From Candidatus Saccharimonadota bacterium (GTDB taxonomy: Bacteria; Patescibacteriota; Saccharimonadia; Saccharimonadales; Saccharimonadaceae): a DNA stretch of 64,000 nt. The DNA lies in assembly GCA_017514045.1 (NCBI GenBank), contig JAFWLS010000013.1, positions 38,377 through 102,376 of the forward strand, read 5' to 3'. Positions 1 through 64,000 of this stretch are shown here, in pieces. A model generated the notes under the pieces. That model saw only the letters and a program-made list of their open reading frames with translations. It made no database searches and was not told the origin of the DNA. A program made the translations under genes and the position numbers. How positions within the stretch are numbered: position 1 is the first letter of the stretch; each line of letters begins with the position of its first letter.

Positions 1-1
1 T

Positions 2-310
2 GGTGGTGGTTGTTTCTCCGGTAAAGATGCGACTAAAGTAGACCGTTCAGCGGCCTATATGGCTCGACGTGTCGCTGTCGACTATCTCCGAAACAGAAAT
101 GCTCACGAAGTGTTTGTTCGCCTTGCCTATGCAATTGGCCTAGCTGAGCCGCTAGAAAAGACCGTGATCGTCGACGGCAAACCAGAAGAAATTGAAGGTT
201 ACGATCTAACGCCAGCCGGCATCATAAAGTACCTAGATTTGCGTCGCCCAATTTATGAACCGACCGCTCGCTACGGTCACTTCGGCGAAGGTTTTGATTG
301 GGACAAATGA
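2..310 (+). CDS. metK: S-adenosylmethionine synthetase, C-terminal part
   Basis: The open frame runs in from the window edge, so only about the last 102 residues are present. The segment [19 protein letters not shown] is the family's conserved [19 protein letters not shown] block near the active site, and the end carries the usual GHFGE...FDWDK tail. The enzyme makes S-adenosylmethionine from ATP and methionine, the methyl donor or substrate for RlmH, PrmC and QueA encoded further along. It ends with TGA. Identity is secure; the 5' part and promoter lie outside the window. Confidence 0.95.
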
Positions 311-419
311 ACCCACTGGAAGCACCACCGACCGTTTTAGAATGATTTGCACTGCCGCATCAGTTAGTAGCAAATACTTCATTTTAGTTCTATCAGGTAA
401 CATCTACCCAACTGAATAC

Positions 420-448
420 TTGCCTAAACACCATAAATAATATATAAT
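420..448 (+). promoter_or_regulatory. promoter of rpsJ
   Basis: TTGCCT (420-425), a 17-base spacer and TATAAT (443-448). It predicts transcription from about 455 and a leader of about 67 bases before rpsJ. The stretch 311-419 between metK and here holds nothing I can support. Confidence 0.6.
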
Positions 449-475
449 ATACATGTCGAAATAATAATTATCCAT

Positions 476-507
476 CTCCGAGAACTCCATTCTTCGAGGT
501 TACGGAG
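476..507 (+). promoter_or_regulatory. hairpin in the rpsJ leader
   Basis: CTCCG (476-480) pairs with CGGAG (503-507), with further pairing of the AACTC and GAGGTT arms inside. It sits directly before the GAAAGGAA ribosome binding site. It may be an autoregulatory site of a ribosomal protein; this is inferred from position only. Confidence 0.4.
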
Positions 508-521
508 AACGAAAGGAAAAC

Positions 522-851
522 ATGGCTGAAAAAGCTCAAAAAGACACCGGTCTCAAGATCCGTATTCGCCTAAAAGCCTATGACCATCGCGTCATCGACC
601 AGAGCGCTAAGCAGATTGTTGACACCGCCATCCGTACAGGCGCTACCGTCAGCGGCCCAGTACCTCTACCAACCAAACGCTCTACCTTCACGGTCGTGAA
701 ATCCCCGCACGTCTATAAGACTGGTGGCGAAGCATTCGAGATGAAGGTTCACAAGCGTCTCATTGATATCTCTAACGCCACACCTAAGACTATCGAGAGC
801 CTACAGAATCTCGCTCTTCCTGCTGGCGTCGACGCCGAAATCCGCATGTAA
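522..851 (+). CDS. rpsJ: 30S ribosomal protein S10
   Basis: A 109-residue protein with the S10 pattern: [14 protein letters not shown] near the start, [20 protein letters not shown] in the middle and [11 protein letters not shown] later. S10 belongs to the 30S head and is also NusE in antitermination. The start ATG follows a GAAAGGAA site. In most bacteria rpsJ opens the large S10 operon; here it stands alone, followed by a terminator and an unrelated gene, so the operon appears split. Length is normal for the family. Confidence 0.97.
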
Positions 852-883
852 CCTTGTCACAGGGGCAGAATAAGCATAAAACA

Positions 884-913
884 AATAGGACCTTGTAAAA
901 AAGGTCCTATTTT
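884..913 (+). terminator. rpsJ terminator overlapping the next promoter
   Basis: An 11-base-pair stem (884-894 with 901-911), a six-base loop and a following T run. The -35 element of the next gene lies in the stem end and loop, so terminator and promoter share bases. Confidence 0.75.
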
Positions 914-921
914 CCTATAAT
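893..921 (+). promoter_or_regulatory. leaderless promoter of the MurF-like gene
   Basis: TTGTAA (893-898), a 17-base spacer, TATAAT (916-921), then six bases to ATG at 928. Transcription should start at or next to the start codon; no Shine-Dalgarno site is present. Confidence 0.75.
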
Positions 922-927
922 AGAGAT

Positions 928-2199
928 ATGACAAAAATAATGCGTCTCAAGAAACGCTTTTATTTTATCGTAGCGGGATACTTCCGTTTCTTTGCCAAGT
1001 TCGCCTTAAAGAGATGGAACCCGCGCATTATTGCTATTACCGGGTCCGCTGGTAAAACTACGATGCTTCACATGGTAGAGTATGAATTAGGCAAAGACGC
1101 GCACTACTCTCATGACGCTAACTCAGCATTCGGTGTCAGCTTCGATCTCCTAGGCCTTAAAGGAGTTCGCGGGAGTAAACTGCGCTGGATCTGGCTATTT
1201 ATTGCCGCGCCTATTCGCGCGATATATTTCAGACACAAAGAGACGTTCTACGTAGTCGAAATAGACGCCGAGCGTCCACGCGAAGCGCGTTTTCTCGCCG
1301 AATGGCTAAAACCAGAAATTACGCTATGGATCTCTCTCGGCCGGTCGCACGCCATTCAGTTCGAACAAGAAGTCAAAGACGGCAAGTTTGAAACCCTAGA
1401 ATTAGCTATTATGGACGAATTTGCTAAATTGCCGGAGAACACTGAATGCCTTGTATTTATAGACGGCGATAATCCACTTATGAAGCAAGCCACGAAAAAT
1501 ATCAGGGCTCGCGTCAATGAATATCACAAATCCGAAATAGTTAAATACTCTGTTTATCCGACGCGCACTGAGTTCGGTACTACATCTACGACTTTTCGTT
1601 TTAACTCTCCTCAGCCAAGAGACCTATCGATTCAACTTCTCATGCTTCGTGATTTAATGAAATATCTAAAGATCCCTCTAAAAACCGATTTCTCGGGCAT
1701 GCCTCTTCCTCCAGGTCGCAGCTCTTTCTTCTATGGTAAAAACGGCGTCAAGCTTATTGATAGCTCCTATAATGCGCATATTATCTCTATGCAGAGCATC
1801 TTAGAGATGGCTAAAAGCATGCACGCAAGCCACAAGTGGCTAGTAATCGGCGACATTGTAGACGAAGGCTCTATCGAAGCGGAAGAACACGAGAAACTTG
1901 CTGACCTTATTGCGTCTGTTAAACCAGAAGAGATTATTTTGATTGGTCGCCGCACCAAGAAATATACAGCGCCACGCCTTAAAGAGCTTGGCTTCTCTCC
2001 GAAAACTACGTTGGATCCCAAAAAAGCGCTTGCCTACATAGAAAAGAACACCAATGGCACCGAGACTATAGTTTTTAAGGGCTCACAATACCTGGAATGG
2101 ATTATTGAAAAAATGCTAGATGACCCAGAGGATATTGATAAGCTTTGCCGCCGTGAATCCTCGGCTGTTAAACGACGCAAGAATAGGGGGTTAGAATAA
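928..2199 (+). CDS. Mur ligase family protein, MurF-like without the N-terminal domain
   Basis: A 423-residue ATP-dependent ligase. The P-loop GSAGKTT lies near residue 40, followed by a VVEIDAERPREA stretch like MurF's EMGA block, and DSSYNAHIISMQ plus VIGDIVDEG matching MurF's DSYNANP and LGDMxELG motifs. MurF adds D-Ala-D-Ala to the cell-wall peptide precursor. Here the usual 80-90 residue UDP-MurNAc-binding domain is absent; instead there is a short hydrophobic and basic segment (about residues 8-30) that could touch the membrane. It heads a five-gene operon and overlaps the next gene by one base. It could be the cell's MurF or a specialised ligase acting on another peptide. Confidence 0.75.
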   Translation: MTKIMRLKKRFYFIVAGYFRFFAKFALKRWNPRIIAITGSAGKTTMLHMVEYELGKDAHYSHDANSAFGVSFDLLGLKGVRGSKLRWIWLFIAAPIRAIYFRHKETFYVVEIDAERPREARFLAEWLKPEITLWISLGRSHAIQFEQEVKDGKFETLELAIMDEFAKLPENTECLVFIDGDNPLMKQATKNIRARVNEYHKSEIVKYSVYPTRTEFGTTSTTFRFNSPQPRDLSIQLLMLRDLMKYLKIPLKTDFSGMPLPPGRSSFFYGKNGVKLIDSSYNAHIISMQSILEMAKSMHASHKWLVIGDIVDEGSIEAEEHEKLADLIASVKPEEIILIGRRTKKYTAPRLKELGFSPKTTLDPKKALAYIEKNTNGTETIVFKGSQYLEWIIEKMLDDPEDIDKLCRRESSAVKRRKNRGLE

Positions 2200-2882
2200 T
2201 GCCTAAACCTAGCAATAAAACGCTCTATATTATTCATGGTTGGGCCTACTCAGTCGAACCATGGACCAAAACGATCGAACTCCTAGAGCAAAACGACGTT
2301 AAAGTTAAAATGCTCAACGTCCCAGGGTTAACTTCGCCATCTAAGCGCGTTTGGACTATTCAAGATTATGCTGACTGGGCGGACAAAAACATTCCTGATG
2401 GATCCGTCGCTCTGGGCCACAGCAATGGAGGACGTATTCTGCTTAATCTATGTGCCAAAAAACCCAACAAATTAAAGAAACTGATTCTACTTGATTCCGC
2501 GGGCGTTTATGAGACATCTAAAAAAAGAAGTATCCTAAGAGCAATAGCTAAACTTGGCGCTCCGCTCAAAAGAATTCCAATCGTCTCGAAAGTTTTTCAT
2601 AAACTCACCGGCAGTATGGACTATCATCGCGCTCCGGAAAATATGAAAAAGACTCTCGCAAATATGCTTGAATCAGATAAGTCGCTTGTTTTGGCCAAAG
2701 TTACCACGCCGACAGCTATCCTGTGGGGCGAGAACGATACAGTCACGCCCCCTCGCCAGGCTCATATTCTGAAACGTAAACTTGTAGATTCTACTTTAAG
2801 TATGCATGAAGGGTGGACGCATGCACCATATATATCTGACCCTTCTGGACTCGCTAAAGCGATTATGAAGGAACTCAAATGA
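2199..2882 (+). CDS. alpha/beta hydrolase
   Basis: A 227-residue alpha/beta hydrolase fold. The nucleophile elbow GHSNGG gives a serine at about residue 75, the HGW near the start fits the oxyanion hole, WGENDTVTP supplies the acid Asp, and GWTHAP supplies the catalytic His. All triad residues are therefore present, so it should be active as an esterase, amidase or similar. It is translationally coupled to the MurF-like gene (TAATG) and overlaps the aminotransferase start (ATGA), which points to a cell-wall precursor or amino acid ester as substrate. The substrate cannot be read from the sequence. Confidence 0.8.
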   Translation: MPKPSNKTLYIIHGWAYSVEPWTKTIELLEQNDVKVKMLNVPGLTSPSKRVWTIQDYADWADKNIPDGSVALGHSNGGRILLNLCAKKPNKLKKLILLDSAGVYETSKKRSILRAIAKLGAPLKRIPIVSKVFHKLTGSMDYHRAPENMKKTLANMLESDKSLVLAKVTTPTAILWGENDTVTPPRQAHILKRKLVDSTLSMHEGWTHAPYISDPSGLAKAIMKELK

Positions 2883-4036
2883 TTTTTCTCGGCCTAGCAT
2901 CAAATTATACAGCACGTCGTACTTGGCACCACGCATTCGCGCTTGGCAATAAAAAAGATTACGACTCGCTAGAGCAGGAACTATCGAGAAGGTACAATGC
3001 CAACATAGACCAACTGTCCCTTGCCTTTTCGGGTCGGTCGGCTATATATCTAGCGCTGGAAAGCTTCATTGAATCTGGCAAAATGAACAAGGGTGACCAC
3101 GTAGCTATCAACAGTTTTACGTGTCACGCTGTTTTAGAGGCAATTGAGCGTGCTGGTTTAGAACCGGTATACGTTGATCTTGAGAAGACTATTAGCGGAC
3201 AAATCCTGCCAAATTACTCAGCTGATGCCCTCGAAGAAATAGCAAAAAAAGATAAGAAGCTAAAATGCTTCATTTTACAAAATACCTTTGGCTTTGCGGT
3301 CGACATCCGTCGCTTCGAAAAAGTAAAGAAAAACAATAACCTACTTCTACTAGAAGATCTAGCGCACTGCACTGGACGGAAATACCCAGACGGTAGAGAA
3401 ATCGGCACTGTAGGAGAAGCCACCTGTCTTTCATTTGGTAAAGGCAAAAGTATTGACACAATCATTGGCGGAGCAGTCGTCTTACGTGATTCGAGTCTTA
3501 AATTGCCCGAAGAGTTCGACAAGAATACATTAAGGCACAGGAAAGGCGGCGATGTGCCTCGTGCGAGTTGGTATCCGGTTTTCGGAGCCATAGCTAGAGG
3601 GCTCGCACATGTCTATCTAGATAAGCCTTGGCTAGGATTACTCTTAAAGCTTCGCTGGATTGAGCGATCGGCCGACACTAAGCTTCTCGTCGACACTTCA
3701 ATTGCATATTGGCAAGCTAGGCTAGCTCTAGAACAATTCAATAGCCTCAAGAATACGGCCCTACGTGAATTCTTCTTGGTGGACAATCGAGACGCCTGTC
3801 TTAAAGAGTTAAGGCGGCATGGCTACCGATTAGAAGAATCTTGGTACGAAGTACCGGTCGCTCCAGAGCGTTATTACAAATCTGTACATTTTCCGGAAAA
3901 ACAGAACCCTAACGCTGTTTTCTTCGCTCAGCACGTAATCAATTTGCCAACATGGTATCATTCGAATCGCAAAAAGAAACAAGTTGCAAAGGCGAAGAAA
4001 ATTATCAAATTGCACGAGCTAAAAGGAGGGAGATAA
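2879..4036 (+). CDS. DegT/DnrJ/EryC1/StrS-type PLP aminotransferase
   Basis: A 385-residue PLP enzyme of the fold-I sugar aminotransferase group. Visible landmarks are SGRSAIYLAL (cofactor phosphate region), LLLEDLAHCTG with the Asp that contacts the pyridine nitrogen, and LSFGKGKSID carrying the likely Schiff-base lysine before GGAVV. The family aminates nucleotide-bound keto sugars or related ketones. No nucleotide-sugar genes are adjacent; the neighbours are a Mur ligase, a hydrolase and FemAB genes, so a role in making an amino compound for the wall is an inference. The coding end overlaps the next start by one base. Confidence 0.8.
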   Translation: MIFLGLASNYTARRTWHHAFALGNKKDYDSLEQELSRRYNANIDQLSLAFSGRSAIYLALESFIESGKMNKGDHVAINSFTCHAVLEAIERAGLEPVYVDLEKTISGQILPNYSADALEEIAKKDKKLKCFILQNTFGFAVDIRRFEKVKKNNNLLLLEDLAHCTGRKYPDGREIGTVGEATCLSFGKGKSIDTIIGGAVVLRDSSLKLPEEFDKNTLRHRKGGDVPRASWYPVFGAIARGLAHVYLDKPWLGLLLKLRWIERSADTKLLVDTSIAYWQARLALEQFNSLKNTALREFFLVDNRDACLKELRRHGYRLEESWYEVPVAPERYYKSVHFPEKQNPNAVFFAQHVINLPTWYHSNRKKKQVAKAKKIIKLHELKGGR

Positions 4037-5040
4037 TGAACGAATCATGGACCAAAATATACCAAGCTTTTCCTGAAGCGAATTTTCTTCAAAGTCCACT
4101 TTGGGCTGAGGCAAATCGTTTAATGGGCCACAAACTTGTGGTTCGTACATTTGACAACAAGGCTATGTATCTAGGTATCGTCAAAGATGCTAGACGTGGG
4201 CGTTATTTAGAGATTCCTGGCGGCCCACTTGTCAACTGGTCTGATCGAAAAACCCTGAAAATAGTTTTCGAATCAATCATAGAAGAAGCAAGAAAAGAAA
4301 AATGCGTTTTCGTACGCTTTAGGCCACAAATATACAATACGCCCGAGAACGAAAAGCTCGTAATGAAACTCAAGACCGAAATCAAAGGACTTGATCTTCG
4401 CTCCGCACCAATGCATCTACACGCACAGAATACCATCATCCTAGATCTAAAGAAAACAGAAGAAGAGCTATTAATGTCGATGCGTCGCCAGACGCGTTAT
4501 GAAGTTCGTCGTAGTGACAAACTAGAGCTAAAAGTTATAGAAGATACAAGCGAAGAAGCCTTCAAAGAGTTCCATTCTGTTCAAGCTGAAACTGCTAAGA
4601 GACAAAACTTTATTCCACCATCCGAAAAAGAGCTATTCGCTGAACGCGATGCATTCTCACCTGATCGCCTAAAATTGTACAAGGTATTAGACGCAAACGA
4701 GAAACCTGTGGCTTATGGATTAGTTCTAATTTATGGTAAAGAAGCGGAGTATTTCGAAGCAGCTTCTACTGACCTCAACCGCAAGCTGCCAGGAGCCTAT
4801 GCCTTGCTTTGGCGCGCAATCAAGGATCTAAAAGCAATGAATATTGAACGTTTTAACCTTTGGGGCATTGCACCACCAGGCGTTGAGCATCATCGCTATT
4901 CTGGTGTGACGACCTTCAAGACTGGATTTGGCGGTGAAATAGTCGAGTTTATCCCGGCCAAAGATATCATAATTAATAAACTAAAATATAAATTCGATGA
5001 AATCGTCGAAACAGCCCGTAAGAAAAAAAGGAATTTGTAG
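4036..5040 (+). CDS. FemAB-family peptidyltransferase, first copy
   Basis: A 334-residue GNAT-fold protein of the FemX/FemAB type, which adds amino acids from aminoacyl-tRNA to peptidoglycan precursors to build cross-bridges. Markers are NFLQSPLWAE at the start, GPLVNW, and FNLWGIAPPG followed by HHRYSGVTTFKTGFGG near the end. I place the start at 4036 because AAAAGGAGGG precedes that ATG, although the frame stays open upstream to 3952. The last codons abut the second copy with no gap. The two products share the same architecture but differ widely, so they probably add different residues. Confidence 0.85.
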   Translation: MNESWTKIYQAFPEANFLQSPLWAEANRLMGHKLVVRTFDNKAMYLGIVKDARRGRYLEIPGGPLVNWSDRKTLKIVFESIIEEARKEKCVFVRFRPQIYNTPENEKLVMKLKTEIKGLDLRSAPMHLHAQNTIILDLKKTEEELLMSMRRQTRYEVRRSDKLELKVIEDTSEEAFKEFHSVQAETAKRQNFIPPSEKELFAERDAFSPDRLKLYKVLDANEKPVAYGLVLIYGKEAEYFEAASTDLNRKLPGAYALLWRAIKDLKAMNIERFNLWGIAPPGVEHHRYSGVTTFKTGFGGEIVEFIPAKDIIINKLKYKFDEIVETARKKKRNL

Positions 5041-6066
5041 ATGAAAATTGCAATCATTGAAGCTGAAAATCGTGAGCTATGGGACGAGTTTGTTACTAGT
5101 CATAAGGAATCAAATTTTCTTCAAAGCTGGGATTTCTATGAGTTCCATGCATCGCGCGGCAATCAAATTACTAGACGCATCGCTATTAACGAAAAAGGTA
5201 ATATTATTGGTGCCTATGCTGGTGTTGTAGAGACCGCCAAACGCGGACGACATCTTGCAATTGCGGGTGGCCCAATCATCGATTGGCACTGTCAAGAATT
5301 GGTAGATAAGATATTCGAAGATATTAAGAATGAAGGAAAGCGCCTAAAATGCGTTTTTGTTCGCTTACGCCCTCAGTTGGAACTTAGTGAAAAGTCTCTC
5401 AAACTCATGAAAGAACACGGCTTTATTAAGGCTCCTATGTACCTTTCTGTAGAATATGCGGGCATTCTTAATTTGGAGAAAACCGAGTCCGAGATACTCG
5501 CCGGTGCATCGCAAGGATTCCGCCGTAAACTTCGCAAAGCCGAAAAGAACGATATAGAGATAGAAGTCTCAAACGACCCTAAAGTCATGAAAGATTTCTG
5601 CGAATTAGAAGCCAAACACGCGGAACGCCAAGGATATGTGCCGTTTTCTAAGAGCTTCTTGACTAAGCAATTCGAAGCATTTGCAAAGAATAATGAAGTT
5701 CTCATGTACACAGCCAAAAAAGATGGCGAAATATTAGCAATGAATTTCATGATCTTTTATGGTCCAGAGGCGAGCTATCACTACGGCGTGTCAAGTGATT
5801 TAGGGACTAAGTATTCCGGTGCGCCACTCATGCACCTTAAAGCTATGGAAGAAGCTAGAAGAAGAGGGATTAAACGATATAACCTCTGGGGCATTGTCGG
5901 TCAAGATGAGACTAGCCACCGTTTTTATGGCGTCAGCGAATTTAAACGCTCTTTCGGTTGTGAAGAACTAAAATATACCCCGGCACATGATTTCGTCATC
6001 AATAAGGCAAAATATAAACTCACAAAACTCATTGAGACAGCTCGTAAGCGCCATCGTCACGTTTAA
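5041..6066 (+). CDS. FemAB-family peptidyltransferase, second copy
   Basis: A 341-residue paralogue of the gene before it, beginning right after its stop codon. It keeps the same landmarks: NFLQSWDFYEF near the start, GGPIIDW, and YNLWGIVGQDE then HRFYGVSEFKRSFG near the end. Successive Fem proteins in Gram-positive bacteria add successive bridge residues, so a pair suggests an interpeptide bridge of two or more residues. This fits a Gram-positive-like envelope. It is the last gene of the cassette; I see no strong terminator after it. Confidence 0.85.
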   Translation: MKIAIIEAENRELWDEFVTSHKESNFLQSWDFYEFHASRGNQITRRIAINEKGNIIGAYAGVVETAKRGRHLAIAGGPIIDWHCQELVDKIFEDIKNEGKRLKCVFVRLRPQLELSEKSLKLMKEHGFIKAPMYLSVEYAGILNLEKTESEILAGASQGFRRKLRKAEKNDIEIEVSNDPKVMKDFCELEAKHAERQGYVPFSKSFLTKQFEAFAKNNEVLMYTAKKDGEILAMNFMIFYGPEASYHYGVSSDLGTKYSGAPLMHLKAMEEARRRGIKRYNLWGIVGQDETSHRFYGVSEFKRSFGCEELKYTPAHDFVINKAKYKLTKLIETARKRHRHV

Positions 6067-6111
6067 TACCGTTAATTGTGCTAGGCTTATCTGTTTTTGA
6101 TAACTATACTC

Positions 6112-6141
6112 TTGATAATTGCTATCAGAGTGTGATAGAAT
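6112..6141 (+). promoter_or_regulatory. promoter of ftsZ
   Basis: TTGATA (6112-6117), an 18-base spacer and TAGAAT (6136-6141) preceded by TGA. Transcription would start near 6148, about 24 bases before the ftsZ start, with a GCGAGG site between. Confidence 0.55.
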
Positions 6142-6171
6142 AGACTAAAGATTATAAAGCGAGGAACTATC

Positions 6172-7380
6172 ATGCCCGAAATCAAACCATCTGAAGTCGA
6201 AAGCACCGCAAGTATCAAAGTCATTGGCGTGGGTGGCGCCGGTGGTTCCGCAATTGACCGTATGAAAGAAGTCGGTCTTACGGGGGTTGAACTTGTTGCT
6301 ATTAACACCGATGCGCAAGCATTGCATCATTCTAACGCTGATACCAAAGTTCATATTGGTCGCGGCCTAGGCGCTGGCGGTGACCCAGAAAAAGGTCGCG
6401 AGGCTGCCGAGGAAAGCCGCGAACTGATAGGCAAGGCTTTGGACGGTGCAGACATGGCATTTATTACTCTTGGCGCGGGTGGCGGAACTGGTTCGGGCGC
6501 TGGTCCAATCGTGGCCGAAGAGGCAAAAGCGCGCGATATTCTGACAGTCGGTGTAGCTACTAAGCCATTTACTTTCGAAGGCGCAAAGAGACGCGATAAC
6601 GCCGAAGCGGCTATCGCAAATCTCGCTAAAAACGTGGACGCTCTCATTACAATTCCAAACGATAGATTACTTCAGACGATCGATCCTCGCACTCCTCTTC
6701 TTGAGACATTTAAAATTGCAGATGATGTACTACGCCAAGGCGTCCAGGGCATTTCAGAGCTCATTACCGAACACTCGCTAATCAACCTAGACTTCGCAGA
6801 CGTTAAAGCAATCATGAAGAACGCTGGATCTGCACTGATGGGTATCGGACGAGCTTCCGGAGAAAACCGCGCAACTGTTGCTGCAAATCAGGCTATTGAG
6901 TCTCCGCTTATCGAAGTCAAGATCGAAGGCGCAAAAGGCGTACTCTTTAGTGTGGCTGGCGGTTACGATATGTCTATGTCCGAGATTCAAGAAGCGGCAG
7001 AAGTAATTACTGCAGCTGTTTCTCCCGATGCCAACATTATCTTTGGCGCATCTATTCGCCCAGAACTTCAAGATGAGATTGTCATTACTGTAGTCGCGAC
7101 AGGTTTTGATAGCGAGTACTACCGCGAACTCGAAGCTAGAAAAGAAGCCGAGCGCCGCGAGAAAGAAGAGGCCGAGGCAGCTGAAAGACAGCTTCAAGAA
7201 GCTGAACGTCTAAAGAAAGAACAAGAAGCGGAAATCGCTACAGAGCCATCTACCCCCAATCCGGAGTCTGCAGACTTCACAGCAAACAATAAAAACAATA
7301 TCTGGGATTCAATTGAAAAAACGGAACCAGAAGAAGACCTCGATATCCCACCCAGCCTCAGAAGCCGCCTCAAGCGTTAA
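6172..7380 (+). CDS. ftsZ: cell division protein FtsZ
   Basis: A 402-residue tubulin homologue that forms the cytokinetic ring. The nucleotide-binding GVGGAGGSA is at about 19-27, the tubulin signature GAGGGTGSG at 101-109 and the T7 loop NLDFADVKAIM near 205. Residues from about 320 form a Glu/Lys/Arg-rich flexible linker, ending in DIPPSLRSRLKR, which resembles the conserved C-terminal peptide that binds FtsA or SepF. No ftsA lies beside it; instead nrdR follows after a 24-base gap. Start follows a GCGAGG site. Confidence 0.97.
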   Translation: MPEIKPSEVESTASIKVIGVGGAGGSAIDRMKEVGLTGVELVAINTDAQALHHSNADTKVHIGRGLGAGGDPEKGREAAEESRELIGKALDGADMAFITLGAGGGTGSGAGPIVAEEAKARDILTVGVATKPFTFEGAKRRDNAEAAIANLAKNVDALITIPNDRLLQTIDPRTPLLETFKIADDVLRQGVQGISELITEHSLINLDFADVKAIMKNAGSALMGIGRASGENRATVAANQAIESPLIEVKIEGAKGVLFSVAGGYDMSMSEIQEAAEVITAAVSPDANIIFGASIRPELQDEIVITVVATGFDSEYYRELEARKEAERREKEEAEAAERQLQEAERLKKEQEAEIATEPSTPNPESADFTANNKNNIWDSIEKTEPEEDLDIPPSLRSRLKR

Positions 7381-7404
7381 TATAAAAGGAAAAGGGAAGG
7401 CATC

Positions 7405-7887
7405 ATGAATCACAAATTCAAAATTGGCGATTCGAAAGTACTAGAGAGTCGTGAGGCCCTTGACGGCACAATGATACGTCGTCGTCGAGTGACTTCTGAT
7501 GGCAAATATCGCTTCACTACTTACGAGCGCATCGAAATGCCAAGCCTTATGGTAAAAAAACGCAGCGGCGAGCGTGAAGCATTTGATCGTGACAAACTCG
7601 TAACTTCAATCCGTCGAAGTGTTGGCAAATTTCTCAACAGCGAGCTTGAAGTAGAAGAAGTAGTAGAGAAAGCTATGGATATTCTCTATGGCTATGGTAC
7701 AGAAATGGTGACCAGCGAACAGATCGGCGAAGCGGTTTTGGAAGTATTATCTGAGATGAACGAAGTCGCATACGTACGTTACTCTTCAGTATTTCGTAAA
7801 TTTAAGACATTGGACGAGTTTGAAGAAATAATTCGAAAACAACGCGAAAAAGCAGCTAGTCGCAAGAAGGGATCTTCATGCGCATAG
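7405..7887 (+). CDS. nrdR: NrdR-type regulator with an ATP-cone but no zinc ribbon cysteines
   Basis: A 160-residue protein whose middle (about 50-140) is the ATP-cone: VKKRSGEREAFDRDKL, then SEQIGEAVLEVL and VAYVRYSSVFRKF, all typical of NrdR, the repressor of ribonucleotide reductase genes that senses ATP/dATP. The N-terminal part keeps VLESREALDG, IRRRR and RFTTYERIE, which frame the family's zinc ribbon, but the two CxxC pairs are gone and no cysteine occurs before the tail. The start is fixed by an AAGGGAAGG site just upstream, so this is not a wrong start. DNA binding may be lost or zinc-independent. No nrd genes are in the window. Confidence 0.85.
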   Translation: MNHKFKIGDSKVLESREALDGTMIRRRRVTSDGKYRFTTYERIEMPSLMVKKRSGEREAFDRDKLVTSIRRSVGKFLNSELEVEEVVEKAMDILYGYGTEMVTSEQIGEAVLEVLSEMNEVAYVRYSSVFRKFKTLDEFEEIIRKQREKAASRKKGSSCA

Positions 7888-8141
7888 TAGCCATCTACAA
7901 GGAATTCTCAGACCACGCTAGAGAAATGGAAGAATGGATAGATCAATTCGAACGCCGCAGCGGTAGAACAATCGAGCGTCTTGATCCGGAAAGCATCGAC
8001 GGCGAATCGTTCTGTGCGCCACGCGACATAGTCCAATATCCTACAATAGCCGTCGCAGGTGATGACGGCAAGACGTACGAAATGTGGTCTGGTTCGCCTC
8101 TTCCGGTTATTGATGAAGTAATGGGCTATATTACTCGCTAA
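7878..8141 (+). CDS. thioredoxin-fold-like small protein without a CxxC motif
   Basis: An 87-residue protein overlapping the end of nrdR by ten bases, so translation is probably coupled. The order beta-strand (RIVAIYKEF), helix (HAREMEEWIDQFER), strand (IERLDP), then QYPTIAV and a closing helix fits a thioredoxin or glutaredoxin fold, with YPT in the place of the cis-proline. The active-site CxxC expected after the first strand is replaced by FSDHA. A single cysteine (SFCAPRD) remains. It may be a non-redox partner or adaptor of NrdR; function is unknown. Confidence 0.6.
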   Translation: MRIVAIYKEFSDHAREMEEWIDQFERRSGRTIERLDPESIDGESFCAPRDIVQYPTIAVAGDDGKTYEMWSGSPLPVIDEVMGYITR

Positions 8142-8157
8142 AACACGATAATTATAG

Positions 8158-8163
8158 TATAAT
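8158..8163 (+). promoter_or_regulatory. leaderless -10 box of ileS
   Basis: TATAAT followed by eight bases and the ileS ATG at 8172. No Shine-Dalgarno site is present and no clear -35 element is seen. Confidence 0.6.
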
Positions 8164-8171
8164 ATATAGAT

Positions 8172-11039
8172 ATGAAGTATACAGCCGGAAAGCGCCGACG
8201 CGCTCTTGAATATGAGAAAGCCATCTCAGAGTGGTGGAAAAAGAATCATATTTTTGAAGAGTCGATTAGCAGTCGCGACACTAAAGACTCTTACGTATTT
8301 TATGATGGACCGCCATTCATTACAGGCATGCCACATCATGGAACATTACTAAGCTCGATTATCAAAGACGCTGTCCCGAGATACTGGACTATGCAAGGTA
8401 AGCGAGTGGAACGCAGATGGGGTTGGGACTGTCATGGGTTGCCGGCCGAAAATTTTGTAGAAAAACAACTAGGTATTACCGATCGCCGCGAGATAGGAAC
8501 CACTATTTCGCTGGAAAACTATATCATAAAAGCTCGCGAATCAATGGTCGCCAACTCAGAAACCTGGCGCGCTACTATCGATCGTATTGGAAGATGGGTG
8601 GATTTTGACAATGCGTACCGCACCATGAATAAAGATTTCATGGAAAGTGTTTGGTGGGCATTTAAAACACTTTACGACAAGGGGTTCATTTATGAGGGCC
8701 GCAAAGTATTAATGTATGACGCTAAATTTGCCACACCTGTCAGCAAAGCAGAAGTGACTATGGACAATGATGCTTATCAAATTGTTACAGACCCATCGGC
8801 CTATGTTAAATTTCGCATTAAGGGCGAGGACCGTTTTCTTATAGCCTGGACCACTACGCCATGGACTCTGCCAGCCAACAAGATGCTAGCTATTTCACCC
8901 AAGCTCAAATATGGCCTTTATCAAGGCCAATACATCATGGCGACAAAACTCGCCGATAAGCTATTCCCAGACGAGAAACCAGCTGAAACTTTCACTGGCA
9001 AGGAGCTCGCAGGGCTTGAATATGAAGATTTGCTTAACAGCTCCAAAACACACTGCGTTTATGAGGCAGATTTTGTTAGCGACGCGGATGGAACTGGTAT
9101 TGTACATATTGCACCAGCCTATGGTGAAGACGATTATAGCTTGTATCTAGCACATGAGAATGAGGCTGAATTCGAAGATGTTCTGGATGAAAATGGATAT
9201 TATCTACCCGAAATAGCTAAGAGACTTCATGAGCTGGGCGTTCGAGACACAGACGAACATGGCATTCAAATCTGGGATGGCAACAAATTTATTGCGAAGG
9301 TTCTCGAAGAAAAAGGGATTATCTACAGAATTGAATATATCAAACACGAATATCCATTCAACCCGCGCAGTAAGTCTCGAATTATTTATCGAGCATTTCC
9401 AAGTTGGTTCTTCGACGTTCAGAATTTAAAGGCCGATCTAATCAAACATAATGAATCAATTAACTGGTTCCCGGAACACTTCAAAGAAGGACGTTTCCGC
9501 AAAAATATTGAAGCTGCTCCAGACTGGAATCTCTCGCGTGATCGTTTCTGGGCCACAGCTATGCCAGTATGGAAGGGTGATAAGGGCACCGTTAAGGTAA
9601 TAGGTAGCTACGCCGAGCTAAAAGATCTGTCAGGTGTCGAGCTCGAAGATTATCACCGTCCTTGGATCGACGCCGTTGAGTTCGATATAGACGGGGAGCA
9701 CTTCAAGAGAGTAGATAAGGTATTGGACTGCTGGTTTGAATCGGGATCGATGCCGTTCGCACAATTGCACTATCCGTTTGAGAATAAAGAAAAGTTTGAA
9801 AAGAACTATCCAGCCGATTTCATCGTTGAATATGTTGGCCAAGTTAGAGCATGGTTTTACTATGTTCACGTCGTTAACACGGCACTCTTTGGCAAAAATG
9901 CTTATAAAAACGTCATTGTCACTGGCACATTAGCTGGTAACGATGGTCGCAAAATGAGCAAATCTTTGGGTAACTTCACGGATCCAAACGAACTAATGGA
10001 CAAATTCTCAGCCGACTCACTTCGTTTCTTGCTACTATCCAGCCCAGTAGCAGCAGGCGAAGACTTTGCGCTGCTCGACAAAGACGTATCAGATGTGGCC
10101 CGCAAACTATCAATGGTTTGGAATGTTTACGACTTTTTCACGACTTATGCGGAAGTAGATGGATTTGATTCAGAGAAGCATTGGGAGCCAAAAGACGCAA
10201 GTATCGAATCGCTAGAAAATCCATTCGATCGTTGGATTATATCTCGCCTGCACGAACTAAAAGCTGAGATAATATCCGGCATGGAGGGTTACAATTTACC
10301 AAAGGCACTGGCGGGAGTATTGCCATTTCTAGATGACCTCTCGAACTGGTTCGTTCGCCGTTCCCGTCGTCGTTTTTGGAAATCCGAAGACGATACTGAT
10401 AAAAATGAAGCATATTGGACGCTCTATACCGTTCTTGTCAAATTCGCTACCATGATGGCGCCGTTTACACCGTTTCTTGCCGAGGAACTATATCAGAATA
10501 TGACTGGTTCTGGAACTTCTGTACATCTCTTAAACTATCCCTCTAATATTACTACGGACCGAACCGCGCTAGATCTTATGCGTCGCACTCGCGAAACCAT
10601 CGCTGAAGGCCTGATGTTACGTATGCAAAAATCTGACACAGAAGACCAAATCAAAATTCGTCAACCGCTGTCTAGCTTTACTTATGCTGGCGATAAACTT
10701 CCAGAGTTCTATGAACAGATTATCAAGGAAGAGCTCAATGTCAAAACAGTAAAGAATGGCAACACGACTACGTTAGACAAGACTCTAACCAAAGAGCTAA
10801 AAGACGAGGGTTTTGTACGAGAATTGATACGCGTAGTGCAATCTGCGCGTAAGAAAGCTGGCCTCCAGGTCGACGATCGCATCAAACTCTCGACTACTCT
10901 TTCAATTCCAAAGCAATTCGAGCAAATTCTCACTGCCGAGACACTAGCTGTTTCGCTTTCTGATGACGAAAACTATAGTTATGACGAAATCGTTGAGGTG
11001 AACGGGAACAAGGGCACAATCAGTCTCGAAAAAGCCTAG
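8172..11039 (+). CDS. ileS: isoleucyl-tRNA synthetase, eukaryote-like (IleRS2-type)
   Basis: A 955-residue class Ia synthetase charging tRNA-Ile. The start YDGPPFITGMPHHGT holds the HIGH-type motif, RRWGWDCHGLPAENFVEK follows, the editing domain has AWTTTPWTLPANK, and GRKMSKSLGN is the KMSKS loop. GWDCHGLPAE joined to an RR-W-type run and the wording of the motifs resemble the eukaryotic and mupirocin-resistant IleRS2 clade more than the common bacterial type. In the HxGH motif the last histidine is replaced by threonine. The gene is leaderless and ends in a strong bidirectional terminator. Confidence 0.93.
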   Translation: MKYTAGKRRRALEYEKAISEWWKKNHIFEESISSRDTKDSYVFYDGPPFITGMPHHGTLLSSIIKDAVPRYWTMQGKRVERRWGWDCHGLPAENFVEKQLGITDRREIGTTISLENYIIKARESMVANSETWRATIDRIGRWVDFDNAYRTMNKDFMESVWWAFKTLYDKGFIYEGRKVLMYDAKFATPVSKAEVTMDNDAYQIVTDPSAYVKFRIKGEDRFLIAWTTTPWTLPANKMLAISPKLKYGLYQGQYIMATKLADKLFPDEKPAETFTGKELAGLEYEDLLNSSKTHCVYEADFVSDADGTGIVHIAPAYGEDDYSLYLAHENEAEFEDVLDENGYYLPEIAKRLHELGVRDTDEHGIQIWDGNKFIAKVLEEKGIIYRIEYIKHEYPFNPRSKSRIIYRAFPSWFFDVQNLKADLIKHNESINWFPEHFKEGRFRKNIEAAPDWNLSRDRFWATAMPVWKGDKGTVKVIGSYAELKDLSGVELEDYHRPWIDAVEFDIDGEHFKRVDKVLDCWFESGSMPFAQLHYPFENKEKFEKNYPADFIVEYVGQVRAWFYYVHVVNTALFGKNAYKNVIVTGTLAGNDGRKMSKSLGNFTDPNELMDKFSADSLRFLLLSSPVAAGEDFALLDKDVSDVARKLSMVWNVYDFFTTYAEVDGFDSEKHWEPKDASIESLENPFDRWIISRLHELKAEIISGMEGYNLPKALAGVLPFLDDLSNWFVRRSRRRFWKSEDDTDKNEAYWTLYTVLVKFATMMAPFTPFLAEELYQNMTGSGTSVHLLNYPSNITTDRTALDLMRRTRETIAEGLMLRMQKSDTEDQIKIRQPLSSFTYAGDKLPEFYEQIIKEELNVKTVKNGNTTTLDKTLTKELKDEGFVRELIRVVQSARKKAGLQVDDRIKLSTTLSIPKQFEQILTAETLAVSLSDDENYSYDEIVEVNGNKGTISLEKA

Positions 11040-11040
11040 T

Positions 11041-11069
11041 AAAATCCCCTCCGCCAGGAGGGGATTTTT
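11041..11069. terminator. bidirectional terminator between ileS and the WG-like protein
   Basis: A perfect 12-base-pair stem (11041-11052 with 11057-11068) around a GCCA loop. T runs exist on both strands, so it can end ileS and the convergent minus-strand gene. Confidence 0.9.
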
Positions 11070-11080
11070 GATTCATGAGT

Positions 11081-12712
11081 TTATTTCTTTGCGGAGGCGA
11101 AGAACTTTATGCCTTTATAAGTATAATAATCATATCCGCCCTCTTCATTCTTAACAGTGAAATAGTTAGCGTAAAAATCGTAAACATTGACTCCGGAAAT
11201 AATCATTCTGTGGTCTATAGGTGCTGTAGCATCAACAACATCATAATTATTCGATTCGCGCTTCAAAGACCATATTTCGTGATCTACTGCCACACTACGG
11301 TTATAGGCCTCCGAATAATCAAAACCAGTTATAGGAGCGCCCTTATCATCTAAAATCGCACGTTTATTATCTTTATCATACACAACGTAACTATGGTCGT
11401 ATGAATAGAATCTGCGATAGGTAAGGTCGTTCACTCGATTACCGGTAGCGTCTATTAGATAATAATTTTCACCGTCTTCAGAGACGCTAGCTAAATGGTT
11501 TTTATCGAAGAGTGAACGAATGTCGGCATAATTTCCAAAAGCAAATGAACCGTCAAGTTTATAAAACCCATACTTTCCTTCATCCTTGATAGCATATAGA
11601 TCATTGTATTGCAGCAGACCACTGACTAGACCAGCATTTTTGCTAAACGTCCTAACTATTTCTCCACGATAATATACATCCACAGCATTATCTTCATTGA
11701 TGACAGCGTAATTAGCCAGATCCTTGAGAGCTAAATCAGAACTTAGTGTTTTTACTACTTCATAGTTCTCATTAAGAAGTGACAGTTCGTCATAATCGTC
11801 GAATCCTACAACGTTGTTAGAATTGCGAATCATTCCGTAATTCGTGTTGCCATTCAGGTCAAAGAGACGACCATCGTGAATGACTTTGTAGGATTCGCTG
11901 TTATCATATTCGTCGAGAAGAATGGTAGAGCGATCTTCGGAAACCGAATCAAACGAAAAGCGCTTCCCTTCGAAAGCAGATAACTGTTTCCCGGAGCGAT
12001 TATCAAAAACTAGATTCCAACCGTTGTAGTAAATAAGACCAAAATCATCCTTGCTACTAAAATGCATTGTTTGGTCTTCAACGGCTTTAACTTCCGCCAT
12101 TAAAACTCCAGCATAACTAAATATATAATAGGTATCACCAGTTTTTACTGCGCCGAATGTTGCAGTATTGCTAGGATAATCCAAGTCTAAATCATCTCCA
12201 CTTAAGAGAATCTTGCCATTACCGAGCATTAAAAGTTGCGTGCCGTTATTATCGTTTACGACATATAAACCAGCTCCGTAATCCTTTATGCTTGAAATCT
12301 GCCCATAGTCAAGCATGGTTTTCCCCATGTCGTTAATCAAAGCATATTCACTTCCTTTGCGAACATATGCATATCCACCAACGAAAGAAGATTTATCGTT
12401 GTATTCCTCATCGGTTAATCGTTTACCTTCACTATTCCAAAGAGTGTATTTACCATCATTATAAATAAAGAAGGCATTTGTATAGACAGGGCTAGATTTA
12501 GGATCACGCGGATCGGGTGTCTTACGAAAGACAATTATAGCAACCACAATAAGTATAAGCGCTAATACTCCGCCAAGAATTCCAAAGAGTAAACTCTTGT
12601 GAGAAGATTTATCTTCCTTGACCTTTTTCTCTTTGAGATCGGGTTTACTAGGTGTCGTCTTTTGTGTTTGAGTTTTGGTTTTATCCTCCTCGGGTTTTTT
12701 CTTATCTACCAT
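11081..12712 (-). CDS. membrane-anchored WG-like repeat protein
   Basis: A 543-residue protein. The first 60 residues are Lys-rich and soluble, then one membrane segment (LLFGILGGVLALILIVVAII) leads to a long outside part. That part is made of beta repeats such as DGKYTLWNSEGKRL, KYGFYKLDGSFAFG and YLIDATGNRV, in the style of WG repeats that form propeller-like folds. I chose the start at 12712 because GTGGAG precedes that codon; the frame is open to 12796. It faces the ABC exporter genes divergently. Function is unknown; a surface or sensing role is inferred. Confidence 0.65.
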   Translation of the reverse strand: MVDKKKPEEDKTKTQTQKTTPSKPDLKEKKVKEDKSSHKSLLFGILGGVLALILIVVAIIVFRKTPDPRDPKSSPVYTNAFFIYNDGKYTLWNSEGKRLTDEEYNDKSSFVGGYAYVRKGSEYALINDMGKTMLDYGQISSIKDYGAGLYVVNDNNGTQLLMLGNGKILLSGDDLDLDYPSNTATFGAVKTGDTYYIFSYAGVLMAEVKAVEDQTMHFSSKDDFGLIYYNGWNLVFDNRSGKQLSAFEGKRFSFDSVSEDRSTILLDEYDNSESYKVIHDGRLFDLNGNTNYGMIRNSNNVVGFDDYDELSLLNENYEVVKTLSSDLALKDLANYAVINEDNAVDVYYRGEIVRTFSKNAGLVSGLLQYNDLYAIKDEGKYGFYKLDGSFAFGNYADIRSLFDKNHLASVSEDGENYYLIDATGNRVNDLTYRRFYSYDHSYVVYDKDNKRAILDDKGAPITGFDYSEAYNRSVAVDHEIWSLKRESNNYDVVDATAPIDHRMIISGVNVYDFYANYFTVKNEEGGYDYYTYKGIKFFASAKK

Positions 12713-12734
12713 ATAAACTCCACTTATTTTCTTC

Positions 12735-12743
12735 ATTGTATCA
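12735..12743 (-). promoter_or_regulatory. extended -10 of the WG-like protein gene
   Basis: TGA-TACAAT on the minus strand, ending 22 bases before the chosen start at 12712, with a GGAG site in between. This supports the internal start rather than the longer frame. Confidence 0.55.
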
Positions 12744-12782
12744 CAAAACTTACGCACGATAAATGCACGAACCTTTCTCATC

Positions 12783-12810
12783 TTGACTATATACAAACAA
12801 CTTATATAAT
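12783..12810 (+). promoter_or_regulatory. promoter of the ABC exporter operon
   Basis: TTGACT (12783-12788), a 16-base spacer and TATAAT (12805-12810). The start codon at 12825 lies 14 bases after the box, so the leader is at most a few bases long. Confidence 0.75.
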
Positions 12811-12824
12811 ATATATAATATATT

Positions 12825-14570
12825 ATGCTTAAACTGTTCCGTTATCTGAGACCATATTGGTGGCAATGCTTGATTGCGATTATTGCAATGGGCGCAGAAA
12901 CATATCTTTCGCTCCAACTTCCTGCCCTCATGGCGAATATCGTTAATGACGGCATTACAGTCGGCAACGAGCACTATATACTTATTACGGGTCTTAAAAT
13001 GCTCGGTTTTGCCGCCGCGGCGAGCATCTTTGCACTAATCACGCACTATTATTCGGCTAAGGTAGGATCCGGATTCACTCGTGATTTAAGATCTGACTTC
13101 TATAAAAAGGTCCTAAGTTTTTCAATCACAGAGATTGATAGCTTCTCTACTGCCTCACTAATTACGCGAACGACTAACGATATTGACCAGGTATCAAACG
13201 CCACTATGATGATGCTGACCATGATGATGCGCGCCCCGATGATGGGGATCGGTGCTATCATCCAAGCTTTTCGAACGGCGCCAGATATAACCTGGACTAT
13301 CGCGCTAGGTATCGGCATCATCGTTTTCTTCACCATTGCAATCATGGCTGCCGTTGTTCCAAAGTTTAAACTACTGCAGAAATTGATCGATCGTCTAGTT
13401 CTAATTACAAGAGAGAATCTCACTGGGCTTCGTATTGTTCGTGCCTTCAATAAAGAAACCTACGAGGCGGAAAAGTTTAACAGAACCAATAAAGAAATCA
13501 CAAAAACAGCAATCTTTGTCGATAAATTAATGGCCCTACAAAACCCACTCACTAACCTCGTATTTGATGGTATCACGCTGCTAATTGTCTGGCTTTCGCT
13601 CAATCATTTAGAGACCGATATTACATATCTTGGTGACATGATGGCTTTCGTCCAATATGCTTCACAGGTTATGATTGCATTCCTGATTCTTACCATGCTG
13701 TTTGTTGTTTTGCCAAGAGCAAACGTCTCGGCGGGTCGTATAAACGAAGTTTTTCAGAAGAAAAACAAAATCTCCTGGAAAGTAAAAACCGAAGGAGTAC
13801 CGGACAATGTTCCGTCTGTAGAGTTCAAGAATGTCAGTTTTCTCTATCCTGGCGCCGAAGAAAACGTACTTTCGGACATCTCATTCGAAGCAAAAGCTGG
13901 GGAGACTACAGCATTTGTTGGCTCAACTGGCTCCGGAAAGTCGACGCTGATTTCGCTAGTTCCGCGCTTTTATGAAGTAACGTCAGGAGAAGTTATTGTC
14001 GATGGATTAAATGTCAAGGAATATGCGCCGGAAGATCTAATGAAGCGAATTGGCTATGTTCCTCAAAAAGGCGTTCTTTTCTCGGGCACCGTAAGAAATA
14101 ATATTTCCTTTGGAGCACCGACCATTAAGCCGGAGGATGTTCGCGCAAGTGCCAAGGTTTCACAGAGTTATGACTTTATCGAAAAACTTGAAAGAAAATT
14201 CGATAGCCATATCGCCCAAGGCGGCTCCAACGTATCTGGCGGCCAAAAGCAGCGTTTGTCCATTGCACGTGCAATAGCTAAAAAACCAGAGATTTTTATC
14301 TTCGACAACAGTTTCTCTGCACTTGATATGAAAACAGATAAAAGATTAAGAGAGGCAATCAAACCAGAGACAAAGAGTAGTGTCGTTCTAATTGTGGCTC
14401 AACGCATTAATACAATTAAGGATGCAGACCAGATTATTGTCCTAGAACAGGGAAAAATCGCCGGTAAGGGCACTCACTACGAATTGCTTAAAAACTGCTC
14501 CGTCTACCGCGATATCGTAAAAAGCCAGTTTTCTGAAGCAGAGTTCGCAAAGGAGATGAACCATGCCTAA
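12825..14570 (+). CDS. ABC exporter, subunit with degenerate ATPase site
   Basis: A 581-residue half-transporter: an N-terminal six-helix membrane domain (about 1-310) and a C-terminal nucleotide-binding domain. Walker A is GSTGSGKST and the signature is VSGGQKQR. After Walker B the catalytic Glu is replaced by Asn (FDNSFSALD), and the switch His is replaced by Gln (AQRINTI). These changes mark the degenerate site of asymmetric heterodimers like TM287/288. It overlaps the next gene by eight bases, which encodes the partner. Substrate could be a drug, lipid or peptide; the sequence does not say. Confidence 0.9.
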   Translation: MLKLFRYLRPYWWQCLIAIIAMGAETYLSLQLPALMANIVNDGITVGNEHYILITGLKMLGFAAAASIFALITHYYSAKVGSGFTRDLRSDFYKKVLSFSITEIDSFSTASLITRTTNDIDQVSNATMMMLTMMMRAPMMGIGAIIQAFRTAPDITWTIALGIGIIVFFTIAIMAAVVPKFKLLQKLIDRLVLITRENLTGLRIVRAFNKETYEAEKFNRTNKEITKTAIFVDKLMALQNPLTNLVFDGITLLIVWLSLNHLETDITYLGDMMAFVQYASQVMIAFLILTMLFVVLPRANVSAGRINEVFQKKNKISWKVKTEGVPDNVPSVEFKNVSFLYPGAEENVLSDISFEAKAGETTAFVGSTGSGKSTLISLVPRFYEVTSGEVIVDGLNVKEYAPEDLMKRIGYVPQKGVLFSGTVRNNISFGAPTIKPEDVRASAKVSQSYDFIEKLERKFDSHIAQGGSNVSGGQKQRLSIARAIAKKPEIFIFDNSFSALDMKTDKRLREAIKPETKSSVVLIVAQRINTIKDADQIIVLEQGKIAGKGTHYELLKNCSVYRDIVKSQFSEAEFAKEMNHA

Positions 14571-16344
14571 AATGACTACAGAAAAACCTAAAGACGCAAA
14601 AAAATCCTTTGCCGCCTTTTTGAAATCACTAAAACATTTTCGTGCAAGCATTGTCATCGCCGCACTATTCACGATTGCCGCTAGTGTATTGAGATTGCTC
14701 AGCCCCAAAATTTTAGGAGATATGACAAATTCGGCGGTGGAATCGCTATCCACTAGTGGTGCAATCGATTTTAATCGCATCAAAGATCTAGGAATAGAAC
14801 TAATCATTATTTACGGGATTGTGTCTATTCTTGGCTATTTCGAGCATTTCATATTGTCTCGGGCTGTAGCTCGCTATACTGAAAAACTACGTGCAGACAT
14901 TATAAGCAAGATTTCAAGACTACCGGTTTCATATTTTGACGACCATAAGTTTGGTGATACTATTAGTATCCTCAGCAATGATACCGATAGACTTTGGGAT
15001 TCTTTAATAGATGGTCTTGCACAAATTCTTACCAATCTCACGACTATCATAGGCTCACTTGTCATGATGTTTATTATTTCTCCACTTCTTGCCGTCACCG
15101 CGCTCTTAGTAATTCCAATCTCGACCTTCTTCGTTGGTAAGGTCGCCAGAAAGGCTCAAAAATTTTTTGTTTCGCAGAGGAAAGTACTTGGAGAACTTAA
15201 TTCGCATATAGAAGAAGATTATTCTGGACATCTAATTATTAAATCAAACTCGCATGAACCAGCTTCGATCGCTGAGTTCGAAAAAACTAACAATAGATTA
15301 TACAACGATACCTGGAAATCACGTTTTTTCTCATCGCTTGCCTTTCCGATTGTTCACCTATTCACAAATTTAGGCTATGTAATAGTATGCATGTTTGGTG
15401 GTAGCCTGGTTCTGAATGGTAAACTTCTTATCGGCAGCATTCAGGCCTTCTTCCAATATTTATCTAGGTTCAATCAACCGCTTTCAAACCTTTCAGAAAT
15501 TGTTGCCATCTTCCAACAGACCCTAGCAGCTGCCGAACGAGTATTTAATTTCCTGGCTGAACCCGAAGAAACACCCGACCCAATTCCCGATAAGCAAATT
15601 AAAGAGGTCCGTGGAGCGGTAGAGTTTCACGATGTTTCCTTCTCGTATGACAAGAAAAAACCAATTATTAAGCACTTCTCAGCGTCTATTAAACCAGGTG
15701 ATCAAGTTGCAATTGTTGGCCCCACTGGCGCAGGAAAAACCACGATTATTAACCTCTTAATGCGTTTCTATGACCCAGACTCGGGCTATATTACTATCGA
15801 TGGTGTTCCGACTACCGAAATGAAGCGAAGTAGTGTTCGTGAACTCTTTGGAATGGTCCTGCAAGACACTTGGCTGTTCTCTGGAACAATCAAAGAAAAC
15901 CTAAGTTACGGCAAAACCAATGCGTCGCTTTCTGAAATCAAACGGGCTGCCTCCGCGGCTAGCATTGATCACCTTATCGAATCAATGAAAGACGGATACA
16001 ATGCAGAAATCAATGAGGATTCAGATAATATCTCGGCTGGCGAAAAGCAGCTTCTTACCATTACTCGTGCATTAGTCGAAAATCCACCGATGATGATTCT
16101 TGATGAGGCTACGTCAAATGTCGATACTCGTGCCGAGGCCAAAATCCAAGAAGCCTTTGAGAAGCTGACAAAAGGGCGTACATCGTTTGTAATTGCACAC
16201 CGTTTGTCAACTATTCGCAATGCAGACCTCATTATTGTCATGAAAGATGGCAGCATCGTCGAAACAGGCAACCACGACGAACTATTGAATAAAAACGGCT
16301 TCTATGCCGAACTTTATAACTCACAATTTGCCGACACAGAATAG
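14563..16344 (+). CDS. ABC exporter, subunit with intact ATPase site
   Basis: A 593-residue half-transporter and partner of the gene before it. Membrane helices fill about residues 25-320. Walker A is GPTGAGKTT, the signature is ISAGEKQL, Walker B and catalytic Glu are MMILDEATSNVD, and the switch His is kept (AHRLSTI). In the heterodimer this subunit's Walker A and catalytic Glu pair with the partner's normal SGGQ signature to form the one working site, whereas its own SAGE signature completes the degenerate site. This division of labour is as known for the TM287/288 group. Confidence 0.9.
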   Translation: MPKMTTEKPKDAKKSFAAFLKSLKHFRASIVIAALFTIAASVLRLLSPKILGDMTNSAVESLSTSGAIDFNRIKDLGIELIIIYGIVSILGYFEHFILSRAVARYTEKLRADIISKISRLPVSYFDDHKFGDTISILSNDTDRLWDSLIDGLAQILTNLTTIIGSLVMMFIISPLLAVTALLVIPISTFFVGKVARKAQKFFVSQRKVLGELNSHIEEDYSGHLIIKSNSHEPASIAEFEKTNNRLYNDTWKSRFFSSLAFPIVHLFTNLGYVIVCMFGGSLVLNGKLLIGSIQAFFQYLSRFNQPLSNLSEIVAIFQQTLAAAERVFNFLAEPEETPDPIPDKQIKEVRGAVEFHDVSFSYDKKKPIIKHFSASIKPGDQVAIVGPTGAGKTTIINLLMRFYDPDSGYITIDGVPTTEMKRSSVRELFGMVLQDTWLFSGTIKENLSYGKTNASLSEIKRAASAASIDHLIESMKDGYNAEINEDSDNISAGEKQLLTITRALVENPPMMILDEATSNVDTRAEAKIQEAFEKLTKGRTSFVIAHRLSTIRNADLIIVMKDGSIVETGNHDELLNKNGFYAELYNSQFADTE

Positions 16345-16350
16345 AAACTA

Positions 16351-16359
16351 TGATATTAT
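16351..16359 (+). promoter_or_regulatory. leaderless extended -10 of tdk
   Basis: TGA-TATTAT, then six bases to the ATG at 16366. It starts inside the 21-base gap after the ABC gene. Confidence 0.6.
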
Positions 16360-16365
16360 AGAGCC

Positions 16366-16956
16366 ATGGCAAAACTATACTTTCGCTATGGCGCAATGGG
16401 GTGCGGCAAAACGATGCAGCTTCTTCAAGTAGCATTTAACTATGAAGAACGCGGGCACCAAGTTTGTGTCATGAAACCTAAGACCGATACAAAAAATGGG
16501 CAGAAACTACTCACAAGGATTGGCCCAGAACGAGAGACCGATTTATGCTTCGATAAAAAAATCGATATATTTAAGGAAGTTGCCGAAAATTATGCAGGGG
16601 TAGCTTGCGTTCTAATAGACGAAGCTCAGTTCTTAACGAAGGAGCAAGTAGATCAACTACTTCAAATTACTATTCAATTAGATATCCCAGTCATGGCTTA
16701 CGGGCTGAGACTTAATTTCCGTCAAGAAGATGGAGGGTTCGAGGGCGCAACCCGATTGCTCCAGCTAGCTCATGACATTGAGGAACTCAAGACTATTTGT
16801 GAATGCGGACACAAAGCTACCATGAATTGCCGATTTCTTAATGACAAGCTGGTAACGACTGGCCCAGACATACTTATTGATGATGGTAAAACTAAAATTG
16901 AATACCGCGCACTCTGCCCCACATGTTTTTATAAATACTTAAGAGGAGAACAATAA
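16366..16956 (+). CDS. tdk: thymidine kinase, type II
   Basis: A 196-residue enzyme that phosphorylates thymidine to dTMP in salvage. The P-loop is GAMGCGKT near residue 10, VLIDEAQFL is the Walker B and catalytic region, and the C-terminal lasso follows. Both zinc pairs are kept: CECG and CPTC, so zinc modules are not lost everywhere in this genome. The gene for thymidylate kinase begins with the very next base, giving a two-step salvage pair from thymidine to dTDP. This fits a host-dependent lifestyle that imports nucleosides. Confidence 0.93.
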   Translation: MAKLYFRYGAMGCGKTMQLLQVAFNYEERGHQVCVMKPKTDTKNGQKLLTRIGPERETDLCFDKKIDIFKEVAENYAGVACVLIDEAQFLTKEQVDQLLQITIQLDIPVMAYGLRLNFRQEDGGFEGATRLLQLAHDIEELKTICECGHKATMNCRFLNDKLVTTGPDILIDDGKTKIEYRALCPTCFYKYLRGEQ

Positions 16957-17571
16957 ATGTTGATTTTCATAGAAGGACAAGACGCCACGGGAAAAGACAC
17001 TCAAGCTGAGATGCTCAAAGATTATTTTGAATCTAAGGGAAAAGCAGTTGTTCATTACAGCGAATCTGGCACAGCATCATCGGATCCCTTTGCCTCCACA
17101 ATCGCCAATCTCACCTATCAAAAAGATTACGGAATTGATAAAAAAACACGCGTATTGCTCTATCTAGTCAATCGTTACGAACAATGGAAACGTTTTGCTG
17201 AACCAGCGCTAAAGGAAGGAAAAACCGTTATCATTACACGCTCCTGGTTCTCGACATTAGTTTATGAAGGATACGGGACGGGTGTTTCGCGTACGTATAT
17301 TGCGCGTATACATAAAGATCTTTTACCACCGAGTTACTTCGATCCAGATAAATACGTAATATTCACTCTTTCGGATGAAGAGAGGCAGAAACGGCTTATA
17401 GCACAGGGTAAGCGCAGCGAGGAATTTTTCAAGAGCAAAGATGCAGAATTTCAAGCTCGGCTCAACCGTGCTTATATTGAGATTGGGAAGAAATACGATG
17501 TCCCGACACTAGATGCGTCAGGAACACCAGAAGAAGTTTTTGAAAAGCTCAAAAAACTCTTCCAAATTTAA
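16957..17571 (+). CDS. tmk: thymidylate kinase
   Basis: A 204-residue dTMP kinase. The P-loop reads EGQDATGKDT where most homologues have EGxDGxGKST, and the usual DR(S/Y) motif appears as TRSWFSTLVYEGYG. The LID region QGKRSEEFF carries arginine and lysine. It converts dTMP to dTDP. It abuts the thymidine kinase gene with no gap and has AGAGGAG upstream as ribosome binding site, so both are made from one transcript. The altered P-loop and missing DR Asp could mean shifted substrate preference, for example another nucleoside monophosphate. Confidence 0.87.
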   Translation: MLIFIEGQDATGKDTQAEMLKDYFESKGKAVVHYSESGTASSDPFASTIANLTYQKDYGIDKKTRVLLYLVNRYEQWKRFAEPALKEGKTVIITRSWFSTLVYEGYGTGVSRTYIARIHKDLLPPSYFDPDKYVIFTLSDEERQKRLIAQGKRSEEFFKSKDAEFQARLNRAYIEIGKKYDVPTLDASGTPEEVFEKLKKLFQI

Positions 17572-17582
17572 CATAACCGTCA

Positions 17583-17588
17583 TATAAT
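17583..17588 (+). promoter_or_regulatory. -10 box upstream of the FAD-linked oxidase
   Basis: TATAAT followed by six bases and an ATG at 17595. That ATG opens a ten-codon frame, not the oxidase frame. Confidence 0.55.
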
Positions 17589-17594
17589 AGACAC

Positions 17595-17627
17595 ATGTTA
17601 ATAGTTGGTGGGTATTGTTGTGAATAA
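17595..17627 (+). CDS. possible ten-codon leader ORF
   Basis: The predicted transcript would begin at or next to this ATG, which encodes MLIVGGYCCE and stops at 17625-17627. It overlaps the start of the oxidase gene in another frame. It ends with two cysteines and a Glu before the stop. It may couple or control translation of the oxidase, or be chance. Confidence 0.3.
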   Translation: MLIVGGYCCE

Positions 17628-19206
17628 GATCGCGATCTATTTAAACCGTCATCTTACGGGGAATGTTTTTGACAAAGAACAAATACTTGATGCGTATTCC
17701 ACTGATCGATCGCTTCTCAAGATCAAGCCACGACTGGTCGCCATCCCAGAGAACACTGCAGATATACGTAAAATAGTTAGATTCGTATCACAACTTGCTG
17801 AAAAAAAATATAATCTTCCAATTGCTGTGCGCGGATCAGGTCTATCTAAGACTGGGTCGGATCTATCTTCTGGGATAGTTATTTCGACAGAGAAACTAAA
17901 TCACGTTAAAGAACTAGACCCTCATGATCGATTAGCGCACGTTCAGGCAGGTATCACAATCGGCAAGCTAAATGCCGTACTCGCACCTCATGGCCTCACA
18001 TTACCAGTAGCCGCCGACCCAAACGAAACAGTAGGTAGCCTAATTGCGAATGCGCCGCGCGATGATTATTCTAAGCTTTATGGAGGCATTTCAAATTATG
18101 TAAATCGCATCGAGGTTGTTTTATCAAACGGCGAGCTAATTCAGACAGCACCGCTTAGTTTAAGCAAATTGGCCGATCGTAAGCGCGAGCGCTCATTTGA
18201 AGGAGAAATATATACCAAACTTGACGAGCTTTTGGCGAAAAATGAAGGTGTTTTAGAGGGCCTTTCTAGCTCTGAGCGATTTGGATATCCGGCTCTAAAG
18301 CATGTCCGTTCAGGCAACGGACGCAGTTTCGATTTATCGCCAATCTTTTTCGGATCAGAAGGCAATCTAGGCATCATTACCGAAGCGATACTGCGGCTTG
18401 AAGTTCTGCCACCACGGCCACATCGTATGTTGGTAAGTTTCCCGTCGATAGAAACCGCACGCGAATTTATGTCATTCGCTAAAAAGTTACAGCCCTTGTC
18501 TATCAATTTGTACGATGCACGCATTTTTGAACAAGCGGAAGATTCTGGGAAAAGGCCGGATATTCTGCCTAAAAAGCTAGATAAAGGCTATATCGTAATT
18601 GTTTCATTTAATGATAAATTGAGAAAAATCCGACGCAAAATCAAGAAGTGCCAGAGCTTCCTCCCAAAAACAACCAGAACAGTCGCTGAGACGCTTAAAA
18701 ACACTACTGACTTTGACGTCATTAAGAATAGCTTAATATTATACCTAAACGATTCTACTAAAGGCGAACATCCGAATGTCCTACATGATTTCTACGTGCC
18801 GGGTAATCGTCTGGCAGAATTCACAGAGCAATTACAAAACCTAGAAAAAGAACATAAAAAATCCTTTGAATTATATGGTTGCTATACAACCGGCATCTAT
18901 TCTCTTCGTCCAGAATTCGACTTAAGCAAAATCGAAGAACGACGCACCGCAATCATGCTGATGCGAGATTTCAACGAACTATTGAAGGAATATGATGGGG
19001 CTTTTGCTGGTGGTCTTCCAGAAGGAAAACTCAAGTCGCTTATTTTATATCCTGAATTAGAAGCGAGTGAAAAGAAGCTATTTAAGGACGTCAAAAAAAT
19101 ATTCGACAACTCTAAAGTATTCGCGCCAGAGACTAAAACAGATTACGATACGAAATCTACCGTAAGACATCTACGCGCAGAACCCAACCAAAACATAGAG
19201 TCCTAG
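17620..19206 (+). CDS. FAD-linked oxidase of the GlcD/vanillyl-alcohol oxidase fold
   Basis: A protein of about 528 residues with an FAD-binding type 4 domain: LPIAVRGSGLSKTGSDL, IVISTEKLNHV, and GAxx-type NETVGSLIANAP followed by YGGISNYVNRIEVVLSNG. FAD would be held in the PP-loop region. A C-terminal cap with FGSEGNLGIITEAILRLE follows. No iron-sulfur cysteine clusters are seen. Such enzymes oxidise lactate, glycolate or similar; the substrate is unknown here. No ATG fits; I place the start at GTG 17620 (GGTGGG upstream), though TTG 17605 or GTG 17608 are possible. Confidence 0.8.
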   Translation: MNKIAIYLNRHLTGNVFDKEQILDAYSTDRSLLKIKPRLVAIPENTADIRKIVRFVSQLAEKKYNLPIAVRGSGLSKTGSDLSSGIVISTEKLNHVKELDPHDRLAHVQAGITIGKLNAVLAPHGLTLPVAADPNETVGSLIANAPRDDYSKLYGGISNYVNRIEVVLSNGELIQTAPLSLSKLADRKRERSFEGEIYTKLDELLAKNEGVLEGLSSSERFGYPALKHVRSGNGRSFDLSPIFFGSEGNLGIITEAILRLEVLPPRPHRMLVSFPSIETAREFMSFAKKLQPLSINLYDARIFEQAEDSGKRPDILPKKLDKGYIVIVSFNDKLRKIRRKIKKCQSFLPKTTRTVAETLKNTTDFDVIKNSLILYLNDSTKGEHPNVLHDFYVPGNRLAEFTEQLQNLEKEHKKSFELYGCYTTGIYSLRPEFDLSKIEERRTAIMLMRDFNELLKEYDGAFAGGLPEGKLKSLILYPELEASEKKLFKDVKKIFDNSKVFAPETKTDYDTKSTVRHLRAEPNQNIES

Positions 19207-19223
19207 GTTAATCTGTAATTTTG

Positions 19224-19232
19224 TGGTATAAT
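19224..19232 (+). promoter_or_regulatory. leaderless extended -10 of tig
   Basis: TGG-TATAAT, then seven bases to the ATG at 19240. No Shine-Dalgarno site. Confidence 0.65.
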
Positions 19233-19239
19233 TTTTGGC

Positions 19240-20517
19240 ATGAAAGTCAAATCGAAGAAATTATCTGATACCCGTGTAGAAATCACGGTTACACTAGACA
19301 AAAACGATCTAAAATCAGCTCATGACAAAGCAGTCGAGCGATTAGTCAAAGAAGTCAAACTCGAAGGTTTTCGTAAGGGCAAAGCCCCTAAAGATCTCGC
19401 CGAGAAAGTACTAGACCCTAATGCTGTCTCCCAAGAAGCATTAGACATCGCCGTACGAACAACTGTACCAGCAGCATTCAGCGAAGCAGAAAAAGCACCA
19501 CTTGTTGTACCGAAAGTGAACGTAACGAAATATGTGCCAGATGAATCCGTCGAATATACAGCAACCGCCGATATCTTGCCTGAAATTAAACTTGGCGATT
19601 ATAAGAATCTTAAAGCCAAAAAACAAGATGTCAAGGTCGCCAAGAAAGATATAGACGAGATAGTTGAGAATATTCGTAAGGCATATGCGGAAAAGAAAGT
19701 TGCCAAAAAGAAAGCAGAGCTCGGCGATGAAGTAATCATAGACTTTACGGGGAAGAAAGATGGCGAGTCATTTCAAGGAGGCAGTGCAAAAGATTACCAT
19801 CTATCTTTAGGCTCACATAATTTCATTCCAGGTTTTGAAGAAGGTATTGTCGGTCATGAATCTGGAGATAAGTTCGACTTACCACTTACTTTCCCGAAGG
19901 ATTACCACGAAAAATCGCTCGCTGGTCAAAAAACAGTATTTGAAGTTCTCTTAAAACAAGTAAATACTGTAGAATTACCAGCACTAGATGAGAAATTCGC
20001 TAAAAAATGCGGCCCATTCAAGAATATGGATGAGCTCCGCGCTGATATCGAAAAGAATCTTCGCGCGCAAAACGAGCATCGAGCAAACGAGAAATTTAAA
20101 GACGATCTTGTCGAAGCTCTAGTAAAATCGTCCAAAGTATCTGCACCAGAAATTTTAATCGACGATCAATTACGTCTGATTAAACTTGACATTGAGCGTA
20201 ATGCATCTACTACCGGTGAGACGCTCGAGGATTATCTCAAAGCCAACAAGATGACGAAAGAAGATTGGGATAAGCAGGCTCATGACGTTGCCGAAAAACG
20301 AGTCAAAGCCTCGCTAGTGCTACAAATCCTCGCCCAACAAGCTAAAATTACTGTGTCTGACGAGGAAGTACTTGCCAAGGTAGCAGAGCTTCGTGATGTT
20401 TATAAAAAATCTCCAGAAGCATTGAAAAATCTCAAAGACCCACGCGTCAAAACGGATATCAAGAACCGCATGATTATCGAAAAAACGCTTGATTATCTCG
20501 TAAACGCTAATAAATAA
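19240..20517 (+). CDS. tig: trigger factor
   Basis: A 425-residue ribosome-associated chaperone. The ribosome docking loop GFRKGKAP is at 43-50. A FKBP-type prolyl isomerase domain follows (about 160-245) with GDEVIIDFTGKKDG and FIPGFEEGIVG. The rest is the helical chaperone arms, rich in Lys and Glu. It meets nascent chains at the exit tunnel. Length and domain order are normal. It is a single leaderless gene and the next gene starts its own promoter just after the stop. Confidence 0.96.
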   Translation: MKVKSKKLSDTRVEITVTLDKNDLKSAHDKAVERLVKEVKLEGFRKGKAPKDLAEKVLDPNAVSQEALDIAVRTTVPAAFSEAEKAPLVVPKVNVTKYVPDESVEYTATADILPEIKLGDYKNLKAKKQDVKVAKKDIDEIVENIRKAYAEKKVAKKKAELGDEVIIDFTGKKDGESFQGGSAKDYHLSLGSHNFIPGFEEGIVGHESGDKFDLPLTFPKDYHEKSLAGQKTVFEVLLKQVNTVELPALDEKFAKKCGPFKNMDELRADIEKNLRAQNEHRANEKFKDDLVEALVKSSKVSAPEILIDDQLRLIKLDIERNASTTGETLEDYLKANKMTKEDWDKQAHDVAEKRVKASLVLQILAQQAKITVSDEEVLAKVAELRDVYKKSPEALKNLKDPRVKTDIKNRMIIEKTLDYLVNANK

Positions 20518-20522
20518 AAAGC

Positions 20523-20551
20523 TTTACCTTTTTCCGAACATCATATATAAT
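20523..20551 (+). promoter_or_regulatory. promoter of the first flanking membrane protein
   Basis: TTTACC (20523-20528), a 17-base spacer and TATAAT (20546-20551), preceded by AAAAAGC. The same arrangement occurs at 25465-25493 before the paralogue. Confidence 0.7.
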
Positions 20552-20561
20552 GAACATATAT

Positions 20562-21206
20562 ATGATGGGACAAAATAGTTTTTCTAACGCAGTTGGTGTT
20601 GCTGCCAGTGAGCAAAAACCTATTGACTTTGCGCCAGTCGATCAGGCGAGCTCATTCAACAAACCAAACACCAAAAAAATAAAACCAAAAACGATCATTC
20701 TTATTCTTATAGCTATGCTTATTGGTGCCGGTGTTACGACTGTTATATTTTTATTATTTATAAATCGCACGGTTGAAGAACCCAGTATATCGGACGTAAT
20801 TGAGACTGAATCTCCAGAGAACGACGGCACCAAAACTGCCGAACAAGTCATTGAAGAATTTAACAATGCGATTAGTAACGCAACAGACGAGAGCGACAAA
20901 CTTGATCTCATGCTTAACGAAGTAGACTATTACATACTAGAAGACGACTATGATTCAGCTCTCGCTGCGCTCGGAAAAATAACCATCGACACCCTAACTA
21001 GTAGCAACAAGCAAAATGTTTACAATCGTTATAGCACAGTATACGAAGGAAAAGGCGACAGCGAACAAGCGGCACATTATAAACAGCTCGCAGAACAAGC
21101 CTTTAACCAAGCATATCAAGGGCAACAAGATGTAGAGATAGAGATAGAAAGCTCTGAAGGAGGTCAAGCAGAAGACGAATCGTCGAATAGCGGAGAGGAG
21201 GAATAG
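20562..21206 (+). CDS. membrane-anchored protein with a TPR-like outer domain, first paralogue
   Basis: A protein of about 214 residues: a short cytoplasmic start beginning MMGQNSF, one membrane helix (IILILIAMLIGAGVTTVIFLLF) and an outer acidic part. The outer part contains DESDKLDLMLNEVDYYILEDDYDSALAAL and a following helix pair ending YKQLAEQAFNQAY, similar in spacing to tetratricopeptide repeats. The tail is Glu/Ser-rich. I place the start at 20562, since the earlier ATG at 20550 sits inside the -10 box. It is four bases before the giant surface protein gene, so the two form an operon. A homologue follows that gene. Confidence 0.7.
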   Translation: MMGQNSFSNAVGVAASEQKPIDFAPVDQASSFNKPNTKKIKPKTIILILIAMLIGAGVTTVIFLLFINRTVEEPSISDVIETESPENDGTKTAEQVIEEFNNAISNATDESDKLDLMLNEVDYYILEDDYDSALAALGKITIDTLTSSNKQNVYNRYSTVYEGKGDSEQAAHYKQLAEQAFNQAYQGQQDVEIEIESSEGGQAEDESSNSGEEE

Positions 21207-21210
21207 CTAT

Positions 21211-24200
21211 ATGGCAACAGTAACTGACTATAACATAGAACAGCCATCCAGAGGCTTTGCCGTCTCGTTATTAGTGATTGTGATATTTGCATTTTCTATC
21301 GTCGCCAATCTGCTCATCGCAAGCAAAACTGCATACGGTGGAGGTGGGGCGAATGCAGGGATTGTAGATATACAACCCGTTAAGCCATGCCCGTCAGGAC
21401 AAAACTGCTCAGGGAGTTCATCCCATGTTGCCCCATACTGGGTGTATTTCAGAATTAAAAACAACAAGAAAACCTCCTTTAATGTTGCCGGAGAAACCGT
21501 ATCTGGTTGCAATGGTGCCGGAGGGTTCTACTTCGAATTTAACGAATCCCTTTCTGGCGCACAATCTAGCGTAATGAATGCGCAAACATCAAGAATGTAC
21601 TACATCGACCATCGAGCCAAAAAGACCGTACCGACCAACAAATACAACGCTAACGATCTAGAACCAATCTACCTCACCTTCCACTCAGACGGCAAAGATT
21701 ATTCAAGCAAAGGAGAAGTCAATATCTGCAGTCTCACTTCGCCAAGGAAAACAATAAATAAATATAACGCCCAAAGCGGGTATAAAATACAGACGCTCAA
21801 TGTCGGAGATTCAAGACTAAAAGATAAGTGTAACTATAATCGAGACTGGGGAACTGGCTTTAAAGATTCGAGTAGAAATGGCGAACAAATCTGCAAAGGT
21901 GGATCACTCTGTATATGGTACAACATAGAAAGCGATATCGTATCCTATATCGTCGACCAATGGAATAATATGATAAAGGATAATGAGAACGCCGGAGACC
22001 TACGCGGTAAAAAAATCTGGGACACGCAGACAAATGGTGACCCAGGAAACGTAGTGAACGTTGTCTGGTTCTGCGGCGGAGTGGGGAGTGGTAACTACAC
22101 CGGCACAACCACAGGAAAAATTGGTGACAAGAGTGCATCCGTAACGACATCTGGCACCAAGAGTTTGTCATACGACGGTACTAAAACCGACGGTAAATAC
22201 ACCATCAACTTTGAACACTTGCTAAAACGCACCGATAACGCCAACAGCTCCATCCCAACCCAAACAGTCAAAATCATCACATCGACAACCAATCTCAGCA
22301 CCAACAAGACAACCACCAAAACCGAAGAGATAAATATAGCATTAGAAAAGAAAGGCACTACTGGTAAAGATTCCGTTACGACGAAGAGGAGCGAGAGCCT
22401 AACGCTTTCGCCTGGGCAAAAGGTTAAGGTTTGTCAGACTATGCAGTACTACAGCTTTGTCGACTATAGCTTTGAGAGCGGAAATTTCCTAACCAACTCC
22501 AGCAATTTAAAGAAAACCACCGTCTGCGTCACCGTCACCCAGCCTATTTATCTTGAACCAGGTTCAGCCTCGTATGTCACTAATAGCGTTAACAATAACA
22601 ACAACTCTCCCGTCACGACAGGCGGTAATAATACCATACAAGGTCTTGCCGGGTCTAAAGGCGGTAATAAAACCTACTCCTATACCTTCACACACAAACT
22701 CAAACTACAAGGAAAAACCGGTTATTCTTACGGCATTCAATACTATATTGTACAAACCAAAGACGGAACAAATGAGACCATTCCAGATAGTGGCACGCAA
22801 TCAAGTCCCAAAACACTTTCGGTAAACAGCGCGGATGGTCATTATGTTCAGGCATTCACGAGCAGAGGCTCATGGGACCCAATTGCTCCGGGCGAACAAA
22901 CCCCCACCATCTGTCAGACTATCTACTTTAAGCCCAAACAGATATCTGCTGGCAGCAGCTATACAATTACAAAAGACACCTGGCAATCATCCACTGTTTG
23001 TACTAATGTCAAACGCAGTGCACCCAAAAAGATTTCTGCTTCAGCCACGTCCGACGTAACGGTCAATGGGGTTAAGAACCCATCTGGTACTCAAATCTCA
23101 GTGGATCCATATAGTATCACATTCGCATTCAAACTAACCACCCCAAACAGTCGTGCGTTAACCACTAATTATTCTATCCAGCGGTTAATTTACAACACTG
23201 GAGGAACAAAGAATTGGAATGATGCAACTACCGTTAAAGGCCCAACCTCTATCTCGGCCCCGGCCAATGTCACGGACTCGTTCAAGAAGGCTACCGAAGA
23301 CGGTCAAGCGCTAACCGTCTGCGAACGTATTGTTCTAGATCCATATCAATACTACATCGAATACAAAGGCGATGGGAAGACGGAAGATGGACTCACGTCG
23401 TTAAGTGGTAGTAAAGCTTTCGCAGAAAGGTGTGTAGACTTAGGGCGTCCACAAAAGCAAAAGTACAATGACGGAGAAGCTATCATCTATTCATCGTCTG
23501 AAGGCAGACTCGACAATAGTGTCTACGACGCTACTCAGGGGGCATATATTCTCAAGAACAATAACACTATCATCTATACCCATAAGCTCTGGCGTAAGGC
23601 AGAAAAACACACCATAAGTGGCAAAAACGCCACCAGTCCAGCAGAAGACGTCAATGTCGAATATCGTCTCGATGATCCAAATGCATCATACAATTCCACC
23701 TCTATCCGCCAAGGAACTGGAACAGCTAATGGCCTACCAAGCATCACAGTACCTACCAACTCAGAATCGCAGAAACGAACAACGACTAGTAATCGGAATT
23801 CCTCACTTCTAAACGCCAACACCGTTATAGACGAAAGCAAATTGTTAGTAGGGCAAAAAAAGACGTTTTGCCAATCCATATTCTTCGTCTCTAAACAGTA
23901 CACGCTAAGAGGCGAATACTATTCGCTTAATGGGCAACTCTGGAGTAACACGATGCTAGGCGTAGAGAGGCCTGTCTCTAAGAACGTTGTCGGCAAATCA
24001 TCACCTGGCTGCGTTAGTGTCATCCGTCCATACAACTTCAAAGTTACGGAAATTTCTGTAAATAGCTCCCCAGAGACCGTAACTGGAGAAGGCGAAGTCG
24101 ACGTCAGTTTTACAATCGACGTTGCTAAGAATGACGGCGCTGGTGACTACAAGATTACCGACATTCCAAACGCCAAGATTCAAGTCATCAAAATTACGTT

Positions 24201-25452
24201 GACTCAGCCACTGAGCCCAGGTGATTCCACCGCCGGCGGAATTGCTACTGATCCATGCCAACACTTCACGAGTCGCCTTGGGGCAAAAGCTAGATGCGAA
24301 TTCGATAGCCCAGCCGACACTAAGACTATTAGTCCGGGTTCACCTAATAGCAGTAGCAGCGTTAGCTATTACAATAGCAACGGATATGCTTCGGTCTACA
24401 CTGCTCACCCTAGTATAAACGAAGTACCTACTACTTATAAGGTGTGCTATGCTATAGCAATCAATCCGGCCAGTAGTGGCAGCAAAGGCTATGGTTTAAG
24501 TGCAGGAGACTTCGATACGGGTAGATGGGTCATCAGTAACGCTGCTTGTATAAACATCGGCAAACGTCCAACCGTACAAGTTTGGGGTGGATCCGTCTTC
24601 TCATCTGGAGGTATCCATACTGCATCATCTCGAGCAAAAGTAAACAACGAATCACAGAATCGCGTCTTTGGTTCATGGGCTGACTACATGATTATCGCAA
24701 ATGGTGCTAATAAGAATATGGCATCTGGAGCTACTCTTATCTCTGGTATGCTTAACGCTACTACTTGTAAATATTCTCCACTCACTATCGCTAATTCCAA
24801 ATGTAATGCGGACACAAAGGAGCTTGGAAGGGCCGCTATTGAATCTGCCCAATCCCTAGAAAGAGGCGTCTACGAGTACTATCTCAAAAACAGTAAAGAC
24901 AAATATCTCGACCTCAAAACGATCGGACTCGAAGGCGGATCGCACATTGTAGACAGAAATACGCTAAACGATGCTTCTGGCACTTATCCAATCCTCATCT
25001 ACAACAATGATGGCGCTCATTCAAACCTCTACATTAAAGAAGATATTAACGTTGGTTTCTCTGGACGTTCTTATAACGACATCAATATACCACAAGTCAT
25101 CATATACTCTCCTGGTAACATCTATATAGCCCCACAAGTGACCCGCATCGATGCTTGGATAATTGCAGGGGGAGAGATCCGAACTTGCGCCGAAGCAAAT
25201 GGTACGGTAATTCGCACCCAACAAGGTCGCGTCGATGAATGCGATAAAAAACTTACTATCACAGGGCCAATCTATGCAAAGAAGATTCTCCTCGATCGTA
25301 TCGCTAACGGTGATGTCAGCAAGAACACCACTGCTGAACCAGCCGAACTTATCGATCTCAACCCGGCCATTTACTTGTTCGGCTATAACGAATCTACCAA
25401 CAATGCGCAGCCTTCTGTAACCTACATGCATAAATTACCGGTAAGATATTAA
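21211..25452 (+). CDS. giant repeat surface protein
   Basis: A 1413-residue protein with an N-terminal membrane or signal segment (FAVSLLVIVIFAFSIVANLLI) ending in IASKTAYGG. The body holds about five divergent repeats of 130-170 residues. Each carries a cysteine in a C-x-x-I/M motif (CQTMQYY, CQTIYFKP, CERIVLDP, CQSIFFVS, CYAIAINP) and a second one 25-50 residues later, fitting one disulfide per repeat. A Thr/Ser/Asn-rich composition is typical of adhesins. The last 250 residues (GGSVFSSGG to the end) look like a beta-helix or polymer-like domain, with IYSPGNIYIAP and AWIIAGGEI. GGAGAGGAGG-type site precedes the start. A role in host-cell contact is inferred. Confidence 0.75.
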   Translation: MATVTDYNIEQPSRGFAVSLLVIVIFAFSIVANLLIASKTAYGGGGANAGIVDIQPVKPCPSGQNCSGSSSHVAPYWVYFRIKNNKKTSFNVAGETVSGCNGAGGFYFEFNESLSGAQSSVMNAQTSRMYYIDHRAKKTVPTNKYNANDLEPIYLTFHSDGKDYSSKGEVNICSLTSPRKTINKYNAQSGYKIQTLNVGDSRLKDKCNYNRDWGTGFKDSSRNGEQICKGGSLCIWYNIESDIVSYIVDQWNNMIKDNENAGDLRGKKIWDTQTNGDPGNVVNVVWFCGGVGSGNYTGTTTGKIGDKSASVTTSGTKSLSYDGTKTDGKYTINFEHLLKRTDNANSSIPTQTVKIITSTTNLSTNKTTTKTEEINIALEKKGTTGKDSVTTKRSESLTLSPGQKVKVCQTMQYYSFVDYSFESGNFLTNSSNLKKTTVCVTVTQPIYLEPGSASYVTNSVNNNNNSPVTTGGNNTIQGLAGSKGGNKTYSYTFTHKLKLQGKTGYSYGIQYYIVQTKDGTNETIPDSGTQSSPKTLSVNSADGHYVQAFTSRGSWDPIAPGEQTPTICQTIYFKPKQISAGSSYTITKDTWQSSTVCTNVKRSAPKKISASATSDVTVNGVKNPSGTQISVDPYSITFAFKLTTPNSRALTTNYSIQRLIYNTGGTKNWNDATTVKGPTSISAPANVTDSFKKATEDGQALTVCERIVLDPYQYYIEYKGDGKTEDGLTSLSGSKAFAERCVDLGRPQKQKYNDGEAIIYSSSEGRLDNSVYDATQGAYILKNNNTIIYTHKLWRKAEKHTISGKNATSPAEDVNVEYRLDDPNASYNSTSIRQGTGTANGLPSITVPTNSESQKRTTTSNRNSSLLNANTVIDESKLLVGQKKTFCQSIFFVSKQYTLRGEYYSLNGQLWSNTMLGVERPVSKNVVGKSSPGCVSVIRPYNFKVTEISVNSSPETVTGEGEVDVSFTIDVAKNDGAGDYKITDIPNAKIQVIKITLTQPLSPGDSTAGGIATDPCQHFTSRLGAKARCEFDSPADTKTISPGSPNSSSSVSYYNSNGYASVYTAHPSINEVPTTYKVCYAIAINPASSGSKGYGLSAGDFDTGRWVISNAACINIGKRPTVQVWGGSVFSSGGIHTASSRAKVNNESQNRVFGSWADYMIIANGANKNMASGATLISGMLNATTCKYSPLTIANSKCNADTKELGRAAIESAQSLERGVYEYYLKNSKDKYLDLKTIGLEGGSHIVDRNTLNDASGTYPILIYNNDGAHSNLYIKEDINVGFSGRSYNDINIPQVIIYSPGNIYIAPQVTRIDAWIIAGGEIRTCAEANGTVIRTQQGRVDECDKKLTITGPIYAKKILLDRIANGDVSKNTTAEPAELIDLNPAIYLFGYNESTNNAQPSVTYMHKLPVRY

Positions 25453-25464
25453 TAACAAAAAAGC

Positions 25465-25493
25465 TTTACCTTTTTATTTATTAAATATATAAT
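25465..25493 (+). promoter_or_regulatory. promoter of the second flanking membrane protein
   Basis: TTTACC (25465-25470), a 17-base spacer and TATAAT (25488-25493), eight bases before ATG 25502. Near-copy of the promoter at 20523-20551. Confidence 0.7.
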
Positions 25494-25501
25494 GGAAACA
25501 T

Positions 25502-26053
25502 ATGATGGGACAAAACAATATTTCTGACACAACCAACTCAATAGCCAATGGGCAAGGATTAACAAACCCAACGCCTATTGATCGGCCCAGTGCGTCACGG
25601 TTAAAATTCCCACTAAAAGGTGTTCTAATCTTCGTCGCAGCCGCATTAGTCGGTGCCGGGATCACGACTGCAATATTCTTGCTATTTATAAATCGACCTT
25701 CCGGAGAAACAGGTCCGACCGCTCCGATAGAATATGCTTCAGAAGAAAACGACGACACAAGAATTAAAGAAAAAACTGAAGATGACTTCGACGACAAAAT
25801 CTCCTCTTCTACGGACGAATCCGAAAAACTCAGCCTCAGACTTAATAAAGTCGACTACTATCAAATCAACGAGGAATATGACAAGGCACTCGAAATCCTA
25901 AATGCGATAGATTTAAGCACGTTAGATTCTGATGATATGTATCGCGTTTATACATATTATGCTAGCACATATACAGGGAAAAACGATACGGCTCAAGCCA
26001 AGCACTACGAAGATCTTGCAAACGAAATTCTAAATCAGACCTACCCAGAATAA
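25502..26053 (+). CDS. membrane-anchored protein with a TPR-like outer domain, second paralogue
   Basis: A 183-residue paralogue of the protein at 20562. It begins MMGQNNI, has one membrane helix (GVLIFVAAALVGAGITTAIFLLF) and shares LFINRP, DESEKLSLRLNKVDYYQINEEYDKALEIL and a final KHYEDLANEILNQ helix. The long acidic tail of the first copy is missing. Flanking the giant surface protein on both sides, the pair may help export, anchor or organise it; this is inferred from position only. The gene is leaderless or nearly so. Confidence 0.7.
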   Translation: MMGQNNISDTTNSIANGQGLTNPTPIDRPSASRLKFPLKGVLIFVAAALVGAGITTAIFLLFINRPSGETGPTAPIEYASEENDDTRIKEKTEDDFDDKISSSTDESEKLSLRLNKVDYYQINEEYDKALEILNAIDLSTLDSDDMYRVYTYYASTYTGKNDTAQAKHYEDLANEILNQTYPE

Positions 26054-26064
26054 TAAACATCTAG

Positions 26065-26093
26065 TTGTAAAAAATTAGTAATAGTAGTATAAT
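26065..26093 (+). promoter_or_regulatory. promoter of rpsL-rpsG
   Basis: TTGTAA (26065-26070), 17-base spacer, TATAAT (26088-26093). Start near 26100 predicts an 80-base leader. Confidence 0.7.
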
Positions 26094-26147
26094 ATACGAA
26101 AGAGTTTCCGCTCTGAGGTTTATGCTGGAACCAGACGAGCAAAATAC

Positions 26148-26177
26148 TAAATATTAACTAAAGTTAAGGAATATTTA
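26148..26177 (+). promoter_or_regulatory. hairpin around the rpsL ribosome binding site
   Basis: TAAATA (26148-26153) pairs with TATTTA (26172-26177), and TTAAC (26154-26158) with GTTAA (26163-26167); GGAA (26168-26171), the Shine-Dalgarno core, is left as a bulge. The fold would limit access to the site before GTG 26181. A smaller AGAG-CTCT hairpin lies at 26101-26114. Confidence 0.45.
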
Positions 26178-26180
26178 ACT

Positions 26181-26594
26181 GTGCCAACAATCAACCAGTT
26201 AATTCGCAAGCCTCGCAAAAAGGCTTCCAAAAAATCGAAGTCTCCAGCGCTCGGCTCAATCGTTAACACGCTTAAAACTCGTTACTACGATCAGGCTGCT
26301 CCGCTTAAAAGAGGTGTCTGTATCAAAGTAACAACCAAGACCCCAAAGAAACCAAACTCCGCTCTCCGTAAAGTCGCTCGTGTGCGTCTTACTAATGGAC
26401 AGGAAGTTTGGGCTTACATTGGCGGTGAAGGTCATAACCTCCAGGAACACGCTGTTGTACTAGTCCGTGGTGGTCGTGTACCGGATCTACCAGGTGTCCG
26501 CTACCATATCGTCCGCGGTACACTCGATCTCCAAGGAGTCGAAGGTCGCAAACAAGGCCGCTCTAAGTATGGCGCCAAGAAAGGAGATAAATAA
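26181..26594 (+). CDS. rpsL: 30S ribosomal protein S12
   Basis: A 137-residue protein with the S12 core [19 protein letters not shown] and [18 protein letters not shown]12 lies at the decoding centre. The start is a GTG preceded by AAGGAA. The N-terminal third has the longer linker ([13 protein letters not shown]) found in Gram-positive S12 rather than the shorter E. coli form. It overlaps rpsG by one base (TAATG). fusA and tuf, the usual downstream genes of the str operon, are not here. Confidence 0.97.
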
Positions 26595-27073
26595 TGCCTC
26601 GTAAAACTACCAAGTCTTTGGAGCGCAAAGTATCTCCAGATCGCCGCTATCAAAGCATTCTAGTTCAGCGCCTAATCAATAAATCTATGCTTGATGGCAA
26701 GAAGCAAGCAGCTGAACGCGCTGTCTATGCAGCTCTAGAAGGCGCCGCAAAGCAACTCAAGAGCGAAGATCCCGTTGAGGTATTCGAGAAAGCTCTTGCC
26801 AATATCTCTCCTGATTTCGAAGTAAAATCTCGTCGCGTCGGTGGCGCCAACTATCAGATTCCATTCCCGATTTCTGGTCATCGCCAACAACATTTCGCAT
26901 TCACTTGGCTAGTACAAGCTGCACGCGCTCGTGGCGGTATGCCTTACAGCAAGCGCCTCGAGGCTGAAATCGTAGACGCCTACAATGAAACCGGTGCGGC
27001 TTTCAAGAAAAAAGAGGATTGTCACCGCATGGCCGAAGCCAACCGCGCCTTTGCGCACTTCGCCCGCGCTTAA
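26594..27073 (+). CDS. rpsG: 30S ribosomal protein S7
   Basis: A 159-residue S7, the protein that starts assembly of the 30S head. PDRRYQSILVQRLINKSMLDGKK opens it, KSRRVGGANYQIP is the conserved core and YNETGAAFKKKEDCHRMAEANRAFAHF closes it. It is coupled to rpsL and followed by a strong terminator, so the operon has only these two genes. Confidence 0.97.
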   Translation: MPRKTTKSLERKVSPDRRYQSILVQRLINKSMLDGKKQAAERAVYAALEGAAKQLKSEDPVEVFEKALANISPDFEVKSRRVGGANYQIPFPISGHRQQHFAFTWLVQAARARGGMPYSKRLEAEIVDAYNETGAAFKKKEDCHRMAEANRAFAHFARA

Positions 27074-27091
27074 TCGCATCGAAAGCAAAAG

Positions 27092-27117
27092 CAACCTCCT
27101 CCCCGAGGTTGTTTTTT
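27092..27117 (+). terminator. rpsG terminator
   Basis: CAACCTC (27092-27098), a six-base loop, GAGGTTG (27105-27111) and six T. Confidence 0.85.
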
Positions 27118-27127
27118 GTTACACTTG

Positions 27128-27136
27128 TGGTATAAT
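27128..27136 (+). promoter_or_regulatory. extended -10 before the 351-residue orphan
   Basis: TGG-TATAAT; start near 27143 gives a leader of about 43 bases with AAAGGAGGAG before ATG 27186. Confidence 0.55.
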
Positions 27137-27185
27137 ATAAAAAATCCTGCCAAAAGCAGAGTTCTTTTACAAAGGAGGAGAGAAA

Positions 27186-28241
27186 ATGGAGCAATCGGTT
27201 ATAGAATTGGCTCATCAGCTGCTTGCAGAACCGGTTGAATTGGAAACAATTCCTATACAGCGAGCTGCAAACGCACTTGGCACAGCCCTAACGAAGGGTT
27301 CTCATCGACCTGAATATCACCTGGTAAGATTCCTAGAAAAGGAAACGAAATCAAACCTCTACATTACATTCTCATCACTTGCTGCAAAAGACGAAAATGG
27401 TAACTATGACTCTCCGATTTTTCAAGACTCTCGTTACAACCACCTTCCACCACTCTGGCATCTATTTCGTTTAAAACTCGAAGAAAAGATGGGCACCAAA
27501 CTCGTGCGCGTTCTCTATGGCGAATATCGACAGGAAAGCGATAGCGAAGGATTTTTCGAAGTAAAAGACGAGCCGATCCAAGGACATTGGATCTGCATCG
27601 AGAAGCCCGGTGATAAGAAATATGACATCTCGCAACTTGCTCCCTACGAGGTTAAAGAGCATCAATCTATACTCGATAACCTAAAAAAGGACAGAGCGTA
27701 CAAGATTGCTCGGGAAAGGTCTGATCGAGAACATTCTAGCAAGCATAAAGAAGCTGGTATAGCCTACCTAAAGGCACATTATGCGGAGTATTTCGATCGT
27801 TTTGTCTTCGAAAATGATGTCTTCCGTTTCCGCCAATTCACCACTGAATTTACCTATACGCCACCAGGCTTGGAGACTTTTAGCAAATTCTACCAAGATG
27901 TGGCCGAACCATACAGACAAGACGAATTAGCCCAAGAAGAATGGAAGAAAATGAGCGAAGGAATAAGAATAAAAATCTTGAACGATCCGGAATTTGCCAC
28001 AGGTCTGATTCGAGAAAGAGCACACGAATTTAAGTTTACACCTAAAGACAGTGGCTGCGAAATAACAATCGACATAATAGACGACAGCACCGGTCGAGAA
28101 TTCACAACCTATGCACCCAGTCAAGAACAGGATGCGATTATCAAGGCCATCAAGACAAAATTACGTGTCGTTCTTCAACGCAAAGAGCAAAATCGACGTG
28201 CTATAGGCACCCTCCAGCGCCTCGCTGCACGCGAGGCATAA
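27186..28241 (+). CDS. unrecognised 351-residue soluble protein
   Basis: I do not recognise this protein. It has no signal peptide or membrane segment. An N-terminal part of about 150 residues looks mixed alpha/beta (YHLVRFLEKETKSNLYITFSSLA; HWICIEKPGDKKYDI), a charged middle holds helices rich in Lys and Glu, and the end is basic. The ribosome binding site AAAGGAGGAG is near perfect, unlike the leaderless neighbours. It stands alone between two terminators. It could be lineage-specific. Confidence 0.7.
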   Translation: MEQSVIELAHQLLAEPVELETIPIQRAANALGTALTKGSHRPEYHLVRFLEKETKSNLYITFSSLAAKDENGNYDSPIFQDSRYNHLPPLWHLFRLKLEEKMGTKLVRVLYGEYRQESDSEGFFEVKDEPIQGHWICIEKPGDKKYDISQLAPYEVKEHQSILDNLKKDRAYKIARERSDREHSSKHKEAGIAYLKAHYAEYFDRFVFENDVFRFRQFTTEFTYTPPGLETFSKFYQDVAEPYRQDELAQEEWKKMSEGIRIKILNDPEFATGLIRERAHEFKFTPKDSGCEITIDIIDDSTGREFTTYAPSQEQDAIIKAIKTKLRVVLQRKEQNRRAIGTLQRLAAREA

Positions 28242-28250
28242 ACCACCTAA

Positions 28251-28277
28251 AACCCCTGGGGAATCCCAGGGTTTTTT
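28251..28277 (+). terminator. terminator of the orphan gene
   Basis: AACCC-C-TGGG (28251-28260) pairs with CCCAGGGTT (28265-28273) with one bulged C, then a T run. Confidence 0.85.
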
Positions 28278-28304
28278 CTTGCTAAAAAAAGATGCACGTG
28301 TTAA

Positions 28305-28310
28305 TATAAT
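28305..28310 (+). promoter_or_regulatory. -10 box of gap
   Basis: TATAAT with start near 28317; TTAGGAGGTAA lies before ATG 28341. No convincing -35. Confidence 0.5.
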
Positions 28311-28340
28311 AATAAGCATTATTAGGAGGTAATATTTATC

Positions 28341-29342
28341 ATGGTAAAACTAGCCATTAACGGATTTGGAAGAATCGGCCGTAACGCCCTCAAAATCGCA
28401 ATCGCTCGCCGCGACATCGAAATAGTAGCTATTAACGATTTAACTGACACTAAAACTCTAGCTAAATTGCTTCAATACGATTCGAGCTACGGTATTTATG
28501 ATCTTGAAGTTAAATACGACGATAATAATCTAATCATTGGCAATCATAAAATTCGCGTACTTAGCGAAAAAGATCCAGCCGCCTTACCATGGAAAGACCT
28601 AGGCGTAGACGTAGTAATTGAGTCCACAGGCTTATTCACGGATCCAGAAAAAGCAAAAGCCCACATCGATGCCGGTGCCCGTAAAGTAGTCATCTCCGCC
28701 CCAGCCAAAGGTGAAGGTGCGAAAACTATCGTCATTGGCGTCAACGAAGATACGCTCGATAAAGACGATGTAATTATTTCAAACGCATCCTGTACTACTA
28801 ACTGTATCGCTCCAGTCATGAAAATATTGGAGGATAATTTTGGCATTGATAAAGCCATGATGACCACAGTTCACTCTTATACGGCTTCACAACGCCTACA
28901 AGATGCCCCAGCCAAAGATCTCCGCGAAGCCCGCGCTGCTGCCGAGAATATTGTTCCGACTACCACTGGCGCTTCTAAAGCAGCCGCTTTGACAATTCCA
29001 TCGCTTACTGGACGTTTCAATGGACTCTCTGTGCGCGTTCCTACCCCAGTAGTATCGCTTGCCGACATTACAGCTGTACTCAAACGTAACGTCACCAAAG
29101 AGGAACTCGTCAAAACATTAAAGAAGGCAGTGGCCGAACCATATTACGAAGGTATCGTAGATGCTACAGAAGAAGAGCTCGTCTCGACCGACTTCCGCGG
29201 CAACGCACATTCGGCAGTTATAGATCTTCCACTGACAGACGTTGTGGGCGGCAATCTAATCAAAGTCGTCGCTTGGTATGATAACGAGTGGGGATATTCA
29301 AACCGCCTCGTCGAGCTAGCGGCCGATTTTGGAAAGGATTAG
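28341..29342 (+). CDS. gap: glyceraldehyde-3-phosphate dehydrogenase
   Basis: A 333-residue glycolytic enzyme oxidising glyceraldehyde 3-phosphate with NAD(P) and phosphate. INGFGRIGRNAL opens the Rossmann fold, SNASCTTNC holds the catalytic Cys151, and H178 in TTVHSYT is its partner base. WYDNEWGYSNRL closes the protein. D33 in AINDLTD supports NAD preference. It leads a cluster with rpiB, rpe-like and PfkB genes that links glycolysis and the pentose phosphate route. Confidence 0.97.
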   Translation: MVKLAINGFGRIGRNALKIAIARRDIEIVAINDLTDTKTLAKLLQYDSSYGIYDLEVKYDDNNLIIGNHKIRVLSEKDPAALPWKDLGVDVVIESTGLFTDPEKAKAHIDAGARKVVISAPAKGEGAKTIVIGVNEDTLDKDDVIISNASCTTNCIAPVMKILEDNFGIDKAMMTTVHSYTASQRLQDAPAKDLREARAAAENIVPTTTGASKAAALTIPSLTGRFNGLSVRVPTPVVSLADITAVLKRNVTKEELVKTLKKAVAEPYYEGIVDATEEELVSTDFRGNAHSAVIDLPLTDVVGGNLIKVVAWYDNEWGYSNRLVELAADFGKD

Positions 29343-29347
29343 TAGCA

Positions 29348-29851
29348 ATGCAAATTTTCCTCGCATCTGATCATCGCGGTTTCTCTCTAAAGAACAAACT
29401 CGTCGCAGATTTGACACGCGCTTCATTAAATCAATCTACCCCTGTTAATATAGTAGATTTAGGGCCAACCACCTACAATCCAGACGACGATTACAATGAT
29501 CCGGCAATCGCCGTTTCGAAAGCTGTTTTAGATGCAGAGAAAACAGAAGAAGCTTTCGGTATACTAATTTGCGGATCCGCCATCGGTGTCTCTATTCAAG
29601 CAAACCGTATTAAAGGAATTAGAGCTGCAGTTGTAACCGATATTGAAACAGCCATCGCATCACGAGATCATGATGATGCCAATATTATCTGCCTCTCGGC
29701 CGATCATCTAGCCAACGCGGCAGATCCATTAGAGGGAGAGAAAGCTTACGAAGATCTATTTGCTACTGTCGTAAAATTTATTACCACACCATTCTCTGGC
29801 GAGTCACGTCATGTTCGCCGAATTAATCGCTCGGATGCGGAGGTCAAATGA
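29348..29851 (+). CDS. rpiB: ribose-5-phosphate isomerase B
   Basis: A 167-residue RpiB/LacAB-type isomerase interconverting ribose 5-phosphate and ribulose 5-phosphate. LASDHRGFSLKNKL opens it, and GILICGSAIGVSIQANRIKGIRAA is the active-site block; the usual catalytic Cys is at ICGSAIG. I start at 29348, since the upstream 20 codons overlap the gap coding end and match nothing. It overlaps the next start by four bases (ATGA). The C-terminal part is longer than in short RpiB proteins. Confidence 0.92.
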   Translation: MQIFLASDHRGFSLKNKLVADLTRASLNQSTPVNIVDLGPTTYNPDDDYNDPAIAVSKAVLDAEKTEEAFGILICGSAIGVSIQANRIKGIRAAVVTDIETAIASRDHDDANIICLSADHLANAADPLEGEKAYEDLFATVVKFITTPFSGESRHVRRINRSDAEVK

Positions 29852-30498
29852 GCATAATAGTACCAACCATTCTAACCAATGATAAAAACCTATATATGCA
29901 GCAGTACGCGACGTACTCGAAATTCGCAAAACGTATTCAGGTTGACATCTGTGATGGCATATTCTCGCCATCTACTACCATCGATGAAGGCAGCGTCTTA
30001 CGGCAACAAGATTGGGCGCCGCTCGACTTGCATATGATGGTCATGAATCCATCGCAGCATCTACCAAATATCTTGAAAATAAAACCCAGCCTATGTATCT
30101 TCCATGCAGAAACCAATGAAAACCTTCTGCCTATCTTCCAAACATTAAAACAAGCAGGCATTTCCGTTGGCGTAGCCATTCTGAAACAGACCTATCCCGG
30201 CAGCATAGCTCCATATATACAAGCTGCTGACCACGTTCTTATCTTTGCTGGTCGCCTCGGTCAACAAGGCGGCGAGGCTGACATGATTCAATATGAAAAA
30301 GTGCCAATCATCCGCAACATCAAGAGCGAAGTTGAAATCGGCTGGGACGGTGGAGTAAACATGCAAAATGCACGCGCTCTCGCCCATTCGGGTATCGACG
30401 TTCTAAATGTTGGAGCTGCCATATCTACTTCTCCAGATCCCGCCAAAGCCTTCGCAGACCTCACCGCAGACCTTGATAAGACTGGAGTAGTAATCTAA
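29848..30498 (+). CDS. rpe: ribulose-phosphate 3-epimerase-like protein
   Basis: A 216-residue TIM barrel of the Rpe family. VDICDGIFSP carries the first catalytic Asp where Rpe has VDVMDGHF, DLHMMV matches the DVHLMV block, FHAE supplies the His, and GWDGGVN is the second Asp and phosphate region. The canonical second strand His differs (QVDIC). It should convert ribulose 5-phosphate and xylulose 5-phosphate, following rpiB in the same operon. The sequence is diverged, so a related pentulose or hexulose phosphate is possible. Confidence 0.8.
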   Translation: MSIIVPTILTNDKNLYMQQYATYSKFAKRIQVDICDGIFSPSTTIDEGSVLRQQDWAPLDLHMMVMNPSQHLPNILKIKPSLCIFHAETNENLLPIFQTLKQAGISVGVAILKQTYPGSIAPYIQAADHVLIFAGRLGQQGGEADMIQYEKVPIIRNIKSEVEIGWDGGVNMQNARALAHSGIDVLNVGAAISTSPDPAKAFADLTADLDKTGVVI

Positions 30499-30499
30499 C

Positions 30500-31465
30500 A
30501 TGGCTCGCATCGTTTCTCTGGGCTCTGCTTTGCAAGATATTTATCTAATCGACCGTGACGATTTCGGTTCCGTAGAATTCGGCAATACCTCTATGTTTAA
30601 AAACTTAGAGATTGGCAGTAAATATGATATCGACAAATTAGATTTCTATATTGGCGGCGGCGGTACCAACTCTGCAGTAACCTTTGCTAGATCGGGCCAT
30701 GAAGCCATCTATTTTGGGAATCTTGGTCACGATCCAGCAGGCGAAGCTGTACTCAAGAAACTCGACGAAGAAGGCATTGATACTAGTTACATTTCATTTC
30801 CACCCCGAGGCAAGACAGGCTGCTCAATCATACTCCTAGATAGCAAATCGGGTGAACGAACAGTACTGACATTTCGGGGCGCATCGGCTCGCTTTGACAA
30901 CCTTTCTCCATCTGATCTAGATCTAGTCCGGCCAGATTGGCTCTACGTCACCACTTTACGTGGCGATATGGGTACGCTACTGAGCTTCTTCGAAAAAGCC
31001 CATGCTATCGGTACCAAAATCATGTTTAATCCAGGCGTACTAGAACTAGCCAATCCAAAACAAGTTTTAGGGCTGCTAAGTGATGTTGATGTTCTTCTGC
31101 TTAACAAGCGCGAAGCAAGCAATCTCATCGGCGGCTCACTTCTCGACGAGTTGCTAAACAAGCTCCGCAACTATTGTCAAACAGTTATTATTACAGACGG
31201 AGCTATGGGCGGCATCGCCACAAATGGGGAAAAGGCCTATCGCTTCGGTATCTATGAAGATGTAAAAATAAAAGACACCACCGGAGCTGGCGATGCTTTC
31301 GGCTCTGGCTTCCTTGCATCATTAGCATCTGGAGATAGCTTCCGTACCGCACTAATCTTCGCTAGCGCCAATTCAACCGCCGTAGTTCAGCATCGCGGTG
31401 CTAAAAATGGCATTATTACTCGCAACATCGAGCTACACCCAATGCCTATTCAACTTATAAAATAA
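30500..31465 (+). CDS. PfkB-family sugar kinase
   Basis: A 321-residue ribokinase-fold protein. GGGGTNSAVTFARSGHEA is the PfkB family substrate-side signature, and DTTGAGDAFGSGFLASL is the C-terminal ATP-binding motif with the catalytic Asp. It begins two bases after rpe and is followed directly by the LOG gene. Members phosphorylate ribose, fructose, adenosine or tagatose phosphate; the cluster suggests a pentose or nucleoside-derived sugar, though this is inference. Confidence 0.87.
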   Translation: MARIVSLGSALQDIYLIDRDDFGSVEFGNTSMFKNLEIGSKYDIDKLDFYIGGGGTNSAVTFARSGHEAIYFGNLGHDPAGEAVLKKLDEEGIDTSYISFPPRGKTGCSIILLDSKSGERTVLTFRGASARFDNLSPSDLDLVRPDWLYVTTLRGDMGTLLSFFEKAHAIGTKIMFNPGVLELANPKQVLGLLSDVDVLLLNKREASNLIGGSLLDELLNKLRNYCQTVIITDGAMGGIATNGEKAYRFGIYEDVKIKDTTGAGDAFGSGFLASLASGDSFRTALIFASANSTAVVQHRGAKNGIITRNIELHPMPIQLIK

Positions 31466-31476
31466 TGGAGGCCAAA

Positions 31477-32217
31477 ATGAAAACACCAACCACAGACGAA
31501 ATCGCCGAATTCCAGCACAAAATACTCGCTGAACTAGAATCCGCTGATTACGACAGGGCCCAAGCATACGCCAAAGATTTGTTAAATGGTCTCAAAATCG
31601 TCCGCACTTTCCCACAAGGAGTGACAATTTATGGTTCAGCCCGCATTAAAGAGAATAATAAATACTACAAAGCAGCTCGCGAACTGGGTCGTTTACTTGC
31701 ACAGAATGGCCATACTACCATCACCGGCGGCGGCCCAGGTATCATGGAGGCAGCCAACCGCGGAGCCTACGAATACGGCGGCCGCTCGATCGGCTTGAAT
31801 ATCACCCTGTCGCACGAACAACACCCCAATCCATATCTTACCGACGTCTTACAATTTGAATACTTCTTCGCACGCAAAGTTATGCTCGCCATGAGCGCGA
31901 AAGTGTACGTTTTCTTCCCGGGAGGCTTCGGCACCATGGACGAATTCTCCGAAGTCCTTATCTTAATGCAAGAAAAGAAAATGCCAACTATGCCAATGTT
32001 TCTCTTTGGCAAATCATTCTGGAAACCACTAGATAGATTCTACGCGACCAAAATGACCGCACTAAAGACTATCAACCCAGGTGACAGGAAAATATACAAA
32101 ATAACCGATTCTGTTGAAGAAATCGTCAAAGCGGCCAACAAAATCGGTCATCCAATGATTAAGACCAATTATTACGACGGTTTCGCGGCAGCGCAACACA
32201 AATCCTCGACCATCTAG
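31477..32217 (+). CDS. LOG-family protein (TIGR00730-like nucleotide phosphoribohydrolase)
   Basis: A 246-residue Rossmann-like protein with TIYGSARI, TGGGPGIMEAANRGA and the family signature PGGFGTMDEFSEVL. Members hydrolyse nucleoside 5'-monophosphates to base and ribose 5-phosphate. That would feed the rpiB, rpe and PfkB enzymes encoded just upstream, giving a consistent nucleotide-to-pentose route. I chose ATG 31477 over 31465 because GGAGG lies between the two at the right distance. Confidence 0.85.
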   Translation: MKTPTTDEIAEFQHKILAELESADYDRAQAYAKDLLNGLKIVRTFPQGVTIYGSARIKENNKYYKAARELGRLLAQNGHTTITGGGPGIMEAANRGAYEYGGRSIGLNITLSHEQHPNPYLTDVLQFEYFFARKVMLAMSAKVYVFFPGGFGTMDEFSEVLILMQEKKMPTMPMFLFGKSFWKPLDRFYATKMTALKTINPGDRKIYKITDSVEEIVKAANKIGHPMIKTNYYDGFAAAQHKSSTI

Positions 32218-32227
32218 CCCTTGCGGG

Positions 32228-32236
32228 TGTTATAAT
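32228..32236 (+). promoter_or_regulatory. leaderless extended -10 of the cysteine desulfurase
   Basis: TGT-TATAAT followed by six bases and ATG 32243. Confidence 0.7.
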
Positions 32237-32242
32237 GGTGTC

Positions 32243-33436
32243 ATGATTTATCTTGACACTTCAGCGACTACGCCCCTCCTTCCCAAAGTTCGCGACGCTA
32301 TGCTGCGTCTCATGGATGAATCTATTTCCTGTAAGCTAGGTAATGCGTCCAGCCTTCATTCCGCAGGCTCACGTGCTAAATTTGCATTGAACGAAGCGCG
32401 TACAGAAATTGCGAAATACATAGAGGTACCACCCCTAGAATTAATTTTCACCTCCTCTGGTTCAGAATCCAATAATACTATCATTCATACTTTCGAACAC
32501 TGTCCTATTATCGTGAGCGCTATCGAACATCCCTCCGTCCTTTACGCAGCCGAAGCATACGGCGATCCCTTTATTAAAATACCCGTAGACGAACGGGGAA
32601 TCATCAACTTAAATTTTCTCAAAACAAAATTAGAAGAGCTTACAAAAGATAATCCTCGACAAAAAATTCTTGTATCTATCATGCTGGCAAATAACGAAAC
32701 CGGCACCATTGAACCGGTCGAGGAAGTTTCAGCACTTATTAAAATATTTAAAGACAAAGGCTATCGCAATATTTTCCTACACAGTGACGCAACTCAGGCC
32801 GTCAGCAAAATACCGGTCAACATCAAAAAATTAGGAGTCGACTACCTCACCTTTACCGCACACAAACTTGGCGGCCCTGTAGGCATCTCGGCACTCTACA
32901 TTCGCGCCGGCGCCCCATTTAAATCCCTTATTATCGGCGGCGCCCAAGAGAATAAGCGCCGCGCCGGTACATCCAATGTAATTCTCGCCGCCGGATTTGC
33001 AGCCGCAGTCAGTTATTGTCAAGAAAAGAACGTCCTAGATAATTACCAAAAGGTTAGGGTGCTTCGTAACTATCTAGCGCAGAGAATCACAAAAATTCTT
33101 CCGGACGCCAAAATAATCACGCCGCTAGAAGAAAATCTATCGTTACCGAATATCTTGAACGTCGCTTTTCCGTACGCCGAAGGAGAATCTACTCAACTGT
33201 ACCTAGACCTAGAAGATATCGAAGTTTCTACTGGATCTGCATGCGCGTCTGGCGATCTCGAGCCCAGCCACGTGATTATGGCCATGTATCACGATGCGGA
33301 AATTGCACACGGATCAGTACGTTTTTCTCTCCCGCTTGACATCACCAAGGCTAAACTCGACCAGCTACTAACCAAGTTACCCAGCATTGTCACCAAAATT
33401 CAAGACTTATCAACCCTAAACAAGGCAAAATCTTAA
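32243..33436 (+). CDS. cysteine desulfurase, NifS/IscS family
   Basis: A 397-residue PLP enzyme that takes sulfur from cysteine. Landmarks are LDTSATTPLLPKV at the start, IEHPSV with the PLP-stacking His, LANNETGTIEP, TAHKLGGPVG with the Schiff-base lysine, and VSTGSACASGD with the persulfide cysteine. It overlaps the scaffold gene by one base, so both are made together. The pair is likely the cell's main iron-sulfur and thio-tRNA sulfur source. Confidence 0.95.
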   Translation: MIYLDTSATTPLLPKVRDAMLRLMDESISCKLGNASSLHSAGSRAKFALNEARTEIAKYIEVPPLELIFTSSGSESNNTIIHTFEHCPIIVSAIEHPSVLYAAEAYGDPFIKIPVDERGIINLNFLKTKLEELTKDNPRQKILVSIMLANNETGTIEPVEEVSALIKIFKDKGYRNIFLHSDATQAVSKIPVNIKKLGVDYLTFTAHKLGGPVGISALYIRAGAPFKSLIIGGAQENKRRAGTSNVILAAGFAAAVSYCQEKNVLDNYQKVRVLRNYLAQRITKILPDAKIITPLEENLSLPNILNVAFPYAEGESTQLYLDLEDIEVSTGSACASGDLEPSHVIMAMYHDAEIAHGSVRFSLPLDITKAKLDQLLTKLPSIVTKIQDLSTLNKAKS

Positions 33437-33861
33437 TGTCCGAAAACAATTCTACCTCTAGCAAAAAATCACCGTGGGCCTACACCGAGACCGTCAAGGA
33501 TCATTTTCTAAATCCACGCAACTTCATTATGGGAGATGAAACAAAGTGGGAATCAGATGGCGAAGGTCTGGTGGGTAACCCTGTCTGCGGCGATCAAATG
33601 CTTGTTAAAATCAAAGTAAAAGACGGCAAAATTCTCGACATTGGCTGGAAAACATACGGCTGCGCATCCGCCATCGCTTCCACCTCGGCACTTTCTGAAC
33701 TCGCCAAAGGACGCACCATAGAAGAGGCAGACCACATTACAGCAAAGGAAATTTGTGACTATCTTGGTGGTCTTCCAGAGCACAAATTTCATTGTTCGGT
33801 ACTCGGACATCAAGCACTTCATAAAGCTATTCAAAACTACAAATCGAACCTCAAATCATGA
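33436..33861 (+). CDS. iron-sulfur scaffold, IscU/NifU N-terminal type
   Basis: A 141-residue scaffold. All three cluster-ligand cysteines are present: NPVCGDQ, YGCASAIASTS and HCSVLG. KDHFLNPRNF opens it as in IscU/SufU. It would receive sulfur from the desulfurase encoded just before it. Coupling by a TAATG overlap supports a dedicated pair. No hscA, hscB or fdx genes follow, which fits a reduced system. Confidence 0.92.
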   Translation: MSENNSTSSKKSPWAYTETVKDHFLNPRNFIMGDETKWESDGEGLVGNPVCGDQMLVKIKVKDGKILDIGWKTYGCASAIASTSALSELAKGRTIEEADHITAKEICDYLGGLPEHKFHCSVLGHQALHKAIQNYKSNLKS

Positions 33862-33867
33862 TATAAT
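33859..33867 (+). promoter_or_regulatory. extended -10 of the gpsA-like gene
   Basis: TGA-TATAAT overlapping the scaffold gene's stop; AAAAGGAGAG lies between it and GTG 33890. Confidence 0.55.
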
Positions 33868-33889
33868 TAGGCTAGAAAAGGAGAGATAC

Positions 33890-34741
33890 GTGAAAATTGG
33901 AATTCTTGGGGCGGGAGCTTACGGATCAGCAATGGCTAGCGTATTGCGCGACAACGGCAATGGCGTCAAACTTTTTGATCCATATCGCTTACCAAATTCC
34001 AGTCTATATGAAACAATCAAGTACGCCCAAGTCATTGTGATTGCCACTCCTGCCGAAGTCATCTCGAGCCTAATTAAACAACTCCCGTCCGAAGCCTTCA
34101 TGAAGCCTGTCGTCATTCTAACTAAAGGCATCATGTCCCTAGAAGCATGGGAAAATTTTCAGTATTTCGAGATAGTATCTGGTCCAGGTTTTGCCGAAGA
34201 TATTCGCCGTCACAGACGTACCAAACTCACCGTTTCGGCTCGCGGGGCTCTTGAAGGAAGCACTCTTTCGGAAGACCTCTTCACGAACAGCTACATCAAA
34301 TTCGACAAGACGAATGACTGCCTAGGTGTCACTCTTCTCTCCGGGCTCAAGAATATTTATGCTATCGAATCAGGCCGTCGCGGTCTAGCATCGCCGTCTG
34401 CCGACTTCAAAGAGTTTGTCGCAGACGTAGCTCGCGAATGCGAAAAGTTCCTACTCTACAATGGTGGTTTCGTTGAAACGGTCCGACTTTCTGCTGGACT
34501 TGGCGATCTAGTCTTAACATGTGGGAGCAACCAGTCTCGCAACTACCAACTCGGCACCCTACTCGGAGGACGCCGCAACGCCATGGAACGCAAACGCTTA
34601 GTAAAAAGATATCTCAGAGATAACACGGTTGAAGGCATATTCTCCACCAAAGAAATCGACAAACTAGGCCTAGCCATCCCCAAAGAATGCGAAATACTAG
34701 TTGATATTACAAAGAGAATTAAGCATGTCATTAAACGCTAA
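33890..34741 (+). CDS. gpsA: NAD(P)-dependent glycerol-3-phosphate dehydrogenase-like protein
   Basis: A 283-residue protein with the GpsA layout: IGILGAGAYGSAMA nucleotide loop, VIVIATPAEVI, SGPGFAEDI where the family has SGPSFA-E, LLSGLKNIYAIESG with the catalytic Lys, and GLGDLVLTCGSNQSRNYQLG. It makes glycerol 3-phosphate for lipids. It is about 50 residues shorter than E. coli GpsA. The frame is open from 33755 but AAAAGGAGAG sets the GTG start at 33890. It overlaps the helicase gene by 17 bases. Confidence 0.88.
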   Translation: MKIGILGAGAYGSAMASVLRDNGNGVKLFDPYRLPNSSLYETIKYAQVIVIATPAEVISSLIKQLPSEAFMKPVVILTKGIMSLEAWENFQYFEIVSGPGFAEDIRRHRRTKLTVSARGALEGSTLSEDLFTNSYIKFDKTNDCLGVTLLSGLKNIYAIESGRRGLASPSADFKEFVADVARECEKFLLYNGGFVETVRLSAGLGDLVLTCGSNQSRNYQLGTLLGGRRNAMERKRLVKRYLRDNTVEGIFSTKEIDKLGLAIPKECEILVDITKRIKHVIKR

Positions 34742-37700
34742 ACAGAAAGAAGCTGTCGAATATATCGAAGGTCCGCTTCTTGTTTTGGCCGGTCCAGGTA
34801 CAGGCAAGACTCATTTGCTTAGCAACAGAGTGGAATATATTCTAAAGACTACCGACACCAATCCAGAAAATATTTTATGCCTTACCTTTACCGAAAGTGG
34901 TGCTGCAAATATGCGCACTCGCCTGCTATCGAGTGTTGGTAAAGCAGCACGCAATCTTGAAATACATACCTATCACGCCTTCGGCACAGATATACTTGCC
35001 AGATATCGAAACTACGCAACAAATTTCAATCGTAGCCTCGACGCCTCCATCGACGAAGTTACACAATTCAAAATTATTCGTGAAATACAAGAAAGCCTTA
35101 ATGCGAACGACGTCTTGCGCAGTGGCATTACCAAAGACATCGTCGATACCATCCAAAGCGCTAAATCAGCTCGCCTCACTGGTAAGGATCTACAGCTCAT
35201 CGCCGAGAAAAATCTAGAGTTTGCCGACCAACTTACCGACGAGATACAAGATATCTTCACCAATCTCGTTCCACGCATGAAATTCTTCGATGCGGTCGAA
35301 AGAGTATATAATCCGCTCTTGTCAGTTCTGGCTAGCCATACTGCCAAACGCAATATCGTAAAGACTATCGAACCTCTTGCGAATGTATTATATCTTGATC
35401 TCAAGAAAACGATTCTCGAAGAATCCGACAAAGAAAAACCCAGTATAGCTCCTCTTACCAAATGGAAAACAGCCAATTTTGAACTAGACGATGACGGCCG
35501 CTATCGCCTCAAGACCTACATTGCAAATCTCAAACTCAAATCTCTTGGCAATATCATGGAGCAATACGACGACAAACTCGCGCGCGAAGGTCTTTACGAC
35601 TTCGCGGACATGATCGAACAGGCTATCGAAGTGCTCAAAAACGACAAAGGTTTCCGTCTAACCTTAAGTGAACGTTTTCAGTATATATTACTAGACGAAT
35701 TCCAGGACACAAATCCATCCCAATTTGAGATCGTAAAGCTTCTCACCGACTACGAACAACCCAACGTCATGGCTGTAGGCGACGACGATCAGGCTATATT
35801 CGAGTTCCAGGGCGCAGAGGCATCAAATCTCCTCACATTCCAACAACACTACGGAGCAAAAGTAATTAACCTCGAAGAAAACTACCGCAGTAATCAGGAA
35901 ATCCTAGATTTGTCGCGTAAAATTGCCGATCAAATCGACGGCAGTTTCGTCAAAAACCCTACTATCGAAAAATCAACTGTTATTTCCAAGAATCTTCACG
36001 CCAACAAAGGTACCGGTGCGACCATCTCTAGACACGAATTCTTGACTAGTGATGGCGAATATGCCTTCGTCGCGTCCGAAATTGAACGACTTATACAGAG
36101 CGGCATACCGCAAAAAGAAATAGCCATCATCACTCCGAAACATAAATACATTGCGCCACTGCTACCTTTTCTCAAGGAATCTGGCAAGATTAATATTGCG
36201 TACGAAAAACGTGACAATCTTTTTGAAGATCCTCGCCTTTCCGAGATTCTCACTTTAGCGAAATTTATCTACGGACTCAGCCAAGGCAAAAATGTTTCCT
36301 CTCAGTTGTTAGAGATTATGAGCTTTGCTTTCTGGGGGATAGATCCATCTGAAGCAATCCGCTGTGTCTGGACCGCTCGGCACGATAAAAAAGCACCCAT
36401 TGACTACCTGGTAAAATCCGACTCCCCGCGGCTTCGCGATATTGGTGAGTTTATGGCTAAATGCGCCATGCTAAGTTTTGATACTCCACTCGAATTAATG
36501 CTAGATTACCTCGTAGGCACAGTCGCCGTAACGCTTCCTAGCGAATTCACCAACAACAAAGACCTGAAAACTGCCATGATTATGAAAAATCCAGAAGGAG
36601 AATTAATTTCAAAAGAAGGCGCATTGAAACGCGAGTTACGTGAATTCCGCAGTCCTTTTATCGAGTATTATGACCACGAACAAGGAGAATACGAAACGTT
36701 CGAGTTGTACGAAAACCTCGCGGTGCTCAGAGAGACTATTCTATCGCATACCCAGACCAAAAATCCGCGTCTAAGAGATCTGATCACGATGCTCGAAGAT
36801 TACGAAGCTGCCGATGCTACACTCACCAATACTTCTCCGTATCGCGACAGCGAAGACGCTATACAGATCGTCACCGCTCACAAGGCCAAAGGTCTGGAAT
36901 ACGAATACGTCTTTATGATTGCTACCGACAACATAAACTGGGGACGCGCCAAAGGCAATAACAACATGCTCGCCCTGCCTAAGAACATGATCCAGATTCG
37001 CCACACAGGTATCACCGACGACGAGCGTTTGCGTTTGCTCTTTGTGGCTATGACCCGCGCTAAAAGTCATCTTATTATGACCAATAGCCTGAAAGATTTC
37101 TCGGGCAAGAGTCCAGCACGTCTTGATTATCTCGAAGAATATATAGAAGATGGCACGGGAGACGTCATTTCGCCATTCATTGGTAAGGTCACTTTACACT
37201 ATGAAGACCTAACAGACCTGCGAAAAACAGTCGATCTCCGCAAAAGCTGGCGCTCCGCCTACACCAAGCTTTCCCCAGAGCTCAGGCCAATTCTCCTCGC
37301 CGAGATGGAAAATTATTTGCTTTCTCCTTCCGACCTCACCTCATTCATTGATATCAGTTATGGCGGACCGATGGAATTCTACAAAAACCGCGTCCTTAGA
37401 GCGCCCAATGAACCTGCTACAGGCAGTATGGTTTTTGGAACATTAATACACCAGGTCTTCGAAAAGGCTACAGTCTCCGCTGCCAATAACGAAGAGTTTA
37501 CGGACGAAGAAGCAATTGCGATGTACCGTAAGGCAGTCGAAGAAGTCGACATGCCTGACGTTGACACCAAATACATGCTCGAGCGTGGTGAAGTAAGCCT
37601 GAAGATTTCTCTAGAAACGTTCAAAAATATTTTGCGAGATCCTCACGCTCGCGCCGAAGTCAATCTTTATAGTGAACACCCAAGTATTGATGGCGTTCCT

Positions 37701-38132
37701 GTAATCGGTATTATCGATCACATGCATATCGACGAGGAAAAGAAAGAAATCGAAGTCTATGATTTTAAGACTGGCAAATACCACAAAGAGCGCTGGGGCT
37801 CTGTCAACACACTTTACAAATACGCACTCCAACTCGGAATGTATAAGCTCATGTTAGAAAATAGCCATACCTATAGTAAATACACCGTTACGCGCGGTCA
37901 TATCCTCTTTGTTACGCCGGACGAAGAAGGCAAAGTATATGACAAAACGCTCGATTTTGAAAAAGATTTGGACGAAGAAGAATTACGCTCCATCATTAAA
38001 GCCGTCTATAAACAGGCCACCACGCTTGCTTTCCTTGATGACGAAGAACTCCGCATAGAGCCCGATAAGAATAACGGGATGAAAGAAATCCGCGATTTTA
38101 TTCAGCTTTTGCTTGATAAAACAAACATTTAA
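34725..38132 (+). CDS. UvrD/AddA-like helicase fused to a RecB-type nuclease
   Basis: A protein of about 1135 residues. Helicase motifs in order: NAKQKEAVEY, GPGTGKTH (Walker A), ILLDEFQDTN, GDDDQAIFEFQGA, LEENYRSN, VTAHKAKGLEYE and LLFVAMTRAKSHL. The C-terminal 250 residues carry a PD-(D/E)xK nuclease: GIIDHMH, EVYDFKTGK and QLGMYKLML. This is the AddA or RecB arrangement, used to process double-strand breaks. No addB or recC partner lies next to it, so it may act alone or with a distant gene. Start at ATG 34725 inside the gpsA end. Confidence 0.9.
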   Translation: MSLNAKQKEAVEYIEGPLLVLAGPGTGKTHLLSNRVEYILKTTDTNPENILCLTFTESGAANMRTRLLSSVGKAARNLEIHTYHAFGTDILARYRNYATNFNRSLDASIDEVTQFKIIREIQESLNANDVLRSGITKDIVDTIQSAKSARLTGKDLQLIAEKNLEFADQLTDEIQDIFTNLVPRMKFFDAVERVYNPLLSVLASHTAKRNIVKTIEPLANVLYLDLKKTILEESDKEKPSIAPLTKWKTANFELDDDGRYRLKTYIANLKLKSLGNIMEQYDDKLAREGLYDFADMIEQAIEVLKNDKGFRLTLSERFQYILLDEFQDTNPSQFEIVKLLTDYEQPNVMAVGDDDQAIFEFQGAEASNLLTFQQHYGAKVINLEENYRSNQEILDLSRKIADQIDGSFVKNPTIEKSTVISKNLHANKGTGATISRHEFLTSDGEYAFVASEIERLIQSGIPQKEIAIITPKHKYIAPLLPFLKESGKINIAYEKRDNLFEDPRLSEILTLAKFIYGLSQGKNVSSQLLEIMSFAFWGIDPSEAIRCVWTARHDKKAPIDYLVKSDSPRLRDIGEFMAKCAMLSFDTPLELMLDYLVGTVAVTLPSEFTNNKDLKTAMIMKNPEGELISKEGALKRELREFRSPFIEYYDHEQGEYETFELYENLAVLRETILSHTQTKNPRLRDLITMLEDYEAADATLTNTSPYRDSEDAIQIVTAHKAKGLEYEYVFMIATDNINWGRAKGNNNMLALPKNMIQIRHTGITDDERLRLLFVAMTRAKSHLIMTNSLKDFSGKSPARLDYLEEYIEDGTGDVISPFIGKVTLHYEDLTDLRKTVDLRKSWRSAYTKLSPELRPILLAEMENYLLSPSDLTSFIDISYGGPMEFYKNRVLRAPNEPATGSMVFGTLIHQVFEKATVSAANNEEFTDEEAIAMYRKAVEEVDMPDVDTKYMLERGEVSLKISLETFKNILRDPHARAEVNLYSEHPSIDGVPVIGIIDHMHIDEEKKEIEVYDFKTGKYHKERWGSVNTLYKYALQLGMYKLMLENSHTYSKYTVTRGHILFVTPDEEGKVYDKTLDFEKDLDEEELRSIIKAVYKQATTLAFLDDEELRIEPDKNNGMKEIRDFIQLLLDKTNI

Positions 38133-38141
38133 TGCTATAAT
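38113..38141 (+). promoter_or_regulatory. promoter of the 58-residue ORF
   Basis: TTGATA (38113-38118), 17-base spacer, TATAAT (38136-38141) with TGC before it. It overlaps the helicase stop codon. Confidence 0.7.
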
Positions 38142-38173
38142 CCCGAAGACATTTTTAGAGAGGGGGTGAAAAT

Positions 38174-38350
38174 GTGGGATTATTCGAAAACCTGTTCGGG
38201 ACTAACCCGCAGTATACAGTAAAAGATAACAAAACAGGTAAAGAAACCCAGGTTCGGGACGCCAAAGATCTAGAAAAACTTGCCGCAAGCGAGCAAGGCA
38301 AAAATCCCGACAAACCTGTAGATCTCTTCCAGAGAATCTTTTCCAGATAA
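38174..38350 (+). CDS. 58-residue unrecognised protein
   Basis: A short frame starting with GTG after a strong AGAGGGGGTG site, with its own promoter and terminator. The product begins MGLFENLFGTNPQYTV and ends DLFQRIFSR; it is hydrophilic and Lys/Asp-rich with amphipathic helices at each end. I do not recognise it. Signals on both sides make it more credible than its length alone would. Confidence 0.65.
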   Translation: MGLFENLFGTNPQYTVKDNKTGKETQVRDAKDLEKLAASEQGKNPDKPVDLFQRIFSR

Positions 38351-38365
38351 TCCAGCACCTTACTT

Positions 38366-38387
38366 GAGCGCCATTGGCGCTCTTTTT
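38366..38387 (+). terminator. terminator after the 58-residue ORF
   Basis: GAGCGCCA and TGGCGCTC arms (38366-38382) with a five-T run. Confidence 0.85.
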
Positions 38388-38399
38388 CATTACATAATA

Positions 38400-38408
38400 T
38401 GTTATAAT
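38400..38408 (+). promoter_or_regulatory. leaderless extended -10 of dus
   Basis: TGT-TATAAT followed by nine bases and ATG 38418. Confidence 0.6.
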
Positions 38409-38417
38409 ATATAATAT

Positions 38418-39380
38418 ATGTCAAATATTTGGGATAAACTAAGCCAGAATGGAATTATTAGTTGTCTTGCGCCAATGGAAGGTGTGACGGATATCTGTTT
38501 CCGTCAGGTCATAGCCAAGGCCGGACGACCTGATTTATTTTTCACTGAATTCACTAATGTTTCGTCTTACGCTTCCGAAAAAGGTCGCCAGAATGCTCTT
38601 GAGCGTCTCAAGATCGCCTCGTCTGACTCTCCCATCATTGCCCAAATCTGGGGCAAAAACCCAGAACATTTCGCCGAAATCACCTCCGCACTTAAAGATC
38701 TTGGCTTTTCTGGCGTTGATCTAAACTTTGGTTGTCCTGACAAACACGTCAATCGAGCCGGAGGCGGAGCAGCCATGATTCGCACTCCCGAGCTAGCAGT
38801 TGAATGTTTTAGAAATGCCGTTAAAAATTCGAACGGCCTGCCCGTCTCAATTAAGACGCGTCTTGGTTTTACCTATATCGATGAATATGATAATTGGCTC
38901 TCTACTTTGCTTCGTGAACACCCGGCGGCTCTCACGGTACATCTACGCACACGCAAAGAAATGTCCAAAGTTCCGGCTCACTACGAGCTGATCCCCAAGA
39001 TTATACAACTCAAAAACGAGCTAAGCCCCGAGACCAAGCTCATAATAAACGGTGATATCCTCGATTCCGCCCAGGGCGAAGAACTTGTTCGAACCAATCC
39101 TGGCATAGATGGGTACATGATTGGCCGCGGCGTCTTCCAAAATCCATACTGCTTTACTGCCCATAAGCCCACGAAGGAAGAGCTACTTAGGCTCCTAAAT
39201 CTCCATCTCGACTTATTCGATCTAGAAGACAAAAGAAAGCCGAGTTTTGAGCCACTCAAACACTATTTCAAGATCTACGTCAAAGATTTTCCTGGAGCCT
39301 CAGAATTACGACAGCGCCTCATGGACTGCCACACTACACAAGAAGCGCGCCAGGTACTCGAGCGCAATCAAACTGTTTGA
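38418..39380 (+). CDS. dus: tRNA-dihydrouridine synthase
   Basis: A 320-residue FMN enzyme reducing uridines in tRNA. LAPMEGVTDICFRQ opens the TIM barrel, GVDLNFGCPDKHVNR holds the catalytic cysteine, SIKTRLGF is the FMN region, and INGDILD and GYMIGRGVFQNP bind the FMN phosphate. A helical RNA-binding domain ends the protein. A single leaderless gene. Confidence 0.94.
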   Translation: MSNIWDKLSQNGIISCLAPMEGVTDICFRQVIAKAGRPDLFFTEFTNVSSYASEKGRQNALERLKIASSDSPIIAQIWGKNPEHFAEITSALKDLGFSGVDLNFGCPDKHVNRAGGGAAMIRTPELAVECFRNAVKNSNGLPVSIKTRLGFTYIDEYDNWLSTLLREHPAALTVHLRTRKEMSKVPAHYELIPKIIQLKNELSPETKLIINGDILDSAQGEELVRTNPGIDGYMIGRGVFQNPYCFTAHKPTKEELLRLLNLHLDLFDLEDKRKPSFEPLKHYFKIYVKDFPGASELRQRLMDCHTTQEARQVLERNQTV

Positions 39381-39405
39381 CTTGTAATTGATTCAATGTT
39401 ATAAT
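39377..39405 (+). promoter_or_regulatory. near-consensus promoter of the 230-residue orphan
   Basis: TTGACT (39377-39382), 17-base spacer, TGT-TATAAT (39400-39405). Among the strongest promoters in the window; leader of about 46 bases. Confidence 0.8.
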
Positions 39406-39457
39406 AAATGAAGTAGGCGCCCTGCACCTCGAATTTTTACATTTTGGAGGGAATAAC

Positions 39458-40150
39458 ATGGCAGAAGTTTCAATTAAAAAGATTCAAGAGGCCTTGAACA
39501 AAAACGACATCAAGTCGGTAACTAGAATCCTAGACGATTTTAGGATACGTCCATACCCTCAGATGAATGGGTCGAAAACAGCACACCAACTTGCGAGGGA
39601 AATGTTGATTGATGCCTCGGCTGCAAGATACAATCAGCAGCTTAAGGATGAAATGGTAGATCTGTTGATCGTCAGGTTAGCTCCACTCGCCAATCTCTAT
39701 GGCTTCTTGCATGGTTTTCTCAGATACTGCACGGACCATGATAAGCCATCAGTCGCGGAAATTCCGAAAGTAATCCTCGAGGCCATCGATAATAACGACG
39801 AGGAGCTCTATGCGGAAGCCCAGGACGAAATCTATAATCTGACCAGGGACAAATTATCGACATTGTTCGACTATGCTGTTCTGAAAGATGGGATCACCAG
39901 ATTCGCCAACAGAATATTTATCCGAGCGGCTGTATACAGCGGGATCATCCCAATCTACCTGAGTCTCTTACTGTTTTCGACGACCATCGAAGAGAAAACA
40001 ATGTCCGTTGAAGTCACAGCAATACCGTTCCCGCTTGGACTCCTTGGTTTTCTTCAGGCAATCACAGGCGATGAAAGCGACAAAGAGGATGAGGAATCTG
40101 ATATTCCAACGCCCGAAGAAAACGGCGAAAACAACCCCAACGTCCAATAA
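39458..40150 (+). CDS. unrecognised 230-residue protein with a hydrophobic segment
   Basis: Not recognised. The first 150 residues look helical (SIKKIQEALNKNDIKSVTRIL and similar), followed by a hydrophobic stretch (AAVYSGIIPIYLSLLLF and PFPLGLLGFLQAI) and an acidic tail. The ribosome binding site TTTGGAGGG is strong. Nine of its eleven arginines use AGA or AGG, unlike the ribosomal and division genes nearby, which favour CGC and CGT. This, the strong promoter and the terminator suggest a recently acquired or highly regulated gene. Confidence 0.65.
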   Translation: MAEVSIKKIQEALNKNDIKSVTRILDDFRIRPYPQMNGSKTAHQLAREMLIDASAARYNQQLKDEMVDLLIVRLAPLANLYGFLHGFLRYCTDHDKPSVAEIPKVILEAIDNNDEELYAEAQDEIYNLTRDKLSTLFDYAVLKDGITRFANRIFIRAAVYSGIIPIYLSLLLFSTTIEEKTMSVEVTAIPFPLGLLGFLQAITGDESDKEDEESDIPTPEENGENNPNVQ

Positions 40151-40162
40151 TCTCTCCACACC

Positions 40163-40186
40163 AGCTCCCCATACGGGGAGCTTTTT
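40163..40186 (+). terminator. terminator of the 230-residue orphan
   Basis: AGCTCCCC, loop ATAC, GGGGAGCT, T run. Confidence 0.9.
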
Positions 40187-40234
40187 CAAACTAAATTTAT
40201 AGCGGAACAGCGGTAATGCGCTCCAAAAATCCAT

Positions 40235-40257
40235 CAAAAAATCTCCCGAAGGAGATT
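40235..40257 (-). terminator. terminator of rplJ-rplL
   Basis: On the minus strand AATCTCC, a TTCG tetraloop, GGAGATT and a T run. Confidence 0.85.
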
Positions 40258-40297
40258 CTTTGAACAAATTCGTGAACAAGTTAATAAAGTGATTTGA

Positions 40298-40678
40298 CTA
40301 GGCGAGTTCGACAGTAGCACCAGCTTCTTCAAGAGTTTTCTTGAGAGCTTCAGCTTCGTCTTTCTTGACTTTCTCTTTGACGGTAGCAGGAGCACCATCA
40401 ACGATAGCCTTGGCTTCGCCAAGACCGAGGCCAGTAGCCTCTTTAACAGCCTTGATAACGGCAATCTTCTGAGCGCCAGCGTCTTTAAGAACGACGTCAA
40501 ACTCAGTTTTGCCTTCATCGGCAGCAGCTCCACCTTCAGCAGGTGCAGCGGCAACGGCAACAGCGGCAGCAGCCGGCTCGATGCCATATTCATCTTTAAG
40601 GGTATTTTTGAGTTCATTGACTTCAAGAACAGTCAAATTGACGAGTTCTTCAGCCAATTTCTTAATATCAGCAGCCAT
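40298..40678 (-). CDS. rplL: 50S ribosomal protein L7/L12
   Basis: A 126-residue stalk protein. N-terminal dimer domain ([21 protein letters not shown]), an Ala-rich hinge ([17 protein letters not shown]) and the C-terminal factor-binding domain [41 protein letters not shown] precedes the start. It follows rplJ by 46 bases, as in most bacteria. The other frames over this gene are shadows caused by its biased composition. Confidence 0.97.
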
Positions 40679-40724
40679 TTATGACTCCTTTCAAATTAAT
40701 AGTTAATAACAGTCACTTATTTGA

Positions 40725-41246
40725 CTATTTAGCGTGGTTTTCCAAGCCAGAAATGGTACCGGATAGTCCACCAGCAGTGGCGGAGATAGTATCGTTGACC
40801 GGAGAAAGAAGAGTTGCGACCACTTGCGCAATCATCTCGTTCTTCGTCGGCATCTGAGCCAGCGTCTTCACTTCGTCAGCAGAAAGGGCGGCGCCAAGAT
40901 TAGAAAAGCCACCAGCAAGCTCGAGAGCTTCATGGCTTTTCGCAAAGTTAGCGAGCACTTTTGCAGGCATAATTTCGTCGGAATCAGAAATCGCATAGAG
41001 AAGTTGACCGGTTAGACCAGTCGTATCTGTGTCTTTATAGACACCGATCTCATTCATCGCAACTTTTACCAAACGATTCTTTACGACTTTGATTTTTACT
41101 CCGTTTTCACGGGCTTGTGCGCGAAGCTCTTGGAGCTCTGCAACAGTCAAGCCTTGATAACGAGCAAAAACAGTCGCTTGAGCATCGTTTAGAAGTGCAG
41201 TCAAATCAGCAACTAAAGTGGATTTTTTATCTTTAGAGATAGCCAT
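40725..41246 (-). CDS. rplJ: 50S ribosomal protein L10
   Basis: A 173-residue protein that anchors L7/L12 to the ribosome. VADLTALLNDAQATVFARYQGLTVAELQELR and KVVKNRLVKVAM are the conserved N-terminal part; the C-terminal helix holds L12 dimers. It is transcribed from a promoter overlapping that of rlmH and is preceded by an L10-type leader, so L10/L12 binding probably represses its own synthesis. Confidence 0.96.
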   Translation of the reverse strand: MAISKDKKSTLVADLTALLNDAQATVFARYQGLTVAELQELRAQARENGVKIKVVKNRLVKVAMNEIGVYKDTDTTGLTGQLLYAISDSDEIMPAKVLANFAKSHEALELAGGFSNLGAALSADEVKTLAQMPTKNEMIAQVVATLLSPVNDTISATAGGLSGTISGLENHAK

Positions 41247-41360
41247 TTAGTTTCCTTTTCGATTAAGTTCACGAATTGTTAGTGAACGTCACCAAATCTA
41301 AAAGAAGAGATTCCTCGGCGACATGATTAAGGATAACTCCCGTCGCTGTCTTTGGTAACT
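41247..41360 (-). ncRNA. L10 ribosomal protein leader
   Basis: On the minus strand a closing stem ACCAAA (41356-41351) with TTTGGT (41296-41291) encloses AAAGACAGCGAC...GTCGCCGAGG, the pattern known for L10 leaders, where GAAGACAG and CCGAGG flank a stem. A second hairpin GTTCAC (41287-41282) with GTGAAC (41272-41267) follows. Binding of L10 with L12 would repress rplJ-rplL. Confidence 0.75.
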
Positions 41361-41389
41361 TGCAACATTATACCAAATAATGTTAAAAT
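41360..41389 (+). promoter_or_regulatory. leaderless promoter of rlmH
   Basis: TTGCAA (41360-41365), 18-base spacer, TGT-TAAAAT (41384-41389), then seven bases to ATG 41397. Confidence 0.55.
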
Positions 41390-41395
41390 TGTAAA
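41367..41395 (-). promoter_or_regulatory. promoter of rplJ-rplL
   Basis: Minus-strand TTTACA (41395-41390), 17-base spacer, TATAAT (41372-41367). It overlaps the divergent rlmH promoter almost completely. Confidence 0.75.
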
Positions 41396-41396
41396 T

Positions 41397-41828
41397 ATGA
41401 TACACATTCTCGCAGGGGGCAAAAAACAAAAAGGTGAATACTATTGGTTAATTGAAGACTATCAGAAGAAATGTCGTGCCCCATACGACTTCGATTTCAC
41501 GTTCTACGAGGAGGATAAGCTAGCCAAGCTTCTAGAGAAATGGCCATTCCCAGAAGACGCTTTCGTGATTGTCGCTGATGAGCGTGGCGAAGAGCTCTAT
41601 TCTCCAGGATTCGCCAAATTACTTCAAGATGAATTTACCGCTTCACGCAAGGTATATATTGTTATCGGAGGACCATTCGGCGTATCGAGTGAAGCACGCG
41701 AGCGCGCTAATTTCGTCTGGAGTTTCAGCAAGCTAGTCTTTCCACACATGATTGCAAGACTTATCGTTTCCGAACAAATCTACAGAGCTAACGAAATCGC
41801 CCGCGGATCAGGCTACCATCACGCATAG
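41397..41828 (+). CDS. rlmH: 23S rRNA pseudouridine-1915 N3-methyltransferase
   Basis: A 143-residue SPOUT methyltransferase. IVIGGPFGVSSEARERA is the SAM-knot region and FPHMIARLIVSEQIYRANEIARGSGYHH the conserved end. It modifies helix 69 of 23S rRNA. I start at 41397, where the protein matches the family start MxxxILAxGK; the open frame from 41352 runs through the promoter. Confidence 0.95.
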   Translation: MIHILAGGKKQKGEYYWLIEDYQKKCRAPYDFDFTFYEEDKLAKLLEKWPFPEDAFVIVADERGEELYSPGFAKLLQDEFTASRKVYIVIGGPFGVSSEARERANFVWSFSKLVFPHMIARLIVSEQIYRANEIARGSGYHHA

Positions 41829-41839
41829 AAAGGACGAAT

Positions 41840-42793
41840 ATGTTTATTTTGGGATCAACGATAGCAATACCGAATATTGAAATAATAAATCTACCGATGA
41901 ATCCATATGGATGGACAGCAATCGCAATAACAGCTCTATCTATTATAATGTCCGCCATTTATGTAATCTGGATGCACTGCAGATTCAAGAAATTAGGATA
42001 TTACGAGTCAAATCACGAAACGCCTATTGAATTCAAGCCGCTAGATAATATCTCTCTGGAAGAATATATCTGCCTACTTCCTAAGACACCAAAAACAGCG
42101 GCTCAGGCCATGCTTGTAGAACTAGACCGCCAAGGTAAAATCGAAATTACAGGTTCCAAATTTAAGCGTAAACTCGTGAATTTGTCCGAAAAAGAAGCAG
42201 AGTTCCTTGATGTTTTAGAGAATCAAGGAGACGCAGCGCGCAAATTTCTTTTCAGCGAAAACGGGATTAGTCTTATTAACTCAGCGGATCAGCTCAAAAA
42301 TAATCAAAGCACCTACAAGCAGTTGCTTGAAAAAGGATTGATAAGAGATAGTTCAAATAAAATCTATATACTTAACCCAATTGCGTTTATCGTCACTATA
42401 TTTTTTATCGCCATAATAGTGTTCTATGTCTTTGGCAAGGGGAAAATACCGGTCACAAATGAAGGAACAGACAGTCAGGTCATCTGGCTCATAATCTCAC
42501 TATTTCTCGTTACACCACTTTGCATAGCATTCTTCTACTGGCAAAGAAAGCGTTACGCAACACTAGCAAAGTACACGCCTGAGGGAATAGCAGTTCTTGA
42601 TTACTATTCCGGGCTCAAAAGCTATATCAAACACGTAGAAAAAAGCAGATTAGAATATTTTCAAGACAAGCATAAATCAGAGTTTTTAAAGCTCACGCCT
42701 TATTTGATACTGTTTGGAATGGAAAAAACATGGACAAAGAGGCTCAACCGATACGAACGAACCTGGGCCAACGCCAAACATAACCATTTTTAA
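41840..42793 (+). CDS. DUF2207-like membrane protein
   Basis: A 317-residue protein with a first membrane helix (AIAITALSIIMSAIYVIW), a cytoplasmic winged-helix-like part (AAQAMLVELDRQGKIEI; FLDVLENQG), two more helices (FIVTIFFIAIIVFYVF and VIWLIISLFLVTPLCIAFFYW), and a final part with GLKSYI and LTPYLILFGMEKTW. The end resembles DUF2207 proteins, whose large extracellular domain is missing here. AGAAAGGAC precedes the start, 12 bases after rlmH. Function is unknown. Confidence 0.65.
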   Translation: MFILGSTIAIPNIEIINLPMNPYGWTAIAITALSIIMSAIYVIWMHCRFKKLGYYESNHETPIEFKPLDNISLEEYICLLPKTPKTAAQAMLVELDRQGKIEITGSKFKRKLVNLSEKEAEFLDVLENQGDAARKFLFSENGISLINSADQLKNNQSTYKQLLEKGLIRDSSNKIYILNPIAFIVTIFFIAIIVFYVFGKGKIPVTNEGTDSQVIWLIISLFLVTPLCIAFFYWQRKRYATLAKYTPEGIAVLDYYSGLKSYIKHVEKSRLEYFQDKHKSEFLKLTPYLILFGMEKTWTKRLNRYERTWANAKHNHF

Positions 42794-42807
42794 AGAAGCA
42801 GAAGCGA

Positions 42808-42853
42808 CCAATTTTATTTTTTACAACATTTTCGCATTTATATCTTAAAATTG
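42808..42853 (+). repeat. inverted repeat in the gap after the DUF2207-like gene
   Basis: ACCAATTTTA and TAAAATTGGT arms separated by an AT-rich stretch. It may be a weak terminator or cruciform. Confidence 0.35.
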
Positions 42854-42869
42854 GTGGAAAACTTGCCGC

Positions 42870-42896
42870 TTGACATATGCTTTCACGTGGTATAAC
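42870..42896 (+). promoter_or_regulatory. promoter of the conserved unknown at 42939
   Basis: TTGACA (42870-42875), a short 15-base spacer, TGG-TATAAC. The extended -10 may compensate for the short spacing. Confidence 0.55.
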
Positions 42897-42938
42897 ATAA
42901 CTATAGTACTATATCAAAAATAGACAGGATGCGAGGTG

Positions 42939-43457
42939 ATGTCTGAACTACCAGAAAAACAAATAAAACGACTACGCAGTCTCATCCAAGACGCTGAGAC
43001 AAATTTGGCAGCCGCAAAAGAACTATTAAATTCCGTCCTCGGTGACGGTGACGTTATTACTGCACCACGCTCTACTGTTGTTACCGCCCCTGATGGCAAA
43101 GTTATCGAAGGCGTCTTCGATGGTCAGATTATGATTGGCCCAGATGGCAAGAATTATCCAGTTCCAGCCAACTATGCTTCAAAATCCAAGCTTGTCGAAG
43201 GCGATCTTATGAAGCTCACTATCACTCCAGACGGTCGTTTCCTATATAAGCAAATCGGACCAGTCGAACGCAAGACCGTTATCGGCACGCTTACGCACCA
43301 TGATGACAAATATTTCGTAGAAGTTGCTGGGCGCGAATACGAAATCCTATACGCTTCCGTCACCTACTTCCATTTACAGGAAGGCTCACAAGTTTCTGTC
43401 GTCATTCCAGCGAAGAACGACGACGCACAATGGGCGGCAGTCGAAGCAGCTCTCTAA
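42939..43457 (+). CDS. unknown protein with a coiled-coil start and beta-rich domains
   Basis: A protein of about 172 residues. A helical start (QIKRLRSLIQDAETNLAAAKELL) is followed by two beta-rich segments: a PDGKVIEGVFDGQIMIGPDGK block with NYPVPANYASKSKLVEGDLMKLTI, and ERKTVIGTLTHHDDKYFVEV. These look like small OB or barrel-type domains. No catalytic motif is seen. A nucleic-acid or ribosome-linked role would be a guess. ATG 42939 is preceded by GAGGTG; a GTG three bases earlier is also possible. Confidence 0.65.
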   Translation: MSELPEKQIKRLRSLIQDAETNLAAAKELLNSVLGDGDVITAPRSTVVTAPDGKVIEGVFDGQIMIGPDGKNYPVPANYASKSKLVEGDLMKLTITPDGRFLYKQIGPVERKTVIGTLTHHDDKYFVEVAGREYEILYASVTYFHLQEGSQVSVVIPAKNDDAQWAAVEAAL

Positions 43458-43469
43458 AAGATCTCTAAA

Positions 43470-43494
43470 ATCCGGCCTCAAAAGCCGGATTTTT
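43470..43494 (+). terminator. terminator before dnaX
   Basis: ATCCGGC (43470-43476), seven-base loop, GCCGGAT (43484-43490), T run. Confidence 0.85.
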
Positions 43495-43498
43495 CGTA

Positions 43499-43504
43499 TA
43501 TAAT
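43499..43504 (+). promoter_or_regulatory. leaderless -10 box of dnaX
   Basis: TATAAT right after the terminator T run, seven bases before ATG 43512. Confidence 0.6.
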
Positions 43505-43511
43505 ATATTAT

Positions 43512-44861
43512 ATGTTAGCCTTATATCGTAAGTATCGCCCTAAAACGCTTTCCGAGGTCGTCGGCCAAGATCAGATAACAAAGCCTCTATCTTCAGCCCT
43601 TAAATCTGGCAAAATTTCACACTCGTATTTATTCACCGGCCCGCGCGGATGCGGCAAAACATCAGTAGCTCGCATTCTCGCACATGAAATCAATGGCTTC
43701 AAATATGAACTTGAAGATAGCTACCTCGACATCATCGAAATAGACGCTGCGTCCAATACCGGCGTAGATAATATCCGCGAATTACGCGAAAAAGCCATTA
43801 TCGCCCCATCCGAAGGCAAATACAAAGTCTACATTATAGACGAAGTCCACATGCTAACCAAATCCGCCTTCAACGCACTGTTAAAGACTCTTGAAGAACC
43901 GCCAACACACGTTGTATTCATTCTCGCAACTACCGATCTAGAAAAGGTCCCTGTTACCATCACCTCCCGTTCACAAGTTTACACTTTCCGTCTCGCATCA
44001 GCCGAAATCATGCTTTCATATCTTGAATCTATCTGCGAAAAAGAGGGAATCAAGATATCTAAAACCGGTCTGAGTTTGATAGTAGAAAAAGGCGGCGGAT
44101 CATTCCGTGACAGCCTCTCGCTTCTTGACCAAATCTCATCCCTCAATTCCGACGATGAAGAAATATCCGAATCAACCGTCGCCGACTGCCTTGGTCTGCC
44201 GATGGACTCTAAAATCAACCAATTATTAAGTTCTTATACCGAAGGTGACGCCGCAAAAATCTCAAAAGAACTTAAAGACCTTCTCTCAGAAGGCTTGAAA
44301 CCTGAAAGTATCGCCTCTTCTTGCCTTACTAGAATTATCACTCAGCCCACCTCGGCTCTCCTTCCGCTCCTAGCAGAGCTACCAAAGGTCGTCGCTCCGT
44401 TTCCTGAAGCTAAATTATTATTAGCATTTTTAGGCAACTCAAGAGCCAATTTCGAAACTAGCAAACATAATAGCGCCATGCAGGACAAAAACAAATCACT
44501 GGATCCAGACCAAAATTTTCAACCACAAAACATAGAAGACAAGAAGCCCGCCAAGTCTGTCATAAAACCAGTAATAAAGGAGCCAAAAGAAAAGAAGCCC
44601 CTTACTCCGGCTCTGTCTCAGTATCTAAAAAAATGCAAGATCATAAACTCAGATGATCAAGTGGACATCTACCCGTCCACCAATACTGCCAAGCGCATTC
44701 TCGAAAAAGAGAACAACGCTGAGCTGCTCATGGGATACTTCTGCAAAAATTATGTAATACACGACATCGACGAGCTAGAAAAGACTCCCGAAATCAAGCA
44801 AATTTCTGATATAATGGGTAATATACAGGAGGTAAACGACAATGGAGGAATCCCGTTCTAG
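43512..44861 (+). CDS. dnaX: DNA polymerase III subunit gamma/tau, zinc module missing
   Basis: A 449-residue clamp-loader ATPase. RKYRPKTLSEVVGQDQI opens it, GPRGCGKTS is Walker A, IIDEVHMLTKSAFNALLKTLEEPP the Walker B and sensor region, and ATTDLEKVPVTITSRS carries the arginine finger SRx. Between Walker A and the IEIDAASN strand, where homologues have a four-cysteine zinc loop, there is only INGFKYELEDSYLD. About 14 residues and all four cysteines are lost. A charged linker and short C-terminal domain follow. It overlaps dnaB by 20 bases. Confidence 0.93.
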   Translation: MLALYRKYRPKTLSEVVGQDQITKPLSSALKSGKISHSYLFTGPRGCGKTSVARILAHEINGFKYELEDSYLDIIEIDAASNTGVDNIRELREKAIIAPSEGKYKVYIIDEVHMLTKSAFNALLKTLEEPPTHVVFILATTDLEKVPVTITSRSQVYTFRLASAEIMLSYLESICEKEGIKISKTGLSLIVEKGGGSFRDSLSLLDQISSLNSDDEEISESTVADCLGLPMDSKINQLLSSYTEGDAAKISKELKDLLSEGLKPESIASSCLTRIITQPTSALLPLLAELPKVVAPFPEAKLLLAFLGNSRANFETSKHNSAMQDKNKSLDPDQNFQPQNIEDKKPAKSVIKPVIKEPKEKKPLTPALSQYLKKCKIINSDDQVDIYPSTNTAKRILEKENNAELLMGYFCKNYVIHDIDELEKTPEIKQISDIMGNIQEVNDNGGIPF

Positions 44862-46206
44862 CAGTGGCCGCGTCCCACCCCAAGATCTAGACGCCGAGAA
44901 ATCACTTCTCGGTGCAATTATGCTATCCGATACCATTTTCCCAGAGATTCTCGAAACAGTTAAATATAAAGATTTCTACGAAGAACGCCACGGCAAAATT
45001 TTCCGTGCCATGACCGCATTATACCAACACCATTCGCCCATTGATCTATTGACCATCACCGCAGAACTACGCAAAAACAAAGAACTTGGGCAAATTGGTG
45101 GCGCTAAGTATCTCACCGAACTAACAAACTATGTCCCTACTGCCAACCATGCTAAAGCATATGCTGATATCGTCGCCTCAACAGCAGTCCGTCGTCGCCT
45201 TATTAATGCGGGTACTGCCATCAGCGAGAGCGGCTACGAAGAGAACAAAGATATCAAAGAAATCCTCGGCAACGCCGAAAAAGAGCTCTTCGCAGTTTCA
45301 AACGAAGTAACCAAAACCGACTACGTTCCACTCGGCAATCTTCTCGTTGACGCTTACGACCGCATGGAAGCGCTTCAAAAGAACAAAGGTGCACTTCGCG
45401 GTCTCAAGACCGGCTTTGCGGACCTAGACAAAATTACCGCCGGCTTTCAAAAGGGTGACCTTATCATCATCGGCGCCCGCCCTGCAATGGGTAAAACCAC
45501 ATTCGCAGAAAACTTGGCATACAATGCCGCTACCATCAATAATCGAGGCGTATTATTCTTTTCTATGGAGATGGCCAGTTCAGAAATTGTCGATCGTATG
45601 ATTTCCGATGTATCCGGTATCGATAACTGGAAGATTCGTACAGGAAATGTCAAAGAAGAAGATTACGGCGCTATCACTGACGCTCTAGAAGAAATGGACT
45701 CCGTCCCACTTTATATCGACGACTCGTCTGTCATGTCTATTCTTGAGCTCCGTAATAAGGCCCGTCGTGCAGTCCATGACCATGATATAGGTATGATCAT
45801 TATCGATTATCTACAGCTAATGAGCGGCTCCGACGTATATCGTAAAACCGGTCAGCGCGTCCAAGAAGTTTCCGAAATTTCTCGCGGCCTCAAGCAAATT
45901 GCGCGTGAGCTCGAAATCCCAGTCGTCGCCCTAGCGCAGCTCTCCCGTAACGTTACTGGGCGCGAAAACCCACGTCCTATCCTATCCGATCTTCGCGAAT
46001 CTGGCTCCATCGAGCAAGACGCCGACCTTGTTATGTTCTTGCACCGCGTCGACTACTATCACGAAAATGAGCCAGATTACGAGAAGACCAATATTACTGA
46101 ACTAATCATTGGCAAACACCGTCACGGTCAAGTTGGTAAGATTGATCTCTACTTCCACCCAGAGCTATTACGCTTTGTGTCGCTTGATAAACAGCATGAT
46201 GAATGA
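44842..46206 (+). CDS. dnaB: replicative DNA helicase
   Basis: A 454-residue DnaB. N-terminal domain with DLDAEKSLLGAIMLSD, linker, then RecA-like ATPase: GARPAMGKTTFA (Walker A), SMEMASSEIVDRM, IIIDYLQLMSG (Walker B) and LRESGSIEQDADLVMFLHR. IIGKHRHG contains the arginine finger region. A GGAGG site lies inside the end of dnaX, so translation of clamp loader and helicase is coupled. No intein is present. Confidence 0.97.
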   Translation: MEESRSSSGRVPPQDLDAEKSLLGAIMLSDTIFPEILETVKYKDFYEERHGKIFRAMTALYQHHSPIDLLTITAELRKNKELGQIGGAKYLTELTNYVPTANHAKAYADIVASTAVRRRLINAGTAISESGYEENKDIKEILGNAEKELFAVSNEVTKTDYVPLGNLLVDAYDRMEALQKNKGALRGLKTGFADLDKITAGFQKGDLIIIGARPAMGKTTFAENLAYNAATINNRGVLFFSMEMASSEIVDRMISDVSGIDNWKIRTGNVKEEDYGAITDALEEMDSVPLYIDDSSVMSILELRNKARRAVHDHDIGMIIIDYLQLMSGSDVYRKTGQRVQEVSEISRGLKQIARELEIPVVALAQLSRNVTGRENPRPILSDLRESGSIEQDADLVMFLHRVDYYHENEPDYEKTNITELIIGKHRHGQVGKIDLYFHPELLRFVSLDKQHDE

Positions 46207-46212
46207 TACAAT
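46184..46212 (+). promoter_or_regulatory. leaderless promoter of the polytopic membrane protein
   Basis: TTGATA (46184-46189), 17-base spacer, TGA-TACAAT (46207-46212), eight bases to ATG 46221. It lies inside the dnaB end. Confidence 0.7.
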
Positions 46213-46220
46213 AAAGCATA

Positions 46221-47690
46221 ATGAGTAAACTCGTTATCTCGAAACTTTTGCTTTATCGTTACCGCTTTTTTATAGGTTACATCATCCTCAGTCTGGCGTT
46301 TATCGCTCTTGTTTTCTGCTTACCACTTATTAGCCCTAGTGGTCTTTCCGATTTCGAGCGCCAATCAGCTGTTTCAAGTTACAATTTGCACTTATCTTCT
46401 ATTACTTCAGGTGATTTAATTGATCTACCGTATCATATATTGCAAAAACTAAGCATCCTAGTCTTTGGGCTTACGCCATATTCAATAAAACTTCCGTCTA
46501 TCATCATCGGTCTGGCTCTGGGACTTCTCCTCATTCTTCTACTTAATCGCTGGTTCAAGAGCAACGTTGCGCTTCTGGCATCCATACTTACTGTTCTATC
46601 GACGCCGTTCCTTTATCTAACAGGCTCGGGCACACCGCTAATCATGCTTGTCTTTTGGCCCACTCTCCTTCTATGGCTTGGCTCTAAGATTCAAGGTGAA
46701 AAATCGCCCAAACCACTCTGGTGTTTCGCCTTTGCCTTAGCGCTATTACTAGCCATATATACGCCGCATCTTATTTATCTTGTTCTCTTCATCGTTATAT
46801 TCGCCATCTGGAACCCACATCTACGCTTCACGATTAAAACACTGCCTAAGTTCCCCTTACTCTGCATGGGCGTCATTGTCTTAGCCGGTCTTGCTGTTTG
46901 GGTTACCAATATTCTTTCCTCGTCCACGGTTGCTCTTACGCTCTTCTTCGGCGAAAACTTCTCATTCTCTCATTTCTTCAACAACATCAAGACCGGCTTC
47001 GCACCATTCTTCTCTTGGGGACAACCCCTCGAAGGAGTCTATCTCTCGCCCCTCATTGGTCTTGCTTCGTTCGCCCTAGCTATCACGGGCCTATTTAGCA
47101 CACGTCAAGGTTTTTTTGCCAGTCGTAATGCGATCGCGAGCTGTTTCATCGTCTTTGCAGTTGTTCTCGCTGGCCTCACCCCGGATTCTTCGCTCTTAAT
47201 TGTGCTACCATTCTCAATTCTTACAGCACATGGCTTACGCTATATACTAGAAAAATGGTATGGTCTTTTTCCGGCCAATCCATATGCACGGGTCTTTGCC
47301 ATTTTCCCGTTATCGATTCTCCTTGCTCTCATGATCGTCCCCAGTCTCAACCACTATGTCTACGGTTACAAATACACACCAGCTGTCGCCAATCAATTCA
47401 GTTCCGATCTCACGCTTATTTCAGACAAACTTGAGCCAGATACAATACTCCTCGTCCCAGAGGATAGTTTAGATTATGCTTTCTATAGCGTCTACGAAGA
47501 CAGACACCACGCAATCAAACTATATGGCTCACCAGAACAAATTACCAACATCACTCCTGGCAACGTAATTGCAACTCTCGGCAAAAACGACACTTTTGCA
47601 ATTCCAGGCGGATATACGCTCCAGCGTATTATCACCTCCCCAAATTCTGATAATTCTGATAGAATATACATATATAGCGTAAATAATTAA
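46221..47690 (+). CDS. polytopic membrane protein, possibly GT-C/PMT-like
   Basis: A 489-residue protein with about ten membrane helices and a soluble C-terminal part of about 100 residues. The layout (a first helix, a loop with DLPYHILQKLSILVFGL and SIKLPSIIIGLALGLLLILLLNRWF, then many helices) is like lipid-linked sugar transferases of the GT-C fold. The usual Asp-Glu or Asp-Asp of the first outer loop is not evident (LSDFERQ is the only acidic spot). It may be a glycosyltransferase or a family relative without activity. Neighbours give no clue. Confidence 0.55.
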   Translation: MSKLVISKLLLYRYRFFIGYIILSLAFIALVFCLPLISPSGLSDFERQSAVSSYNLHLSSITSGDLIDLPYHILQKLSILVFGLTPYSIKLPSIIIGLALGLLLILLLNRWFKSNVALLASILTVLSTPFLYLTGSGTPLIMLVFWPTLLLWLGSKIQGEKSPKPLWCFAFALALLLAIYTPHLIYLVLFIVIFAIWNPHLRFTIKTLPKFPLLCMGVIVLAGLAVWVTNILSSSTVALTLFFGENFSFSHFFNNIKTGFAPFFSWGQPLEGVYLSPLIGLASFALAITGLFSTRQGFFASRNAIASCFIVFAVVLAGLTPDSSLLIVLPFSILTAHGLRYILEKWYGLFPANPYARVFAIFPLSILLALMIVPSLNHYVYGYKYTPAVANQFSSDLTLISDKLEPDTILLVPEDSLDYAFYSVYEDRHHAIKLYGSPEQITNITPGNVIATLGKNDTFAIPGGYTLQRIITSPNSDNSDRIYIYSVNN

Positions 47691-47705
47691 TTAGGAGTTG
47701 TTATT

Positions 47706-48002
47706 ATGGGCCAAACTATGGACCAAATGAAGATGCTCAATCAATTGCGCAAAGCACAGAAAGAGCTCAAAAATGAAATTGTCGAAGTAGAAGCTGGTGA
47801 CGGCGCTGTTGTCGTCCAGATTAACGGCGAACTCAAAATCAAGAAAATCACCATCGACCCAGAGCGTGTTGATCTAGATGATATCCATGAACTTGAACGA
47901 TGGCTAGAAAACTGCCTTCGCGACGGCTATGCCAAAGCCCAAGAAATCGCCTCCGATAAAATGAAGCCCCTCATGGGCAAATTGGGCGACCTCGGACTAT
48001 AA
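47706..48002 (+). CDS. YbaB/EbfC nucleoid-associated protein
   Basis: A 98-residue protein. The helical start (MKMLNQLRKAQKELKNEI), the beta part VVVQINGELKIKKITIDPE and the final helix fit YbaB/EbfC dimers that bind DNA. TTAGGAG precedes it. It sits directly before recR (TAATG overlap), the order seen in most bacteria, where the two are linked to DNA repair. Confidence 0.93.
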   Translation: MGQTMDQMKMLNQLRKAQKELKNEIVEVEAGDGAVVVQINGELKIKKITIDPERVDLDDIHELERWLENCLRDGYAKAQEIASDKMKPLMGKLGDLGL

Positions 48003-48607
48003 TGCTTCCCGACGCTCTCACAAGAGTTATTGAGGCACTAGGCCACTTGCCCGGCGTAGGACCACGCACCGCAGAGCGTTACGCATACTTTTTGTTTCGT
48101 TCCAATTCCCGTATATCCGAAGCAATCGCCGACTCTTTGAGCACGCTTCATTCAGGCGTAAAATCCTGTCCTAAGACCTTCGCTCTCATCGATAGCACCG
48201 AGTCAGTTTCTAACCTCTACGCCGACCCAGAGCGCGACAAATCGATCGTCCTCGTCGTCGAAGAGCCGCTTGATATATATTCGGTTGAAGCTACCAGACA
48301 ATACAAGGGGACATATCATGTTCTAGGTGGAGCTATTTCGCCAATTGACGGTATCACGCCCGACCAGCTCCACATCAAAGAGCTTATCGACCGCATCCCA
48401 GAAGACAAAGTTGCAGAAGTCATCATTGCGACTAACCCTTCGGTCGAAGGCGAATCTACCGCACTACTTCTACAAAAGCTTCTTATCGAAAAATATCCTG
48501 ATCTCAAAATCACACGCCTTGCTCGCGGCCTGCCTCTTGGCGTCGACTTATCATACGCCGATCAAACCACGCTCTCTGCAGCTCTCCAGAACCGCACTAA
48601 ATTATGA
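48002..48607 (+). CDS. recR: recombination protein RecR, zinc finger degraded
   Basis: A 201-residue RecR. LPGVGPRTAERYAYFL is the helix-hairpin-helix, VVEEPLDIYSVEATRQYKGTYHVLGG starts the Toprim domain, and ATNPSVEGESTALLL and LPLGVDLSYADQTTL follow. Between them, where homologues have a four-cysteine zinc finger, the segment reads SCPKTFALIDSTESVSNL, with only the first cysteine kept. RecR works with RecO and RecF in gap repair; zinc usually holds the oligomer together. It overlaps alkD by four bases. Confidence 0.93.
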   Translation: MLPDALTRVIEALGHLPGVGPRTAERYAYFLFRSNSRISEAIADSLSTLHSGVKSCPKTFALIDSTESVSNLYADPERDKSIVLVVEEPLDIYSVEATRQYKGTYHVLGGAISPIDGITPDQLHIKELIDRIPEDKVAEVIIATNPSVEGESTALLLQKLLIEKYPDLKITRLARGLPLGVDLSYADQTTLSAALQNRTKL

Positions 48608-49293
48608 CCATATACTCCGATTTTCGCACAAAGCTCGTCTCGTTAGCAGACGAAGAATACCGCGAATTTTCTATGAAAGGCATCCCTTGCGATCGCCCAT
48701 TTTTAGGCGTACGAATTCCAGACATCAGAAAACTAGTCAAAGAAATACCGCAAGATCAATTGATAGATTTTATCAACGAAACACCTATTGCAATCGAAGA
48801 AGTTATTGCGCGCGGCTTCGCCATCTCAAAGCTGCCATATGATGAAATGATCAAAGTTTTTGACTCGCAGATAGGACTACTCGATAACTGGTGCACAGTC
48901 GATACATTTTGCGCATCGTTACGAAATAACATAAAGAGACATATAGAAGATTTCTTCGACCATAAAGTCGAACCGCTGCTCTCATCAAATGACGAGTTTG
49001 TCGTCCGCACAGGATTAGTTTGTCTGTTAGATTTTTATGTCCAGCCAAATTATTTACCCGTTATATATAATTGCATAGAATCCTTAAAAAACCGCGAAGA
49101 ATATTATATCCGAATGGCGATAGCGTGGCTCCTAGCTGAATGTTTTATCAAATATCCAAGCGAAACTTTCGAATATCTCAAGATTTCAAAACTGAACAGT
49201 TGGACTTTTAACAAAACCATCTCCAAGATTTGTAACTCCTATCGCGTCGATCCTGCTACTAAAACTCAAATCAAACAGCTCCGCAGAAAGTAG
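48604..49293 (+). CDS. AlkD-type DNA alkylation repair protein
   Basis: A 229-residue HEAT-like repeat protein. FLGVRIPDIRKLVKEI, EEVIARGFAISKL, LLDNWCTVDTFCASLR and YYIRMAIAWLLAECFIKYP follow the AlkD pattern, in which Trp and Asp at the NWxxxD site act on alkylated bases without base flipping. It is coupled to recR, giving a small repair operon ybaB-recR-alkD. The stop codon is 3 bases before the convergent rmuC end. Confidence 0.85.
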   Translation: MTIYSDFRTKLVSLADEEYREFSMKGIPCDRPFLGVRIPDIRKLVKEIPQDQLIDFINETPIAIEEVIARGFAISKLPYDEMIKVFDSQIGLLDNWCTVDTFCASLRNNIKRHIEDFFDHKVEPLLSSNDEFVVRTGLVCLLDFYVQPNYLPVIYNCIESLKNREEYYIRMAIAWLLAECFIKYPSETFEYLKISKLNSWTFNKTISKICNSYRVDPATKTQIKQLRRK

Positions 49294-49295
49294 AG

Positions 49296-50477
49296 CTACA
49301 ATCCAGACCCTAAGGTTTCTTGCTCGTTTTCAGGCAAACTCTCAACATCATTCATTGTCTTCTCGATGCGTCGAGCCTGCTTTCTAGTGTCTTCTATCTT
49401 CTTTGCAGATTCGCTAAGCTTCTTTTCGACGCCCTCCAGAAGGTCGCCAAACTTGCCAAATTGCGCCTTAACGCCACCAAGGATCTTCCAAACCTCAGCG
49501 CTTCGTTTTTCAATCGCTACAGAACGATAGCCCATGAGTAGACCATTGAGCATTACAGGAAGTGTTGCAGGACTTGAAAGGGAAATACTGTATTTCTGAC
49601 GAATCTCTTCGTCTACACCAGAGATGCGCAGAATCTCTGCATATAACGACTCAGTCGGCACAAACATCATGGCAAACTCGGTCGTCTTTGGTACGTCAAT
49701 ATACTTATCATGAATCTTCTTGGCCTGCTCAACAACATCCTTACGCAACGCCTTGCGATATGCCTCGATTTCAGTCTTATTCCCATCGTCATAAGCCTTT
49801 AGAAGCCTCTGATAATTTTCAACAGGAAATTTTGAGTCGATTGGAAGCAATACTTCCGCCTCTTTACCCGGCATTCGTACTGCAAATTCAACTCTATCGC
49901 TAGAGCCCTTCTTAGTAATTGTATTCGTCAGATATTGCGTAGGCGTCAAAATATCTTCAATAATCGCCCCCAGCTGCACCTCGCCATAAATACCACGCGT
50001 CTTCACACCTTCCATTACTTTTTTGAGGTCACCCACACCAGTCGCAAGATTCTTCATTTCTCCAAGGCCTTGGTAGACCTGGCTGAGTTGTCCAGAAATC
50101 TGCTTAAAGCTCGCATTGAATCTTTTTTCAACGCTCTCTTGCAATTTTTCATCTACAGTCTCTCGCATTTGTTCAAGCTTCTTTTCGTTGGAGTTTTGGA
50201 GCTCCTTCACCCTAGAATCTACAGTCTTGGAGATTCCCGAAAGATTCTCAGATATTTCTTTTCTATTCTCTCTAAATTCGCTTGAAATCTTCGGAGTAAG
50301 ATCATCAATTTTCTTTGACAAAATTTCAATCTTTGTGTCGTTCTTAACGAGCTTATCTGATATTTCATCTAGTTTCTTGTCTGGCTTTATCGCATTCTTC
50401 ATGCGCGCCCCAAAGACCAGCAAAACACCTGTCAAAATAACATTTATACCTATAAGTATTACCACAACTATTTCCAT
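49296..50477 (-). CDS. rmuC: DNA recombination protein RmuC
   Basis: A 393-residue protein with one N-terminal membrane helix (EIVVVILIGINVILTGVLLVFG), a coiled coil of about 130 residues and a nuclease-like domain: KTRGIYGEVQLGAIIEDIL, LPIDSKFPVENYQRL and TTEFAMMFVPTESLYAEI. It is linked to limiting inversions and rearrangements. I start at 50477, directly after a leaderless -10 box; the longer frame to 50501 would run into that box. It diverges from the nrnA-like gene. Confidence 0.92.
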   Translation of the reverse strand: MEIVVVILIGINVILTGVLLVFGARMKNAIKPDKKLDEISDKLVKNDTKIEILSKKIDDLTPKISSEFRENRKEISENLSGISKTVDSRVKELQNSNEKKLEQMRETVDEKLQESVEKRFNASFKQISGQLSQVYQGLGEMKNLATGVGDLKKVMEGVKTRGIYGEVQLGAIIEDILTPTQYLTNTITKKGSSDRVEFAVRMPGKEAEVLLPIDSKFPVENYQRLLKAYDDGNKTEIEAYRKALRKDVVEQAKKIHDKYIDVPKTTEFAMMFVPTESLYAEILRISGVDEEIRQKYSISLSSPATLPVMLNGLLMGYRSVAIEKRSAEVWKILGGVKAQFGKFGDLLEGVEKKLSESAKKIEDTRKQARRIEKTMNDVESLPENEQETLGSGL

Positions 50478-50484
50478 GGTTTTT

Positions 50485-50493
50485 ATTATAGCA
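50485..50493 (-). promoter_or_regulatory. leaderless extended -10 of rmuC
   Basis: Minus-strand TGC-TATAAT, seven bases before the start at 50477. Confidence 0.7.
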
Positions 50494-50500
50494 CAGCACA

Positions 50501-50509
50501 TGTTATAAT
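50501..50509 (+). promoter_or_regulatory. leaderless extended -10 of the nrnA-like gene
   Basis: TGT-TATAAT, seven bases before ATG 50517. Back to back with the rmuC box, 13 bases apart. Confidence 0.7.
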
Positions 50510-50516
50510 ATTTAAT

Positions 50517-51533
50517 ATGTACGATTCGTTCACAGATTTCCTGAAAGACAAAAAATCACTCTGCATTATCCAAGCTGAAAATCCCGACGGCGACTCACTT
50601 GGCTCAGCCATAGCCCTCGACTACCTAATCAGCTCTATTGACCCAGATGTAGAGATTTCTTTATATTGTCCTGTCGACATCCCTAAATATCTCCGCTATT
50701 TTACCGACTGGTCTCGCGTTTCCAACGAATTCGACTGGAAAGCTGATGGATATATCATTGTAGATACCGTCGCCGAAATACTACTATCTAAACTTCTCGA
50801 CGATTCTGCCATCAAAAATCGTCTTTACACTACACCAGTCCTAGCACTCGATCACCATGAGACTCCCGACGATCTCAACTTCCCTCATACCGCCATTATC
50901 GAACCCTTGCCAGCTTGCTGCAGCCTTATTTACAAGATCATCAAGGATCAAAATCTAAACATCGACCAAAATGTCGCGAAAAATCTCATATATGGTATAT
51001 CGTCTGATACTCTCGGCCTCACCTCCGCCTCAACTAATCCAGACACCTTCCGGACCGTAGCAGACCTTCTCGAGACCGGTTCTCTCAATATCGCCGACCT
51101 CGAAGAAGCACGCCGCGAATTTATGAAAAAATCACCCCGCATTCTCGATTACAAAGCCGATCTCATCAAGCGTGTCGAATACTCGCTCGATGGCGCAATC
51201 GCTACTGTTCATATACCGTGGGATGACATTGCAGAATATTCAGATGAATACAATCCGAACGTTCTCATTCTCGAAGAACTACGCCTTGTCGAAGGTGTAA
51301 AAGTAGCCGTAGCTATCAAGACCTACCCGGACGGAAAGCTAACCGGCAAAATCCGCACTAGTTTGCCTATAGCCGATCAAATCGCGGGCTACTATGGCGG
51401 CGGCGGACACCCATACGCTGCCGGCTTCCGCACATATGACATATCATATGAAGACGTCATCCATGACCTTGTAGGAATGGTACCAAACTTAATTAGAAGC
51501 GTAGAGCAGGAGACGACAAATGAAACTGTATAA
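50517..51533 (+). CDS. DHH-family phosphoesterase (NrnA-like)
   Basis: A 338-residue DHH/DHHA1 protein. The metal ligands are ENPDGDSLGSA, IVDTVAE and LALDHHET; the DHHA1 end has YYGGGGHPYAAGFR. NrnA members degrade short RNA and remove the phosphate of pAp; related ones cleave cyclic dinucleotides. No membrane or PAS part is present, which argues against GdpP. It overlaps cysS by 14 bases. Confidence 0.87.
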   Translation: MYDSFTDFLKDKKSLCIIQAENPDGDSLGSAIALDYLISSIDPDVEISLYCPVDIPKYLRYFTDWSRVSNEFDWKADGYIIVDTVAEILLSKLLDDSAIKNRLYTTPVLALDHHETPDDLNFPHTAIIEPLPACCSLIYKIIKDQNLNIDQNVAKNLIYGISSDTLGLTSASTNPDTFRTVADLLETGSLNIADLEEARREFMKKSPRILDYKADLIKRVEYSLDGAIATVHIPWDDIAEYSDEYNPNVLILEELRLVEGVKVAVAIKTYPDGKLTGKIRTSLPIADQIAGYYGGGGHPYAAGFRTYDISYEDVIHDLVGMVPNLIRSVEQETTNETV

Positions 51534-52869
51534 TACCGCCACTAGAAATCTCGAAGAATTTCTTCCCAAGGATCCAAAAGATGTCAAAGTCTACACTTGT
51601 GGCCCAACCGTTTATTCCACTCCACACATCGGCAACTACGGCGCCTATGTTTATTGGGACCTCCTCATTCGCACATTAAAAGCCAATGGCTATACCATTC
51701 GGCGCGTACTTAATCTCACCGACGTAGGTCATCTCACTTCCGACGGAGATACCGGCGAAGACAAGCTCGAAAAAGGCGCCAAACGCGAAGGCAAGACCGT
51801 ATGGGAAATCGCCGATCAATATATCGGCGTTTTCAGGAACGGGTTCAAGAAACTCGGTCTCATCGAGCCAACCAAATGGGCCCGAGCCACCGATTATATC
51901 GAACAGTCCAAGGCGCTCGTTGAGAAGCTTATCGAGAATGGTTTTACATACGAAACCGCCGACGGCGTTTATTATGACACGTCAAAGTTTCCACGTTACG
52001 CCGATTTTGCTCGCCTCGACCTCGAGAATCTCAAAGCAGGCGCACGCGTTGCCTACTCGAACGAAAAAAGAAATCCTTCCGACTTCGCCGTCTGGAAATT
52101 CATCAAACCAGGCGAGGACCACGCTATGCGCTGGGATTTCTTAGGGCGTCCAGGTTACCCAGGTTGGCATCTCGAATGCTCCTCTATTATTCACACTGAA
52201 CTAGGCGAGCCTATTGATATCCACACCGGCGGCGTCGACCATATCCCGGTCCATCACACCAACGAAATCGCTCAAACCTACGGTGCTTACAACGAATCAC
52301 TGGCGAACTTATGGATTCACTGCAACTTCATCACCATCAACGGCGAAAAAATCTCTAAATCATTAGGCAATATCATTACACTAGAAGACATAGAGGGTAA
52401 AGGTTACTCACTAAACGATTACAAGCTTTGGCTCTTCCAAGGCCACTACAAAGCCGAGCGTAATTTTACTTGGGAAGACCTTGAGTCCGCCAAGAATCGC
52501 CGTTTGTCCTGGCGCAACAAAGTCGCGTTATTATTCCAAACCGAGCCGAAGACTAATCTACTAGACTTCAAAGCCGCGCTTTTAGGAAAACTAAATGATG
52601 ATCTCAACTCCGCGTCTGCTTTTGCCCTTATTGACGCATCCGCCGAACAGATGTCGCTCGACGATTGGACCTATGTCAATGAACTCTTTGGGCTAGATCT
52701 CATTCCAGAAGATGTCACCGAAACAGTCCAACCGAGGATCGAAGAGCGCAACGCCGCACGCAACCATAAAGATTGGGCGACAGCTGACTACATTCGCGAC
52801 GAGCTCTTGGAAGACAACATTTCACTATTAGACACCGCTGGCGGAACTTTTTGGCAAATAGTAGGCTAA
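51520..52869 (+). CDS. cysS: cysteinyl-tRNA synthetase
   Basis: A 449-residue class I synthetase. TCGPTVYSTPHIGNYGAY has the zinc Cys and HIGH motif, WHLECSSI, GGVDHIPVHHTNEIAQ give the other zinc ligands, and GEKISKSLGNI is the KMSKS loop. All four zinc ligands are kept. AGGAGACGACAA precedes the start inside the nrnA-like gene. The C-terminal anticodon part is normal in length. Confidence 0.97.
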   Translation: MKLYNTATRNLEEFLPKDPKDVKVYTCGPTVYSTPHIGNYGAYVYWDLLIRTLKANGYTIRRVLNLTDVGHLTSDGDTGEDKLEKGAKREGKTVWEIADQYIGVFRNGFKKLGLIEPTKWARATDYIEQSKALVEKLIENGFTYETADGVYYDTSKFPRYADFARLDLENLKAGARVAYSNEKRNPSDFAVWKFIKPGEDHAMRWDFLGRPGYPGWHLECSSIIHTELGEPIDIHTGGVDHIPVHHTNEIAQTYGAYNESLANLWIHCNFITINGEKISKSLGNIITLEDIEGKGYSLNDYKLWLFQGHYKAERNFTWEDLESAKNRRLSWRNKVALLFQTEPKTNLLDFKAALLGKLNDDLNSASAFALIDASAEQMSLDDWTYVNELFGLDLIPEDVTETVQPRIEERNAARNHKDWATADYIRDELLEDNISLLDTAGGTFWQIVG

Positions 52870-52871
52870 TA

Positions 52872-52880
52872 TGTTAAAAT
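52872..52880 (+). promoter_or_regulatory. leaderless extended -10 of the 57-residue ORF
   Basis: TGT-TAAAAT, six bases before ATG 52887, right after the cysS stop. Confidence 0.6.
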
Positions 52881-52886
52881 TAGCTT

Positions 52887-53060
52887 ATGACTACAAAGAA
52901 AAATACTAAATCCAAACAAGCAAAAACCAAATCAAAATCTGAGACTGCTCCACAGCCGTTCCGAAAAACCGTCAAAGAGTCTATAATCATCGGTGCGATT
53001 ATTCTCGTTTGTGGATGCGCCCTCGCTATCGGTGCCTATCTGCTCTTTGCCCCTCGTTAA
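52887..53060 (+). CDS. 57-residue single-pass membrane protein
   Basis: A short frame with a very basic start (MTTKKNTKSKQAKTKSK) and one membrane helix (SIIIGAIILVCGCALAIGAYLLF). It has a leaderless promoter. The gene ends two bases before the convergent queH end. Function unknown; small basic single-pass proteins can be regulators or secretion accessory parts. Confidence 0.6.
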   Translation: MTTKKNTKSKQAKTKSKSETAPQPFRKTVKESIIIGAIILVCGCALAIGAYLLFAPR

Positions 53061-53062
53061 AT

Positions 53063-53665
53063 CTATAGCTCGACGATTCCGTTTTCTAAGTCTTTCAGGA
53101 TTTGTTTTTGGTAACGTTCTTCTTCCGAAAAAACGCATCCGCAGTATTTTTGTATATACATCCCAAGCTCTCGAGCTTTTTTCTGTCCTTCACGAAAGCC
53201 TACGCGAAAATCACGGTACACGAATTTAATCCCAGACATCTCAGCTAATTCTTCGCAAACTTTCTTTATCTCTTCGTGCTTTTGATATGGAGAGACCAGG
53301 AGTGTGGTAGTAAAAGCGTCATAACCGTGTTCTTTAGCATATTTAACAGTCTGCGTTAACCTAGCACGGTAACAATATCTCACACACCGATTAGGAATAT
53401 CGTTCGCGACCGCTTGGCAAAACTTATCCAGTCCATAGTCTTCGATAAAAATCCCTTTGACACCTTCACGCTTCACGTGTTCTTTCAGACAATCACGCCT
53501 TGCCTTGTACTCTTGATACGGATGAATATTCGGATTATACCAAAAAACCGTCGGCTCAATTCCTTCGGCACGTAAACTATCAATGCAGTACACCGAACAC
53601 GGCGCACAACATGTATGCATTAGTAACTTTAATCCGGCTCGCAGAGAGACGGGTTCATCGAGCAT
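53063..53665 (-). CDS. queH: epoxyqueuosine reductase QueH
   Basis: A 200-residue QueH (formerly DUF208). LLMHTCCAPCSVY and CVRYCYRARL, with YCGCVFSEEERY, supply the cysteines for the metal and iron-sulfur site. It carries out the last step, reducing epoxyqueuosine to queuosine in tRNA, without the B12 that QueG needs. GGAGAG precedes my chosen start at 53665; the frame is open to 53713. It overlaps tgt and completes the queuosine operon. Confidence 0.92.
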   Translation of the reverse strand: MLDEPVSLRAGLKLLMHTCCAPCSVYCIDSLRAEGIEPTVFWYNPNIHPYQEYKARRDCLKEHVKREGVKGIFIEDYGLDKFCQAVANDIPNRCVRYCYRARLTQTVKYAKEHGYDAFTTTLLVSPYQKHEEIKKVCEELAEMSGIKFVYRDFRVGFREGQKKARELGMYIQKYCGCVFSEEERYQKQILKDLENGIVEL

Positions 53666-54776
53666 AATATCTCTCCAAGAACTCCTTCTTATACTGCTGG
53701 AACGACCCATCAAGCAGAGAATCGCGAATCTTGTCTACGGTGTGTACTACGAAACGCTCATTATGGATCGAGGCTAGTACTTTTCCAGTTATCTCATCAA
53801 CCTTAAACAAATGGTGAAGATAGGCTCGAGTATGATTTTTGCAGCATTCACAATCGCATCCTTCAACAATAGGCGTAAAATCATGCTCAAATTTAGCATT
53901 TTTTATATTGATCCGCCCATCTAAAGTATAAAGCGACCCGTTCCGCGCCATTCTCGTTGGCCCAACGCAATCAAATGTATCACAGCCAAATTCTGCGCCA
54001 ATAAACAAATCGCGCGGTTCTTGGCCCATGCCAAGCAAATGTCTTGGTCTATCTTTTGGCAAAATAGAACAAACGGTTTTAAGCATCTCGTCCATCCCAT
54101 CTGCCGTAAACACACCTCCAATTCCATATCCATCTACAGGAAGCGCGGCCTCAAACTCAGCAGATTCCTTTCTGAGATCCAAAAATGTTCCACCCTGTAC
54201 CACGCCAAATAGATATTGTTCTGGAAGACCTTTTGCTAAATATTCTTCCTCAAGTCTATCATGCTCATCGATGCATCGAGTCAACCATCTATGAGTCCTC
54301 AGCATCGCTTGCTCCATATCGGAACGCGAATCAGACTTCGCTAGTTGATCAAACGCCATGTGAATATCCGCACCAATCTCCCACTGTGTCTCCATCGAAA
54401 GCTCCGGCGTCATCAAGAATTTCTGTCCATCGATATGGCTCTTGAATGTCGCACCTTCTTCAGATAGTTTCACATCAGGAAGCGAAAAAATCTGGAACCC
54501 ACCAGAGTCAGTAAAAGTCGGCCCATGCCAAGCAATAAAATCAGCCAGTCCACCACCTTCTCGAATCAATTTAGAGCCAGGTTTCAAAAAAAGATGGTAG
54601 GTATTTGCCAGCACAGCCTGGCTACCCAAGGCGCGCATCTGCTCAAATGTCAAAGCCTTGACCGTTGCTCTTGTCGAAGCCCCCACAAACGCCGGCGTCT
54701 TGATGTCGCCGTGAGGCGTATGGATTACGCCTACCCGTGCTAAGCCCTCACGTTTTTCAATATCAAACTTTAGCAT
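53655..54776 (-). CDS. tgt: queuine/preQ1 tRNA-ribosyltransferase
   Basis: A 373-residue TIM barrel. FTDSGGFQIFSL holds the catalytic Asp, VQGGTFLDLRKESAE and GIGGVF bind base, and DCVGPTRMARNG has the nucleophile region. The zinc site is kept: GCDCECCKNHTRAYLHHL. It swaps guanine 34 for preQ1 in four tRNAs. It overlaps queA by seven bases. Confidence 0.97.
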   Translation of the reverse strand: MLKFDIEKREGLARVGVIHTPHGDIKTPAFVGASTRATVKALTFEQMRALGSQAVLANTYHLFLKPGSKLIREGGGLADFIAWHGPTFTDSGGFQIFSLPDVKLSEEGATFKSHIDGQKFLMTPELSMETQWEIGADIHMAFDQLAKSDSRSDMEQAMLRTHRWLTRCIDEHDRLEEEYLAKGLPEQYLFGVVQGGTFLDLRKESAEFEAALPVDGYGIGGVFTADGMDEMLKTVCSILPKDRPRHLLGMGQEPRDLFIGAEFGCDTFDCVGPTRMARNGSLYTLDGRINIKNAKFEHDFTPIVEGCDCECCKNHTRAYLHHLFKVDEITGKVLASIHNERFVVHTVDKIRDSLLDGSFQQYKKEFLERYYAR

Positions 54777-55858
54777 ATCAACATTGAGTCTCCGTAGCTA
54801 AGGAAATTATATTTAGATTCCACACAATGATCGTATGCCTTGTGCAGATTCTCCCATCCAGCAAAGGCGCTCGTGAGCATCAGCACAGTTGATTTTGGAG
54901 CATGGAAATTAGTGAGCAATACGTCTACAATTTTAAATTGAAACCCAGGGTATATAAATATATCATCCTCACCAGACTTAAAACCCGTCTTCGCATAATG
55001 TTCCAGCGTCCTCGTAACCGTTGTTCCTACTGCGACTATGCGTCTTCCATCGGCCTTGGCGTTCGCGATTTCTTTTAGTGTCTCAAGAGGAATATTAAAC
55101 CATTCTGAATGCATTTTGTGCGCTTCTACTTCATCAGTACGAATCGGCAAAAATGTACCTAGCCCCACGTGTAAGGTCAAATAGCAAATAATAACGCCCT
55201 TTTCTCTCAAACGATTCATCAATTCTTCGGTCATATTTAGAGAAGCTGTCGGCGCAGCCGCACTCCCCATGTACTTCGCCCATACAGTTTGATATCTCTC
55301 TTTGTCAGCTTCGCTCGCATCCCGATGCAAATATGGTGGCAGCGGCACCGAACCATATTCTTCAGTCAGCTCTTTTAGCTGTACAGGCTTAAAGTGCTCA
55401 TCAAAAGCCTCAACTTCAGCAATACCGTTACCAAGAATTTCTAGGATTCTAACGTAACTGCTGGTCTTTTCCAGTTGCGAGAGTTCTTCCACGCGTTTAC
55501 TCGATGAATTATCCTTCCCAGAAAAATTCGCCTTAAGTACTGTTAGAACATCGCCTTCGTGTAGCTTCCCACGATACATTACTTTTTGTTTGTCTTTTCC
55601 GTGCTTCTCAAGCACCACCAGCTCACGTGGTCTACCATCAGGTAGCTCGCAGAAAATTCTGCTCTGCATCACTTTCGTATCGTTCAAGACCAACACATCG
55701 CCCGGCCTCAAAAACTCGTCAAGGTTCTTATAATAAGAATCAATAACCTTACCGGTTTTGCGATCTAGCACGCAAAGCCTAGTAGAACCACGCTCTTTTG
55801 GCGGATACTTAGCAATCCGTTCTTCGGGCAAATTGTAATCAAAATCAGAGACTAACAT
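54770..55858 (-). CDS. queA: SAM:tRNA ribosyltransferase-isomerase
   Basis: A 362-residue QueA. DFDYNLPEERIAKYPPKERGSTRLCVLDR opens it, LVLNDTKVMQSRI follows, and HVGLGTFLPIRTD plus HKMHSEWFNIP are the family blocks. It transfers the ribosyl part of SAM to preQ1 in tRNA, giving epoxyqueuosine. First gene of queA-tgt-queH, with a leaderless start. Confidence 0.97.
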   Translation of the reverse strand: MLVSDFDYNLPEERIAKYPPKERGSTRLCVLDRKTGKVIDSYYKNLDEFLRPGDVLVLNDTKVMQSRIFCELPDGRPRELVVLEKHGKDKQKVMYRGKLHEGDVLTVLKANFSGKDNSSSKRVEELSQLEKTSSYVRILEILGNGIAEVEAFDEHFKPVQLKELTEEYGSVPLPPYLHRDASEADKERYQTVWAKYMGSAAAPTASLNMTEELMNRLREKGVIICYLTLHVGLGTFLPIRTDEVEAHKMHSEWFNIPLETLKEIANAKADGRRIVAVGTTVTRTLEHYAKTGFKSGEDDIFIYPGFQFKIVDVLLTNFHAPKSTVLMLTSAFAGWENLHKAYDHCVESKYNFLSYGDSMLIC

Positions 55859-55865
55859 TTTCTAT

Positions 55866-55874
55866 ATTTTAACA
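55866..55874 (-). promoter_or_regulatory. leaderless extended -10 of queA
   Basis: Minus-strand TGT-TAAAAT, seven bases before the start at 55858. Confidence 0.65.
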
Positions 55875-55899
55875 TTTTCCGCCACAAAATAAAAACATA

Positions 55900-55908
55900 T
55901 GCTATTAT
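55900..55908 (+). promoter_or_regulatory. extended -10 of the AI-2E-family gene
   Basis: TGC-TATTAT; TAGAGGAGG lies before ATG 55937. Confidence 0.55.
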
Positions 55909-55936
55909 AGAATGGTAAAAGGTAGAGGAGGTCGAT

Positions 55937-57055
55937 ATGTCACGACAGATCGTAGAAATAGAAACCAAAACATTTATACGTTTTTGGCTTGTACTTTTAG
56001 GTATAGGCGCAATTATATATTTAATAATCAAAGCATCAGAAGCCCTCACCATCATCGGTATCTCTATTCTCTTAGCTATCGCTATCAGACCACTCGCGCT
56101 TAAAGTAGACCAGCTTATCGGCAAGAAGACTCAGTCTCGTCTTGCTTCTATTCTCGCCTACATGATTGTGATTTTAGTCATTGCAGGCATTGTGGCGGCG
56201 ATCGCTCCAGTCATCGTTACCGAATTCGCCAAATTCCTCTCTGCTTTACCAGAAACCGTCAAGAATGCAAATCTCTCCGGTTTAAACGATATTGGCCACT
56301 CTTTCGGCATCGAAAACCTTTCTGGTGAAATCGTCAAATACATCGACGAGCTTTCTAAAAATATGCTCGGCACACTCGGCACTGGTGTCATCTCGGGTCT
56401 ATCGACCGTTGGCGGTGTCGTCAGCAAAGCACTCATTTCGCTCGTTCTGACGCTATTCTTCCTCCTAGATGGGCCAAACTTATTTAATTCTATCTGGGAC
56501 TCTCTAGGTGCTAAAACATCCAAAAAAGACGTTAAAGAAGAAAAAGATACCGACGTCAGAGCTCTTACCGAAGCTCGAATCGTCATTCAGAAAATGGCCA
56601 AAGTTATCTCCACCTTCTTTAGCAAACAGGTCACCATCGCCCTACTCGATGGTACAGTCGTCGGCCTCTCCGTCTTTGCGCTTTCGCTTATTTTTGGCGT
56701 ACGATCCACATTGGCTCTGCCGCTAGGGCTTATTTCGATGACTTTCTACTTAATTCCGATGTTCGGACAAGTCATCGGCGCTGGCCTTGTCACTCTCATA
56801 CTTCTATTCAACAACCCTCTCATGGCCATCATATGGCTGGCGTTCTACATCGTCTACGGTTTCATCGAGGTAAATGTGTTCGCACCAAAGCTTCAAGGCA
56901 ATGCCCTAAAGCTCCGCCCAGTAGTCATTCTTATGGCTATGATTATCGGCACTTATACCTTCGGCCTTATCGGTGCTATCGTTGCCATACCTATCGCTGG
57001 ATGCATCAAGGTCCTCATCGAAGAATACCCGGCCATCCGCACCATTCGTGCCTAG
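55937..57055 (+). CDS. AI-2E-family (UPF0118) permease
   Basis: A 372-residue membrane protein with about seven to eight helices in the AI-2E transporter order: two at the start (GIGAIIYLIIK, IIGISILLAIAIRPLALKVD), a hydrophilic loop near 100-150, then a C-terminal group with VVGLSVFALSLIFG, ALPLGLISMTFYLIPMFGQVIGA and GFIEVNVFAPKLQGNALKLRP. The last segment is the family's signature region. Members range from AI-2 exporters to sodium antiporters; substrate here is open. TAGAGGAGG precedes the start. Confidence 0.87.
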   Translation: MSRQIVEIETKTFIRFWLVLLGIGAIIYLIIKASEALTIIGISILLAIAIRPLALKVDQLIGKKTQSRLASILAYMIVILVIAGIVAAIAPVIVTEFAKFLSALPETVKNANLSGLNDIGHSFGIENLSGEIVKYIDELSKNMLGTLGTGVISGLSTVGGVVSKALISLVLTLFFLLDGPNLFNSIWDSLGAKTSKKDVKEEKDTDVRALTEARIVIQKMAKVISTFFSKQVTIALLDGTVVGLSVFALSLIFGVRSTLALPLGLISMTFYLIPMFGQVIGAGLVTLILLFNNPLMAIIWLAFYIVYGFIEVNVFAPKLQGNALKLRPVVILMAMIIGTYTFGLIGAIVAIPIAGCIKVLIEEYPAIRTIRA

Positions 57056-57057
57056 AT

Positions 57058-57085
57058 TTGAATAATTCGTAATTTATGATATAAT
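57058..57085 (+). promoter_or_regulatory. promoter of the 73-residue ORF operon
   Basis: TTGAAT (57058-57063), 16-base spacer, TGA-TATAAT (57080-57085). Leader of about 30 bases. Confidence 0.6.
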
Positions 57086-57121
57086 ATCTTCATATTTTTG
57101 TACTTTAAAAGGAGGAAAATT

Positions 57122-57343
57122 ATGGATACGGTCCTCAGGCTTATAGTAACGTTACTTTTCTTCGGGGCAATCTTTAAATTCTTGCCACGCTCACAAAAAG
57201 ATACGCCATTTAAAGATCTATTAAGGCGAATTCTTTGGGTCAAAAAACCTGTCGACTTATCAGCAGATTTCTCAACGAGACCGAAATTTCGCGAAAAAGA
57301 CACCCGCATAGACAAAAAAGCGATTAAGGACTTGGGGGAATGA
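57122..57343 (+). CDS. 73-residue membrane-associated unknown
   Basis: One hydrophobic helix at the start (VLRLIVTLLFFGAIFKFL) then a basic tail (PKFREKDTRIDKKAIKDL). Strong AAAAGGAGG site. Lies 39 bases before the next orphan, probably one operon. Not recognised. Confidence 0.6.
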   Translation: MDTVLRLIVTLLFFGAIFKFLPRSQKDTPFKDLLRRILWVKKPVDLSADFSTRPKFREKDTRIDKKAIKDLGE

Positions 57344-57382
57344 AGCATGATATTTGTACTATAAAAAAGGAGGGGAGAGATA

Positions 57383-58003
57383 GTGACCGTAAAGCGTCCT
57401 AAAGGGTTCGAGCTGAAGACTGGACCATATTTGCTTGATGAACCAGTCTTTGACAAAATAGTATGTCCCGACGAAAAAGCCGTCGTTGCCATCAATCGAT
57501 CTTTGGAACAGGTAAGCACTTTCGTGAGACTATACTATTACATGATCTCGGTATATAAGGATTACATCGGCGAGAGCCCGGCCTTCAAAAGTGAAGTATA
57601 TCGAGTTGAAAAATTCCGGCGCCAAATCCAGACAAAGATAACCAGGAAAGGCAATACGGGTAAACTCGGAAATGAGTTATATCTCCAGCTTTTGAGCGAC
57701 GCCAATACAATCTTGTATTTAGGCGATAAAATTGTCGAAACTTACCAAAGAACAAGAGACGTATGTCTCAGAGGAGAGCATCTATCATCAAAGTTCATGT
57801 TGCTCAGGATGATTTATGACATTCTCGACATGGAACAAAAGCTTTTTGCCGAATATCCCGAAACAAGATACGCCTATTCAAAGACAGGCGAAAATTATCT
57901 CCGGGCGGTATTCGGGAAAACCACGATAAGATTCACCAAAGAAGAAGTAATCACGCAAGTTAGGGTGGCAGTTCAAAACTCACTCCCACCTACCTCCGAA
58001 TAA
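57383..58003 (+). CDS. 206-residue unrecognised helical protein
   Basis: Not recognised. GTG start after AAAAGGAGGGG. Long helices (VVAINRSLEQVSTFVRLYYYMISVY; LYLQLLSDANTILYLGDKIVETYQ) and no membrane segment. Nine of fifteen arginines are AGA or AGG. Together with the small membrane gene before it, it may form a two-part unit. It ends in a hairpin shared with the convergent gene. Confidence 0.6.
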   Translation: MTVKRPKGFELKTGPYLLDEPVFDKIVCPDEKAVVAINRSLEQVSTFVRLYYYMISVYKDYIGESPAFKSEVYRVEKFRRQIQTKITRKGNTGKLGNELYLQLLSDANTILYLGDKIVETYQRTRDVCLRGEHLSSKFMLLRMIYDILDMEQKLFAEYPETRYAYSKTGENYLRAVFGKTTIRFTKEEVITQVRVAVQNSLPPTSE

Positions 58004-58019
58004 CCAGTCCAACTAATCA

Positions 58020-58045
58020 AATCCCCGCTCATATAAGCGGGGATT
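58020..58045. terminator. hairpin between the orphan and the PNPOx-like gene
   Basis: AATCCCCGCT and AGCGGGGATT arms around CATATA; short T runs on both sides. Confidence 0.7.
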
Positions 58046-58051
58046 ATTCAT

Positions 58052-58387
58052 CTAAGCCTTTCGAATTTTCTCGAACCGGACCGCGACGGAATTATCATCC
58101 ATCGGCTTTTCCATTTTTTCAAACGCCTCTTTAGTCTTAATTGCATCGTCCTCTGCGAAAGCCTCTGCCATGAACCTACACGCACCGAACTCGTTCAGTG
58201 CAAACACCTCTACTTTGGGATTCTGTTCAATCTGCGCAAACATCTTCTTTGCTCTACTCGTGCCAAAGTATACTTTTCCATCCACTTCCGCTGCTTTGTC
58301 TAGCGGTCGTACATGTGGCTGATCGTCCTCACTTGTCGAGAGATACCATACGCCAGAAAGGGCATCAACGATTTCACTGTTATCCAT
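58052..58387 (-). CDS. pyridoxamine 5'-phosphate oxidase-family protein
   Basis: A 111-residue split-barrel flavin-binding protein. WYLSTSEDDQPHVRPLDK, GKVYFGTSRAKKMFAQIEQNPKVEVFAL and ACRFMAEA follow the small PNPOx-like family, which binds FMN, F420 or haem. It is half the length of PdxH, so it is not a canonical vitamin B6 enzyme. GAGGAGG precedes the start. It diverges from the glutaredoxin-like gene. Confidence 0.8.
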   Translation of the reverse strand: MDNSEIVDALSGVWYLSTSEDDQPHVRPLDKAAEVDGKVYFGTSRAKKMFAQIEQNPKVEVFALNEFGACRFMAEAFAEDDAIKTKEAFEKMEKPMDDNSVAVRFEKIRKA

Positions 58388-58540
58388 AAAACCTCCTCGT
58401 GTTTATAAGCTTGATTCTATACAACATATTATAAACAAGGACATTCGAAATGAGAATATCGCGCGAAGACTTCTAGCCTTCTTGGACTCGACTCGGATCG
58501 ACAAACGGGCCGTCGACTGCAAGCAAGCCATATCAAAGCG

Positions 58541-58549
58541 TGTTATAAT
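58541..58549 (+). promoter_or_regulatory. leaderless extended -10 of the glutaredoxin gene
   Basis: TGT-TATAAT, six bases before ATG 58556. The rest of 58388-58540 shows no gene. Confidence 0.7.
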
Positions 58550-58555
58550 AAAAAT

Positions 58556-58795
58556 ATGATTAAAGTATTCACCACCCCTACTTGCGTCTACTGCCATGCG
58601 CTTATGGACTGGCTAGACGAACAAAATATTAAATATGAGGAAATCGATGCCACTACTTCCGACGAAGCCATCGAGCTCGGTATCAATAGCGTCCCGGTGA
58701 CTATAATAACTGACGACGAAGGCAAAGAAATTGCCAAGATTGTCGGCTTCGATCGACCAGCATTGAAAAAAGCCCTCAAATCTCTTGCAGCATAA
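58556..58795 (+). CDS. glutaredoxin-like protein
   Basis: A 79-residue thioredoxin-fold protein. Active site TPTCVYCHALMDWL, cis-proline SVPVTII and GFDRPALKKAL. The CVYC motif and size fit NrdH/glutaredoxin-type reductants that serve ribonucleotide reductase. A reductase partner is not in the window. Confidence 0.9.
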   Translation: MIKVFTTPTCVYCHALMDWLDEQNIKYEEIDATTSDEAIELGINSVPVTIITDDEGKEIAKIVGFDRPALKKALKSLAA

Positions 58796-58842
58796 AATAA
58801 CACGCCAAATTGTCAAGTCTACAAAAACCGTTGTGTTTTTCC

Positions 58843-58848
58843 TATAAT
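58843..58848 (+). promoter_or_regulatory. -10 box of the 83-residue gene
   Basis: TATAAT; start near 58855 predicts a 139-base leader. No clear -35 element. Confidence 0.55.
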
Positions 58849-58852
58849 GAAA

Positions 58853-58990
58853 TTGTCTAGTCACACTACGGTCACTGTCTAGACAAAATCAACATAGCAG
58901 TCGGAAGTTACGTCATTTACTTCCACTGCCAAGAGCCTTAAAAGTTTGGGCTCACATAAATGACTCTTTAGAACAAAATTCAAGGAGTTA
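58853..58990 (+). promoter_or_regulatory. structured leader, candidate riboswitch or operator
   Basis: Four elements in order: TTGTCTAG (58853-58860) with CTAGACAA (58879-58886); GCAGT-C-GGAAGT (58897-58908) with ACTTCCACTGC (58919-58929), an 11-pair stem with one bulge; GAGCC (58933-58937) with GGCTC (58949-58953); and TGACTC (58961-58966) with GAGTTA (58985-58990), which covers the AAGGAG site. AAGAG (58931-58935) could instead pair with CTCTT (58964-58968) and free it. The first repeat lies at the start point and could also be an operator. Confidence 0.5.
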
Positions 58991-58993
58991 CTT

Positions 58994-59245
58994 ATGAAAA
59001 ACAATAAAACTATAACCGAGCGCGTCGAAGTAATGGCCCTCTTTGGGTATGAGATGACGCCGTGCCAACCGCTTACATTCAAAAAGCGTGGCGAATCAGA
59101 AGTGGAAGTGACGGAGCTTCTCCGCACCCGCATCAAGTTCGTCGGCACCGCCGCCCATCACATCTTCGACATTATCGCGGGAACAACAAGATACATGTTG
59201 GAGTTCAACTCAACAGATCTTAGTTGGCATCTCACTCGCGTATAA
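58994..59245 (+). CDS. 83-residue unknown with a structured leader
   Basis: Not recognised. The product (VEVMALFGYEMTPCQPLTFKKRG; AHHIFDIIAGTTRYMLEF) looks like a small alpha/beta or beta-rich cytosolic protein, with no signal peptide. AAGGAG precedes the start and lies in a leader hairpin. It has its own promoter and strong terminator, so it is a single controlled gene. Confidence 0.65.
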   Translation: MKNNKTITERVEVMALFGYEMTPCQPLTFKKRGESEVEVTELLRTRIKFVGTAAHHIFDIIAGTTRYMLEFNSTDLSWHLTRV

Positions 59246-59255
59246 TAGCTCGTCA

Positions 59256-59284
59256 AAAGCCCCCTAATTTTAGGGGGCTTTTAT
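59256..59284 (+). terminator. terminator of the 83-residue gene
   Basis: AAAGCCCCCTA and TAGGGGGCTTT arms, then T-rich. The 59285-59437 stretch after it has no gene I can support. Confidence 0.9.
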
Positions 59285-59437
59285 TTTCGAATGGAGTCCG
59301 AGAAAAGACAGAGTAGCGTAGAATCCTAGTCTTTTGGCATAGTTCAAGAAGACGGGAGTAGCGGACTGAGGCATACCAAAAAGTACGTAGAAGGAGCAAC
59401 GCATCCGTCGACGCAGAAATATGTCAAAAGACGAATT

Positions 59438-60088
59438 CTAAAAGAAGCGGAAACGGTTTAGTGGGAATAGGCGCATTATCACCGGTCCCGCTATCCTACA
59501 ATACGGAATAGTCCCGAGACCATTACGGCTATCATAACTATTATTGCCTTCGCGATTGTCGCCAGAAACAAATATCTCTCCTTCTGGCACAATTACATCC
59601 GTCTCGCCACTCGTGTACTCCTTCGGCCCATCGTCTTCAGCTTTACGCCAATCCGTATCATAGATAAATCCGTCCGGATGTTCGTCGTTATAGATAGTCA
59701 TCACGCCGTTCTTGACCTGTACTCTCTCGCCAGGGAATGCAATCACACGTTTAACAATATATTGATCCTTTATACCGCTCGGTGCAGCGCATGTCATTTC
59801 TCCACTAGAACTACCATTAGCAAAAACAATAATCTCGCCACGCTTCGGCACGTATTCTTGTCCCAAAAAATGCGACCATGATACTGTTAAACGATTCACA
59901 ATCACACGATCATCCCCAAGTAAAGTCCTTTCCATACTTCCGCCAACCACATTGTAAGATTTAAAAACAAAGCTATTAAGAATAATCGTTCCTAAAGCTA
60001 CTGCCCCAATAAATAGAAGCAGGCTAGATAGATCTTTAAGCAATGGGTGCTTCTGAAAAAAAGTCGCATGACCAAATTCTTTATCCAT
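59438..60088 (-). CDS. lepB: signal peptidase I
   Basis: A 216-residue membrane protease that removes signal peptides. One membrane helix (LSSLLLFIGAVALGTIILNSFVF), then GGSMERTLL with the catalytic Ser, YIVKRVIAFPG with the catalytic Lys, and VSGDNREGNNSYDSRN. The start at 60088 follows a leaderless -10 box. It would process the surface protein and other exported proteins. Confidence 0.95.
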   Translation of the reverse strand: MDKEFGHATFFQKHPLLKDLSSLLLFIGAVALGTIILNSFVFKSYNVVGGSMERTLLGDDRVIVNRLTVSWSHFLGQEYVPKRGEIIVFANGSSSGEMTCAAPSGIKDQYIVKRVIAFPGERVQVKNGVMTIYNDEHPDGFIYDTDWRKAEDDGPKEYTSGETDVIVPEGEIFVSGDNREGNNSYDSRNGLGTIPYCRIAGPVIMRLFPLNRFRFF

Positions 60089-60097
60089 ATAGCAACT

Positions 60098-60106
60098 ATT
60101 ATAGCA
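60098..60106 (-). promoter_or_regulatory. leaderless extended -10 of lepB
   Basis: Minus-strand TGC-TATAAT, nine bases before the start at 60088. Confidence 0.6.
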
Positions 60107-60161
60107 CAATCAATTTCGCTTATGTAATTTTCTAAACATTTAAGTTTTATTTGACGATTTT

Positions 60162-60170
60162 TGATATAAT
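60162..60170 (+). promoter_or_regulatory. leaderless extended -10 of the 262-residue membrane protein
   Basis: TGA-TATAAT, seven bases before ATG 60178. Confidence 0.65.
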
Positions 60171-60177
60171 ATACTAT

Positions 60178-60966
60178 ATGGCATCGGATTACATATTTAT
60201 TCGCAAAAGTCGTAACGCTCTATCTACTGTTCTTCATGTTATCCTCAATATTCTGCTCGGCGTTGGATCCGTCTTCGTCACCGTTGTTTCTGGCTCATGG
60301 ATCATCGGCTTCGCCCTAGTCCTTCTCAGCAAGTGGCGCATGTTTGCCGTTCGTCCCCACTATTTATGGCTTAATTTCAAAAGCAATCTTGTTGACCTTA
60401 TCGTCGGTTTCAGCTTTGTCATTATGGCCTATATTTCCGGTTCAGAGTTACTGTTAGTTCATTATCTCCTCGCTGCAGGTTACGCCATTTGGCTAACAAT
60501 CATCAAGCCAAAGACTACCGAAACATGGACTTTAGTTCAAGCACTCTTTGCTGTTTTTCTCGGTACGACTGCCGCTAGTGTCCTTGGAGCTAGCATCAAC
60601 TCCATCTTACTGGTTTTACTAGAATTTGTTATTGGTTATGGATCTGCACGCCATGTTCTCGCTCAAAACGACAACATGAACGATGAAGGTTTCCCGGCTC
60701 TTACCCTTGGCGCCATTTTTGCTGAAATCGCCCTGCTTTGCCACTCCTGGATGAAAGTCTATGCTTTTAAAACTCTAGGAATCGTAATTCCACAGTTAGC
60801 TATCATTCTTACGGTATTTAGTTTTATGGCTGAGCGAATTTTTCGTTCTATAGAAGGTCATGACGGCCAATTCCGGTTTAAAGACGTCGCCATGCCGATA
60901 GTATTTAGTATCATAGTCCTGGCCATTATCATCATCGGCTTTAGCGTACCAAAGTTCAACGTATAA
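60178..60966 (+). CDS. 262-residue polytopic membrane protein
   Basis: About seven membrane helices (VILNILLGVGSVFVTVVSGSW, LIVGFSFVIMAYISG, TLVQALFAVFLGTTAASVLGA and others) with short loops. It ends 16 bases before the HtrA start and probably forms an operon with it. No family motif recognised. The start at 60178 follows the -10 box; the open frame back to 60151 would cover it. Confidence 0.65.
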   Translation: MASDYIFIRKSRNALSTVLHVILNILLGVGSVFVTVVSGSWIIGFALVLLSKWRMFAVRPHYLWLNFKSNLVDLIVGFSFVIMAYISGSELLLVHYLLAAGYAIWLTIIKPKTTETWTLVQALFAVFLGTTAASVLGASINSILLVLLEFVIGYGSARHVLAQNDNMNDEGFPALTLGAIFAEIALLCHSWMKVYAFKTLGIVIPQLAIILTVFSFMAERIFRSIEGHDGQFRFKDVAMPIVFSIIVLAIIIIGFSVPKFNV

Positions 60967-60982
60967 CCAAAGGAGGTTAAAA

Positions 60983-62155
60983 GTGCAAGAAGCAACTGTT
61001 ATTAAAGATGCAAACAAAAAACCAAAACAAAAAGCGAACGGCATAGCGATCACTGCTATCATTTTATCTATTATAGCTATCATCTGCTCAACATTCGTCG
61101 CATTTCTTGCTTGTGGCGTCATAGTTATTTCACCAGCCTACGACGATAGAAGTAGTTTCGTTCAAGAGTTCACGCCAGACGGCAACTCAGCAAACTTTAC
61201 CGAAGGATCAATCGCCGAAGTGGCCAATCGCGTTTCTACATCGGTTGTCTCAATCGTAACAGAAGTCAAAACTACAAGCTACAATTTCTTCTACGGCCCC
61301 ACCGAATCTACTGGCGAGGCAGCTGGCACTGGTTTTATTGTCTCAAAAGATGGTTACGTTATCACCAATAAACACGTAGTAGACAACGCTACTAAAATCT
61401 ACGTCGTCCTCGACAACGGCACAATCTGCAAAGACGTAAAGCTAGTCGGTACAGATCCGCTCAACGACGTCGCCTACCTAAAAATTAACGGTGTCGAAGA
61501 CCTTACTCCAGTTACTCTGGGCGATTCCAAAACTATCAATATTGGCGAGCAAGTCATTGCCATTGGGAACGCTCTCGGTCAGTACCAGAATACAGTAACG
61601 TCTGGTATTATCTCTGGAGCCGGACGTTCATTGACCGCTACGGATTCTTCCTATCAGAACGCCGAGACTCTTACTGACATGATTCAAACCGACGCCGCCA
61701 TTAACGCCGGTAACTCTGGCGGCCCACTCGTCAATGCAGCTGGAGAAGTCATTGGCATTAACACGGCAGTTTCTACAGGAAATAACATCGGATTTGCCAT
61801 TCCTATTTCTTCGGTTAAAGGCATGTTAAAAACCATCCTTGAGACCGGCGAAGCCAAACGTGCCTACGCTGGCGTATCGTACCTCGCCATTGACGCCGCA
61901 ACGGCCGTAGAAAACGATCTTGACTCTACATTCGGAGCTTATGTCTCAAACGTAATCAAAGGATCCCCGGCCGAAAAAGCCGGCATAAAAAAAGATGATA
62001 TCATTCTGGCCGTCGACGGGATTAAAATTGGCGCCTCGACCTCCCTCGGGACTCTCCTGGGCGAGCACTCAATTAACGACACGATTACACTGACTATTCT
62101 TCGTGACAACGAAAGAATCACCGTTCAGCTTACTTTAGCTGAATACAGCGAATAA
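60983..62155 (+). CDS. HtrA/DegP-type serine protease with PDZ domain
   Basis: A 390-residue membrane-anchored protease. N-terminal helix (AITAIILSIIAIICSTFVAFLA), a trypsin-like domain with TNKHVVDN (His), DPLNDVAYLKI (Asp) and NAGNSGGPLV (Ser), then a PDZ domain (AYVSNVIKGSPAEKAGIKKDDIILAVDG). GTG start after AAAGGAGG. It degrades or folds damaged surface proteins. Its terminator lies inside the convergent prmC gene. Confidence 0.93.
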   Translation: MQEATVIKDANKKPKQKANGIAITAIILSIIAIICSTFVAFLACGVIVISPAYDDRSSFVQEFTPDGNSANFTEGSIAEVANRVSTSVVSIVTEVKTTSYNFFYGPTESTGEAAGTGFIVSKDGYVITNKHVVDNATKIYVVLDNGTICKDVKLVGTDPLNDVAYLKINGVEDLTPVTLGDSKTINIGEQVIAIGNALGQYQNTVTSGIISGAGRSLTATDSSYQNAETLTDMIQTDAAINAGNSGGPLVNAAGEVIGINTAVSTGNNIGFAIPISSVKGMLKTILETGEAKRAYAGVSYLAIDAATAVENDLDSTFGAYVSNVIKGSPAEKAGIKKDDIILAVDGIKIGASTSLGTLLGEHSINDTITLTILRDNERITVQLTLAEYSE

Positions 62156-62791
62156 TAGCTGATATCCCCGAGTCTCTAGATGTTTCATATTTAGAGACTC
62201 AGCTTTTTTTATAATTCGTTCATGTTGTACAGGATCGGCTTCGAGAACCAAATAATTAGTTTTGCCTACAACCTGCTCAAGTAAAGCATTTATAATTCTA
62301 AGCCCTCCATCTTCAGCATAAAGCGCTATTTCCGGCTCAAATTCAACACCAGAAATCCAATCCCAATCCCTGTCAACATACGGCAGATTCGCGAATATTA
62401 CATCGAACTTACCTCGTATATTTTCTAGCAAATCGCTCTCTACGAACTCGACGTTAGCATCAAACTTCTTCGCGTTCTTTCGCGCTATCACGAGCGCCGG
62501 CTTGGAAATATCGCACGCAACAAGTTCAGCCTCGGCAAGCTCGAGTTTTAGCGTTACGGCCACGCACCCGCTACCAGTACCCACATCAAGAATCCTAGGA
62601 CGCTTCGGCAAAACTCTCTCTGGTACCATTACGCCCGACAAATACTGTTTACCGGCCAGACTAAGTATCATTTCTACTGCAGTCTCCGTCTCCGGGCGGG
62701 GAATCAAAACATCAGGCGAAACAATAAAATCACGCCCATAAAACTCCTTAAATCCGTCTTTATACGGTCTCGGAAATGAGCCCTCGCTCAT
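62135..62791 (-). CDS. prmC: release factor glutamine methyltransferase
   Basis: A 218-residue SAM methyltransferase that modifies the GGQ glutamine of release factors. [16 protein letters not shown] and [14 protein letters not shown] bind SAM, and the catalytic NPPY motif reads ANLPYVD. It follows prfA, overlapping by 32 bases, and lacks most of the N-terminal helical domain of E. coli PrmC. Its end overlaps the HtrA gene by 21 bases. Confidence 0.92.
62170..62210 (+). terminator. HtrA terminator inside the prmC coding end
   Basis: GAGTCTCTA (62170-62178) with TAGAGACTC (62192-62200), then a seven-T run, all within prmC codons read on the other strand. Confidence 0.85.
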
Positions 62792-63812
62792 ATTTTCTCA
62801 ACTCCTCGACGATATCATCTATGTCGCCATCCATCGCCGAGTTAATATTACTCCGCGAATAATGTATTCTATGATCTGTAATTCTGTCTTGCGGGAAATT
62901 ATAGGTGCGAATCTTTTCACTACGATCGCCAGTGCCAATCAAAGACTTTCTGGCCTCAGACGCATTCTTACGTTCTTCTTCGCGCTGGCGCTCAACTAAG
63001 CGCGAACGCAGCACCGCCATAGCTTTTTCCTTGTTCTGCCTCTGGCTACGCTCGTCTTGCATTGCCACAACAATACCAGATGGCAAATGCGTAATGCGCA
63101 CAGCTGAGTTCGTCGTATTGACGCTCTGGCCACCATGCCCACCAGAATGATAAATATCTATACGCAGATCTTCTTCGCGAATCTCGATATCTCTTTCCTC
63201 CGCTTCAGGAAGCACAGCGACCGTCACGGTCGAAGTATGAATCCGGCCTTGGCTCTCGGTCACTGGCACACGTTGTACGCGATGTACGCCACCCTCAAAC
63301 TTCATATGTCCATACGCATCATCACCAGTAATCTTAAAAATCACTTCTTTCATTCCACCTGCTTCGTTTTCATTCTGCGAAATCAATTCTGCTCTAAGCC
63401 CAATTCTCTCTGCATATCGTACGTACATGCGGTAAAGCTCGCCAGCAAATAGTGAAGCTTCATCTCCACCAGCGCCAGCACGAATCTCCATAATAGCCGG
63501 ACGATCATCCAATGGATCTCTCGGAAGTAGCTTCTCTTCAAGGTCGACTTTTTCATTCTCTAACTTCTTCGTTAATTCTTCTTCATCAGACCTTGCCAAT
63601 TCGCCAAGCTCCGGATCGTTCACAAGAGCCTTTGCCTCTCCCAAAGCCTTTTCGTCTGCTAAGATTTGTTTACGTAATTCCAAAATAGCGGCAAGTTCCG
63701 AACCGCGCTTCGACTTCAAAGCAAACTCAGGATCGGCGTAAGCGTCTGGCTTCGCCAAAAATTCCTGTATGTCACCATATTCTTTCTCTAAACTAGCAAA
63801 ATCATAATCCAT
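62760..63812 (-). CDS. prfA: peptide chain release factor 1
   Basis: A 350-residue RF1. [25 protein letters not shown] is the peptidyl-hydrolysis domain with GGQ, and [14 protein letters not shown] contains the PxT stop-codon motif for UAA and UAG. The start at 63812 follows a leaderless -10 box; the ATG at 63818 overlaps that box. RF1 with TGA stops in use implies prfB elsewhere. Confidence 0.97.
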
Positions 63813-63818
63813 ATTCAC

Positions 63819-63827
63819 ATTATAACA
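63819..63827 (-). promoter_or_regulatory. leaderless extended -10 of prfA
   Basis: Minus-strand TGT-TATAAT, six bases before the start at 63812. Confidence 0.7.
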
Positions 63828-63856
63828 CGACGTTTTGCATAAATATCAGTATTGTA

Positions 63857-63865
63857 TGCTATAAT
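63857..63865 (+). promoter_or_regulatory. leaderless extended -10 of the prepilin gene
   Basis: TGC-TATAAT, six bases before ATG 63872. Confidence 0.65.
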
Positions 63866-63871
63866 AAGCAT

Positions 63872-64000
63872 ATGCTTAACCACTTTGGGCATTCTTTTCG
63901 TAAGGGAGATACACTGATTGAAGTCATGTTCGCAGTGGGCGTGTTTGGCCTAGCTGCAGTTGGTGCCATCTCACTCATGAACCGTGGTCTTGCTACCGCT
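63872..64000 (+). CDS. type IV prepilin-like protein, truncated by the window
   Basis: The first 43 residues of a pilin-like protein. After a basic start comes GDTLIEVMFAVGVFGLAAVGA, the prepilin cleavage and methylation pattern, with the usual Phe after the Gly replaced by Asp. The Glu at position +5 is kept. Type IV pili give twitching and host contact in Saccharibacteria. The rest is outside the window. Confidence 0.75.
   Translation, partial: MLNHFGHSFRKGDTLIEVMFAVGVFGLAAVGAISLMNRGLATA

Follow-up and report, generated by a model that had tools for sequence, protein, structure and literature searches.

Four-cysteine zinc modules lost at different depths in a lineage of Saccharibacteria, and a zinc-free NrdR that probably still represses ribonucleotide reductase genes

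The 64,000-nucleotide stretch of a Candidatus Saccharimonadota genome analysed here (the window) encodes NrdR, DnaX and RecR, three proteins of DNA metabolism whose usual four-cysteine (Cys4) zinc module is missing, which raises the question of when these modules were lost and whether their proteins can still work. The preliminary description of the window had credited NrdR with none of the four cysteines, RecR with one, and DnaX with a deleted loop, all of which the alignments bear out. The explanation that we consider probable is that this lineage lost Cys4 modules from core proteins at different depths of its tree, with the zinc-free NrdR likely still repressing the ribonucleotide reductase (RNR) genes.

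The nrdR gene (7405..7887, + strand) encodes a 160-aa protein with a cysteine-free DNA-binding ribbon and an ATP-cone, both of which score above their Pfam cut-offs (40.7 bits against 27.2 for Zn_ribbon_NrdR, the match starting at profile position 10, and 54.7 bits for the ATP-cone), while the protein lies below the NCBIfam equivalog cut-off of TIGR00244 (114.5 against 124.65 bits). In the zinc-free ribbon (residues 1-45; 7405..7539, +), as traced by alignment to solved NrdRs, a residue map and AlphaFold2, the E. coli ligands C3, C6, C31 and C34 correspond to N2, F5, T30 and G33, so that none is kept; N2 and F5, which precede the HMMER alignment, were placed via the constant offset and a pairwise alignment. 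The four cysteines are absent from all of the best 120 NrdR homologues (two of which have a single Cys elsewhere in the ribbon), and all of the best 120 RecR homologues are without Cys4, both sets being made up of close relatives and including some near-copies of the window's proteins. This excludes the sequencing error that had been envisaged in the preliminary description. That 29 of 29 NrdRs chosen for reading proved Cys-less is a check and not a rate, since they were chosen because their profile matches looked Cys-less.

Compared with the NrdRs of E. coli and Streptomyces coelicolor, the protein has retained the ATP-cone and the RRRR motif as well as the residues of DNA contact and dimerisation, but it has no zinc ligands and carries an Asp-Gly stretch at the second knuckle. 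The DNA-contact residues D15, R17, R26, R28 and R37 correspond to E14, R16, R25, R27 and R36, four of them identical and the fifth, Asp15-to-Glu, being common to Cys4 relatives in the same family; the dimer residues R26, R28 and E41 are retained. Among 42 aligned close relatives G33, R16, R25-28, R36 and E41 are invariant and D32 is present in at least 90%. Such strong conservation of the zinc-free ribbon makes the relaxed structural need suggested earlier too weak an explanation for NrdR. The structure prediction called for at the outset indicates that the ribbon would refold as three strands without zinc, at residues 10-17, 23-30 and 36-42 in the AlphaFold2 model, with a predicted Asp-Gly turn (VTSDGK, residues 29-34; 7489..7506, +) replacing the second C-x2-C knuckle. 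The models of NrdR and RecR were built on alignments of close relatives with the metal absent, and the Foldseek TM-scores of the NrdR model against solved NrdRs are modest (0.52-0.61 by query length), likely because the domains flex.

The paired target sites of the repressor are also in place. A scan of promoters with what we take to be the NrdR box consensus, made in 17 of the 54 genomes that have a match to the RNR of the window's own genome, found tandem boxes 5' of the RNR gene in 13 of the 14 genomes that combine such a match with a zinc-free canonical NrdR. The own genome has two 16-bp boxes upstream of its RNR gene, and the tandem arrangement with a spacing of ~31-33 bp is like that known from E. 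coli and S. coelicolor. The one exception, G306, has no box pair (p = 0.67), and its match to the RNR query is confined to the ATP-cone. Nearly complete contact residues and paired operators thus make it likely, as judged from sequence, that NrdR without zinc acts as a repressor, its dimer being predicted to be able to place both the RRRR motif and E14/R16 on an unchanged operator. The boxes could also be occupied by a protein other than NrdR; some of the 14 genomes (G181, G306) carry in addition a divergent NrdR-like gene with cysteines.

According to excerpted text of PMC4898720, DNA binding by E. coli NrdR is enhanced by added zinc, and work on Streptomyces, as cited there, found the zinc region to be crucial. 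It has to be noted that these reports, together with the TIGR00244 cut-off missed by 10 bits, count against a functional zinc-free NrdR.

RecR (201 aa; 48002..48607, +) exceeds the equivalog cut-off of TIGR00615 (206.3 against 162.55 bits), and its HhH, Toprim and C-terminal domains match Pfam, whereas RecR_ZnF gives no match. Of the zinc cysteines only the first, C56, is kept, T, S and Y standing in place of the rest, and the zinc finger PF02132 was found in none of the 216 genomes of the own order among the 244 genomes searched. While the three domains and the predicted overall fold are those of Cys4 RecRs (3vdp, 1vdd, 8k3f), the finger is replaced by a conserved C-x2-T-F-A-L...S-x-L-Y segment (residues 56-78, CPKTFALID...SNLYADPER; 48167..48235, +), which is modelled with a pLDDT of 78-91 by ten-residue block against a mean of only 72 for the whole RecR, and which is predicted to persist as a small hairpin next to Toprim. 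The melting temperature of C. jejuni RecR drops from 65.5 to 58.4 C on addition of EDTA, as given in an excerpt of PMC10454854, an effect on stability that counts against zinc being dispensable.

The small genome (845 kb) and the location of the changes at the zinc ligands could be taken as signs that the modules of NrdR and RecR are in decay under relaxed selection, with function lost or being lost. Such decay appears very unlikely, given that the replacement segments are nearly invariant in close relatives (42/42 for NrdR and 40/40 for RecR, where C56, P57, T59, F60-D64, S70 and Y73 do not vary), that the looser motif C-x2-[TS]-[FY]-A-[LF] was found in 41 of 41 RecR sequences read across the order, and that the NrdR operators are retained.

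DnaX (449 aa; 43512..44861, +), identified by TIGR02397 (346.4 bits against a cut-off of 250) and alignment to E. coli gamma/tau, shares with the latter the AAA+ clamp-loader ATPase and the N-terminal family model and differs from it in the absence of the Cys4 loop. At the site of the E. coli zinc module it has a shorter cysteine-free stretch (residues 61-71, NGFKYELEDSY; 43692..43724, +), as if the protein had simply dropped its loop. The conserved cysteine of RecR, and the aspartates found at some former ligand positions of the ribosomal proteins S14 and L36, would be compatible with modules that still bind zinc or another metal via non-cysteine ligands, a reading that is rendered very improbable by the lack of any conserved Cys or His in the NrdR ribbon and by the disappearance of the DnaX loop. 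The preferred reading is that the cysteine-free replacement segments likely fold without metal. We infer that each replacement made zinc dispensable in its own protein, and that selection would then have retained the new segment.

Mapping of the cysteine losses on a tree places them at clades, in keeping with the lineage trait proposed in the preliminary description. The cysteines of RecR and of ribosomal L36 were lost at the base of the order to which the window belongs, and those of NrdR later and once, within one family, the genomes with zinc-free NrdR forming one clade (SH-aLRT 99) in a tree independent of NrdR. The DnaX loop is absent from the order (present in 0 of 41 genomes read, against 8 of 17 outside) and from some sister families, a pattern that fits one loss or several with a sampling confined to the class, and the Cys-rich domain of DnaJ is missing in some genera only. 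A shared cause in the form of a single event for NrdR, RecR and DnaX is rejected by these differing depths. Relatives with intact modules, which had been expected to speak against the trait, do exist, among them family members with a Cys4 NrdR; they date the losses and do not refute them.

The same distribution bears on whether the zinc-free forms reached these genomes by horizontal transfer instead of being changed in place. A precedent exists in the transfer of C-minus ribosomal genes reported, in excerpted text, for S4, and the own S14, with 89 aa against a 65-aa frame in G152, looks like a different form. Transfer is nevertheless highly unlikely, as DnaX and RecR are found together on a single stretch of 6-8 kb in at least 17 of the 20 that were retrieved to examine this, as the NrdR loss coincides with one clade of an independent tree, and as ESR...RRRR...FTTYERIE is common to zinc-free NrdRs and their Cys4 family neighbours.

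The losses are selective, as had been claimed, in that other zinc sites are kept, but they are not specific to DNA metabolism. Residues read directly confirm the zinc cysteines of thymidine kinase (C145/C147/C184/C187) and Tgt (C307/C309/C312, with a histidine downstream), and for CysS the two ligands read, C27 and C220, are present; sites are also retained in RadA, UvrA, MetRS and GlyRS. An ortholog survey led to rejection of selectivity for DNA metabolism, since S14, L28, L36, DnaJ and others have modules in the outgroup that are absent in the own genome. Nine outgroup modules could be read in all three genomes compared, a list drawn up after the data had been seen and with G152 as reference; of these, two are kept in the own genome and eight in the second outgroup (Fisher p = 0.015, indicative only, the modules being non-independent). 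GlyRS, which lies outside the nine, is kept in the own genome and in G093 and lost in G152; its inclusion gives 3/10 against 9/10. For NrdR and one LeuRS module the site was not covered by the local alignments to the own genome, and the residues come from a separate alignment; the other LeuRS module has three of four ligands in the own genome. Survey rows were dropped or moved for a 318-aa protein matching DnaX (presumably delta-prime), a divergent NrdR paralogue matching NrdR, MetRS matching LeuRS, an antisense-looking frame (two rows), and ThrRS, a site of a different kind (3/4 kept).

As in the C-plus/C-minus ribosomal proteins, the zinc site of L36, S14 and L28 is gone and the protein retained, whereas here the losses extend to a DNA-binding repressor, RecR and DnaX. 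The own genome also differs from such a switch in having no zinc-binding second copy of NrdR or L36: it yielded a single match to each, both zinc-free, with no second NrdR found and no match to the divergent paralogue (WRRR, intact cysteines) seen in relatives, so that a two-form switch does not apply to these two proteins.

That the losses reach ribosomal proteins, whose zinc and zinc-free forms are discussed together with zinc economy in excerpted text of PMC3087516, could suggest that scarce zinc in a host-dependent life led to selection of zinc-free forms of many proteins. This cause, compatible with the losses at different depths favoured here, is possible but doubtful: several zinc sites are kept, and the one test made lends it no support, ZnuA, the sole zinc gene searched, being missing in 28 of 30 genomes irrespective of module state and one of the two genomes with it, G194, having a zinc-free NrdR. 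The ZnuA survey is uninformative on zinc uptake as the cause of the losses.

In the literature searched, with subscription journals mostly outside its scope, no prior report joining NrdR, zinc and Saccharibacteria was found, and the matches listed for loss of zinc binding in Patescibacteria and for Saccharibacteria, zinc finger and RecR were all unrelated. More tentatively, Saccharibacteria may remove structural zinc stepwise, with knuckles turned into metal-free Asp turns (NrdR, L36, S14, LeuRS) and a zinc-free Zn-ribbon factor on an unchanged NrdR operator. From a clade of ligand-free repressors with the same operators and contacts it would follow that the ion serves only to shape the fold, and before-and-after NrdR proteins for comparison are available within one family. 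With losses of graded depth in one class, the order in which structural zinc is lost, and the reason for it, become questions that can be asked.

The positions and names of the three genes given in the preliminary description, nrdR (window 7405–7887), dnaX (43512–44861) and recR (48002–48607), were confirmed, for NrdR by Pfam domain matches, its score lying below the cut-off of the curated NCBIfam NrdR model, and for DnaX and RecR by curated family models whose cut-offs were exceeded. When compared with solved relatives, N2, F5, T30 and G33 of NrdR align with the zinc ligands, the zinc loop of DnaX is absent, and C56 is the sole ligand cysteine left in RecR. This ligand comparison, together with the relatives that were read, shows that the claimed loss of the four-cysteine zinc module from each of these proteins is a real trait. 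The further proposal of a single shared lineage trait stood as regards the trait itself and not as regards its extent and timing, which turned out to be broader and more stepwise. The genome from which the window derives (the own genome) spans 845 kb and is 98.57 percent complete. The end of recR overlaps by a few bases with a DNA alkylation repair gene (PF08713; 48604–49293).

The losses differ in depth. Among 244 genomes of the class, 236 of which contain RecR, the RecR zinc-finger model was matched in 21 of the 28 outside the window's order versus 0 of the 216 inside it; of the sequences read, all 23 from outside the order have Cys4 (two of them being missed by the zinc-finger model), and Cys4 is absent from all 41 inside, which share C-x2-[TS]-[FY]-A-[LF]. 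L36, for which a family search matched 29 of 30 genomes and 26 were read, has all ligands in 4/4 outside the order and has lost all three cysteines in 22/22 inside it, the fourth ligand, a histidine, being lost in the own family and retained in other families of the order. The DnaX loop is absent from 41/41 genomes read inside the order, and outside it is present in 8 and absent from 9 of the 17 read. The Cys-rich domain of DnaJ scored above the cut-off in 23 of 30 genomes and is missing from the own genome, which has a DnaJ-like protein without this part, from two congeners, and from relatives G194, G256, G145 and G169.

For NrdR, a pattern scan of named genomes with an NrdR alignment gave 583 relatives, and among the best 80 of these, which were kept, the ribbon (the N-terminal DNA-binding domain) is cysteine-free in 59 and carries four or five cysteines in 21; the titles of the 59 read Saccharibacteria, Saccharimonadia, Patescibacteria or plain “bacterium” in 57 cases and Nomurabacteria in two, which makes a Saccharibacteria host likely. 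Across 145 genomes of the phylum, the ribbon model was matched in 95, a match starting past the first knuckle in four, all of the own family, and both C-x2-C pairs are present in 29/29 script-read ribbons (search loci L004–L033). Within the own family, the cysteines are absent from 29/29 genomes of 24 genera, these having been chosen for weak ribbon matches, and are retained in nine genomes of eight other genera. When a tree was built from DnaX, DnaB and RecR after deletion of their zinc columns (quick search, midpoint root), the 22 genomes scored as Cys-less for NrdR formed one clade (SH-aLRT 99); one of them, G211, was scored as such without a read NrdR, and when the scoring is restricted to NrdRs that were read (21 Cys-less, 13 Cys4), one NrdR change is still enough. 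Many genomes of the class have a second, divergent NrdR-like protein with a WRRR motif, intact cysteines and an altered ATP-cone (loci L036, L039, L041, L043, L045, L046 and L049); none was found in the own genome.

The breadth of the trait was assessed by scanning about half of each of two outgroup genomes, G152 and G093, for paired-cysteine modules and comparing the orthologues; except for L36 (family search) and the NrdR, DnaX and RecR of the window, the protein names in this survey are putative assignments by sequence recognition. The own genome keeps 2 of 12 modules of G152 (RadA, UvrA), with those of RecR, DnaX, S14, L36, L28, DnaJ, NrdR, PheS and PilB gone along with one LeuRS module, the paired-cysteine motifs of PheS and PilB being putative zinc sites. 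From G093, the modules of GlyRS, MetRS, UvrA and RadA are kept and those of RecR, DnaJ, L36 and S14 lost. For nine G152 modules (LeuRS, RadA, RecR, UvrA, DnaX, S14, L36, NrdR and DnaJ) the state could be read in the own genome and in both outgroups; G093 keeps eight of them and the own genome two. The GlyRS site, kept in the own genome and G093, is lost in G152, so losses have occurred elsewhere too. In the own genome, TopA has 1 cysteine, S14 has 0 and SecA has 2. The window also encodes an Ile/Leu/Met/Val-class tRNA synthetase whose C-terminal part matches DUF5915 (8172–11039; 3 cysteines in 955 residues), a fusion protein of a UvrD-like helicase and a PDDEXK nuclease (34701–38132; three cysteines in ~1140 residues), and, within a cysteine-poor stretch, a 1413-residue protein with 24 cysteines (21211–25452) for which there was no Pfam match at E 0.01. 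QueH adjoins Tgt with a slight gene overlap (53063–54776).

Scans for operators used a 16-letter consensus that we take to be the NrdR box. Two candidate boxes lie outside the window on contig C6 of the own genome (22536–22551 and 22568–22583), 32 bp apart and upstream of an anaerobic-type RNR gene; none of 200 shuffled versions gave two matches. A pair spaced by 30–34 bp recurs in 13 of 14 Cys-less-NrdR genomes with a match to this RNR and in 3/3 Cys4 genomes, the test covering this kind of RNR only, which 17 of 54 searched genomes matched; as a control, 19/19 regions upstream of dnaX fell outside the score range of the RNR box pairs. Within the 64-kb window, nrdR included, there is no box with three or fewer mismatches, and self-control by NrdR is therefore not seen. 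The class III RNR on C6 (L239:4663–7035) has the C-terminal zinc site DPVCGF...CPSCG, in which the first of what we take, unaligned, to be the usual four cysteines is apparently Asp.

According to two reports on solved NrdR–DNA complexes (PMC9110341, PMC12176259), Zn-ribbons pair via their third strand, the DNA backbone is held by arginines, among them those of the RRRR motif, D15 and R17 contact exposed bases where G-C pairs are conserved, and the spacing between the two boxes is about three turns. The window NrdR has the same contact and dimer residues as the solved proteins except for Asp15, replaced by Glu, which is also found at this position in Cys4 relatives. Its predicted model places strands at 10–17, 23–30 and 36–42, and in an alignment of 42 relatives every sequence has the glycine of the predicted new turn and at least 90 percent have the turn Asp. 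Since zinc aids DNA binding by E. coli NrdR (PMC4898720) and stabilizes C. jejuni RecR by ~7 degrees (PMC10454854), the replacement segments would have to compensate; replacement of the RecR finger is plausible because a review calls the finger structural (PMC12192639). Of the proteins affected, the most informative is NrdR, which is zinc-free and whose operators are unchanged; judging from its predicted fold and retained contact residues, it may still bind them.
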